A program made the translations under genes and the position numbers. Shown here piece after piece: positions 1-37,431 of a stretch of 37,431 nucleotides of DNA. The notes beneath the pieces were generated by a model, which was given only the letters and a program-made list of their open reading frames with translations, had not been told where the DNA came from and searched no databases. The stretch is from IMG/VR virus record IMGVR_UViG_3300009285_002914, positions 1 to 37,431 of that record. One strand, given 5' to 3'. Each line of letters opens with the position of its first letter. Position 1 is the stretch's first letter. This DNA is from a virus.

Positions 1-93
1 CTGGAGCTTCTGCTTGCGACGTGCCCGACATCAAAAAAATTGCAGGACCTCGCCTCAAACTTCGGGCTGAACAAGGTCTGTGTGCAGAAATGA
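1..93 (+). CDS. partial open frame in the left flank (probably non-phage)
   Basis: Thirty codons are open from the window edge (LELLLATCPTSKK... ending NKVCVQK). The frame closes only at a TGA at 91-93, which is also the first three bases of the inferred phage end. This is what is expected if a host gene is interrupted by the phage. No family is recognised from 30 residues. If the window edges are joined, this frame continues the P-loop-like frame at 37389-37431. Confidence 0.3.
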   Translation: MELLLATCPTSKKLQDLASNFGLNKVCVQK

Positions 94-125
94 AAAAATT
101 GGGCAGGATTGGCGATAAAGGGGGG
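91..125. repeat. phage terminus, left copy of the terminal inverted repeat
   Basis: Begins TGAAAAAATT; 15 bases in, it reads GGATTGGCGATAAAGGG followed by more G. The opposite end, read inwards from 37388, starts TGATAATCC and has GGATTGGTGATAAAGGG at the same +15 offset. About 26 of 35 positions match, and 20 of 21 in the core. Mu-family transposons end in TG...CA with transposase sites just inside, so this is taken as the phage end and an outer transposase site. The five bases outside (AGAAA) do not match those outside the other end (CCCGT). Confidence 0.7.
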
Positions 126-140
126 TACGGCTTTTTACGC

Positions 141-172
141 ATCTATTGCGGAGTTACGCAATAGATACATGA
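141..172. repeat. subterminal palindrome and 26-bp repeat, left copy
   Basis: ATCTATTGCG and CGCAATAGAT form a perfect 10-bp inverted repeat around a 6-base loop (141-166). Bases 147-172 recur with one mismatch at 37281-37306 near the other end. Because this copy is palindromic, it presents the CGCAATAGAT half-site in both orientations. It may be a second transposase or host-factor site; the hairpin has no T-run and is not a terminator by itself. Confidence 0.6.
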
Positions 173-198
173 GGCCCTCCCATGAGGGCCTGTTTTTT
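172..198 (+). terminator. intrinsic terminator just inside the left end
   Basis: AGGCCCTC, a 4-base loop, GAGGGCCT, then GTTTTTTA. Only the + strand has the T-run. It would stop transcription entering from the left flank before it runs antisense to the late genes, so it probably insulates the phage. Confidence 0.7.
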
Positions 199-270
199 AG
201 GGATATTTGGGCGGCATTTTGGGGGTGGTTTGGGGGATGTTTCCGGGGCCTCAGAGGGGAGTCCCCGGGG

Positions 271-314
271 TCTAAAGTCCAAGGTCCAAAGCCCAAGGTC
301 TCTGGTCCAAGGTC
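271..314. repeat. TTGGAC-type iterated repeat
   Basis: Iterated GGTCCAAAG/GGTCCAAGG units between the left end and the 3' end of the 354-aa gene. One of seven loci of this family in the window. Confidence 0.7.
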
Positions 315-1377
315 ATGGAACGAGCTGGGTGTCCGGATCGATCTCGATCGCGTTGTCGGCCTCATCGGAATACGTCAGCCGCTCGATCTCGTTGGCGTAT
401 TCCTGGTTGAAGCGTGCCCGGTTTTCCTCGAGCGAGCGGCGGAGGGAGTCGCGGAACTGGTCGGGGGCTCTCTCGAGGCGCAAGCCGCGCACCTGGAGCG
501 TGATCTCGCCCGCTCCGGAGGGGAACTCCGGGCCCACCACAAATTCGGTCCACCGCAACCGCCGCTCGGTCGGATTCCCGAGGATCCGCGCGGAGGCAGC
601 CTCGCTGATGGCTCTCAAATCGAGCCGAAACGGTGTCCATTGCCCATTTGCGACGCGCACATCCGACCACCGCAGCAACACGTAATCGGGCCGCTCGTGG
701 TAAATGGTGGCCTGCCTGAGTGGCCAGGGGTAGGCGGAGTGGTTGACGAGATCGTCGACCTCGATGGTCCGCCGGCTGACCGTATCCAGCACGCACCCGC
801 CGATCCGCACCGCTCCCGCCCGCGCGAATTTGAGCCAGGCCTCTTCCGATGCACTCACCCTGATCTCTCCGCTGAATATCCAATCGAGCCCGGTCGTCTC
901 CTCATCGATGACCGCCCCCGCCGGCATGGCGAGCTCGCCGCCCGCGTCGTACCACCGGCTCAGCCCGACATACGCCCACATCCGGTTTCTGAGCCCGGGC
1001 CGATCGGGCACCTCATACTCGCTCTCCGGATGAAAACTCAGGCCGACCCCGCCGGACGTCGACGCGAAATCGAGGTCTTTCCCCAGGGCCGGCAATCGCT
1101 CGTCCGGGCAGTCGGTGTACGCATATCTGCCTCCGAGCACGTACAGCGGGAACAGGGCGTCGGCGTCTCCATCTCCCTGGACGCTAATGAATGCGCGCGT
1201 TTTCCACGCCTGATGATCGTGCGCCGCATAGGATATCTCGCATTTCGGGCGCGTGCCCCAGCCCCATGCCGGCACGGGGGGATCGAGCAGAATCAGCAGC
1301 CCGAGGAACACGATCGCGGCCGCGAGGAAGAGGAACGGTTTGAACCACGAATTTTCAGGGATTTTTACAGTTTGCAT
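313..1377 (-). CDS. membrane-anchored protein of unknown function
   Basis: 354 aa. One hydrophobic segment (about residues 13-33) near the N-terminus, then a long soluble part rich in aromatic and acidic residues, consistent with an N-terminal anchor and a domain outside the membrane. The start has an AGGAGG site 7 bases upstream. I do not recognise the soluble domain. It is the last gene before the left end and is divergent from the SGNH gene at 1505, so it is probably an accessory (moron-type) gene rather than a virion gene. Alternative: a superinfection-exclusion or surface protein; nothing in the sequence decides this. Confidence 0.75.
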   Translation of the reverse strand: MQTVKIPENSWFKPFLFLAAAIVFLGLLILLDPPVPAWGWGTRPKCEISYAAHDHQAWKTRAFISVQGDGDADALFPLYVLGGRYAYTDCPDERLPALGKDLDFASTSGGVGLSFHPESEYEVPDRPGLRNRMWAYVGLSRWYDAGGELAMPAGAVIDEETTGLDWIFSGEIRVSASEEAWLKFARAGAVRIGGCVLDTVSRRTIEVDDLVNHSAYPWPLRQATIYHERPDYVLLRWSDVRVANGQWTPFRLDLRAISEAASARILGNPTERRLRWTEFVVGPEFPSGAGEITLQVRGLRLERAPDQFRDSLRRSLEENRARFNQEYANEIERLTYSDEADNAIEIDPDTQLVP

Positions 1378-1391
1378 GGCATCCTCCTATA

Positions 1392-1421
1392 TTGGACATT
1401 GGACGTTGGACGTGATACAAT
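1392..1421 (+). promoter_or_regulatory. candidate promoter of the SGNH gene
   Basis: TTGGAC, an 18-bp spacer, TACAAT, 83 bases before the start codon at 1505. The -35 box lies inside a TTGGAC-type repeat (1391-1413), so the repeat seems to supply half of the promoter. Confidence 0.5.
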
Positions 1422-1438
1422 GTTTTTAACCCGTTTGA

Positions 1439-1496
1439 ACCACGGATTCTCACGGATTTTCACGGATTTTTCCGATCCGCAGATCCCGCAGATCGG
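1439..1496. repeat. TCCGTG-type repeat followed by CCGCAGAT-type repeat
   Basis: Three CACGGATT units (1439-1472), then two CCGCAGATC units. The second unit runs into the GGAGGG ribosome-binding site of the SGNH gene. Confidence 0.7.
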
Positions 1497-1504
1497 AGGG
1501 GAAA

Positions 1505-1954
1505 ATGAAACGAATAATCGCTCTTGCCATTGTTTTGCTAGCCCTTTTCCTCGTGCTTTCTGCCAGAGCCGGTTCTAATGACGGCCAAATTGTCCTTGTC
1601 GGTGATTCTATCGCTGCCCTTGCTCCCTATCCCTACCCGCGTCTGGCAATCTGCGGAGCGCCAGTTCATGCCCTTGCAGAACGTATCCCGCACTTGCCGA
1701 TTGATTATAAGGTTAAGCACTTTGTGATCATTGCCGGGACTGCCGCAAAAGGCTTGGGGTTTCCAGACGAAATAATCGCCGCAGAAATCAACAATCTCTC
1801 TATGGTTCTAAAATTACGATTCAAGGTTCCCGTCCATATAATCACTTACCAAGAGATTGCCCAGTATGCTGAGATTGATAGTCCTGACGGCATCCACTTG
1901 GGAATTCAAGCTTATCGCAAACTGCAACAAGACCATCCCGAGCTTTCCCTTTAA
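1505..1954 (+). CDS. secreted SGNH/GDSL-hydrolase-like protein
   Basis: 149 aa. N-terminal Sec signal (MKRII then a hydrophobic run ending near ARA). The mature part begins with a GDSIA motif (block I of SGNH hydrolases; Ser about residue 35) and ends with DGIHLG, matching the catalytic Asp-x-x-His block. The block III Asn is absent (IIAGTA), and the protein is shorter than typical family members, so activity is uncertain. It is the only + strand gene in the late half, with its own promoter-like sequence and a GGAGGG site, and converges with the gene ending at 1963. A lysogenic-conversion gene acting on surface esters is plausible; this is inference. Confidence 0.7.
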   Translation: MKRIIALAIVLLALFLVLSARAGSNDGQIVLVGDSIAALAPYPYPRLAICGAPVHALAERIPHLPIDYKVKHFVIIAGTAAKGLGFPDEIIAAEINNLSMVLKLRFKVPVHIITYQEIAQYAEIDSPDGIHLGIQAYRKLQQDHPELSL

Positions 1955-1962
1955 GTCCTCTC

Positions 1963-2697
1963 TCACCAATTTCCCCAATGGATAATCTGCGGTGCCGCCA
2001 CGGTTGGTGGAGTATAATTTATCACCAAGGTTGGCTTATAACCGTCGGTCGCGTTTTCCGACATGCCAAGGACGCTATTCTTGAACGCTGAAAACGCCGT
2101 ATCTGTTGCAAGCCGAAATGCCACGCTCGATCCAATTTTGCTCTCAACATATGCTATACCCGTCGCGTTGAAACTAATTTGCTTCGCGCCGGTCGTGCCA
2201 CCTGACACATTGCCATAGGCTGTGGCGTCAAACCCGCCCGCACCGATGCCCGCGCCACCAGTCCATACGGTTTCATTATAGGCCAGGTAGCCCCATGAGC
2301 ATTCATCTGTGGGATCATCCGCCGTCGCGTTATCGCCCGCGCCCTCGACATACGCGCTGTTCGCATCGACCAACCCAAAGCAGATGATGTTGACGCCGCT
2401 ATTGTTTGCGGTCACCACATAGAGATTAAGTGCTACCGTATTGATCGTGGAGCCTGCGGGAATGTCGTCGGTTGAAATCGGATATTGCAGAATCGGACGA
2501 GCCTCACCAGAGGAACTTGCCCCCCATCCGATGATATTTGTGGCGCTTGCTCCATAATTATTGTTCGGGGATGCTTGCTGCATACCAGCATCGGCACAAC
2601 TCCCGCTGCATGCCGCGCAATCGCCCAATGTCGCTTCAGCCGCCCATGCCCCGACCGGAATCAGCAGGAGAAACAGGATAAGAATTAGCCGTCTCAT
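1963..2697 (-). CDS. secreted DNRLRE-like beta-sandwich protein
   Basis: 244 aa. Clear Sec signal peptide (MRRLILILFLLLIPVGAWA, cleavage before AEA). The rest follows the pattern of DNRLRE/carbohydrate-binding jelly-roll domains: NNNYGAS near the start, RPILQYPIS, a central ALNLYVV strand and a terminal KPTLVINYT strand. The start has a GGAGG site that overlaps the end of the upstream 719-aa gene. A similar domain is embedded in the tail-tip protein (5354-8881). Either a fibre/adhesin or a protein displayed on the lysogen. Confidence 0.7.
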   Translation of the reverse strand: MRRLILILFLLLIPVGAWAAEATLGDCAACSGSCADAGMQQASPNNNYGASATNIIGWGASSSGEARPILQYPISTDDIPAGSTINTVALNLYVVTANNSGVNIICFGLVDANSAYVEGAGDNATADDPTDECSWGYLAYNETVWTGGAGIGAGGFDATAYGNVSGGTTGAKQISFNATGIAYVESKIGSSVAFRLATDTAFSAFKNSVLGMSENATDGYKPTLVINYTPPTVAAPQIIHWGNW

Positions 2698-2698
2698 A

Positions 2699-4858
2699 TC
2701 AGTCCTCCTCCACGTGCCACCACATGGTGAAAATCATTTGTACGCAGGTGCCTTCGGGGTCGGCATCGAATTCGATGTAAATCACCTTCCCGTTGGCGAC
2801 GACGGCGCCGCCGTTAATGTTCGCGTCGGTATCCTCGCTGCTCGCGCCGTTGGTCGTGTCGATCGCGTCTATCACGGCGGAATTGGCCAGGCCGATCCAT
2901 GCGTCGGCGTATTTCAGGTTGGCGTTAATCTCGACATCGGGATCGACGTCGCACGAGCATTTCCACTCATCAATGATGATGCCGTTTGGGGCTTCATCGC
3001 CGATTTCCGTCAAGAATACCTGCGTGTCCGTGTCGTACCACGCGCCGGGATCGATCGCGATCGAGCCCTTCAGGATAGGCGAAAAGGCCGCCTCGCCGTC
3101 CACCTCATCGCCGCCCGAACCGAAATCAATGACGAGCTGATTTTCGACGGTATCCACCTCTATATTATGGGTAGACGTTACGGTCACGTCGCCCGCCGTT
3201 TGCGGAATGCCGTTCACCTCGAGATCTATTTCATCGTTCGGGTCATCCTCGGAAATGGAAACGGTGCTGTCCGGAGAGGTCAGGGAATTGAATTGTAGCG
3301 TCGTTCCCGATTTGCCCTCGTAGACACCAACGCCGGCGCCAAGATTTTCGCCCGTATTGGTTTCGCCGCCGGCGGCGCCGGGGAGTTCGGCCAGCTCGAA
3401 CCGTTTCGCTGTTGTGTTCAGCACCAGGCCCCAGCCGTTGGCGGCATCATCGAGGTCGGAGTCAACGATGCCGATCATGTAAATTTTTGCAGCCGCGCCG
3501 AAGAGTGTCAGCAATGGCAGGCCGCTCAATTTGTCGTTGCTGTCGGCGTCGCCGTCGCTATCGAGCATGTATTCGCCGTTCTGGTCGAGCCCGCTCGAAT
3601 CGGTGCCATATGGCATATAGACGGTTGCGCCGGTCTGGTTGTGCGTTCCGAGGTAGGTGTCGCCGTCATCATTAATATAGTCGGCGTCGTGGTCGTGCCC
3701 GGCTGCTGCGTAGGTGTCGGGCGTGACGCCGAGGAGGAATCCGCCATACCAGGAGAGCGTTGAATCGGTATCAATGAGTTCTGACGGTGCCTGCCACTCG
3801 AAATCACCAGTTGAATCCTCTTTGGTGAGGATGTATTCGTCGCCGGAGGCATTGACGGATTTGAGCAGCGCCTCGGTGATCGCGTCGTTTGCGATCGAGA
3901 CCGCGCCGCCAGTGACCGAGAAGAACGAGCTGACAAAGCTGCTGATCCCTTTGACCGCAGTGGTGGCGTCCTTGTAGATGCCGCTCGAAAGCTCTGTGGC
4001 GGCCACGCGCTCGTAGGACGATCCGTCCGGGAGATCGTCAAGATCAAACTGATCCGCTCCACTCCCGAAATCCAAATGCTGATCGTTGATGCCATCGGCG
4101 AGGATATCGAGCAAAAAGCCGCCGCGCCACACGAGCGGATCGTCAACGCTGATCCATTCGGAGGGGGCGTGCCACTCGAAATCGTCGTCGGTTGTTTCGT
4201 AGGTGAGGGTGTATTCGTCTGCGGCGGCATTGGTAGCATCGAGCATGGCCTCGGTGATCATATCCGTGTCATTATTAGTGTGCACGTCGTCCACGTCGGT
4301 GAGCTGCGTTTCGAGTTCGGCCTCGGTGTCGAGATCGTCGGATGCGATCCCATCGGCGGCCGCGTCTCCGAGACCTAACAGCAAAATCGCCTTGATCTGG
4401 CCGCTCGAGACGGTTGTGCGTGCGATGCCGAACACGCCGTCCTGCAGCGTGTCGACGCCGATGCACTGGCCCGCGACCGTATGCGCGATCAGATACTGCC
4501 CGCGAGTGGTGCCGGCCGCCGCATTAACAGCCACATAGTCGCCCTGGTCGACAACGAAAACGGTTTGGCCCGCGGTCTTCGCTTCCATGGCGATTCCGCA
4601 GACTTTGGCGGCGCCCGAGGTGGTGGTCGTCTCGACGGCATTATCGGCGTCGGCATCGCAGACAACGACGTCGCCGGCTGATACGTTGCTCGAGGCGGTC
4701 GGCGTCCACGCAAAGGCGGAAGAGGGAAGAAAAATCAACCACCAAGACACAAAGACACAAAGAGCGGCAGCGCCGCTGGCGGAGCGAAGGAAAGCGTGGA
4801 AAAGCGAAAGATTTTTTTGCGGCGATCCGCCGCTGGAGGGGATTAAAGAGCGAATCAT
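2699..4858 (-). CDS. exported repetitive fibre-like protein
   Basis: 719 aa, Asp/Ala/Gly-rich, low in Lys. Two internal copies of a module containing LxxxNAxxDEYxLTxExxxxDFEWxAPSEWI/ELI (about residues 200-245 and 330-375) and further beta-rich repeats, as in phage fibre or appendage proteins. The start has AAAGGAG 7-8 bases upstream. The N-terminal 50 residues contain a hydrophobic stretch ending SSAFA before WTPT, which looks like a signal peptide. Part of that stretch (LCVFVSWW) is encoded by a dispersed CACAAAGACACAAAG-type repeat at 4739-4763. Two Cys lie near the C-terminus in CSCDVD. Role in host recognition is inferred from position and composition. Confidence 0.7.
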   Translation of the reverse strand: MIRSLIPSSGGSPQKNLSLFHAFLRSASGAAALCVFVSWWLIFLPSSAFAWTPTASSNVSAGDVVVCDADADNAVETTTTSGAAKVCGIAMEAKTAGQTVFVVDQGDYVAVNAAAGTTRGQYLIAHTVAGQCIGVDTLQDGVFGIARTTVSSGQIKAILLLGLGDAAADGIASDDLDTEAELETQLTDVDDVHTNNDTDMITEAMLDATNAAADEYTLTYETTDDDFEWHAPSEWISVDDPLVWRGGFLLDILADGINDQHLDFGSGADQFDLDDLPDGSSYERVAATELSSGIYKDATTAVKGISSFVSSFFSVTGGAVSIANDAITEALLKSVNASGDEYILTKEDSTGDFEWQAPSELIDTDSTLSWYGGFLLGVTPDTYAAAGHDHDADYINDDGDTYLGTHNQTGATVYMPYGTDSSGLDQNGEYMLDSDGDADSNDKLSGLPLLTLFGAAAKIYMIGIVDSDLDDAANGWGLVLNTTAKRFELAELPGAAGGETNTGENLGAGVGVYEGKSGTTLQFNSLTSPDSTVSISEDDPNDEIDLEVNGIPQTAGDVTVTSTHNIEVDTVENQLVIDFGSGGDEVDGEAAFSPILKGSIAIDPGAWYDTDTQVFLTEIGDEAPNGIIIDEWKCSCDVDPDVEINANLKYADAWIGLANSAVIDAIDTTNGASSEDTDANINGGAVVANGKVIYIEFDADPEGTCVQMIFTMWWHVEED
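4739..4763. repeat. CACCAAGACACAAAG-type repeat inside the 719-aa gene
   Basis: Iterated ACACAAAG units; a second locus lies at 26136-26166. Here it encodes part of the N-terminal hydrophobic segment. Confidence 0.7.
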
Positions 4859-4874
4859 GGATTTTCTCCTTTAA

Positions 4875-4925
4875 GCTGTAGACTGTGGACTGTAGACTGT
4901 GGACTCATAACTGTGGACTCATAAC
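4875..4925. repeat. CTGTGGACTGTAGA iterated repeat
   Basis: Alternating TGTAGAC and TGTGGAC units fill the gap between the 123-aa and 719-aa genes. Confidence 0.65.
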
Positions 4926-5287
4926 AAATAGCTCTCCCTTGCGCGTTCGATAATATCCGAAGCGAGTTTGAGGCCGAGTGTCGATATTTCCGCGACTCGT
5001 ACGGAGCCGATGTTGATCCACACGATCGAGGCGTTGTTGCCGACGGTCGAGGCCGAGCCGGCGAATTCGAGGGTTTGCCTCGCGATCTTGTCGCCGGCGA
5101 GGTACATGTTACCGTTGGTATCGAGCTCCATGACGGTGGTGCCGTCCGAGAGCGCGAACTGGAGGCGCGAGCGGTCGGAGTCCCACGCCTGCGGATTGGT
5201 GGCGGCCGCAGGCAGGGTTTGCCTGGGCGCGACCGAGCCGCGTATGTGCCACCTGCCTATGGGCGAGAGCCGAGCGAGTATTTGCAT
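4919..5287 (-). CDS. small tail-region protein
   Basis: 122 aa from the ATG at 5287, with GGAG 9 bases upstream. The middle (DRSRLQFALSDGTTVMELDTNGNMYLAG) resembles the beta-strand repeats found in phage fibre and trimeric tail proteins. Sits directly downstream of the tail-tip gene, so a tail-tip accessory or fibre-base protein is likely. No specific family recognised. Confidence 0.65.
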   Translation of the reverse strand: MQILARLSPIGRWHIRGSVAPRQTLPAAATNPQAWDSDRSRLQFALSDGTTVMELDTNGNMYLAGDKIARQTLEFAGSASTVGNNASIVWINIGSVRVAEISTLGLKLASDIIERARESYLL

Positions 5288-5299
5288 CAAGAAGCTCCA

Positions 5300-5343
5300 G
5301 GTCGGACAGGTCCGACGGGTCTGACAGGTCTGACAGGTCTGAC
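5300..5343. repeat. TCCGAC-type iterated repeat
   Basis: Units of GTCCGAC/GTCTGACAG between the tail-tip gene and the 122-aa gene. The repeat ends 13 bases upstream of the next start codon. Confidence 0.7.
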
Positions 5344-5353
5344 GATGCTTGGC

Positions 5354-8300
5354 TCATCCCACCGCATAAAACCCTCCACTATCGGTGCCGGGCGAGTCGC
5401 CGTTGAATGAGGTGCCTGCGTCGCCCGGATCGCCGGTCTCGTCGCCCGAGTCGGACCAGGACCAGACGTAGGGCTCGAGGGCGGCGACGAGCTCGAGGGT
5501 GTGCGGGCGTCCGGATCCGTCGGGCGCGACGGCGCCTGGCTGATATGAGAGGGCGACCAGTTCGCCTTTGACGGCGGTGAGTCCGACTCGAGCGTCGGTG
5601 ATCGAGATGATGTCTCCGCGCTCGAGATCGATGTTGCCGCCCGCGAGCGTTTTGCATTTGTAGAGCGAGCGCCGGCGCGCGTATTGCATGCATAGCCAAT
5701 TCGCGAAATTGAGGGCGTACTCGCCATCCCGGATGAATGATCCCTCGAAATGGAGTTCGCGGATGCCGTAGAGCGTTTGCGAGGCTGAATCGTCGGAGCG
5801 CGCAGACTCTTTGTACGGCTCATCCGATTCGTCGGAATAATCCCTCTTATATTTCAAAACGATCCGATTGAAAATGTTGGCGAGCCCGAGCGGGACGAGT
5901 CGGCCGGTGGCGGGCAGCCTGGCCGAGACGCCGGTGGTCGATATGGCTCGAGCTGCCGTCCCGAATGGTGCCGGCCTGAGATCGAGGTGGTAGGCTGCGG
6001 CCTCGGCTCGGAGCCAGCATCTGGCCTGGTGCGCGAGCTGGGCGAGCAGCTCGAGGCCGTCGATCGATTCGGTGAGTGCGAACCCGAATTTGGCGCCGCG
6101 ATCGCTGAGCGCCGTCACTGCGGCCGCGAACGATGTCGCATCGAGATCGCCAGCCAAGAACCCCAATCTATTCAGCATGATGTCCTCGATGATGTCGGCG
6201 GGATTTTCGAGGAGTGTGCCTGAGCCGTCGCCCACCGACTCGACGCCCTCGACATCGCAGGTGATGTCTGAGAGTGAGGAGGTTACGGTTTCTATGGGGA
6301 GATAGGAGACGCGAAACCAGAGGTTATAGACGCGGAATTCGCCGTCGTAGGAGACGTTTCTGACGGCGATGTGCGCGTCGTCGAACCAATCCCATGGGTC
6401 GTCGTCGCCGGCATCGAGCATGCCTTGCGCGATGACATCGAAAAAATTCGTTGTGGTGAGGTTGGTGAGTGCATATGCGATTCCTGCGGCCGGCTCGAAC
6501 TGGATTTCCATGCCGGCCATGTAGAGGTAGGTGGCGTGATCCGCGGAGCCGGTGCCGTCGGCCTCGATGAGGATGTAGGTGCTCGATGATGTGAGCACGG
6601 TTTCCATGTCGTAATCGCTCGCCGAGACATCGGACCATGCGGTGTAGTGGCGGTCGGAATCGTCGGGATCGAGCCATCCGGTGTTGTGCAGCAGTGTCGC
6701 GTTGAGGTAGAAGAGGAGTCGAATTCGGCCCGGGTCGGCGCCGGACGAGCCGGCGCGGTATTTACAGCGCACCTTTTTGATGGTGCCCGCGGCGGGAGTA
6801 TTGATAGCGGTGCATTTGATGGAATCGTAGGGCGTGCGTCCGGAGCCGGAATTCGGATAGCTCGTCATGGCCGTTTCCCAGTATGGATCGGTCGCGATAG
6901 CATAACCAAGAATCCCGGAATAATAGGCTTTCGAGAGCACATTCGTGACGGTGAATGTACTGACCGCGAAATTCCACACAGGCAACTGCGCGGCGCCGCC
7001 CGCCTCGGCGATTTGCGCGGATATTTCGCGCTCGATCGTATCGGTCGCCGGCCGCGAATGCTTCCACTTCGGATCCCATAGATCGAGCCACGACATTGAT
7101 GAGCCGAGCGGCTTTTCGACGCGCCACTGGAGTTGGCCCGTCGAGAAGTCCTCTGAGGTGGCGAACTCGATGCCGGCATGAACAGAGACGAGGCGACCGG
7201 TGTCGGGCGTCGAGATGACGGGCACCTCGGCGGTGATGAATTGGATATATGGTGGAGTGTTCTCGGCCCCCGGCATTTTTGACGAGCAGAATCCAGATTG
7301 TCGCGCGCCTTCGGCGCCGGAGGTATCGACCCACAGTACGAGGCCCTTTTCGAGATCGACGCCGGATGGGATTGTAAACTCATACAAATTTTGATTTGCG
7401 AACGTGAACGAGCCGAGCAGGTCGCCGGTCGGGAGCCCGGAGGTCCCGTTGGGCTGATTATTCCAGGTGAGCGTGGCGGCGTCCCACGTTGCGGCGGCCT
7501 GCGTGACATAAACGGTCTGGTCAAAGAAGTACTCCGTGTTGCGATCGAGGTTGAGGATGGCCTGCGAATACCGCGGCGGAATGTCTGCTCGGGCCAGGCG
7601 CAAATAGATGCGCGCGAAATGGCCCCCCTCATAATCGGCGCTGATAGTCGTTGCGCTGACGTAATTTTGATCTGGATAGCCGGAATGCACCATGGTATCG
7701 ATTGTGATGTCGACGTCTTCGGTATCTCCGGGCTGATAATCGGTCTCGCATTTGACGACCAGCGGAGATTGCGCCTGGGTGACTTCGGTGTAGGTATTGG
7801 CCTCGACCTCGTCGACAGCCTTCGGCCAGTCGTCGTTTGCGTTTTCGCTGCCCGCGTCATTCGGAAATATTTTCTGGACGACCTCGGCCTCGCTGATTTT
7901 TTTGTACGTTGGCTCTCCGCTAAACGCGATGGTGGCGAGGGTGCGCCCGCTGAGCGTGGTGGTATCATTCGTATTGGCGACGCATGCGATATCCTCATCG
8001 AGCTGGCCGGCGATCCGGACCATCGATACCGATTTACAGGCATGATCGGCAACGACGAAAACGCTCGAGTCGACTTGCTCGGAGACGACGGCGCCGTGCT
8101 GATGGATGGCGGCCTCGGTGCTGTTGGCAGCGCGCGTGCACCCGAGGAATGCGGCGATGGTGGCGCCGAGATAGCTGTAGGAGTTGTCGAGCGAGCTGTA
8201 TGTGATTTCCTCATCGTCGATCTTGATCGTGCCGGCCGAGGGGAATCCATCGACCGAGTAGACGCGGATGGTCGTATCCGCGACGCCGTGCGAGCCATAG

Positions 8301-8881
8301 AGGTCGGTCTGCCGCGCGGCTGTGATCGGGATGGCGGGCACCTTTTCGACGTTGCCGTAGATGAGCGGGATCCGTTTGCCGATCGCCGAGTCGGGCGCAT
8401 CCGGGAAATCGATAAGGTTGATCTCGTGCTCGGGGATGATGCGGTTCTTCGTGAGGCCGAACTGCACGATATCCACCTTCACGCCGTCAGCCGAGATCTC
8501 GGATACGCGGTTGATCTCGCCGTAAAACAGCCACACGATGTCGGCCGCGACGGTGGTTGTGAACCACAGCCCGAACCGGACGGGCGTGCCCTCGGCGTCG
8601 TACGAGGTGAGCACGTCGGAATAAAAAGAGGCGGTGTCGTCCATCTTGAACGTGACTTGCAGGTCGTCGATACTGCCGAGTTTCTGCGCGTCGAGCGAAC
8701 AGTTGAACGAGCCCCAGGACTGCACGTAGGCGGAGTAGGCGTCGTCTCCGACGGTGAGCGCCTGGTCGGAGTATTTGCCGGACCACGACGAGTCGCGCGC
8801 CCAATCGATTTGCAGGACCGCGCGCACGCCGCGTTCGGTGGCGGCCCGCTTGGTTTCGGCGGAGGCGGTTAATGATTTCAT
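5354..8881 (-). CDS. tail-tip / baseplate hub protein
   Basis: 1175 aa. Residues 1-150 resemble the DUF2163-type N-terminal domain of tail hub proteins. Residues about 380-560 form a DNRLRE-like jelly roll (QNYVSATT..., RIYLRLARADIP, LTWNNQP). Residues about 900-1120 resemble the Phage-tail_3/TipJ region (ADIIEDIMLNRLGFL, LTESIDGLELLAQLAHQARCW). The combination suggests a host-binding hub with an inserted carbohydrate-binding-like domain. The start ATG overlaps the previous stop as ATGA at 8878-8881. In siphophages this protein closes the tube and contacts the receptor. Confidence 0.8.
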   Translation of the reverse strand: MKSLTASAETKRAATERGVRAVLQIDWARDSSWSGKYSDQALTVGDDAYSAYVQSWGSFNCSLDAQKLGSIDDLQVTFKMDDTASFYSDVLTSYDAEGTPVRFGLWFTTTVAADIVWLFYGEINRVSEISADGVKVDIVQFGLTKNRIIPEHEINLIDFPDAPDSAIGKRIPLIYGNVEKVPAIPITAARQTDLYGSHGVADTTIRVYSVDGFPSAGTIKIDDEEITYSSLDNSYSYLGATIAAFLGCTRAANSTEAAIHQHGAVVSEQVDSSVFVVADHACKSVSMVRIAGQLDEDIACVANTNDTTTLSGRTLATIAFSGEPTYKKISEAEVVQKIFPNDAGSENANDDWPKAVDEVEANTYTEVTQAQSPLVVKCETDYQPGDTEDVDITIDTMVHSGYPDQNYVSATTISADYEGGHFARIYLRLARADIPPRYSQAILNLDRNTEYFFDQTVYVTQAAATWDAATLTWNNQPNGTSGLPTGDLLGSFTFANQNLYEFTIPSGVDLEKGLVLWVDTSGAEGARQSGFCSSKMPGAENTPPYIQFITAEVPVISTPDTGRLVSVHAGIEFATSEDFSTGQLQWRVEKPLGSSMSWLDLWDPKWKHSRPATDTIEREISAQIAEAGGAAQLPVWNFAVSTFTVTNVLSKAYYSGILGYAIATDPYWETAMTSYPNSGSGRTPYDSIKCTAINTPAAGTIKKVRCKYRAGSSGADPGRIRLLFYLNATLLHNTGWLDPDDSDRHYTAWSDVSASDYDMETVLTSSSTYILIEADGTGSADHATYLYMAGMEIQFEPAAGIAYALTNLTTTNFFDVIAQGMLDAGDDDPWDWFDDAHIAVRNVSYDGEFRVYNLWFRVSYLPIETVTSSLSDITCDVEGVESVGDGSGTLLENPADIIEDIMLNRLGFLAGDLDATSFAAAVTALSDRGAKFGFALTESIDGLELLAQLAHQARCWLRAEAAAYHLDLRPAPFGTAARAISTTGVSARLPATGRLVPLGLANIFNRIVLKYKRDYSDESDEPYKESARSDDSASQTLYGIRELHFEGSFIRDGEYALNFANWLCMQYARRRSLYKCKTLAGGNIDLERGDIISITDARVGLTAVKGELVALSYQPGAVAPDGSGRPHTLELVAALEPYVWSWSDSGDETGDPGDAGTSFNGDSPGTDSGGFYAVG

Positions 8882-9237
8882 TCGTAGCGCAGGGTTATGT
8901 CGCCGGACCAGAGCCCCTCGGAGTCCATTTGGAAATCGAATGTTTCATCCATCCAGCGCGCGGTATGCTCGACGGCGTCGGGACCGGTGAACGTGAACGT
9001 GAGCGATCCGTTCTCGAGTGTGGTCGCAAAAAATGCTTTCAGGTTATCGCGCTCGGTCGTCGAGAGACTCTCGAAGCGCAACACGATCACCTCGACATCC
9101 TCAGCGAGTTCCTCGGTGATGACGGTGCCGCCCTCGGTGAATTCTTTGATGGTATTCGAGAGGAACTCGACGCGGTAAGGGAAGAGCGGCGAGCGAATGG
9201 TGTACGTCGTAGCGCTTTTTGTGAAGATTACAGACAT
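8878..9237 (-). CDS. minor tail protein
   Basis: 119 aa, beta-rich with a LSTTERDNLKAFF helix in the middle, the pattern of small distal-tail proteins between the tape measure and the hub. It ends in an ATGA overlap with the hub gene. No clear ribosome-binding site is visible because a TCCGTG-type repeat (9241-9275) abuts the start codon. Confidence 0.7.
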   Translation of the reverse strand: MSVIFTKSATTYTIRSPLFPYRVEFLSNTIKEFTEGGTVITEELAEDVEVIVLRFESLSTTERDNLKAFFATTLENGSLTFTFTGPDAVEHTARWMDETFDFQMDSEGLWSGDITLRYE

Positions 9238-9240
9238 AAA

Positions 9241-9275
9241 TTAATCCGTGTCAATCCGTGTTAATCCGTGGTTGA
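9241..9275. repeat. TCCGTG-type repeat
   Basis: AATCCGTGT three times then GGTTGATG, between the tape measure and the minor tail gene. Confidence 0.8.
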
Positions 9276-9281
9276 TGTTCT

Positions 9282-11045
9282 TCATGCAAACACTCCGGAG
9301 CGCTCGAGGCGCGAGATCTCGTTGGCGATGTCGCGGGCGGACCGCATCGAGTCGGCGCGCTGATAACCGCGCCCGCTCGGGTTAACCGTGATCGCGAACG
9401 ATTTGCTGGTGGTCGTCGTTGCCGAGGGGACACGACCGGAGTCATGTCCCCGGCTCGATCCGTGAAAGAGCGGCCTCTGCGCCACGTGCGCATAGAGCGA
9501 GTCGTAATCGGCGCGCATCTGAGCGATGCCGGAGGAAAAGAGCGCGACGGCCGACGGCGAATGCGAGGCGAAGGGATTGAGCCAGGACCAGAGGTCCTCG
9601 GCCTTCTCGATGAGCACGCCTGCGGTCCGGTCCCAGAGCCCCTCGATCCAGGAGCAGAAATCGGTCCACCAGGCGCGAATCTGGAGGATCGCCGTATCCC
9701 ATGCGCGCGCAAGCTTGTCGGGTCCGTACACGATGTATTCGATCGCCTTTGCAGAGACATCGACAAGCCAGGTATAGGTTTCTCCGGTTTTCTTCAGCCA
9801 CCATATAACTCCTTCTATGATGGCCTGCAGGTTACTCATCTCGGCGCTCGCGTCGCCGGTGCCGGTAATGAAAGATGCGATGAACGGGATAAGATCTGCG
9901 ACGCCATCCGCGACGGTTTGCAGCATAGTCGTGAGCTGGTCGGATTCGGTGCTCCATGTAACCACCTGATCGATGATGGGCATAAGCTGCTCGCCGAGTT
10001 GGATGAGGATCGGGATGAGCGCGTCGCCGATGTTTTGCATGACGACCGTAAACTTCGCCTTGAGCTGCTCCCACATAAAGCCAAGCTTATTGACGCCGTT
10101 CGCCTGCTCGTTAAACGCCTCGTCGGTCGCACCGGCCGCCTGCTGCATCGCTGCGAGCTTCTGATTGAATACCTCAGCCTGGCCTCCGGTGAGCGCGAAT
10201 ACAGCGGTCAGGGCCTCGGCGCTGCCAAAGAGCTTGCCGACAGCTTCCTCTGAGCCGTCGGTGCTCGCCATCACCTGACGCATCGCTTCGGCCATGCCGA
10301 GCTGTTTCACCATCGAGGCGGCGCTCTCGTAGCCGAGCTTTTCGACGGCAATCATCATTGCCTCAGTCGGCTGGATCATGGCTCGCAGAACGGCCGAATA
10401 TTGCGTCGAAACTTCGGCGGCCCCGCCGGTGACTCCGGTCAGCGTCGCGAACGTGGCGAATAGTTCCTCTTGCGATACCTTGAGCTGAGACGCGAGCGGA
10501 ACGACCTTTCCGATCGAGGCTGCGAGCTCCGGGAACGTGGTTTGTCCGAGCTTGACGGTGGTGAATGCGAGATCGGACGCTTTCTGCGCAGCCTCGGCCG
10601 AGGTGTCGCCGTATCCCTTCGTCACGGCCGAGAGCAGGTTGATGGCATCGGTCGTGGTCGCCACGCCCGCGGTAGCGCCTTTAGCGGCGGTCTCTAAGAT
10701 CTTGGCTGAGTCGGCCGTATCGCCGAAAGCGGAGACCACCTGGTAGAGCCCTTCGGCGAGGTCCTCTGTCGATTTGCCGGTCTCGATGGAGAGATCCTGC
10801 ACCTCATGCTTCAGCTCTTCGACGCGCTCGGTCGCATTCGGAATCAGCGTCGCGACGTTCGCCATCGAGGCGTTGAGATCGGTCGCCATGATAACGGCGG
10901 CCGTGCCGACGCCGGCAAGCACCCCCGCAAAAGCGGCGCCGTATTTCGCGACGCTCTTCAGCCCCGAAATCGTTTTATCAATTCCGGCGCTCACCTGGTC
11001 GATATATTTACCGGTGATCCGGATGACTACCGATTCTTCGGCCAC
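9282..11045 (-). CDS. tail tape measure protein (TP901 type)
   Basis: 587 aa from a GTG start with GGAGG 5 bases upstream. The N-terminal two thirds is the TP901 tape-measure core (helical, Ala-rich, with LIPNATERVEELKHEVQDLS and GVTGGAAEVSTQYSAVLRAM motifs). Hydrophobic helices follow around residues 345-400. At the usual 0.15 nm per residue it would set a tail of under 100 nm. The C-terminal region contains an in-frame palindromic element (9426-9451) encoding RGHDSGRVPS. Overlaps the frameshifted chaperone extension by 19 bases. Confidence 0.92.
   Translation of the reverse strand: MAEESVVIRITGKYIDQVSAGIDKTISGLKSVAKYGAAFAGVLAGVGTAAVIMATDLNASMANVATLIPNATERVEELKHEVQDLSIETGKSTEDLAEGLYQVVSAFGDTADSAKILETAAKGATAGVATTTDAINLLSAVTKGYGDTSAEAAQKASDLAFTTVKLGQTTFPELAASIGKVVPLASQLKVSQEELFATFATLTGVTGGAAEVSTQYSAVLRAMIQPTEAMMIAVEKLGYESAASMVKQLGMAEAMRQVMASTDGSEEAVGKLFGSAEALTAVFALTGGQAEVFNQKLAAMQQAAGATDEAFNEQANGVNKLGFMWEQLKAKFTVVMQNIGDALIPILIQLGEQLMPIIDQVVTWSTESDQLTTMLQTVADGVADLIPFIASFITGTGDASAEMSNLQAIIEGVIWWLKKTGETYTWLVDVSAKAIEYIVYGPDKLARAWDTAILQIRAWWTDFCSWIEGLWDRTAGVLIEKAEDLWSWLNPFASHSPSAVALFSSGIAQMRADYDSLYAHVAQRPLFHGSSRGHDSGRVPSATTTTSKSFAITVNPSGRGYQRADSMRSARDIANEISRLERSGVFA
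9426..9451. repeat. 26-bp palindromic element, copy 1 (in tape measure)
   Basis: Arms GGGGACACGA and TCATGTCCCC. Lies in the gene in the opposite orientation to most coding copies and is read as GHDSGRVP. Confidence 0.85.
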
Positions 11046-11326
11046 ATTGCCTCCATGCGTTTCCTCTCATCGTGAGCTGCGATGATCGTCATGAGGTCGA
11101 TCTCCTCGAGGGAATAGAGTTGCGCGAGATGAGGCGCCAGCCGGATCCGCGCGATACCCTGTCGCAATCGATCGACCACAAACGCGTATTCACGCGGGAA
11201 CCGATCGAAGGTGCCGGCGTGCGGGCATCGGTCGCAGTTCTGGCAGGCTGCATCGCTCTCTCCCTTTTCGCATTCCGCGAGCCGGTCCTTATAAGGCGGA
11301 TCGAGCTCGAGGAATTCGACTAAAAA
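11027..11326 (-). CDS. -1 frameshift extension of the tail assembly chaperone (gpGT-like)
   Basis: The -1 frame is open for about 98 codons from the slippery site to a TAG at 11027-11029, and overlaps the tape-measure start. It has no start codon of its own at the 5' end. The product has a Cys cluster (AECEKG, ACQNCDRCPHAG) that could bind metal, followed by a helical tail. By analogy with lambda gpG/gpGT, a minority of ribosomes would make the fused protein, which coats the tape measure during tail assembly. Confidence 0.75.
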   Translation of the reverse strand, partial: FLVEFLELDPPYKDRLAECEKGESDAACQNCDRCPHAGTFDRFPREYAFVVDRLRQGIARIRLAPHLAQLYSLEEIDLMTIIAAHDERKRMEAMWPKNR

Positions 11327-11691
11327 TTTTCCGGCTCTTCTCCGCCCGCGATTTCACAGTTGGTCGGCAGGAACGCAGTGACCACGGAAAGCTTCCAGTC
11401 GCGCGGGATCCGCTGCTTCCAATCGGTATGGACAGCCGGATCGAGTCTGACGACGTTTTTATTCTCGTCGCGAAAATAGACGTTCTCGCAGCCGACCAGG
11501 TGGCGATTCACGAATGCGACGTCGACGTCGTAATCGTTGAAGAGCTTGTTGCCGCGCAGTCGCAGGCGCTTGCGGCGGAATTTGTCCTTCTCTTCGTCGG
11601 TCGGCGTCTCAAAAATAAACGTCACCTCGTCGCCGTCGGGCGCGGTGAAAATAACCGTGAGCCTGTCGGATTTTTCTGGTATGAGCGCCAT
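11320..11691 (-). CDS. tail assembly chaperone (gpG-like)
   Basis: 123 aa (MALIPEKSDRLTVIFTAPD...). Located between tail tube and tape measure, where siphophages carry the G/GT pair. It ends GAA AAT TTT TAG, which contains the slippery heptamer A AAT TTT (11323-11329) immediately before the stop. Moving back one base at that heptamer gives AAA TTT TTA and a long open frame. The assignment rests on position and the frameshift more than on sequence. Confidence 0.8.
   Translation of the reverse strand: MALIPEKSDRLTVIFTAPDGDEVTFIFETPTDEEKDKFRRKRLRLRGNKLFNDYDVDVAFVNRHLVGCENVYFRDENKNVVRLDPAVHTDWKQRIPRDWKLSVVTAFLPTNCEIAGGEEPENF
11323..11329 (-). promoter_or_regulatory. programmed -1 ribosomal frameshift site
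   Basis: AAATTTT in the X XXY YYZ register relative to the chaperone frame, next to the TAG stop. I did not find a compelling downstream pseudoknot by eye. Confidence 0.7.
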
Positions 11692-11717
11692 ATGCTCTTT
11701 TTTCCTTTCTCTCGCCG

Positions 11718-12788
11718 TTATGCGGCGGCCAGGTATGCGGTTGCCTTGTTCTGTCCGTAGAAATAGATCTCCGGATGATCGGAGGCGCTGTCATCCTTGA
11801 GCGAGACGATCGACATGTCGGCCGTCATGATGCTGCCGTCGCGGTTCGGGTCGGCTTTCATGACGCGGCCGACCGGGAATATCCACGACAACTCGAAATA
11901 GTAGCCGGTGTCGGCGAGCGCGCCGGTGATGATGAATTCGGCGACGGCCTCGGTCTCGGCCGCGAGATAATCGAGATACGTCGTGTCGGCCGGCTTGAAC
12001 GTCAGATCGAGGACGCCGCGATTCTCGGGTTTGAGATCCTTGATAATGGCCGCGTCGGCGTAGTCGCCGTCGCCGCCCATCTGGAACTCGGTCTCGGGTC
12101 CGCCATTGATCGCGAGATCGACCTGTTTGACCAGGGTTTTAATCGAGGTGCCGCCTGAGACGTCGGTCCCCGAGAATGTGCCGCCGATCAGCAGATCGCA
12201 GTCCTCCCACGACAGATACGATTCGCCGCTGGGAGCGACGCCCGCCGAGATATCGACGCCGGCCGCCATCGAGCCGTCGCCGACGAGCTCGGCTGACAGC
12301 CGCACGAAATCCGCTTCCTTCGCCGAGATTTTGAGCGATTTGCAGGTCATGCCGGCGAACACCTTGTTTCCGGTGAGCGGATTCGCCTGCCAGCCGGTGA
12401 CCGAGAACGCCTCGGGCAGCGCGGGCGCGACGGGCACGACATGCTTGTAGGCGGTGGTGCCGCCGAGCTGCGAGGCCGTAACGTTCGGGGTGCCGCCCGC
12501 GGCTTTGCCCGCGAGCAACGCCATCAGGAGGATTGTGGGATCGGGCAGCAGCCGCGCTTGATGCGTACGCGCGACGTCCCATGAGCGGATATCGCGCTCG
12601 GTGATCCCCTTTTTGCCGGTGAAGATATTTTTGTCGGTAACGATTCGGCGCGGCTTCGCCCAGACGGGCAGTTCCTCGTGCTTGAGCAGGACGGGCGATG
12701 CCGAGGCCCAGGCAATGCCGGTGCCGTACGTCGTCTCGCGCACGCGACCGAGCGCGAAATAGGTCGGTTCGTCGTACAGGTTCGTCAT
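11718..12788 (-). CDS. major tail tube protein
   Basis: 356 aa, beta-rich, with Ig-like strands at the C-terminus. It is the first long gene upstream of the chaperone and tape measure, the canonical position for a siphophage tube protein. No contractile sheath gene lies beside it. The start overlaps the previous stop (ATGA at 12785-12788). Confidence 0.82.
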   Translation of the reverse strand: MTNLYDEPTYFALGRVRETTYGTGIAWASASPVLLKHEELPVWAKPRRIVTDKNIFTGKKGITERDIRSWDVARTHQARLLPDPTILLMALLAGKAAGGTPNVTASQLGGTTAYKHVVPVAPALPEAFSVTGWQANPLTGNKVFAGMTCKSLKISAKEADFVRLSAELVGDGSMAAGVDISAGVAPSGESYLSWEDCDLLIGGTFSGTDVSGGTSIKTLVKQVDLAINGGPETEFQMGGDGDYADAAIIKDLKPENRGVLDLTFKPADTTYLDYLAAETEAVAEFIITGALADTGYYFELSWIFPVGRVMKADPNRDGSIMTADMSIVSLKDDSASDHPEIYFYGQNKATAYLAAA

Positions 12789-12988
12789 TCGGTATCACCT
12801 CCGCCCTGGGGACTGTCCCCGGAATTACGGAGCCCTCGTTTTTTAGGGCTCGTAGATTCGCATTGCTCGAACAGGTCGGGCCACTTCTGCCAGTAGCGGT
12901 CGTTTTCCAGGACGGCGCCCTTTTTCCATTTGCCCTTGAGGCGGCCATTGAACACCGTCGCCTCGGGTACGATAACTCTCGATGCCAT
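12785..12988 (-). CDS. small tail-module protein with repeat-encoded C-terminus
   Basis: 67 aa. Strong AAGGAGG site before the ATG. Residues 1-45 look like an ordinary compact protein (MASRVIVPEATVFNG...). The last 20 residues (TSPKKRGLRNSGDSPQGGG...) are encoded by a dispersed hairpin repeat (12808-12860). No family recognised. Confidence 0.65.
   Translation of the reverse strand: MASRVIVPEATVFNGRLKGKWKKGAVLENDRYWQKWPDLFEQCESTSPKKRGLRNSGDSPQGGGDTE
12808..12860. repeat. GGGGACTGTCCCC hairpin repeat, copy 1
   Basis: GGGGACTGTCCCCGGAATTA, CGG, stem AGCCCT, loop, stem AGGGCT, CGTAGATTCG. The stem differs from the other copies but remains self-complementary. Confidence 0.75.
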
Positions 12989-12997
12989 AATCCCTCC

Positions 12998-13507
12998 TTA
13001 TGTTTCCATGTCGGTGAACGCAATGAGATCCAGCAAAACCTCGGCGATGACGCACCAATTGCTCGAGCCGTGTGGCAGGATCGAGACGCCGGCGCGAATC
13101 GAGTCGGGATCGGTATGCCCGCTGCCGTTCCATTTCTTTGTCGAGGTGCGCTGTTTTCTGACGACGCGCTCGGCCTGCTCGCGGATATCGACGGCGGCGG
13201 TGAGCGCTGCGGCCGCAGTGGCCTTTACATCCAGAATGAGGACGGCGCACGGCACATGATTGATGTACTCGCCGAACGCGGACCGCGCGCTCCGGATCTC
13301 GTCGCCCAGGATATCGCGCACGAACGAGACGACCGCCGGAAACTTCGTGATCCCGAACGTCGAGGCGTTGGCGGCGTCGTATCGGGGCGGCAGGCCGGCC
13401 TGGAACAAATTGACGCGGACCGGATCGGCCGAGCCGAGCCACGAGTCGGCCGAGAGCACCGTGTTCAGGTTCGATTCGATCGCTGACCTGTCAATTGTCG
13501 TCGCCAT
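12998..13507 (-). CDS. tail completion / terminator-like protein
   Basis: 169 aa. Position between the HK97-gp10-like gene and the tail tube matches tail-terminator or completion proteins. The central FPAVVSFVRDIL and C-terminal IAEVLLDLIAFTD strands fit that fold in outline only. No standard ribosome-binding site: an AAGG inside the TTGGAC-type repeat (13508-13546) about 10 bases upstream may serve. Confidence 0.65.
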   Translation of the reverse strand: MATTIDRSAIESNLNTVLSADSWLGSADPVRVNLFQAGLPPRYDAANASTFGITKFPAVVSFVRDILGDEIRSARSAFGEYINHVPCAVLILDVKATAAAALTAAVDIREQAERVVRKQRTSTKKWNGSGHTDPDSIRAGVSILPHGSSNWCVIAEVLLDLIAFTDMET

Positions 13508-13546
13508 GGACTTTGGACTTTGGACCTTGGACCTTGGACCTTGGAA
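13508..13546. repeat. TTGGAC-type iterated repeat
   Basis: GGACTTTGGACTTTGGACC and further units fill the whole gap between two connector genes and abut the start codon at 13507. Confidence 0.75.
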
Positions 13547-14035
13547 TCATGCTTTTCCCATTTTATCGAGGGCCTTGCGCACGAGTTTCGGGAGTTCTTT
13601 GAGCGCGTAGTCGGCGGCGCGCTTGAACACGTGGCGCGGCTTCGTGCCCGGATGCATGACGCGGCGCGCGAAAACTTCCTCGCCGGATTTGGTGTAGAAA
13701 TGCAGCGCCTTCTTCACGGTCGGCGTGATCATGTGCGGTTTCGAGCCCTCCTCGATGACGACCGGATACGGAAACCCGGTTTTCGGATCGCGCGCGGCAT
13801 TGCCGACAATGCCGGTCATGTCGCCGTCCTCGAGGCGCATGCGGACGGATTTCGAGTAGTGGCCGGTGCGGATGATGTTTTCCCCGGCGATGATCTCGCG
13901 GGAGCGGCGGAACGCGAGCGTGGTCGCATCGGACACGACGCGGCGCGTGGCTTTCTCGGCGTTGGCGCCGGTGCGCACGAGCAGGTCGATCACATCCTGC
14001 AGATCCTTTTTGTTGATTTCGAGTTCGAGCGACAT
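13547..14035 (-). CDS. HK97-gp10-like head-tail joining protein
   Basis: 162 aa from the ATG at 14035. Matches the HK97 gp10/tail-component pattern: an N-terminal helix (LELEINKKDLQDVIDLLVRTG), a RTGHYSKSVRMRLEDGDMTGIVGN core and FPYPVVIEEGSKPHMITP. In HK97-like phages this protein sits at the head-tail junction or tail terminator. The open frame extends further upstream, but that part is repeat-derived and lies over the next gene. Confidence 0.85.
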   Translation of the reverse strand: MSLELEINKKDLQDVIDLLVRTGANAEKATRRVVSDATTLAFRRSREIIAGENIIRTGHYSKSVRMRLEDGDMTGIVGNAARDPKTGFPYPVVIEEGSKPHMITPTVKKALHFYTKSGEEVFARRVMHPGTKPRHVFKRAADYALKELPKLVRKALDKMGKA

Positions 14036-14050
14036 AAGAACTTCTCCGGG

Positions 14051-14108
14051 TGACTGACTCCATTTACGGACCGCGCCTTTTGCGGTCGTAGAATGGTGTC
14101 TGTCCCCA
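14051..14108. repeat. GGGGACTGTCCCC hairpin repeat, copy 2 (degenerate)
   Basis: Stem GACCGC/GCGGTC with a CCTTTT-containing loop and partly diverged outer arms (CTGTCCCC retained at one side), between two head-tail connector genes. Confidence 0.65.
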
Positions 14109-14687
14109 TTAGCCGAAGGCGTGCCGCTTGTACGATGCGAGCATCGCGCGAATATCCGTCGGCACCTCGGTGACATATTGCTGCGCGAGGTTGATGTGCG
14201 CGATCGATTCCGACTGCAGCGCTTCTTTTCCGATGCGCGCAATGACCCACGAGATAAACGAGTAGACGGCCAGCTTGAGGTCGTCGGGCACGTTGGCACT
14301 CTCGCCGGTCGTGATGTAGCCGCCGACATAGACGAGCTTGATGTTCTTGAGGCCGCTGGCAAACACCAGGCCATCGAGCTCGACCCGGTTATCGTACGCG
14401 ACATAGTCGTCGGAATCGATCAGATACGCATCGCCGTAGCCGCGGTCGGGATCGTCGTGCAGCGACGTGATAGCGCCGACCGGGAAATATTTCGGGACAA
14501 TGACCGAGCCGAGGCCGTCGCCGTCGAAGTACTCGGTGCGCGCGGTCGAGCCGTCCTCGAAGAGCCGGTTGCAGTGCTTCGCGATGCGCGCCTCGACGAG
14601 TGGAATGAGCGCGGCGATGAGCGTGTCGAGGTTTGCGTCGCCGATCGACGCGAACGTTTTGTAGTTTGCGGCGGTGATCAGGGCCAT
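14109..14687 (-). CDS. head-tail connector (gp6-like adaptor)
   Basis: 192 aa. Helical protein of the phage gp6-like connector family: TFASIGDANLDTLIAALIPLVEARI, TEYFDGDG, VGGYITTGESANVPDDLKLAVYSFISWVIAR. The ATG has AGGAAA 6-7 bases upstream. It forms the ring under the portal. Confidence 0.88.
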   Translation of the reverse strand: MALITAANYKTFASIGDANLDTLIAALIPLVEARIAKHCNRLFEDGSTARTEYFDGDGLGSVIVPKYFPVGAITSLHDDPDRGYGDAYLIDSDDYVAYDNRVELDGLVFASGLKNIKLVYVGGYITTGESANVPDDLKLAVYSFISWVIARIGKEALQSESIAHINLAQQYVTEVPTDIRAMLASYKRHAFG

Positions 14688-14697
14688 AAGATTTCCT

Positions 14698-14716
14698 ATC
14701 CGCAGATTGCGCAGAT
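14698..14716. repeat. CCGCAGATT-type repeat
   Basis: CCGCAGATTGCGCAGATTTA, extending into the last codons of the 77-aa gene. Confidence 0.55.
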
Positions 14717-14950
14717 TTACGCGGATTTATTTCTGCTCTTTTTTTGCAGCTTGTTTTCGGGAGCGGCCTCGAGCGCTTTGTCGGCCAATTTGCCGATGAG
14801 CTTCCAGTTGCCGGGGAAATCTTTGAGCAGCCGGCGCGCCGTCTCGTCGGAGACAGTGATCGTTTCGCCGTCGCGCGCGCTGATGGCGCGGGCGCCGTCG
14901 TTGCCGTGATATTCCTTGTGGAGCGTTGCGTGATATGTGAGCTGAGCCAT
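14717..14950 (-). CDS. small head-module protein
   Basis: 77 aa (MAQLTYHATLHKEYHGNDG...). GGAGG 9 bases upstream. Contains a small beta-rich segment (ARDGETITVSDETARRLLKDFPGNW) and a basic tail partly encoded by a repeat. Similar small genes sit between capsid and connector genes in other phages; no function recognised. Confidence 0.7.
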   Translation of the reverse strand: MAQLTYHATLHKEYHGNDGARAISARDGETITVSDETARRLLKDFPGNWKLIGKLADKALEAAPENKLQKKSRNKSA

Positions 14951-14974
14951 TACGGTGATCCTCCATGGTTATGT

Positions 14975-15000
14975 GGGGACACGAAGAGAATCGTGTCCCC
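14975..15000. repeat. 26-bp palindromic element, copy 2 (intergenic)
   Basis: Arms GGGGACACGA and TCGTGTCCCC. Same subtype as the 31795 copy in the transposase. Confidence 0.8.
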
Positions 15001-15012
15001 ACTATTTCCGCG

Positions 15013-16668
15013 TTAACTGCCGTAGCCTGCGAATGAAGCAGATCCGATCTGAGAGCTGACAGCAGAGCCGCCGGTACCGGGAACGGTGCATCCGACATAG
15101 TAGCCGGTTTCGGCCGAATCGGTGACCTCGAGAATGTACTGGCCGTCGGTATCGGTCATAACCTTGAAGCACTTTTTCGCAACATCCACATTCAGGTCGG
15201 TTCCCGACGCGCCCGCCTCCACCGTCCCCGACGCCTCGGTCCCGGTTAGTCCGGTCCCGTCCGCCGCATCGGAGAGCCAGACGGTGAGGATGAACGGCTC
15301 GGTGACATAGACGCTGCCCGCCGCGTCCACTACTCGTAGCGTGACATTGCATACGTCCGACGCGCCGACGGCGCTCGAGAAGAAGATGCCGAGGCCGGCA
15401 TTGTCGAATTTGTTGATTTCGGCTGCCGTGACGGTCGAGTCGTCGCAGAGCCGGTCGATCTCGGTGTCGGTCGCATCGATCGCGGCCAGCTTCGTGAAAT
15501 CGGCCGCTTCGAGGCCCGCAACATCATCGAGCAGATTGATCTCGGCTGCGCTTACCGTCGAGTCGTCACAGAGCCGGTCGATCTCGGTGTCGGTCGCATC
15601 GATCGCGGCGAGCTTCGTGAAATCGGCCGCTTCGAGGCCCGCAACATCATCGAGCAGATTGATCTCGGCTGCACTGACCGTCGAGTCGTCACAGAGCCGG
15701 TCGATCTCGGTGTCGGTCGCGTCGATTGCGGCGAGCTTCGTGAAGTCGCCCTGCACGAGACCAGACACGTTATCGAGCAGATTCAGCTCGGCGTAATTCG
15801 CGGTGAGCCCGTCGAGATAATTGAGCTCGGTCTCGTTGACGGTGAGACCGATCATGCCTGGCGGAATGAACCACAGCACGCGAATGACCTCATCGCTCGC
15901 GCTCGTGATGCACGGCTCGAGCGCGATCGCGCACGGCGCCTGGTTATCCTCGTCGAGGTAGCCGGAGCCGGCGGGCGATAGGATGTCGCCGGGCAAGATG
16001 TCGGCGCCGCGAACGGCGGCATAGCCGACGAAACCGCGCGTTGCGATTTCGCCCTCAGAGTTGTCGGCGATCGTCTCGGTCGCGTACCCGAGGCAGGCGG
16101 TCGTATCCGACGTGGCCGCCTTGAATCCGTTGCAGGGGTAGGCATAGACCGTCGCGCTGGCAGCCGACAGATTGGCCAGGTCGACGTCGGTGATGGTCTT
16201 CCAGAACATCGTCGATTTCTCGACGATGCCGGTCGCCTCGAACGTGATGGTTTCGGTCTGCGTCGCGCCGTTCTGGTCGGTGCCGGTGATCGTGCCGGTC
16301 AACTCGGAGCCTGCGTTCGCATCGATCGCAACGAACAGATAATGCGGGCCGCCCTCGCTCGAGAGCGATTCCGCAATCGTCATATCGTCGGCGCCCGTCG
16401 CCGAGGCGACGACCTCGAGAGAGGTGCCGTCGACAAGGACCGGGTCGCCGTTGCCGACGGACGATCCGGATTTGTTTCTCCACGTGGTGTGATTCTGCAT
16501 GAGCGCGATGCGCGCGGCAAGATCGCCCGGGGCGGTCATGCCGGCCTCGTGAATATCGAGGCCGCCCTCATCAAAGAGGGTCCACGCGCGCGCGCCTGCG
16601 GTGCCGAACGCGATGAGCGCGCATAGGCACACAAACACGAGCACGCCGATTACGAGTCGCTTAGACAT
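15013..16668 (-). CDS. secreted repeat-containing virion-like protein
   Basis: 551 aa. Starts with a classic Sec signal (MSKRLVIGVLVFVCLCALIA..., GARA before WT) preceded by a GGAGG site. The centre has ELNYLDG/AELNLLD motifs typical of phage fibre and head-decoration repeats. These are followed by three near-identical 41-residue units (AAIDATDTEIDRLCDDS...). The C-terminus is an Ig-like beta domain. It lies between major capsid and connector genes, a position for a decoration protein or head fibre, yet the signal peptide predicts export. Each repeat unit carries one Cys. Confidence 0.75.
   Translation of the reverse strand: MSKRLVIGVLVFVCLCALIAFGTAGARAWTLFDEGGLDIHEAGMTAPGDLAARIALMQNHTTWRNKSGSSVGNGDPVLVDGTSLEVVASATGADDMTIAESLSSEGGPHYLFVAIDANAGSELTGTITGTDQNGATQTETITFEATGIVEKSTMFWKTITDVDLANLSAASATVYAYPCNGFKAATSDTTACLGYATETIADNSEGEIATRGFVGYAAVRGADILPGDILSPAGSGYLDEDNQAPCAIALEPCITSASDEVIRVLWFIPPGMIGLTVNETELNYLDGLTANYAELNLLDNVSGLVQGDFTKLAAIDATDTEIDRLCDDSTVSAAEINLLDDVAGLEAADFTKLAAIDATDTEIDRLCDDSTVSAAEINLLDDVAGLEAADFTKLAAIDATDTEIDRLCDDSTVTAAEINKFDNAGLGIFFSSAVGASDVCNVTLRVVDAAGSVYVTEPFILTVWLSDAADGTGLTGTEASGTVEAGASGTDLNVDVAKKCFKVMTDTDGQYILEVTDSAETGYYVGCTVPGTGGSAVSSQIGSASFAGYGS
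15420..15785. repeat. three tandem 123-bp repeats inside the secreted protein gene
   Basis: Near-identical 123-bp units, each encoding 41 residues. Differences are mostly single bases, so the expansion looks recent or is homogenised. Confidence 0.85.
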
Positions 16669-16691
16669 TGCTGTTTCCTCCGTGTGTTATT

Positions 16692-16714
16692 CCGGGGAGG
16701 CGAGGCCTCCCCGG
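16692..16714. repeat. palindrome downstream of the capsid gene
   Basis: CCGGGGAGGC, GAG, GCCTCCCCGG: a perfect 10-bp stem with a 3-base loop and no T-run. Could stabilise the 3' end of capsid mRNA, or be another dispersed repeat. Confidence 0.6.
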
Positions 16715-16726
16715 ACCTTTGCCTTC

Positions 16727-18055
16727 TTACGCGCAGTCGATGTTGTAGGCGAGGCCGACGATCTTCTCGGCGGTCGCGTCCATCACGTCGACGAAGTCGA
16801 GGCGCTGAGTCGCGACGATCACGTCCTGATCGGTCTCCATGTAGAGCTCGCGACCGACCTGGACGGTGATGTTGCGGCAATCGCCGTACAGGAAGCCCGG
16901 CCGGTACACGAGCGAGAGCACGCCGTTGTCGGTCGTGACGCCGTCGTACACGCCGCTCGCGTTCGTGTTCTCGCGCTGGAACTCGGAGATGATGAGCGGG
17001 ATGCCGTCGAATTTGCCGAGCTCGCCGGAGAGGATCGTGGCGTTCGCGCCGTACTTATCCACGGTTTGCACCTCGTCGAGCGTGAGAAATTTGTTGAGGT
17101 ACGTGATGATCCCGCAGATCCACGCGAGCTTGTTCGGGTCGACGCCGTATTTGCCCATCAGGGCGCGGAGCGCGCGCAGATTGTCGGCGCTGAACGTCGA
17201 GAGGTCCTTGGTGGCGGTGCCGAGCGCGAGCGCATGCTTCCGCAGCCCTTTCCACGCTTTGCGGCGATCGGTCGAGCCGAGCGCGTGGATGTCCGAGTCC
17301 TGATGCGTCGCGGTCGTATCGCCGTTGAGCGTCGCCTCTTCCTGCGCCTCCGCGAGCGCCTTCACGACTTTCATTTGGGTGTAGGGCAGGATGGCGATAA
17401 TCGCGTCTTCTTGAACCTCCTTCGACACGAGCACGCGCACCGCCAATTTCGCGGCTGTGAATGTGTCGTTTTTCGTGCCGGGAGTCGAGGCGGTGAACTT
17501 GGTCGCCGTATCCGATGTCGATTCCGACGCGAGATAGGCGGTTGCGTCGGTGTACTCGACCGGAATCTTGAAGGGGTTCGTCGGCATCGTAATGCGATCG
17601 TGCAATTTCGCGACCCTCAGTTCGAGATTCACTTTGCGGATCAGTTCGGACGAGAAACCGGTCGGAATCCAGTCGGACCCCTCATTCGAGGTTGCCGTGT
17701 CCATCGCCTTGAAGCGGCGGGATCGCTTGGCTTCATGGAACAACTTGAGCGATTGCACCGGCCGGTTGCACAACCTGGAAGCGAGGAAGAGGAAATCGCA
17801 CATTTCCTTTTCGCTCTTTGCCTGATCGATTACATCGTCGTAGCCGACCGCGAGAGCTTTCGTCTCTCGAGCGTCGTCGAGCGATTTATCGCCGACATCG
17901 AATTCGGCTTTGCGGCCGGCGCGCTGCTGATCGAGTGCGGCCTTTACTGCCGCCTGGATCGCGTCGTTGTTGACGGTGCCTCCGTTCCGCTTTTCGCGGA
18001 CTGCTGTGGTGAGCTCAGCAATTTTCTGTTTGAGCTCGTCAAGATTTGTTGCCAT
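16727..18055 (-). CDS. major capsid protein (HK97 fold)
   Basis: 442 aa. An N-terminal helical delta-like region (1-110, with ELKQKIAELTTAVREK coiled coil) precedes the HK97 core: GSDWIPTGFSSELIRKV, VRVLVSKEVQEDAIIAI, LAWICGIITYLNKFLTLDEVQT, GVLSLVYRPGFLYGDCRNI. The prohead protease directly upstream would remove the delta region, perhaps near FKAMDTATS. AAGGGA lies before the ATG. Confidence 0.92.
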   Translation of the reverse strand: MATNLDELKQKIAELTTAVREKRNGGTVNNDAIQAAVKAALDQQRAGRKAEFDVGDKSLDDARETKALAVGYDDVIDQAKSEKEMCDFLFLASRLCNRPVQSLKLFHEAKRSRRFKAMDTATSNEGSDWIPTGFSSELIRKVNLELRVAKLHDRITMPTNPFKIPVEYTDATAYLASESTSDTATKFTASTPGTKNDTFTAAKLAVRVLVSKEVQEDAIIAILPYTQMKVVKALAEAQEEATLNGDTTATHQDSDIHALGSTDRRKAWKGLRKHALALGTATKDLSTFSADNLRALRALMGKYGVDPNKLAWICGIITYLNKFLTLDEVQTVDKYGANATILSGELGKFDGIPLIISEFQRENTNASGVYDGVTTDNGVLSLVYRPGFLYGDCRNITVQVGRELYMETDQDVIVATQRLDFVDVMDATAEKIVGLAYNIDCA

Positions 18056-18070
18056 CTATTTTTCCCTTTC

Positions 18071-18106
18071 ATGGACGTTGGACTTTGGACTTTAGACTTT
18101 GGACTA
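18071..18106. repeat. TTGGAC-type iterated repeat
   Basis: GTTGGACTTTGGACTTTAGAC and further units in the gap between protease and capsid genes; followed by a GGGGCTGCGCCCC mini-hairpin at about 18136-18148. Confidence 0.7.
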
Positions 18107-18146
18107 TCGGTTGCCGGCATCGCCGGCGCATCGCGGGGCTGCGCCC

Positions 18147-18962
18147 CTAAATTTCGTCGTTCTTTATGGCGGCGGCCACCTCCTCGATTGCGGGAGTTAA
18201 TGCTTCGGCGATTTCGTTTTCTTCCTGCGCTATTTCGCCCGCGGCCGCGATCGCAACCGCAGCCGGCGAGAAAAGGTCGGACGCGTCGGGTTCGGGCACG
18301 GCACGCCGTGCCCCTACATCGAATAGGTCCTTGCAGGCGGCGCGCAGCTCGTCGTTTTCCTCGAGGATGCGCCGCATCTCATCGAGCGTCGGCTCGAGGT
18401 CGCTGCCGCGCTGAACCGCTTTCGCCAGGTTGAACAAGCAATGCCGGTTTGCCGGCACGGAGACGACGGAAATCTCATACAGGCGCACCCTCAATAGATG
18501 CAGCACGCCGTCGATAGTCTTCTCCTCGACTACGTCGTAGCCGATCGAGAACGCGCGGAGGATGCCGTCCTTGACGAGCTTGATCACATTTTCGGCGGCG
18601 CTCGAGATGAACGCGCGCACCCAGAGACCCATCTCGGTGATCTCGTAATCGACAATCTTGCCGATCGGATTCGACCAGTCATGCATATAGCAGAGCACGG
18701 GATTCTCCATGAACTCCTTGATCGAGTCGGCGAACGCGACCGGTTCGACGATCTCGCCGGTCCGGTCGAGATCGCTCGTCGAAGCGTAGCCCTCGACGAA
18801 TATGCCGGCGGCGCCCTTGGAGTCTTTCCCTTCGATGATCGAGTCGGGCAGAAATTTCGCGTGAACCTCGAAGCGGCGGGTAGCGAGTTCCATTTTTCCG
18901 AGGACCTCCTTTTTCAGCCTGCGGCCGAGGCCGCGCGATATGAGCGGATTCTTGATCTTCAT
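18147..18962 (-). CDS. prohead protease (S78/U35 type)
   Basis: 271 aa from the ATG at 18962. Catalytic pattern of HK97-type prohead proteases: His94 in CYMHDWSNPIG, Ser139 in LRAFSIGYDVV, and a Glu at 163 in LYEISVVSVPAN. The acidic helical C-terminus (about 180-271) could act as a scaffold. A GGGCACGGC-type palindrome (18294-18320) is read in frame as GARRAVP in that tail. The start lies inside a TCCGTG-type repeat and no strong ribosome-binding site is visible; an internal ATG (MELATRRFEV, residue 24) is an alternative start. Confidence 0.88.
   Translation of the reverse strand: MKIKNPLISRGLGRRLKKEVLGKMELATRRFEVHAKFLPDSIIEGKDSKGAAGIFVEGYASTSDLDRTGEIVEPVAFADSIKEFMENPVLCYMHDWSNPIGKIVDYEITEMGLWVRAFISSAAENVIKLVKDGILRAFSIGYDVVEEKTIDGVLHLLRVRLYEISVVSVPANRHCLFNLAKAVQRGSDLEPTLDEMRRILEENDELRAACKDLFDVGARRAVPEPDASDLFSPAAVAIAAAGEIAQEENEIAEALTPAIEEVAAAIKNDEI
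18294..18320. repeat. GGGCACGGC-palindrome, copy 1 (in protease gene)
   Basis: GGGCACGGCACGCCGTGCCC then CTACATC, read in frame within the protease C-terminal tail. Confidence 0.8.
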
Positions 18963-18995
18963 AATCCGTGACAATCCGTGTTAATCCGTGGTTAA
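18961..18995. repeat. TCCGTG-type repeat
   Basis: AATCCGTG three times and GGTTAA between portal stop and protease start; the last bases form the portal stop codon region. Confidence 0.8.
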
Positions 18996-21298
18996 TCGCC
19001 CGACCACAGTTCGTCGGGCAGCTCGTACTCGCCGTCCTTGCCGATCGAGGGCCAGGTGTCGCACTCGCAATTGATCGACTCCTCGGGCCCGAGACCCGGA
19101 TCGCCCGGCCCGTCGGCGTAGTACGAGCCGACGCGGAATTTCTCGCCCGCCGAAACGTTGATGGTCGCTCCGTCGAGCTCGATATGGTTCGGGCGCCCGT
19201 TCGGATTCCCACTGTGGCGCCACTCGTTGTAGCGCACGTCCGCCCGTTTGAACATCTCGCGCTGCGCGTTCTGAGCGATGTGATGTGTCTCCGTTTTCGC
19301 CGTCCGCTCGGCGCGCCAGGCGGTGTCGTAATTAAAGAGCCGCTGGATCTTGGCGACGAGCTCGGCATCGGTCGCCTGCTGGTACCGCCCGAAATATTCG
19401 TTGGTCAGCAACTCGAGCAGGCCGTCATACGTCTCGTCGGTCGCATGCGCGAGCCAGAACGCGCGCCGATCCGCGAGCTGCTTGAGGATGTTGTCGTCAA
19501 CCAGGACGAATTCTTTTTTCTCTGACCGGTCCGACAGGGCGGCCTTGTCGGACGCATCGGACAGGTCGGACAGGTCCGACATCTTCAGCGCCTTGGCCGC
19601 AGCTCGCAGTTTACGGGCGCCGAATTTTGCGCCCTTCTCGTAGACGCTTTTATACGGATCCGCGAAATCGGCCTCGAGGCGGCGACTGCTCGCGATCTCT
19701 TTGGGATCGAACCCGGAGAACAGCGCGCGCACGATTGCGCGATCGCGGTTCGCGTCGCGCAGGGGACTGTCCCCGGAATTACGGACCGCGTCTTTTGCGG
19801 TCGTAGATTCGGGACTGTCCCCATGTCCAGCTCCGCCCCCGGATTTCACCGGCTCGGTCGATTGCGCGTACGCGCGCAGGCGCGAGAGGCGCCCATCCGA
19901 TTTGAGCCAGCGCACCATCTCGGCGGCGAGATCGCCGAACAGCGCTTTCGCCGGACGATAAATCGCCGGCATCTGCCGCGTCACGTCGTAATGGCCGATG
20001 CTCTTGGACCTTGGACCTTGGACCTTGGCCCCTGGCCCTTGGACCTTGGACCTTGGACTTGGCAACGCAAGCTGCCCCGGGATGCCCGGCGATGCCGGCT
20101 CCGGCGGCTGATCGCCCCACTCGACCGGCGGCAGATTATCGGCTGCTCGCAGCTCATTGATCGTCCTCAGGCCCGACCGCACCAGGATATTCTCGCGCGT
20201 CGCCTTCTGATTCTGGTCCTCTCGCAGCGCCTCGACGTTCGATAGGTCGAACTCGACGTAGAGGCTCGAATCATTGAAATGCGGGACGAAGCCTTGATTG
20301 AGCGCTTCCTGGATTTTCACGAGCAGCGGCACGATCCGGTTTTTCCAGAACATGCTTTGCTGCTCTTTTGCGTTGGCATAATTCGCGTACTCGAATATGC
20401 CTACGATCGCGGGCGGCACGCGGAACACGGCGCAGATTTCCTCGCGATTCATTTTGCGGAGCTCGACGAACGTCATATCCCGCATCGTCGGCTGCGTTGG
20501 TTTGTATTTCAGGCCCTCGGACAGGATCGCGATGCGATGAGAGCGCTGCCGGCCACTGTGGACTTCCTCCCATCGTTTGCGCGCGAGCTTGGCGGAGTCC
20601 TCATCGAGCGGCTGATCCGTCTCGAGAGCGCCTCCGGGAGTTGCATCATATTTAAAGAAACTTTCGTTATAGCTTTGCGCCCAGGTGTCGATCGTGACGA
20701 TGCGGCTGCCCGCCTGGTACGAGCCGATCCCGTAATGCTCGCCATGATTTTCGCTATCCGGATTCCAGTATTTCAGGAGGAACACGTCCTCACGATCGAG
20801 CGCAATCTCGCGACCGTTGACTTCATAGATGAATCCGCGAATGAATTCGACCTTGTCGGGCACGATCGTTACGCGCGCCGGATGCAGCGGATAGAGCGCG
20901 ATCGGTTTGCCGGCGCCGTTGCGCTCGATCTCCCAGTAGGATGTCCCGTAGAGCTCGAGCGAGCCGCACGTCCATTCCCAGAGATCCGTGCGCGTGAGAT
21001 ACGGATTCACATTCCAAAACAATTCCGAGATCGCTCCCTCGATCGGGCGGCTCTCGGAGCCGCGCTGGCGATACTCGCTGAGCGGTACGCTCGCGACGGC
21101 GGTCATGATCGCATTCACGCAGGCATACACCCACGAGACGTTGCGGTAGCCCTTCGCCGGATTGAGGAAATTAAACGGCTGCTCGATGCCGAGCTTCTCC
21201 TCGTAATCCTGCACGAGCAGCGGCAGCGTTTGCGATGATTTCTGACGCGGCGCCGAGCCCTCGAAATTGAGCTTAAACCGTCCGATCTCGATTTTCAC
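18992..21298 (-). CDS. portal protein fused to a Mu gpF/SPP1 gp7-like minor head domain
   Basis: 768 aa. Residues 1-400 are a phage portal (NVSWVYACVNAIMTAVASVPL, GNGAGKPIALYPLHP-like wing, FRVPPAIVGIFEYANYANAKEQQ). The C-terminal 150 residues are the minor head domain ending with the characteristic INCECDTWP. These are usually separate adjacent genes. The linker holds three unrelated repeat-derived segments at about 412-432, 491-513 and 572-591. The GTG start at 21298 is chosen because its G is the last base of the preceding stop (TAGTG) and GGGG lies 9 bases upstream. Confidence 0.88.
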   Translation of the reverse strand: MKIEIGRFKLNFEGSAPRQKSSQTLPLLVQDYEEKLGIEQPFNFLNPAKGYRNVSWVYACVNAIMTAVASVPLSEYRQRGSESRPIEGAISELFWNVNPYLTRTDLWEWTCGSLELYGTSYWEIERNGAGKPIALYPLHPARVTIVPDKVEFIRGFIYEVNGREIALDREDVFLLKYWNPDSENHGEHYGIGSYQAGSRIVTIDTWAQSYNESFFKYDATPGGALETDQPLDEDSAKLARKRWEEVHSGRQRSHRIAILSEGLKYKPTQPTMRDMTFVELRKMNREEICAVFRVPPAIVGIFEYANYANAKEQQSMFWKNRIVPLLVKIQEALNQGFVPHFNDSSLYVEFDLSNVEALREDQNQKATRENILVRSGLRTINELRAADNLPPVEWGDQPPEPASPGIPGQLALPSPRSKVQGPGAKVQGPRSKSIGHYDVTRQMPAIYRPAKALFGDLAAEMVRWLKSDGRLSRLRAYAQSTEPVKSGGGAGHGDSPESTTAKDAVRNSGDSPLRDANRDRAIVRALFSGFDPKEIASSRRLEADFADPYKSVYEKGAKFGARKLRAAAKALKMSDLSDLSDASDKAALSDRSEKKEFVLVDDNILKQLADRRAFWLAHATDETYDGLLELLTNEYFGRYQQATDAELVAKIQRLFNYDTAWRAERTAKTETHHIAQNAQREMFKRADVRYNEWRHSGNPNGRPNHIELDGATINVSAGEKFRVGSYYADGPGDPGLGPEESINCECDTWPSIGKDGEYELPDELWSGD
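19521..19580. repeat. TCCGAC-type repeat inside the portal gene
   Basis: Read in frame as KMSDLSDLSDASDK... in the linker before the gp7-like domain. Confidence 0.8.
19762..19822. repeat. GGGGACTGTCCCC hairpin repeat, copy 3 (in portal)
   Basis: Full-length copy: GGGGACTGTCCCC at one end, stem GACCGC/GCGGTC, and GGGACTGTCCCC at the other end. Read in frame as HGDSPESTTAKDAVRNSGDS. Confidence 0.85.
20002..20061. repeat. TTGGAC-type repeat inside the portal gene
   Basis: Read in frame as SKVQGPGAKVQGPRSKS at the portal/linker boundary. Confidence 0.85.
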
Positions 21299-21471
21299 TA
21301 TGCAATCCCCTGGGGACATGACTCCGGTCGTGTCCCCACCACTGCAGAAGGCCCTACGACCCGTTTATAAACGTTTATAAACGGGGTAATCCATTCAGCC
21401 CTGTATCCCAACACGGCAAAACCGGCCTGCGCGATCCTCGACGCTCTGATGTCACATTCAACGATTCCCAT
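21298..21471 (-). CDS. small protein between terminase and portal
   Basis: 57 aa (MGIVECDIRASRIAQAGFAVLGY... ending SCPQGIA). Coupled at both sides: its ATG overlaps the terminase stop (TAATG at 21469-21473), and its TAG overlaps the portal GTG (TAGTG). The C-terminus is encoded by a 26-bp palindromic element (GTRPESCP), and the middle by a perfect palindrome (21360-21385). No family recognised. The exact stop/start overlaps are the main evidence that it is translated. Confidence 0.55.
   Translation of the reverse strand: MGIVECDIRASRIAQAGFAVLGYRAEWITPFINVYKRVVGPSAVVGTRPESCPQGIA
21312..21337. repeat. 26-bp palindromic element, copy 3
   Basis: Arms GGGGACATGA and TCGTGTCCCC; read in the 57-aa gene as GTRPESCP. 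Its last bases lie 14 bases before the portal GTG. Confidence 0.85.
21360..21385. repeat. perfect 26-bp AT-rich palindrome
   Basis: CCCGTTTATAAAC followed by its exact reverse complement, made of two GTTTATAAAC units. Not a copy of the other repeat families in the window. Confidence 0.8.
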
Positions 21472-23288
21472 TAATACACCATCGGGCCGGAGCCCTTACC
21501 GGTTGAAATCGCGAGATCGAGCGCGTCGAACAGGTCGTCGTGCTCGGCGCCCGGAAACGCGAGCAACTCGTTAACGAGTGCATCGAGCCCCTTCAGGAAA
21601 ATGATCTGGCCGTTCTCGAATAACCCCGAGAGCTTCATCGCGCGGGTCACCTTGTCCTTGTGCGTCATGACCTGGCGCACGCGCACGCCGCTGTCGCGGG
21701 CCTCCTGCGCCATGACGGCCTGGTATGCGTTCGCCTCGATCGCGACGCGGATCGCGTCGAACTGTCGAAACTTCTGCGCGATGGTCGCCGTCTGTTGCCT
21801 GAATGAGAGACGCTGAGCGTAGGCGTCGAGGACATACCACTCTTTTTTTCTGACGTCCTGGGCAACCGTCACATGCGCGAAATAGTCGCTCGTCTCCCTC
21901 GTTCCAATTGCCAGGTCGACGCCCTGGAAGATGCGCAGGGTTTCCAGCGGCGGTATCTCGACTCTCGTTATGAACCGCATCCAGTGGTACTTGAAGATCG
22001 AGCCCTTCATCGCGTCGGTATCGTTCTGATACTGCGCATTGAAGATTATCGAGCCGAGATCGGCGCGGATTTTGCGTAAGCGCGCAATGGAAAACAGGCC
22101 AGGCCAGGCCGAAACTTCGCGTCCGGATTTATTTTCGATCGCGCGCAGCACAAGCGTGGAATCGACGATCGCGTCGGCTATCAACGTATGATACATATCG
22201 GAGAAATGATAGCGTGTACCGACGAATTCCTCGCGGCCCTCAGGCATCAGGCACGGCCGGAATTTGGTCTTGTATTTCTTCACGAGGCGCTCTTGCTGGT
22301 ACTGAGTCCGCGCGTTCTCCTCGGAGACCGGATCGTCGTAGAGCATCACGTCAAAATGACGGCCGACGACGGCTCGATCGAAGCCCCACGCCTCGATGGT
22401 GCCCTCGCGAAATATGCGCTTGCGCTGCGCTATCGTGATCAGCGCCTCCGTCCATTTGGTTTTGCCGTCGTAAAATTTGCCGAACAACCAGATGAGATCC
22501 TCGTTCGTCATCAATATATTGATGATTTCATAAAGAAACGCGCGCGCCTGGTGCGCCGTTTCTGAGATGATCGCGACCCTGATGTCGTGATCCTTGAGAA
22601 CGAAATGGATCGCTCGCGTGACAGTGAGTATGGTTGATTTGCCAAAGCCCCGCGGCGCCAGCGTCAGCGGCCTCTTTGCCGTTGCGACGTGAACGAGCAT
22701 TTTCTTGTGGATTCGCGCCACCTGGAAGCCCAGGAGCCGCGCCACATTCTCCGGCGCTTCGAGCACCCACTCGCGCAGGTACCCGCGCCAGAACTCCTCC
22801 ATGATCGAGGGCGCCGGCTCTTCCTCCTCCGTAGCGCAGGCATCCTGCCTGCTCAGTTGCTCCATCCGTTTCTGATAATCGATCCGGTGCATCAGATCGA
22901 GGCGCTCGCGCTCCGAGGCGCGGAGCTGATGCGTCAGACGCGAGTGCTGCTCGACCGTATTTTTCTTGTCCTTCATGCGCGCTTGCAGCAGCCCGATCAA
23001 CTCGTCGTAATCGGCGAGCGTCTTATCCGCGTTTTCCATATAGCGCCTGAGATCTCCGTCCAAGAGTTTCTTGTCCGAGCGCGTGCGCCTCTTGCGCGGG
23101 CGGACCGCGACGGTCAACTCGTAGACCCGCTTCTTCGAGATCCCGAATTTCTTCGCGAGACGCTCGGCGCAGCGGGCGGCGGCGGAATCCTCGAGCCCGC
23201 TCATCTGCGCGACGATGTAGCTCCGATCGTTCGGATGCAAATTGCGGCACGACTTTGGACCTTGGACTTTGGACTTTGGACTCTTCAT
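21471..23288 (-). CDS. terminase large subunit with N-terminal helix-turn-helix region
   Basis: 605 aa. Walker A LAPRGFGKST (about 210-219), Walker B FDVMLYDD (312-319), and RNase H-like nuclease acids: D458 in GVDLAIG, E519 in AIEAN, D584/D585/D588 in HDDLFDALDLA. Residues 20-150 hold a small-terminase-like helix-turn-helix (AERLAKKFGISKKRVYELTV) and coiled coil. No separate small-terminase gene lies nearby, so the two subunits may be fused. Start is coupled to the previous stop (TAATG). The N-terminus (SPKSKVQGPKS) and a SRQDACAT segment are repeat-encoded. Confidence 0.92.
   Translation of the reverse strand: MKSPKSKVQGPKSCRNLHPNDRSYIVAQMSGLEDSAAARCAERLAKKFGISKKRVYELTVAVRPRKRRTRSDKKLLDGDLRRYMENADKTLADYDELIGLLQARMKDKKNTVEQHSRLTHQLRASERERLDLMHRIDYQKRMEQLSRQDACATEEEEPAPSIMEEFWRGYLREWVLEAPENVARLLGFQVARIHKKMLVHVATAKRPLTLAPRGFGKSTILTVTRAIHFVLKDHDIRVAIISETAHQARAFLYEIINILMTNEDLIWLFGKFYDGKTKWTEALITIAQRKRIFREGTIEAWGFDRAVVGRHFDVMLYDDPVSEENARTQYQQERLVKKYKTKFRPCLMPEGREEFVGTRYHFSDMYHTLIADAIVDSTLVLRAIENKSGREVSAWPGLFSIARLRKIRADLGSIIFNAQYQNDTDAMKGSIFKYHWMRFITRVEIPPLETLRIFQGVDLAIGTRETSDYFAHVTVAQDVRKKEWYVLDAYAQRLSFRQQTATIAQKFRQFDAIRVAIEANAYQAVMAQEARDSGVRVRQVMTHKDKVTRAMKLSGLFENGQIIFLKGLDALVNELLAFPGAEHDDLFDALDLAISTGKGSGPMVY
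22831..22852. repeat. CAGGCATCCTGCCTG mini-palindrome in terminase
   Basis: GTAGCGCAGGCATCCTGCCT: stem CAGGCA/TGCCTG. Read in frame as SRQDACAT between the N-terminal and ATPase domains. Confidence 0.65.
23251..23284. repeat. TTGGAC-type repeat at the terminase N-terminus
   Basis: Encodes residues 2-13 of the terminase in frame (SPKSKVQGPKS). Confidence 0.8.
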
Positions 23289-23560
23289 TACTTTCCCTGC
23301 ATCAGCGCGTCGACCGGCGCGCTCATCGGCATGTTGATCGTCGGATCGATCGAGAGTGCGTTGATGTCGGGCATCTCGGCGCCCGCCTTCGAGATCTTGT
23401 GGCCGTCCGGAAACTCCGCCGACGCATTCGTGAACGGCGGACTCTTCAGCGTGATTGTGCGGCCATCCTCTGAGACGGTCGCAACCGTCGCGCAGCCGGC
23501 GACAAACAGGAAGATCAGTAGGGGCACGGCATGCCGTGCCCGAAAGCTCGGTTTACGCAA
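23288..23560 (-). CDS. small lipoprotein (spanin-like)
   Basis: 90 aa. Lipobox FVAGC after a hydrophobic LLIFLF stretch, so the mature protein would start at Cys24 and be lipid-anchored. In a lysis cassette this size and topology suits an outer-membrane spanin, but no spanin sequence signature is visible. TTG start with AGGAGG about 11 bases upstream. The n-region RARHAVP is encoded by a GGGCACGGC-type palindrome (23522-23541). Confidence 0.65.
   Translation of the reverse strand: MRKPSFRARHAVPLLIFLFVAGCATVATVSEDGRTITLKSPPFTNASAEFPDGHKISKAGAEMPDINALSIDPTINMPMSAPVDALMQGK
23522..23541. repeat. GGGCACGGC-palindrome, copy 2 (in lipoprotein signal)
   Basis: GGGCACGGCATGCCGTGCCC, a perfect palindrome read as ARHAVP within the signal peptide. 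Confidence 0.85.
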
Positions 23561-24152
23561 GCGTCATCACCCTCCTCAGATTCGGCGATTTCAGGAAATG
23601 GGCCGGCCACACCCAGGCGTCGCGCATGTTGCTCGCGGTGATCGCGTTCTCGTACGGCACGCGCACGCCGGGCAGCCCCTTCAAATTCGCCACGCGCGAC
23701 GCGGCCTCGGAGCAGATGACCGAATCGCTGTCATCCAGCAGCGGCTTGCGCGTGGGCGTCGAATAGCGAAACAATATTTTCGTGGTCGCTGAGATGATGT
23801 TGCCCCAGCCGTAGTCCCATTCCTCGTCGGCCATCTCATACATGCGGTAGATCATGATTTCCTGCGCGCGCCCGAGGGCGTCGGACTCGAACAGCTTTTC
23901 CCAATCGAGCCGCATGATGCAGAGAATCCCGCGCTTGCGCAGGCTGAACGGATTCTGCACGAACCCGCGCGCGACGGCCTCGAAGTGTGTGAGGCGCGCG
24001 CCCGCACGATGCGCGATCGAGACGTGCGACGGCCCGCGCGTTGCGAGCTGGATCGCGCCCGCAAACAGATTCAGCGGATTCGCCGGCCACCCTTTCCAGA
24101 GGATGAAATCGAGCGTCTGAATCCGCGACTCCAGATTCTTTGTGCCTATCAT
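23553..24152 (-). CDS. permuted papain-like (NlpC/P60-superfamily) hydrolase
   Basis: 199 aa from the ATG at 24152, which overlaps the endolysin stop (ATGA). Motifs of the circularly permuted NlpC/P60 (YiiX/YaeF-like) group: RGPSHVSIAH with His43, LTHFEAVARG with Glu58, and DSVICSEAASRV with Cys147. The order His then Cys marks the permuted fold. Could cleave peptidoglycan peptides or lipoprotein/acyl links; lysis is suggested by its neighbours. Confidence 0.72.
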   Translation of the reverse strand: MIGTKNLESRIQTLDFILWKGWPANPLNLFAGAIQLATRGPSHVSIAHRAGARLTHFEAVARGFVQNPFSLRKRGILCIMRLDWEKLFESDALGRAQEIMIYRMYEMADEEWDYGWGNIISATTKILFRYSTPTRKPLLDDSDSVICSEAASRVANLKGLPGVRVPYENAITASNMRDAWVWPAHFLKSPNLRRVMTLA

Positions 24153-24691
24153 TCGACAACCTTCAGCAGTCGCTTTCTCCCCGGATACGGCAGCCCGACG
24201 TGGATGTACGATTTGTCCTCGTCCTGGCGCAGCGTCAATTTCAGCTCGATCCACGCGTGCGGCAATTCGTCGCGCATGAAGTTAAACACCTTGCGGAGCA
24301 ACTCGTTTTGTTTGCACTTGCTGAGGCCTCCGAAGTCCCGCGCCTCGCGGGATCCGACATGTCCGACTGGTCCGACAATAAAATCACAGAACCCGCCCAC
24401 CATATGCCCGCTCGTCTTCGAGCCCTTGACCGCCCGATTGAGTTCGGGACTGCGGATGCCCGACGTGATGAACAGCCCGATCTCCGGCTTTCCCATCAAT
24501 TGATTCAGGTGCGCGCGCGCGGGCTCGAGGATCGTTGCGCACAACAGGTACGCGCGTGTCACCTGGACGGGCGACGGCTGCAGCGCGTCCGCGAGCGCCG
24601 GATACTGCGCCGACACCAGGAACTCGCCGATATCGAAATGGTCCGTGAGCTGCATGTTGCGATCGAGTTGTGTCATGGGATTTTTAACCAC
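24149..24691 (-). CDS. endolysin, M15-type peptidase
   Basis: 180 aa. Zinc peptidase M15 pattern: SGIRSPELNRAVKGSKTSGHMVGGFCDF gives His96 and Asp103, and SYIHVGLP gives His164. M15 endolysins cut the peptide cross-links of peptidoglycan. A 42-bp repeat shared with the DUF3102 gene is inserted in frame between the ligands (about residues 107-126, VGSREARDFGGLSK). GTG start is uncertain; MTQLDRN (residue 6) is an alternative, and a TCCGTG-type repeat occupies the upstream region. Confidence 0.85.
   Translation of the reverse strand: MVKNPMTQLDRNMQLTDHFDIGEFLVSAQYPALADALQPSPVQVTRAYLLCATILEPARAHLNQLMGKPEIGLFITSGIRSPELNRAVKGSKTSGHMVGGFCDFIVGPVGHVGSREARDFGGLSKCKQNELLRKVFNFMRDELPHAWIELKLTLRQDEDKSYIHVGLPYPGRKRLLKVVE
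24317..24375. repeat. 42-bp repeat plus TCCGAC units in the endolysin
   Basis: 24317-24358 matches 32237-32278 at 41 of 42 bases, including a CCCGCG/CGCGGG hairpin, and runs on into TCCGAC units. Confidence 0.85.
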
Positions 24692-24733
24692 GGATGTTTT
24701 TTAACCACGGATTTTCACGGATTAACACGGATC
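24681..24733. repeat. TCCGTG-type repeat
   Basis: AACCACGGAT and CACGGATT units covering the start of the endolysin gene and the gap before it. Confidence 0.75.
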
Positions 24734-24738
24734 TCTCC

Positions 24739-25041
24739 TTAGCTGTCATTCCTGCGCAGGCGGGAATCCATCTTCTTCTCGATGCCGGCCAGGCGCCGGT
24801 TGATCTCGCACACCTGCGTCTCGATATTTTTCAGTGACAACTCATGCTCGCGCAGCGTAACAAAATTTTTTTGATCGGCGACGGCTGATTCGACGAGCGC
24901 GAGGCGGGAATCCATCGCGAAATAGGCGGCGATAATGCCGAAGAGGAGGATGCCAATCTTGATAACGTCGGAGATGACGATGCGCTTGTCGAAACACCAG
25001 ACTTTGCCGCCGTTTTCGCGCGGCGCTTTAGGTTCGGTCAT
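24739..25041 (-). CDS. lysis-cassette membrane protein (holin or inner spanin candidate)
   Basis: 100 aa. One transmembrane segment (about residues 26-45, IKIGILLFGIIAAYFAM) followed by a coiled coil, the topology of an inner-membrane spanin or type III holin. First gene after the late promoter-terminator module, with GGAGG 7 bases before the ATG. The C-terminal MDSRLRRNDS is encoded by a dispersed repeat (24743-24770). Confidence 0.65.
   Translation of the reverse strand: MTEPKAPRENGGKVWCFDKRIVISDVIKIGILLFGIIAAYFAMDSRLALVESAVADQKNFVTLREHELSLKNIETQVCEINRRLAGIEKKMDSRLRRNDS
24743..24770. repeat. GTCATTCCTGCGCAGGCGGG-type repeat
   Basis: Read in frame as the last ten residues of the 100-aa membrane protein. 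Confidence 0.65.
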
Positions 25042-25065
25042 CCGCGTGCCTCCGATGTCGACTGG

Positions 25066-25150
25066 CCGTAAAAACCAAAAGGCCCGACGCGAGCAGCTTT
25101 TATCGGGGACATGACTCCGGTCGTGTCCCCGGTACTGCTCGCGCCGGGCC
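25066..25150 (-). terminator. intrinsic terminator ahead of the late genes, with a palindromic element in its loop
   Basis: On the - strand, GGCCCGGCGCGAGCAG pairs with CTGCTCGCGTCGGGCC (15 of 16 bases) and is followed by TTTTGGTTTTT. A 26-bp palindromic element (25105-25130) sits in the loop and can form its own hairpin. It lies about 40-120 nt downstream of a strong promoter and upstream of the lysis and virion genes. Confidence 0.8.
25105..25130. repeat. 26-bp palindromic element, copy 4 (terminator loop)
   Basis: Arms GGGGACATGA and TCGTGTCCCC, flanked by the two arms of the terminator stem. Confidence 0.85.
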
Positions 25151-25193
25151 TGGTCTTCCCAAAGCCTGGGGCGCTAATCTCTAATTTACCGCG

Positions 25194-25222
25194 ATTTTAC
25201 CACAAGATATTGTGGATGTCAA
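25194..25222 (-). promoter_or_regulatory. late promoter (pR'-like)
   Basis: TTGACA, a 17-bp spacer, TAAAAT on the - strand: consensus sigma70 spacing and near-consensus boxes. The spacer holds a perfect inverted repeat CCACAA-N4-TTGTGG (25200-25215), a likely operator. Predicted start near 25187. The next element downstream is a terminator, then the late genes. Confidence 0.8.
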
Positions 25223-25306
25223 GTGGATACTAAACAACCTGCCCCGTCGGCGGCGACTCGCCGCAGGAGGGGCCGGGCGGACATCAACGGGAGAGCTGCG
25301 CGGCTA

Positions 25307-25504
25307 TCAGCTCGATGCCCGCCCGGTCGCGCTGGTGTTCAGATGGATTCCGTATTTCTCCATTTTCTCCGCGACGAGAGGATCGCTGAGCACGTGGCCG
25401 GTCTCCTCCGGCCGGATATGCTGCAGCACTCCCTGATCGAAACACAGCACAATCCGCCCCGAGAACCCCATGCGTTTGAGCTGCGCGTCATCTATCTCGA
25501 TCAT
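25307..25504 (-). CDS. small protein upstream of the late promoter
   Basis: 65 aa (MIEIDDAQLKRMGFSGRIV...), start coupled to the gemA-like stop (ATGA). The centre (GRIVLCFDQGVLQHIRPEE) resembles the short DUF2292-type beta hairpin proteins only loosely. Last gene of the early operon, the place where a late regulator would be expected; no antiterminator motif is visible. Confidence 0.55.
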   Translation of the reverse strand: MIEIDDAQLKRMGFSGRIVLCFDQGVLQHIRPEETGHVLSDPLVAEKMEKYGIHLNTSATGRASS

Positions 25505-26169
25505 TTGCGCGCCTTGTCCGACGCGTCCGACGCGTCCGACTTGTCCGACATCTCTTTCTTCTTCAGCCAGCCCAGCCGATTCCTCAACTGCACAATCAGC
25601 CGGCTGGCCTCCTCCTCCATCAACATCGAGACGGCGACCGCCTCTTTTTTTGTCAGCATCGCCGCCCATCCATCGAGGCGCGGACCGGGTTTTGCTTGCC
25701 ACATCGGCGGCAGATCCATCTCGCCCATCTCGGCGAGGCTCTTCTCATACGAGATGATGTCGTACATCAGCGAGTACGCGTAGCGGATCGAGTCCTGCCG
25801 CACCGTCGGCGCGACGTGGATATGCGTGATCCCGCGCGGATCCGTATACCGCCGCCGCCGCTCGCGAGCGGGGACATGACTCCGGTCGTGTCCCCGCGGA
25901 TCCCGGCAGCCCAGATGCTCGAGCAATCTCCGCGCATCATCGGTCGTGAAATCCTTCAGGCTCGCTTTCCCCGTCGCGGCATACTGCACCTCATGCCGCA
26001 ACTCGTCGTCGATCCCTCGCTCCTTGAGTGCCGCGAAGATGCGCTTGCGCAACGCATCCGACAGCGGCCGTCCATTCCGTCCGTGTCTGTCCGTGTTCGT
26101 CCGACGACTCATATCAATTTTCGATGGATTTTTTCTTTGTGTCTTTGTGCCTTGGTGGTTGCTTTTCAT
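25501..26169 (-). CDS. gemA: GemA-like (DUF1018) regulatory protein
   Basis: 222 aa from the ATG at 26169, which overlaps the preceding stop (ATGA). Contains the GemA/Mu gp16 pattern: SDALRKRIFAALKERGIDDELRHEVQYAATGKASLKDFTTDDARRLLEHLG. The C-terminal half is helical (MWQAKPGPRLDGWAAMLTKKEAVAVSMLMEEEA). Three repeat types lie inside: the N-terminal KSNHQGTKTQRKNP, an in-frame 26-bp palindrome read as RGHDRSHVP (25870-25895), and TCCGAC units encoding MSDKSDASDASDK at the end. In Mu, gemA affects host gene expression and supercoiling. Confidence 0.8.
   Translation of the reverse strand: MKSNHQGTKTQRKNPSKIDMSRRTNTDRHGRNGRPLSDALRKRIFAALKERGIDDELRHEVQYAATGKASLKDFTTDDARRLLEHLGCRDPRGHDRSHVPARERRRRYTDPRGITHIHVAPTVRQDSIRYAYSLMYDIISYEKSLAEMGEMDLPPMWQAKPGPRLDGWAAMLTKKEAVAVSMLMEEEASRLIVQLRNRLGWLKKKEMSDKSDASDASDKARK
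25513..25551. repeat. TCCGAC-type repeat in gemA
   Basis: Four GTCCGAC units with CGC or TT spacers, read as SDKSDASDASDK. Confidence 0.8.
25870..25895. repeat. 26-bp palindromic element, copy 5 (in gemA)
   Basis: Arms GGGGACATGA and TCGTGTCCCC, read as GHDRSHVP just after the conserved GemA domain. Confidence 0.85.
26082..26166. repeat. TCCGTG variant and CACAAAG-type repeats at the gemA N-terminus
   Basis: 26082-26104 holds GTCCGTGTCTGTCCGTG; 26136-26166 holds TTTGTGTCTTTGTGCCTTGG. Both are translated in gemA. Confidence 0.7.
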
Positions 26170-26420
26170 AAAATCTTTTCCCTTAGATTTATGATTTTCG
26201 CCTTCAGCGCCTGCAATCCCTGCATATACTCCCGCCGCTTTCCCTCGTCGATCGAATCGAACACGCGCACGGTCATCTCGCGGAGGCCCTCCGAGATCTC
26301 GCGCAGATCCACCAGGACCGCCCGCTGCCACGGCGCCCGCCCTTCCCTCGCAACCTCTTTCTCCCATTCCGCGTCAGCTTTCGCGCGCCTGGCGCGCTTC
26401 CGGTCATCGAATTTAGTCAT
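26166..26420 (-). CDS. small helical early protein
   Basis: 84 aa, very rich in charged residues (MTKFDDRKRARRAKADAEWEKEV...), predicted nearly all helical. Its stop overlaps the gemA start. No family recognised. Confidence 0.65.
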   Translation of the reverse strand: MTKFDDRKRARRAKADAEWEKEVAREGRAPWQRAVLVDLREISEGLREMTVRVFDSIDEGKRREYMQGLQALKAKIINLREKIL

Positions 26421-26584
26421 GATTTTTTACCACGGATTTTCACAGATTCACACGGATTTTTTATTGTCCCTTCTCCGTTTCCGGCGACTCGCCGGTCCGT
26501 GAAAATCCGTGTTAATCCGTGGTTAAAGAATCCGTTTGGGATTTGGGCGCGGGCCGCGCCTTGTCGCTCGATAGTCCCCACCAT
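26417..26584 (-). CDS. possible small repeat-built ORF
   Basis: 55 aa, stop overlapping the next start (ATGA at 26417-26420). Most of it is translated TCCGTG-type repeat. A GGTGAG site precedes the ATG. Listed because of the overlap; it may simply be open by chance. Confidence 0.25.
   Translation of the reverse strand: MVGTIERQGAARAQIPNGFFNHGLTRIFTDRRVAGNGEGTIKNPCESVKIRGKKS
26428..26527. repeat. two TCCGTG-type repeats flanking a GGCGACTCGCC palindrome
   Basis: Copies at 26428-26462 and 26495-26527 in the gam-84aa gap. An 11-bp inverted repeat GGGCCGCGCCT...AGGCGCGGCCC follows at about 26550-26609. Confidence 0.7.
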
Positions 26585-26636
26585 CTCACCCACACCTCAG
26601 GCGCGGCCCATGCGCCCCTGAAAACTCCGTCGGCGC

Positions 26637-27182
26637 CTACGCCGCGCCCGGCAACGTCTTCGCCGTGATGACAGCGGACTCACACCAGAACTCGTCGCTC
26701 GTGTCGCGGGTGATGCCGTACTTGCCGAGCCTGCGCTCGAGATCCTTGTCCGACAACTTGCCGATCTCCTCCTTATCGAGTTCGGATTTCACGCGAACGA
26801 AACTTTTCAGGCCCGGTACCGACGCCAGCTTTTCCGCAATCTTCCCGATCATTCCTTTCGGGCACACGATCTTCGAGCTCTTCCGGAAGCCGAGTCGCCC
26901 ATGCGTCAGGTCGATGCTCTTCTTCCCCTTCGTTTCCTCGAGGAGCCGGTCCTTGTTGATTTTGGCGAACTCCTCCAGATCATGCAGCAGCGCCTTTTTG
27001 CGCGCGAGCTGCTCGATCGTGCGCGATTTCAGGGTCTCCTTCTCCTCCTGAATCCGCTCGGTCGCGCGCGCTTCCTCGTCCTCGATATAGCGCGTCAGCT
27101 CGCCGATCTCCTTGAGCGCATTGTCAGCCTCTTCCCATGATTGCAGTGTCGTCGCACCCTTCGCTTTTTGTCGTGCAGCCAT
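26637..27182 (-). CDS. gam: Gam-like host-nuclease inhibitor / DNA-end protector
   Basis: 181 aa, the usual length of Mu Gam. Long N-terminal coiled coil (ALKEIGELTRYIEDEEARATERIQEEKETLKSRTIEQLARKKALLHDLEEFAK) then the Gam core with KKSIDLTHGRLGFRKS and a KTLPGAA tail. Mu Gam is a Ku-like protein that binds DNA ends and blocks RecBCD-type nucleases, protecting linear phage DNA. Confidence 0.9.
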   Translation of the reverse strand: MAARQKAKGATTLQSWEEADNALKEIGELTRYIEDEEARATERIQEEKETLKSRTIEQLARKKALLHDLEEFAKINKDRLLEETKGKKSIDLTHGRLGFRKSSKIVCPKGMIGKIAEKLASVPGLKSFVRVKSELDKEEIGKLSDKDLERRLGKYGITRDTSDEFWCESAVITAKTLPGAA

Positions 27183-27200
27183 CTAACAGACCTCCTTTTT

Positions 27201-27290
27201 TTCTGCGTTAATCTGTGAAATCTGCGGATTATCGGGCACGGCATGCCGTGCCCCTACATCCGTGAAAATCCGTGTTAATCCGTGGTTAAA
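27201..27290. repeat. three repeat families back to back
   Basis: CTGCGTTAATCTG-type (27201-27233), GGGCACGGC-palindrome copy 3 (27234-27259), and TCCGTG-type (27258-27290) fill the gap and the last codons of the 159-aa gene. Confidence 0.8.
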
Positions 27291-27754
27291 ATCTCTTTCG
27301 CTTTCCGGATCTCCCTGGCGAACGTCGCGCACAGATGCAGCATCGTCTGCCCGCAGGCCTCCGGCTCGAGTGCCCGAAGCGTCGACGCCAAAATGCCGAA
27401 TGCCTCGCTCTCGCGCTCGACCGCATCCACCTGCACGAGCGGACCGTTTGCGCCCCACGTCGGCGGCTCGTCCTTCCCCGACTTCGCCGCCAGCCCGCCC
27501 TTGCGCCGCTTGAATTCGCCGGACCCGGACAATGGGGACATGACTCCCGTCGTGTCCCCATTATCAGCACGCGCCGTTCCCCCCTTTGACAAAGGGGGAC
27601 TAAGGGGGATTTTCCGCTTCATGCGGTGGCGCGCATATTTCTCCAGCTCGCCCGCCCGCATCGCCACTTGATAACACGCCTTGCACAGGTCGCGCCCCTG
27701 TATCTCGACGCCCGCCCGCTTGCATTTCACGCACGTCCCGATCTTCCGCGCCAT
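27275..27754 (-). CDS. Cys-rich putative zinc-binding early protein
   Basis: 159 aa. N-terminal zinc-ribbon pattern CVKCKRAG...CKACYQ (residues 8-26). The middle is repeat-encoded: KRKIPLSPPLSKGG from a CCCCCTTT-type repeat and NGDTTGVMSP from a 26-bp palindrome. The C-terminal helical part (GPLVQVDAVERESEAFGILASTLRALEPEACGQTMLHLCATFAREI) looks like an independent domain. DNA- or RNA-binding is possible; function unknown. Confidence 0.65.
   Translation of the reverse strand: MARKIGTCVKCKRAGVEIQGRDLCKACYQVAMRAGELEKYARHRMKRKIPLSPPLSKGGTARADNGDTTGVMSPLSGSGEFKRRKGGLAAKSGKDEPPTWGANGPLVQVDAVERESEAFGILASTLRALEPEACGQTMLHLCATFAREIRKAKEILTTD
27534..27559. repeat. 26-bp palindromic element, copy 6
   Basis: Arms GGGGACATGA and TCGTGTCCCC, read here in a third frame as GDTTGVMSP. 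Confidence 0.85.
27578..27613. repeat. CCCCCTTTGACAAAGGGGG repeat
   Basis: Perfect inverted repeat CCCCCTTTG/CAAAGGGGG followed by ACTAAGGGGGATTTTCC, read in frame as KIPLSPPLSKGG. Confidence 0.75.
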
Positions 27755-27763
27755 ATCCCCCCC

Positions 27764-28171
27764 TCACCCGGTGTGATTTGGTGCATCATTCCATTCCCAA
27801 AGCCCTCGGGCGCCCTTACAAAAGATCGGCTCGGGCAGCGGCCGGATATCGGTCAAAAACCAGGCGTAACGGCCCGGCGTAAAATCTCCTAGATGCCGTT
27901 CCAGCGCTGAAACCGAATATTGCGCGGCTCCTGTGCCGGCAATATCAACCAGCCGTGCCGTTGCCACTATTGCCCCGAAAGGAATTCGCTTCACAAGCCT
28001 CCCGTTTGCACGTTCTTCTTCCGCAAATCTGCGAGCATATGCCGGAAATATCCTCGCAGCATGAATTGCCAGAGGCCCGCGGTAATGAGTGTTCCACGAG
28101 CGTGTCTCGACCTTCTTATGGCCGAGGGCGATGAGAGTAGCCCATGGTTGCCAAAGAGTCAACGCTTTCAT
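27764..28171 (-). CDS. ASCH-domain protein
   Basis: 135 aa from the ATG at 28171. Typical ASCH start (MKALTLWQPWATLIALGHKKVETRSW) and RGPLAIHAA, GAIVATARLVDI strands; the fold is related to PUA domains and binds RNA or modified nucleosides. Phage copies are common but their role is unclear. It starts 2 bases after the previous stop. Confidence 0.85.
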   Translation of the reverse strand: MKALTLWQPWATLIALGHKKVETRSWNTHYRGPLAIHAARIFPAYARRFAEEERANGRLVKRIPFGAIVATARLVDIAGTGAAQYSVSALERHLGDFTPGRYAWFLTDIRPLPEPIFCKGARGLWEWNDAPNHTG

Positions 28172-28173
28172 GC

Positions 28174-28428
28174 TCAGTTCTCCGAATACCGTGTCGGCCA
28201 AATCCTATTAATGATCGCGGCGATGACGAGGAGCTGCTCGTCCGTTTTCGCCGCCGGCAGAAACCGGTGCCACTCCACGAGCTGCCGCCGACCCGCAAGC
28301 TGCACATCCACCATCGACGGCCAACTCACCAAGTGCGCTTCCAGGTGTATCTCGAGCTTCGGATCGTCCATTCTTTCTCTCCCTGTCCGACCTGTCCGAC
28401 CCGTCCGACAGGTCCGACTCTCCTTCAT
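28174..28428 (-). CDS. small early protein downstream of MuB
   Basis: 84 aa if it starts at the ATG overlapping the MuB stop (ATGA at 28425-28428). Residues 3-19 (SRTCRTGRTGRTGRER) are translated TCCGAC repeat, and the second ATG (MDDPKLEIHLEAHL) would give 65 aa. No family recognised. Confidence 0.55.
   Translation of the reverse strand: MKESRTCRTGRTGRTGRERMDDPKLEIHLEAHLVSWPSMVDVQLAGRRQLVEWHRFLPAAKTDEQLLVIAAIINRIWPTRYSEN
28384..28419. repeat. TCCGAC-type repeat
   Basis: Four GTCCGAC units just inside the start of the 84-aa gene. Confidence 0.8.
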
Positions 28429-29621
28429 GCTATTTGCCTCGCGTTGTTTTCGCCGCCGCCGAGTGTCGCGCTCAGGCTCTTGTCCCGACTCTCGACTCGC
28501 GTCGGAGCGTATCGAGCGTCGACCGGCGTAAAAAATTCCTCGACCATCTCGCGAGGGACCGCCCGCAGCCCGCGCTCGTACGCGCGCGTGCACATCCAAC
28601 TCATCAGCGCCGACAGCGGCAGCGCGTAATCGAGGTGGCGCTCCGTCATCAACTCGCACAGACGCGCGAGCGCCGGCGGCGTGATCACCTGCGACGGCGC
28701 CGCGCCGGCAACGCGGAGGCGCTGCTCGATGTAATTCTTCGATTCCGCCGCCAGCCCGTGCAGATAGATGCGGTGCGCGCGCCAGCCGGCGGCGCGGATC
28801 GCATTCAGCCGGTGCGTCAGTTCGGGCGCCTGGCCCACCAGCAGGATCCCGAGCAGCCGCCGGTAGCCGTGCTCTTTCTCGGAGAAAATCTTGAGTTGCG
28901 CGAACATGCGCGGCGTGATCCATTGCGCGTCGTCGACGATCACGCAGACGACGCGGCCCTCCTCGCGCACATTGGCGAGCATGCTCCAAAAACCGCTCGA
29001 GCGCCGCTGCCGGCCGCCGAGAATCTCCTCGGCATCGAGCGCCTCGAGTACGGCATCGCGAACGGCACTCGTCCCGATATCCCGCTTCTCCTCGACCGAG
29101 ACCTCGGCGAGCACGACGTGCGGCAGCTCCTTCGCGATGCGCTCGCGCAGATGCTGCACGAGCGTCGATTTCCCCCAGCCCACCTGCCCGATGACCGCGC
29201 TGAATGCGACGCGGTCGATCTTCTCGATCACGTCCTCGGCGACCACGCGAAATTCTTTCGAGATATACGGCTCGTTCTTTTCGTAGAATGAATCGAACTC
29301 CATGCCGAAATGTTTCAGGCATTTCCTGCTGAGAAACTGCCGTTGGATGCGTTCTTCGTCCCGTTTCATTCTCTCGTCATCCCTCCAGTATTTACCCTCA
29401 CCCGCGGATTCCATTGTGATGCCGCGCTCGTTGCACAGCGCGATGACGCGCTCGCAAAAATGCGGCAGCGACGGCGGCTCGTAACCCTCGCTGAAAAAGC
29501 GGGACACCAGGCTCTTCGAGCAGCCGAGCGCGGCGCACACATCCCGATACGACAGCCCCGCCTGCTGCAGCTTGATCCGCAGCAGTTCATGTGCCGGATT
29601 GTGCCGACTGATTCGATTCAT
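28425..29621 (-). CDS. MuB-type transposition target ATPase
   Basis: 398 aa. N-terminal helix-turn-helix (residues 14-42, YRDVCAALGCSKSLVSRFF), then an AAA+ ATPase with Walker A GQVGWGKST (145-153) and Walker B VCVIVDDAQ (225-233). MuB proteins coat target DNA, choose insertion sites, give transposition immunity and activate the transposase. Longer than Mu B (312 aa). Coupled at both ends by ATGA overlaps. Confidence 0.9.
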   Translation of the reverse strand: MNRISRHNPAHELLRIKLQQAGLSYRDVCAALGCSKSLVSRFFSEGYEPPSLPHFCERVIALCNERGITMESAGEGKYWRDDERMKRDEERIQRQFLSRKCLKHFGMEFDSFYEKNEPYISKEFRVVAEDVIEKIDRVAFSAVIGQVGWGKSTLVQHLRERIAKELPHVVLAEVSVEEKRDIGTSAVRDAVLEALDAEEILGGRQRRSSGFWSMLANVREEGRVVCVIVDDAQWITPRMFAQLKIFSEKEHGYRRLLGILLVGQAPELTHRLNAIRAAGWRAHRIYLHGLAAESKNYIEQRLRVAGAAPSQVITPPALARLCELMTERHLDYALPLSALMSWMCTRAYERGLRAVPREMVEEFFTPVDARYAPTRVESRDKSLSATLGGGENNARQIA

Positions 29622-29914
29622 TCACCCCTCCCCTGGCCCGTCTTCGCGCTCTTGTTCGCACCATTTTTCGCCGGAACGCTCTCTCCCAAATAGCAGGGCT
29701 TCTTCTCCTTGCAGGCATAGTAACAGTCGAACGTCAACTGCAACCGCGACGAGCCCACCTGCACCGCACGAACCGTCAACGCATTCTCGAGCTTTTTCCT
29801 GCAGAGGAAGCACTGATGTCCGCCGCATGCCTCGATGTCCATGTGTCGGCAGTTCGCGAAAATCGCGATCTGTGTTTTCACCTCGACGTGCGTCGTCAGT
29901 TCATGCAGCAGCAT
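29618..29914 (-). CDS. Cys-rich putative metal-binding protein
   Basis: 98 aa. CGGHQCFLCRKK (two Cys pairs) and CYYACKEKKPC suggest a zinc-binding fold. Start overlaps the previous stop (TAATG) and stop overlaps the MuB start (ATGA), so it is translated with the transposition genes. Function unknown. Confidence 0.7.
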   Translation of the reverse strand: MLLHELTTHVEVKTQIAIFANCRHMDIEACGGHQCFLCRKKLENALTVRAVQVGSSRLQLTFDCYYACKEKKPCYLGESVPAKNGANKSAKTGQGRGE

Positions 29915-30249
29915 TACCGTTTCCCCCCGCGCCCTTTCTTCTTCTCAATCGTCCCGCGCTTCCGCGCGTACTCCATGTAATGCAGTACGCGCTCCTGTTT
30001 GTCGGCGATCCATCTATCGAGACCGTCTCCGTCCCATTCCTCCAAAACGCCGCGTTCAGTCAGCATGCGAGCCACTGCGTTCAACTCGGCCAACTCGTGC
30101 CTAATGATGTCGCGATTTCTATCTGCGAAAGTGAGAGCGTGCTTCGGATCGCGATCGTTCAGCCCAAACCGCAACGCCGTGCATATCGCGTGCTGAACCT
30201 CCGCACATTCCTCGATCAGGCATTGCAGCAGCCATTCGGTTTCAGTCAC
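29914..30249 (-). CDS. MazG-like nucleotide pyrophosphohydrolase
   Basis: 111 aa from the GTG at 30249, preceded by AAGGGGAAA. All-alpha NTP-pyrophosphatase pattern: LIEECAEVQHAICTALRFG (EExxE) and IRHELAELNAVARML (ExxE), which hold the Mg ions. Could remove modified or excess nucleotides or act in anti-defence; the context does not say. The open frame extends upstream through repeat sequence (FWILDFGFWIL) that is unlikely to be translated. Confidence 0.72.
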   Translation of the reverse strand: MTETEWLLQCLIEECAEVQHAICTALRFGLNDRDPKHALTFADRNRDIIRHELAELNAVARMLTERGVLEEWDGDGLDRWIADKQERVLHYMEYARKRGTIEKKKGRGGKR

Positions 30250-30271
30250 TTTCCCCTTGCCCCCTTCCAAT

Positions 30272-30346
30272 ACCAAAATCCAAAATCCAAAATCTAAAAT
30301 CCAAAATGAAATTTCATCCGTGAAAATCCGTGTTAATCCGTGGTTG
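30272..30346. repeat. CAAAATC-type and TCCGTG-type repeats
   Basis: CCAAAATCCAAAATCC units (30272-30308), then three TCCGTG units (30315-30346) that encode the last residues of the transposase. Confidence 0.8.
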
Positions 30347-32026
30347 CTTTCCCGTTGATTGCAGCCGCTGGATCGCCGCATCGATTTCCTCCGCCGTCAT
30401 CCAGTCGCCGTACTCATGCGTGAGCGCCTCGCTCTCCTCGACCGTTATCACGCGCCCGAGCGCCTCGTGAATCCGCGCGAGCGCCCGGTAGATGCTCATG
30501 CGCACCGGCGCCCCCGGCCCAGCCTGGATCTCCTCGCCCGCACGCGACATAAACGACAGATTCCCGATGCCCTCGGCGAACCCCCGGAATGCGTCCAGCC
30601 CGTCAACAACCGGATTGCGTTCGGCATGTTTCTGCGAGCGCTCGGTCGTCGTATCCTTGAACGAGCGGAAATCACCGGTGGCGACCGCATGCTCGTAGTA
30701 GCCGCCCTCGAGCGCGTCCATCTTTGCCAGCGGTTTCGCCAGATAATAGCCGCCATCGATCCCGCGCACGCGCACCTCGGGGAACGTCCACGGCGAGTAC
30801 ATCACCTCGGCGTCCGTCTCGCGAAGATCGACCGGAATATTTTCGAGCAGATACCGCCGCCCCTTGAACCGGATCGTGAGATCGCCATAGATGTGGCATG
30901 TCGCCGGTTTCTCGGCGAGCGCCATGAATGCGGCCAGGTCGGCCGGCGGAATGCGCAGCTCGTCACTGCGAATCGTCGACCAGAGTTGCGAGCGCGTCAT
31001 CCCGTAACGACGGTGGATCTGCTGGCCGTTCCACTGGACGCACCACTCGTACGCGCGCGCGTTCAATTCTTCTAATGATTCCGGTTTCTCAACGCGCATC
31101 CGCGTCTCGAAATGCGACTCGACGATCCAGTGCGCGCACTCGACACTGCCGAGCGCCGACGGATGCCCGAGCTTCCCCGCCCTCGAGCGCGTGCCCGTCG
31201 GCTGTTTACCAACGAGTTCGACGCCCAAATTCTCACAGAGTTGTTGGATGTGGCCGCTGTGATATGTCGCGCCCTGGTCGACATACAACCGCGTCGGACA
31301 GCCGCACAACGGAAACTTCTCCGGCTCGCGCTTGCGCGTCCAGGCCGCATGCAAATGCGCGGCCGACGAGATGAACGACTCGTGCCGATGCTGGTACTGC
31401 ACAAACGTGCAGTGAGTGAAATGGTCGGTCAACACGTAGCGGATCACCTGCCGCCCGCGCGCCGGCTTGTTCTGGTCCTTGCCCGCCTGCGGATTCACGC
31501 GGAGGCGGGCCTGCGATCCGCGTTCGTCCAGATACCATATCGAGCAGACCGACGTGTCGAACTGATGCTCCTCGTTCGGCCTCGTCGACCGCCGGCACAT
31601 GCGCGGCGCCGGCTTCGCGAGCGCGCGCCGATCGAGTTGCCGCGCGCGCAAGAGCTGATTGATGTGGTGGGGCTTGACTCCGTTCGACGAGGCGCCGGTC
31701 ACGTCGGCCGCCACCTCTGCCGGCATTGGATTGTTGTATTTGCCCGTTGTCGATTGGTGTTTGAGGAGCGCCGCCCGTTCCACGTCCGCAACCCGGGGAC
31801 ACGATTCCCTCCGTGTCCCCATATCCGCCCGCTGTTTCCGGCCGCTCGCCCAGCCGCCGGCGCGCGCCCACCGATAGATCTGAGCAGCCGACACCCCATA
31901 CACCCCCGCCCACCGTTCCACCACCTCGCCGCGGGGACATGACTCCGGTCGTGTCCCCGCGGCGGCCTGCTCCAGCTCGCGCGCGATCTCCTCAAGCTGC
32001 GCCTCTGTCAGCTCGCGCTTCGTCAA
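30314..32026 (-). CDS. MuA-type D,D,E transposase
   Basis: 570 aa. N-terminal helix-turn-helix (about 33-60, VVERWAGVYGVSAAQIYRWARAGG), then the integrase-fold core with Asp157 (HQFDTSV), Asp250 (LYVDQGAT) and Glu296 (ALGSVECAHW), and a C-terminal beta/helical region. MuA is 663 aa, so this one is compact. The TTG start at 32026 is chosen because it overlaps the previous stop (TTGA) and has GAGGG 7 bases upstream. Two 26-bp palindromes bracket the helix-turn-helix, read as GTRPESCPR and GTRRESCPR. The C-terminal QPRINTDFHG is repeat-encoded. Confidence 0.9.
   Translation of the reverse strand: MTKRELTEAQLEEIARELEQAAAGTRPESCPRGEVVERWAGVYGVSAAQIYRWARAGGWASGRKQRADMGTRRESCPRVADVERAALLKHQSTTGKYNNPMPAEVAADVTGASSNGVKPHHINQLLRARQLDRRALAKPAPRMCRRSTRPNEEHQFDTSVCSIWYLDERGSQARLRVNPQAGKDQNKPARGRQVIRYVLTDHFTHCTFVQYQHRHESFISSAAHLHAAWTRKREPEKFPLCGCPTRLYVDQGATYHSGHIQQLCENLGVELVGKQPTGTRSRAGKLGHPSALGSVECAHWIVESHFETRMRVEKPESLEELNARAYEWCVQWNGQQIHRRYGMTRSQLWSTIRSDELRIPPADLAAFMALAEKPATCHIYGDLTIRFKGRRYLLENIPVDLRETDAEVMYSPWTFPEVRVRGIDGGYYLAKPLAKMDALEGGYYEHAVATGDFRSFKDTTTERSQKHAERNPVVDGLDAFRGFAEGIGNLSFMSRAGEEIQAGPGAPVRMSIYRALARIHEALGRVITVEESEALTHEYGDWMTAEEIDAAIQRLQSTGKQPRINTDFHG
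31795..31820. repeat. 26-bp palindromic element, copy 7 (in transposase)
   Basis: Arms GGGGACACGA and TCGTG-containing end CCGTGTCCCC; the centre matches the 14975 copy rather than the majority type. Confidence 0.85.
31933..31958. repeat. 26-bp palindromic element, copy 8 (in transposase)
   Basis: Majority-type copy; flanks GCGG/CCGC extend the palindrome. Confidence 0.85.
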
Positions 32027-33240
32027 CTCTTGCCCTCGTCCGCATATGTGCAACGGCTATTGCAATTATCAGTATTCCCGCAGTTCTTGCAGCAGAGCTT
32101 TTCCTCGCACGGGCCCTGCACATGCGCGCAAATATTCTCCTTCAGCGGTCCGCCGCCAAGATGTGCAGGCAGCGGCACGAAATGTTCACATCCGCGCGGG
32201 CTCTTCCTCTGCGGTCTCTGCGGCTTCCCGTCCGCCCTTGCTGAGGTCTCCGAAGTCCCGCGCCTCGCGGGATCCGACCCGTCCGAAATGTCCGACTCGT
32301 CAATCTCTTCCGGCGTCCCATTCGCCTTCCTGGTCGCCTCCTCCAAAAACGCGAACACGCTCAGCTCGAACCAATTAATCCCGTCCGGCTTGCTCTCGAG
32401 CACCGCCATGCCGGCATCGGAGCCGTCATACGTCGCATCGAGCGTGCGCTGGATCTCCTCGCTCACGAGCACGATCTGTTTTTCGAGGTAGAGAGCCGTC
32501 GCAATCAGCGCAGCCGCCTGGCTGTGCGTGCGCACCTGCGCGATCATCACGCGCAATTGCGCCGGCGCCGGAATCGCCGACTGCTGGATCTCCTGGCACC
32601 GCTGCATGAATTCCAAATCCGTTTTCGGCCCGATCTTGAGGTCCCGTATCTGCTGATCGCGCGTGCGCAATTGCTCCGCGCCCCGCTCCATCTGCCGCTT
32701 CATGGCCGCATTCTCCAATCGCGACGTTTTGAATTTCTCGCGGAGCTGCCTATTCGTCATTGCATCGATCGCATCGATCCCGATCCCGCAGACCGTGCCA
32801 TGCTCTTCAACCTCAGATTTGATGTCCGCGTCGCCGGCGGCATCCAGAATCGCGATGTACTTCGACGGATCCAGGTGAAGCATCTCGGCGACCGACCCGA
32901 ATTTCGCGGCCGCTTTCATGGCATATCGCGCGGTCCGCAGACCGATGTTTAATTCCGTCAATAGGGTCAACCAATCACCATGCTCGGTGATTTCCTTGAG
33001 CGCAATCAGCCGGCGTCCGACCTCTATAAAAGCGATACCCGTTTGAGCAAGAAAGAAGCGCGTCTGCTCTATCAAAACGCCCCGGTCGGTCGGCAGTCCG
33101 GCAATGATCGGTTTTACATCCTGTAAATGTTTTCTCTGCAAATGTGCAAACGTTTGCACATTTGAATCTATTTTCGCCCGCTCCTCCACCTGGTCCAAAA
33201 TCTCAGGCGGTGGGACATTCTCCTTCATTCGTTTCGCCAT
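32023..33240 (-). CDS. DUF3102-containing early protein
   Basis: 405 aa from the ATG at 33240, with AAAGGAT upstream. Residues 60-120 match the DUF3102 pattern (GIAFIEVGRRLIALKEITEHGDWLTLLTELNIGLRTARYAMKAA), common in phage and plasmid proteins and often HTH-associated. A coiled coil follows. The C-terminus is Cys-rich (CEHFVPLPAH, CAHVQGPCEEKLCCKNCGNTDNC), suggesting metal binding. The 42-bp repeat and TCCGAC units (32237-32300) are read in frame as SDISDGSDPARRGTSETSAR. Confidence 0.75.
   Translation of the reverse strand: MAKRMKENVPPPEILDQVEERAKIDSNVQTFAHLQRKHLQDVKPIIAGLPTDRGVLIEQTRFFLAQTGIAFIEVGRRLIALKEITEHGDWLTLLTELNIGLRTARYAMKAAAKFGSVAEMLHLDPSKYIAILDAAGDADIKSEVEEHGTVCGIGIDAIDAMTNRQLREKFKTSRLENAAMKRQMERGAEQLRTRDQQIRDLKIGPKTDLEFMQRCQEIQQSAIPAPAQLRVMIAQVRTHSQAAALIATALYLEKQIVLVSEEIQRTLDATYDGSDAGMAVLESKPDGINWFELSVFAFLEEATRKANGTPEEIDESDISDGSDPARRGTSETSARADGKPQRPQRKSPRGCEHFVPLPAHLGGGPLKENICAHVQGPCEEKLCCKNCGNTDNCNSRCTYADEGKS
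32237..32300. repeat. 42-bp repeat plus TCCGAC units in the DUF3102 gene
   Basis: Second copy of the sequence at 24317-24358, read in a different frame from the endolysin copy. Confidence 0.85.
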
Positions 33241-33508
33241 TATCCCCGATCCTTTCTGCGTTAATCTGCGAAATCTGCGGATCATCCTGCCTCTTCTTGA
33301 GCTCTTCCATGATCTCAAAATACCGTTTCTGTGTCGCCAGGCCCATCGTCCGGAGCGTCGCCGGCGATTGCCGGGCCGCATCCGTCGCCAGCCCGATCAG
33401 CCCATTGATCGCATTCCCGAAATTGTGCCCGCAAAACTCGAGCACCGCCTGCCACTGCTCCGGCGTCAGCCGCGCCCGCTCCAACATCTCCAGATCAATC
33501 ACCGCCAT
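33203..33508 (-). CDS. small early protein with repeat-encoded C-terminus
   Basis: 101 aa, helical (MAVIDLEMLERARLTPEQWQAVLEFCGHNFGNAINGLIGLA). GGGGGG 5 bases upstream. The end (DDPQISQINAERIGD) is encoded by a CTGCGTTAATCTG-type repeat (33255-33287). Overlaps the next gene by 38 bases. Confidence 0.6.
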   Translation of the reverse strand: MAVIDLEMLERARLTPEQWQAVLEFCGHNFGNAINGLIGLATDAARQSPATLRTMGLATQKRYFEIMEELKKRQDDPQISQINAERIGDNGETNEGECPTA

Positions 33509-33525
33509 TACATCCCCCCACCCTT

Positions 33526-33586
33526 CAATCCGTGAAAATCTGTGCTAATCCGTGGTTGAAAAATCATCCGTGCTAATCCGTGGTTG
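33526..33586. repeat. TCCGTG-type repeat, double copy
   Basis: Two runs separated by AAAAAATC; the second covers the last codons of the 116-aa gene (KPTTD). Confidence 0.8.
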
Positions 33587-33923
33587 GCTTCCGCGTCCGA
33601 TTCGCCCATTCCGCCCGGCTCTTTTCCACGTCGCTATCGAGCGCGGGCTCACCCGTGAGCGCCTTCACGCGCCCGTAAATCTTCGCCATCTCGAGACGCT
33701 CCTGATCGAGCGCGCGCCTCCACACCATCGCCAGCCGCATCCCGATCCGGTAACCCGAATCCGTTTTTTCGAGGAAATCCATCTCGACCAGATCGAGCAG
33801 CAGATTCGTCAACGCGTCCTCTCCAATATCGCCGAGGACCGCCTTGAGCTCCTCACGCGTCAGCGGCCCGCGCTCGAGCGCCCCCAACACCGCATCAACA
33901 TTCCCCAGAATTTTGTTTCTCAT
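33573..33923 (-). CDS. winged-helix-like regulator
   Basis: 116 aa. Winged helix-turn-helix outline: GPLTREELKAVLGDIGEDALTNLLLDLVEMDFLEKTDSGYRIG (about residues 19-60). Early operon position suggests a transcriptional regulator. Target unknown. Confidence 0.65.
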   Translation of the reverse strand: MRNKILGNVDAVLGALERGPLTREELKAVLGDIGEDALTNLLLDLVEMDFLEKTDSGYRIGMRLAMVWRRALDQERLEMAKIYGRVKALTGEPALDSDVEKSRAEWANRTRKPTTD

Positions 33924-33926
33924 TCT

Positions 33927-34079
33927 TCAATCCGTGTTAATCCGTGAAAATCCGTGGTTAAAAAATCCGAAGAGGAGCGGGCCTCGACACACCATCCTAT
34001 AGGCCGAGCCATCCGCGGTGGCCGCCCAGGAGGCACGAAATAATTCCGTTCCGTCAAGGCCCTTTCGCTGTGTCCTCAT
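33927..34079 (-). CDS. possible small coupled protein
   Basis: 50 aa if started at the ATG overlapping the previous stop (TGATG, 34077-34081). The last 13 residues (NHGFSRINTD) are translated repeat. Weak evidence beyond the overlap. Confidence 0.35.
   Translation of the reverse strand: MRTQRKGLDGTELFRASWAATADGSAYRMVCRGPLLFGFFNHGFSRINTD
33928..33964. repeat. TCCGTG-type repeat
   Basis: AATCCGTGTTAATCCGTG and further units between the winged-helix gene and the 50-aa ORF. Confidence 0.8.
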
Positions 34080-34216
34080 CAAAAAATCCTCGCCACGAGG
34101 TGCCCGAGAATGAGCGCCCACGTGATCACCACAATGCCGGCCACGAATCCCCACCAGAAATACGAGCCCTTGCCAAGATCCCCTTGAGGCCGGTAAATCG
34201 GATCGTATCGGTTCAT
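34079..34216 (-). CDS. small single-span membrane protein
   Basis: 45 aa (MNRYDPIYRPQGDLGKGSYF then a hydrophobic span). Transmembrane segment about residues 20-40 (FWWGFVAGIVVITWALILG). Start overlaps the CII-like stop (ATGA), so it is co-translated. Could be a superinfection-exclusion or regulatory micropeptide; no family recognised. Confidence 0.55.
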   Translation of the reverse strand: MNRYDPIYRPQGDLGKGSYFWWGFVAGIVVITWALILGHLVARIF

Positions 34217-34584
34217 TTCCCTGCCTCCTGCATTTCCTTCAGGCGCTTCGCCATCGTATCCGCCATGTCCCGCAGCATCTCCACCTGGGCGACGAGCTGA
34301 GTCACCAGCCGCTTATCTGTCGCAAAAATGGAGAGCAGTTTCGGAGATTTCGTGTACCTCATCAGCGCCGCAATGACGCTCACCGGCGCCGGCCGCGCGC
34401 CCTCCAAAATCCGGTAAAACGTGCGATCGCTCATGCGGCCATATCGCTCGCGATGGTAAAAATCCATGAACGCGCGCACACTGATCGACTCGTCCGACGT
34501 GCTGTACATACAGAGGTTTCGGAGCTCCTCCAGAAACTCCATGTCGATACGTGATGTGTCAATCAAATTCTCTGACTGAGGCAT
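34213..34584 (-). CDS. CP76/CII-like regulatory protein
   Basis: 123 aa from the ATG at 34584 (GGAG 9 bases upstream). Contains a helix-turn-helix-like stretch (GRMSDRTFYRILEGARPAPVSVIAALMRYTKSPKLLSIFA) recalling the Phage_CP76/CII group of 186-like phages, and a C-terminal coiled coil. The GTG further upstream would overlap the divergent small-RNA promoter. It lies second in the early operon, as CII does. Confidence 0.55.
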   Translation of the reverse strand: MPQSENLIDTSRIDMEFLEELRNLCMYSTSDESISVRAFMDFYHRERYGRMSDRTFYRILEGARPAPVSVIAALMRYTKSPKLLSIFATDKRLVTQLVAQVEMLRDMADTMAKRLKEMQEAGK

Positions 34585-34608
34585 GTCACAATTCTCCAGA
34601 TTTTTGCT

Positions 34609-34637
34609 TTGACAGGAATTCACCGGTGGGATAAAAT
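34609..34637 (+). promoter_or_regulatory. promoter of a candidate small RNA
   Basis: TTGACA, 17-bp spacer, TAAAAT. The flanks TTGACAGG and GATAAAAT are identical to the early promoter at 35048-35076. The spacer contains GAATTC and CACCGGTG, either of which could be an operator. Confidence 0.8.
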
Positions 34638-34643
34638 AGAAAG

Positions 34644-34736
34644 TGGCGATAGGGAAATACCCTGACCTGATCAGTCACTTTGGGGTTCCTTCGCTAACAT
34701 GGGATCGCGACCCTGGCCGGTTGCGATCCCTTTTTT
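34644..34736 (+). ncRNA. candidate ~93-nt antisense small RNA (OOP-like position)
   Basis: Bounded by a strong promoter and a strong terminator, with no ribosome-binding site or plausible ORF. Possible folding: AAAGTG (34640-34645 region) with CACTTT (about 34676-34681), enclosing AGGG-AAATA-CCCT, then the terminator hairpin. It lies on the strand opposite the early mRNA, over the leader of the CII-like gene, as OOP RNA lies antisense to cII in lambda. The transcript is inferred, not observed. Confidence 0.6.
34701..34736 (+). terminator. intrinsic terminator of the small RNA
   Basis: GGGATCGCGACC, loop CTGGCC, GGTTGCGATCCC, then TTTTTT: a 12-bp stem with one G-T pair. No T-run on the other strand. 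Confidence 0.88.
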
Positions 34737-34750
34737 ATGCGCACACTTGA

Positions 34751-34776
34751 ATTTTACGGGAGTCCATGGGTAAAAT
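34751..34776. repeat. inverted repeat ATTTTAC / GTAAAAT
   Basis: 7-bp perfect arms around 12 bases, just 3' of the Ner-like gene. Possible operator or hairpin; no T-run follows. Confidence 0.4.
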
Positions 34777-34792
34777 AAAGACGGCCCTGTCC

Positions 34793-35005
34793 CTAGGCGG
34801 CTGCCTGAGGGAACAGGACCTTATGAGGAATGTGCAGCCAGCGCGCGATCAATTTCTCGATCCGCTCGCTTCGGCACTTCCTATGTATTACCTGGTTGAC
34901 GGCCTGCGGCCTGACGCCCAAATGCCGGGCGATGTCCGTTTGAGTCTTACCCCGTTTGCGCAACTGATAGTGGATATCAATGGCATCAAATTGTACTTCG
35001 GACAT
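34793..35005 (-). CDS. Ner-like DNA-binding regulator
   Basis: 70 aa. Helix-turn-helix of the Ner/Nlp type: IHYQLRKRGKTQTDIARHLGVRPQAVNQVIHRKCRSERIEKLIARWLHIPHKVLFP, including the typical LFP-like end. First gene of the early operon and opposite the repressor, as in Mu where Ner shuts off early and repressor promoters. CGGAG 8 bases before the ATG. Confidence 0.82.
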   Translation of the reverse strand: MSEVQFDAIDIHYQLRKRGKTQTDIARHLGVRPQAVNQVIHRKCRSERIEKLIARWLHIPHKVLFPQAAA

Positions 35006-35047
35006 TTGCTCTACTCCGATCAGGTTGTTCTTGTAAGTTCATTTTGG

Positions 35048-35076
35048 ATTTTATCATACACCATGAAACCTGTCAA
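35048..35076 (-). promoter_or_regulatory. early promoter (Pe)
   Basis: On the - strand TTGACA, 17-bp spacer, TAAAAT. TCAT-N5-ATGA inverted repeat in the spacer could be an operator for the repressor, whose gene starts 19 bases away on the other strand. Confidence 0.82.
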
Positions 35077-35094
35077 GCATTATTTTTAGATGGT

Positions 35095-35718
35095 ATGAAA
35101 ACAGTCGGCGAGCGTATTAAGGCGATCAGAGGAAATATGAAGCAGGGCGAGTTCGCCGCAAGATTAAAAGTTCCCCAAAGCCTCGTTTCACAGGTCGAGG
35201 GTGGGAGACAAAGAGCATCGCTGGATTTTCTACAAACGCTTCAACATGCTTTCGGTATATCTATCGACTGGCTCTTGACGGGCGAGGGCGATCCTTATTT
35301 ATCCCGGGAGCCGACCGAGCGGATCGCGGAGACGCCGGGCGCCTACGAAATCCCCGTGGTCACCCATGCCTCGGCGAACCCGTTCGCAAACGTGGAATGG
35401 GATACGCTCGAATATGAGACGATCTCGATCGATAGGCGCACCCGCTGCGTGCGGGTTAAGGACACCTCGATGCTCCCCGTCGTTCGGCCCGGGCAATGCC
35501 TCTTCATCTCGCCCGAAGAGTCCGTCCGGGACGGCGACCTCGCCATCATTAAGATAAAAAGGGGACCAGGCCCGTTGTTTAAACGGGTATATTATAGGAG
35601 GGAAGCGCGGGAATATACGCTCGAATCGGTCGACCAGGCCGACCCGAAACCGCCAATCTACATTCACCAGGATCGCATCGAGTACATGTTCAAAGTGGTA
35701 GGCGCCTGGTATGAATAG
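35095..35718 (+). CDS. lysogeny repressor, HTH plus S24/LexA-like domain
   Basis: 207 aa from the ATG at 35095. Helix-turn-helix in residues 5-60 (GERIKAIRGNMKQGEFAARLKVPQSLVSQVEGGRQRAS). C-terminal S24 fold with Ser125 in VKDTSMLPVVRPG and Lys163 in GPLFKRV, the Ser-Lys dyad of LexA/CI. A clear Ala-Gly or Cys-Gly cleavage site is not visible (TPGAYEIP lies in the hinge), so self-cleavage is uncertain. Mu's own repressor lacks this domain; B3-like or lambda-like phages have it. Confidence 0.9.
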   Translation: MKTVGERIKAIRGNMKQGEFAARLKVPQSLVSQVEGGRQRASLDFLQTLQHAFGISIDWLLTGEGDPYLSREPTERIAETPGAYEIPVVTHASANPFANVEWDTLEYETISIDRRTRCVRVKDTSMLPVVRPGQCLFISPEESVRDGDLAIIKIKRGPGPLFKRVYYRREAREYTLESVDQADPKPPIYIHQDRIEYMFKVVGAWYE

Positions 35719-35757
35719 TCCATCACGTCCACAAAGTCCAAAAAAGGAGACCGTCCC

Positions 35758-36000
35758 ATGCTCACCAAATGCCCCGACTGCGGTAAGCCCCTGAAGAAGA
35801 CCACTAAAAAGGAGCGCGCCACGGGCGGCGGCTCCTGCGCCCTCGAGCTCATCGGTCTTATTATATTGATAACGACGTTCTGGACCGGCATCGGCGCCAT
35901 CATCGGAATCCTCTTTATCTACCTCGGCCACCGCGCCGCCTACACCTACACCCCCCTCCTCACCTGCCCCACCTGCAAAAAAACTATCCCCCCCCCTTGA
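35758..36000 (+). CDS. zinc-ribbon membrane protein
   Basis: 80 aa. CPDCGK at the N-terminus and CPTCKK at the C-terminus bracket a hydrophobic core (LELIGLIILITTFWTGIGAIIGILFIYLG) that can span the membrane twice. AAGGAGA before the ATG. Downstream of the repressor, so expressed in the lysogen; possible exclusion function, not shown. Confidence 0.65.
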   Translation: MLTKCPDCGKPLKKTTKKERATGGGSCALELIGLIILITTFWTGIGAIIGILFIYLGHRAAYTYTPLLTCPTCKKTIPPP

Positions 36001-36025
36001 CAAGCTGACATCAATGTGATATCAT
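35997..36025 (+). promoter_or_regulatory. promoter of the ribbon-helix-helix gene with operator
   Basis: TTGACA, 17-bp spacer, TATCAT. CAATG-N6-CATTG overlaps the -10 box, a likely site for the encoded regulator. The predicted start (7 bases after the -10) falls on the A of the ATG at 36032, so the mRNA would be leaderless. Confidence 0.75.
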
Positions 36026-36031
36026 TGTCCC

Positions 36032-36232
36032 ATGGCGACACGAAAACAAATACCGTTGCGAATCCCCCAGGACCTGGCGGAGGCCGTCGAGGCGATGGCC
36101 CGCCGCGAAGGGCGGTCCATTAATAATATGATAGAGCAGTTGCTCCGCCGGGCGGTGGACGCCCAGGCGCAACCCGGTCATTCGGCCGGCGGCGATCGGC
36201 GGGAGGTCCGCCGATCCGCGCGGCTGAAATAG
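36032..36232 (+). CDS. Arc-type ribbon-helix-helix regulator
   Basis: 66 aa. IPLRIPQDLAEAVEAMARREGRSINNMIEQLLRRAV is the Arc/MetJ-like ribbon-helix-helix; the tail is basic. Probably autoregulates at the inverted repeat over its promoter. Possible partner of the downstream 307-aa protein. A toxin-antitoxin pair is conceivable but nothing in that protein supports it. Confidence 0.82.
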   Translation: MATRKQIPLRIPQDLAEAVEAMARREGRSINNMIEQLLRRAVDAQAQPGHSAGGDRREVRRSARLK

Positions 36233-36264
36233 ATGGCGCGCAGGGCGCGCCAGGAGGACGCATC

Positions 36265-37188
36265 ATGAAACTCACAATCAACTATCGCATCGACAAACAG
36301 GGACAATTGTTCGCCGCAGCCCACGGGCTGCCGGCCGGCGAGAAGCAAACCATCACAGCGGATATCACCACTCCCGACGATATCGAGTTTTTCGGCAACC
36401 TGCCGGATGCCGAACTCAGCCGCGATGGAACGGAAATCGTCATCGATATGGTCGATTTCATAATGAAGGGGTTCCCTCTCGATCGCCTGGCTGATTACAG
36501 AATCGAGGACGACGTGATCAAAGGGGTCGGCATCAGGCCGGATAGGTTCTCGTTTCCATTAGAATTTCAGGAGATGGTCAACTGGATCGAGGCCCGCGAA
36601 CAGCGCCGCGTTAAACTCCAGGCCGATCTGCCGCGCATAATCGCCGAGAACCGCGCCCGCGCAGAGGCGGAAAAACTCGAGGAGCAAAAGCGCCACGCTG
36701 AGTGGGAGGCCGAGAGGGCGGCCGAAAAAATCGAGGAGCAAAAGCGTCAGGATGAACGGTCGAGGAATCTGGCCGAGGAAAAGTCCGAGGCCGCTGAATG
36801 GATTCGGCAGCACGGCTCCGAGCGCCTGAAGCTCGCGCTGGACGAAGGGCTGCTCGACGCGATGAAAACCCCATACATCGAGGAGCGCCTGGCCTACGAA
36901 CATCCCGGCTGGATGTTTTACGACAACTTGTCCGGATCAACCTATAAAATCATCAACCCGTCGATCGAGACCCTCCAGTGGTTCCGCGCCAACAAAATCG
37001 CCGGCGCCGCGCTCAAGTACTACAAGGACGCCCACGAGCATGGCGAAGATTGCCAGTACGACGACTGCCCCGAGAACGATCTCGAATGCCCGGCCCTCGA
37101 GGCCGAATGGCGCGGCAAAACCATCATCCTATTAATGAATCATGCAGAACCTCGCCAATGGCAGGCTCTCGCTGAACAGCAGCAATAA
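36265..37188 (+). CDS. coiled-coil protein of unknown function
   Basis: 307 aa. N-terminal beta-rich part (1-120), a long charged coiled coil (about 125-185, with KLEEQKRHAEWEAERAAEKIEEQKRQDER), and a C-terminal helical domain with DCQYDDCPENDLECP, three Cys that could bind metal. Co-transcribed with the RHH gene and followed by a terminator. No family recognised. Confidence 0.65.
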   Translation: MKLTINYRIDKQGQLFAAAHGLPAGEKQTITADITTPDDIEFFGNLPDAELSRDGTEIVIDMVDFIMKGFPLDRLADYRIEDDVIKGVGIRPDRFSFPLEFQEMVNWIEAREQRRVKLQADLPRIIAENRARAEAEKLEEQKRHAEWEAERAAEKIEEQKRQDERSRNLAEEKSEAAEWIRQHGSERLKLALDEGLLDAMKTPYIEERLAYEHPGWMFYDNLSGSTYKIINPSIETLQWFRANKIAGAALKYYKDAHEHGEDCQYDDCPENDLECPALEAEWRGKTIILLMNHAEPRQWQALAEQQQ

Positions 37189-37204
37189 CAACTCAAGCTC
37201 ACCC

Positions 37205-37250
37205 AAGCTCCCTGGGGCCGGCTGACGATCCCCCAGGGAGCTTCTCTTTT
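37205..37250 (+). terminator. terminator of the repressor-side operon
   Basis: AAGCTCCCTGGGG, 13-base loop, CCCCAGGGAGCTT, then CTCTTTT. Perfect 13-bp stem. Confidence 0.88.
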
Positions 37251-37280
37251 CCAACCCCAATTCTCCCCCACCCAATCTCA

Positions 37281-37306
37281 TGCGGAGTTCCGCAATAGAT
37301 ACATGA
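37281..37306. repeat. subterminal 26-bp repeat, right copy
   Basis: Same as 147-172 except one base; the second palindrome arm is lost here. Confidence 0.7.
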
Positions 37307-37353
37307 CCGACCGCCGCGATCACCGTTTTTCCTCGATCGTGATTATGTCCGCC

Positions 37354-37388
37354 CCCCCCTTTATCACCAATCCCGCGGTGGATTATCA
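37354..37388. repeat. phage terminus, right copy of the terminal inverted repeat
   Basis: Ends ...TTATCA at 37388 (terminal CA). CCCCCCTTTATCACCAATCC is the reverse complement of the left core with one mismatch. A second TTATCACC-like motif at 37383-37390 may be another half-site. Confidence 0.7.
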
Positions 37389-37431
37389 CCCGTGTTGGGT
37401 GGGAAAAACTACTTTGTTGAATGCTATTGCG
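37389..37431 (+). CDS. partial open frame in the right flank (P-loop-like)
   Basis: The flank reads ...CWVGKTTLLNAIA to the window edge, resembling the end of a Walker A motif (GKTT) and following helix. The Gly four residues before GK is missing, perhaps because the phage joins there. Probably non-phage DNA. Confidence 0.3.

Follow-up and report, generated by a model that had tools for sequence, protein, structure and literature searches.

A REP-like mobile hairpin of bacterial chromosomes, with ends of the GGGGAC type, has, we conclude, entered the genome of a Mu-like phage; its likeness to the Rickettsia palindromic elements (RPEs) is one of outcome, not of identity. To our knowledge, REP-like repeats are regarded as chromosomal and mostly intergenic, and their movement is rarely seen. 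In-frame copies of a bacterial repeat family in phage open reading frames (ORFs) mean that the family also spreads into viruses, adding short peptides to their proteins, and they provide a datable, movable record of such repeats. Because phages turn over fast, comparing relatives that have or lack a given copy could yield the inserted unit, its target and its rate. The copies also outline a route to short linkers in phage proteins and in bacterial replication and repair proteins (LigA, DnaG, RecJ).

The window, meaning the whole stretch of 37,431 nt that was analysed, is an IMG/VR record; the phage is transposable and Mu-like, and its genes include those for MuA, MuB, GemA, portal, TerL and tape measure (TMP). 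The palindrome follows the consensus GGGGACAYGA-N6-TCRTGTCCCC (26 bp). A first-pass annotation of the same DNA had reported eight copies and all eight were recovered, seven of them exact and the one at 31795 with a single mismatch; by chance none is expected, judging from 0 copies in 100 dinucleotide shuffles. Six copies lie wholly within minus-strand ORFs (TMP, a 57-aa ORF, gemA, a 159-aa ORF and MuA twice) and the other two are intergenic. The copies and the genes that hold them are as follows.

9282..11045, minus strand: tape-measure gene (phrog_991/PF10145), one copy
9426..9451: copy in the TMP gene (minus), read as GHDSGRVP near the C-terminus; orientation opposite to most copies
14975..15000: intergenic copy, core GAAGAGAATC
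21298..21471, minus strand: 57-aa ORF (ORF listing), one copy at its 3' end
21312..21337: copy that makes up the C-terminal tail, GTRPESCPQGIA, of the 57-aa ORF, immediately upstream of the probable portal start
25105..25130: intergenic copy
25501..26112, minus strand: gemA, start revised (PF06252 GemA, E 5.9e-06), one copy
25870..25895: copy in the gemA linker, read as GHDRSHVP; the stretch matching the phrog_286 profile stops at residue 155, just before the copy
27275..27754, minus strand: 159-aa ORF (ORF listing), one copy
27534..27559: copy in the 159-aa ORF, read as GDTTGVMSP, near another repeat, CCCCCTTTGACAAAGGGGG
30314..32053, minus strand: MuA-type transposase gene (phrog_310, E 3e-41), two copies
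31795..31820: copy in MuA with one mismatch, read as GTRRESCP; net +3 residues against most homologues
31933..31958: copy in MuA, read as GTRPESCP; net +6 residues against 12/12 homologues; flanks lengthen the dyad by 6 bp

The peptides cover all three reading frames, as had been proposed: GTRPESCP and GTRRESCP in one, GHDRSHVP and GHDSGRVP in another, GDTTGVMSP in the third. Profile matches identify MuA, GemA and TMP as real genes. The proposal that six copies sit inside genes therefore holds for six ORFs with unbroken frames, with at least three copies in clear phage genes; the 57-aa and 159-aa ORFs count as genes by their position only, and the 159-aa ORF had no family match in profile searches. 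The start of gemA very probably lies at about 26112, not 26367, because the alignment with phage Mu GemA begins there and removal of the upstream 85 codons improves the Pfam score. GemA had no tblastn match among phages and no convincing match among solved structures. Placement between domains, also proposed for the coding copies, fits the gemA linker, where phage Mu GemA and the protein of a second phage (G004, below) appear shorter in a weak alignment. Of the other copies, that in TMP lies in the C-terminal part, past the core conserved among its best phage matches, the MuA copies lie in the N-terminal region, flanking both sides of a conserved YRWARAGG segment, and the copy in the 57-aa ORF is a tail directly before the portal gene.

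Whether the peptides are additions to their proteins can be read most clearly from MuA, which was compared with 12 homologues: those of G004, Microcystis phage Mae-JY22 and Pseudomonas phage JBD25, and nine Syntrophales prophage-like genes. The GTRPESCP copy corresponds to exactly six extra residues, present in 0/12 homologues, and the GTRRESCP copy to about three, missing from most of the 12. The alignments thus indicate that both peptides are insertions relative to the homologues, and the conservation that the first-pass annotation had named as the observation to set against its reading was not found. The sizes differ from those it had predicted, namely orthologues lacking exactly 24, 27 or 30 bp. 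The net gains in MuA are +18 and +9 bp, both multiples of three, and that in bacterial LigA is +21 bp; the MuA values imply that some of the original sequence gave way to the element or already resembled it. Searches of IMG/VR with MuA and TerL returned no close phage relatives, so there is no DNA-level empty site for the copies in phage genes.

The palindrome is not phage-specific: its family is present in bacterial chromosomes, where it shows like intragenic behaviour. In a scan of 84,980 genomes, following the suggestion that chromosomes be searched, the 26-bp form turned up in four copies in Syntrophaceae CG2_30_58_14, in two in a Hainich relative and in single copies elsewhere; no genome in the 6N palindrome scan of these 84,980 species showed the main phage core, GACTCCGGTC. 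Some of the single matches, such as those in Blautia, Prevotella, Collinsella and Sphaerisporangium, could be accidental or belong to other hairpins, and these are given no weight. The main chromosomal form is a 27-bp sister, GGGGACAYGATGCNGCATCRTGTCCCC, with 43 copies in one genome (G003). Half-sites of the sister occur by the tens in G001, G002, G003, G144, G145 and G147, in one Syntrophaceae subgroup, and about 0–2 times in most other genomes of the order. MuA homologues from 12 Syntrophales genomes are all 27–34% identical to the phage MuA, and Syntrophales are thus not shown as the phage host. The family recurs in G004, a second, distantly related IMG/VR transposable phage whose MuA is 30% identical; it has four copies, all intergenic, at other places and with different cores. 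The two phages also have other short repeats in common, which suggests that their hosts are related.

Several bacterial copies are likewise in frame. In LigA a copy lies between the HhH and BRCT domains: three close genomes carry the insert GDMMPHRVP, and G058, at 80% identity, lacks exactly seven residues (21 bp) while already holding the codons for VP, the insert's end. A copy in the DnaG linker reads GTRSGSCP in two genomes and is missing from orthologues across Syntrophales, and a copy that forms the C-terminus of RecJ is not in G003 or G058. Other host copies fall between genes, as in the case of atpA and atpG (identified by sequence). Intragenic REPs have been reported before, with a bias towards genes of replication and repair (PMC3733652). 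At the DNA level, 18 G003 loci were searched for empty sites and 12 were aligned against G001, G002, G058 and G147. None of the 12 gave a clean high-identity empty site, most differing by nested repeats.

The ends of the palindrome point to a class of transposase. In G001, G003, G006 and others, PF01797 (Y1) transposase genes encoding about 220–340 aa are flanked by inverted repeats that start with GGGGAC and then diverge (cores GGTTCTA, GCTACCC, AATACC...), so that RAYT-like transposase genes with GGGGAC-type ends occur in these and related genomes. Five of the PF01797 proteins were scanned, and their best match was the NCBIfam REP-associated tyrosine transposase, at 58–72 bits, below the cut-off of 80. 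Genes flanked in this way follow the layout of TIRYT/TIRtron elements, whose terminal inverted repeat consensus is given as GGGGWSAS in PMC3733652 and PMC6006769. The palindrome's arms GGGGACAC fit this consensus; the partner arm is often GGGGACAT, which lacks a match at the last S. In the element-rich genomes searched, which are drafts and may be incomplete, neither GGGGACAYGATGC nor the phage core was found to flank a PF01797 gene, and neither phage record encodes a PF01797 protein. The link is consequently one of type and not of a cognate pair, and the palindrome is not a proven member of the TIRYT repeats.

Among known elements, the REP and TIR repeats of RAYT/TIRYT transposases provide a better comparison than the RPEs. 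The small dispersed repeats of cyanobacteria, attributed to Elhai et al. 2008, are reportedly also very short mobile repeats, of about 20–30 nt, and their sequence and hosts are said to differ from the palindrome's. The resemblance to REPs and REPINs mobilised by RAYTs, as sections of PMC3116915 and PMC3733652 present them, extends to a hairpin of 20–40 bp with an asymmetric stem, to tens of copies and to intragenic copies that include replication and repair genes. The palindrome is of this size, forms a hairpin and, as the sister form, is dispersed in the chromosome of G003. It differs in having no GTAG or CGTC tag at the stem foot in the flanks of any of the eight copies, and in having many copies in frame in a virus. 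With TIRtrons (TnpA-Y1 subclass 2.1) the palindrome shares ends that start GGGGACA[C]; the Syntrophales genomes examined contain Y1 transposases of the RAYT family with ends of this kind, and the parts of PMC3733652 and PMC6006769 that bear on TIRtrons describe families of dispersed copies and paired copies. Unlike TIRtrons, the palindrome is a single 26–27 bp unit with its arms joined, a kind of family absent from those parts of the two papers, with copies in phage genes and no gene found flanked by its exact sequence. The 12 best-ranked of 133 papers containing one of its arms held no earlier report of it as a repeat family.

Taken with these comparisons, the explanation we consider probable is a non-autonomous REP-like repeat of the GGGGAC/TIRYT type that came from a host and that a Y1 HUH transposase mobilises in trans. 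The palindrome would be a very small non-autonomous mobile repeat, a single hairpin of 26–27 bp of the REP kind with ends as at TIRYT genes, that folds in single-stranded DNA. A Y1 transposase of the bacterial host would insert it in trans, with a preference for GGGAC/GTCCC-like sites or for positions in or close to the centre of dyads already present, and the phage would have gained its copies while resident or replicating in a host with the family. Copies that land in genes would persist only if the net change is divisible by three and the site is a linker or tail, so that phage proteins would come to carry short, presumably neutral peptides. The repeat identity, the in-frame coding copies and the absence of the peptides from MuA homologues are direct observations. 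A wider reading is offered tentatively: minimal GGGGAC/TIRYT hairpin transposons of 26–27 bp may move between chromosomes and transposable phages, entering palindrome centres at hairpin tips and remodelling proteins with linkers of 3–7 codons, with the phage as vehicle.

The repeats could also have spread by copying without a transposase: by template switching, by microhomology repair, or by gene conversion among existing short inverted repeats for which the GGGGAC arms would serve as recombination seeds. Such a process would agree with partial copies in tandem (CGGGGACACGATGCGGCATCATGA units in G147, L254), with nested copies and with a site that is a GATGC palindrome in G003 and a GGGACAGATTTCAAATTTGTCCCC palindrome in G001; the cognate transposase gene was not found, and template switching could make long exact inverted flanks. 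We nevertheless hold it to be rather unlikely, given isolated copies in unrelated genes without common flanking sequence, Y1 transposase genes of several families that bear GGGGAC ends, and hairpins that are strand-asymmetric as in REPs. Much less probable again is a role as selected functional phage sites (operator, packaging, transposition or terminator). The high density of 8 copies in 37.4 kb, roughly 13 times that in G003, would suit such a role and the intergenic copies could be RNA hairpins, but six copies lie in ORFs and use three frames, the related phage G004 has no more than four, at other places and with other cores, the family also occurs in bacterial housekeeping genes, and the window has no Rfam match.

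The first-pass annotation had likened the palindrome to RPEs, and in outcome the likeness stands: palindromic DNA lies in frame, in several frames, within linkers and tails of unrelated protein genes and is tolerated at non-critical sites. Membership or close kinship, with selection on the inserted peptide, is very improbable. RPEs are about 150 bp long with a conserved peptide (PMC10969869); the palindrome has 26–27 bp, its peptide varies with the frame, all three being used, and its arms instead match TIRYT-type ends. That the peptides are ordinary conserved protein segments whose DNA likeness is coincidental has next to no probability: the copies are common at the DNA level to different frames and intergenic sites, and the peptide missing from all MuA homologues at the GTRPESCP site refutes it.

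Of the two strands of the hairpin, the one with a T-G pair forms the more stable fold (-10.2 kcal/mol, versus -8.2 kcal/mol for its complement), and this asymmetric T-G/C-A stem position is found in 75 of 112 distinct copies; the orientation of asymmetric copies (5/6 one way) is not significantly biased. The flanks show no evident direct target-site duplication, a trait of classical MITEs, and instead carry dyad-centred inverted sequences. In 14/112 distinct copies the flanks extend the dyad exactly by at least 6 bp, against about 0.03 expected, a count that treats homologous loci of related genomes as separate and is thereby inflated, though not to the observed degree. Sites centred on dyads are thus in excess, and either the element enters palindrome centres or the insertion process creates inverted flanks. 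The idea of a GTCCC target comes from one locus, LigA. The extension reaches 12 bp in Syntrophaceae, and dyad-centred sites of this kind make a target rule based on hairpin tips directly testable.

Besides the 26-bp palindrome, the window carries the following repeats:

19762-19774, 12808-12820 and 19811-19822, second GGGGAC-type palindrome GGGGACTGTCCCC, three copies
27580-27598, CCCCCTTTGACAAAGGGGG repeat, read as part of KIPLSPPLSKGG
20004-20053, 23255-23269, 13513, 18078 and 275, TTGGAC heptamer tandem repeats
24361, 25516, 28385 and 5325, GTCCGAC nonamer repeats
15413-15781, three 123-bp units in tandem, in a 551-aa ORF
24314-24376 and 32234-32296, two copies of a 63-bp repeat, in two different ORFs
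9243, 18963, 24706, 26504, 27267, 30325 and 33929, dispersed AATCCGTGTTAATCCGTGG repeats

The GGGGACTGTCCCC palindrome lies twice inside the portal gene, where one copy is shorter by one base, and once inside a small ORF; GGAATTACGGA follows it in two copies. It is similar to TTCCGGGGACAGT, the end sequence carried by a TIRYT gene (a RAYT-family transposase gene flanked by inverted repeats) at locus L188 of the Syntrophaceae genome G147. The CCCCCTTTGACAAAGGGGG repeat shares the 159-aa ORF with one copy of the 26-bp palindrome.

The TTGGAC heptamers are in frame in the portal gene, reading KVQGPGAKVQGP, lie in frame at the TerL N-terminus as annotated, and occur between genes too. The GTCCGAC nonamers are in frame in gemA, reading SDKSDASDASDK, and in a 180-aa ORF. 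Among the longer repeats, the 123-bp units are 84-100% alike and the 63-bp copies 89% identical. The AATCCGTGTTAATCCGTGG repeats, placed at gene ends and between genes, are common to the window and the distantly related transposable phage G004.

In the Syntrophaceae genomes, seven full copies of the 27-bp sister (GATGC) palindrome cluster in ∼14 kb of one contig (L221, G003:C13:1-16000). Another palindrome family, GGGGACAGATTTNAAATCTGTCCCC, occurs there at loci L236, L106 and L258 (G001:C76), and at one Syntrophaceae site it stands in place of the GATGC palindrome.
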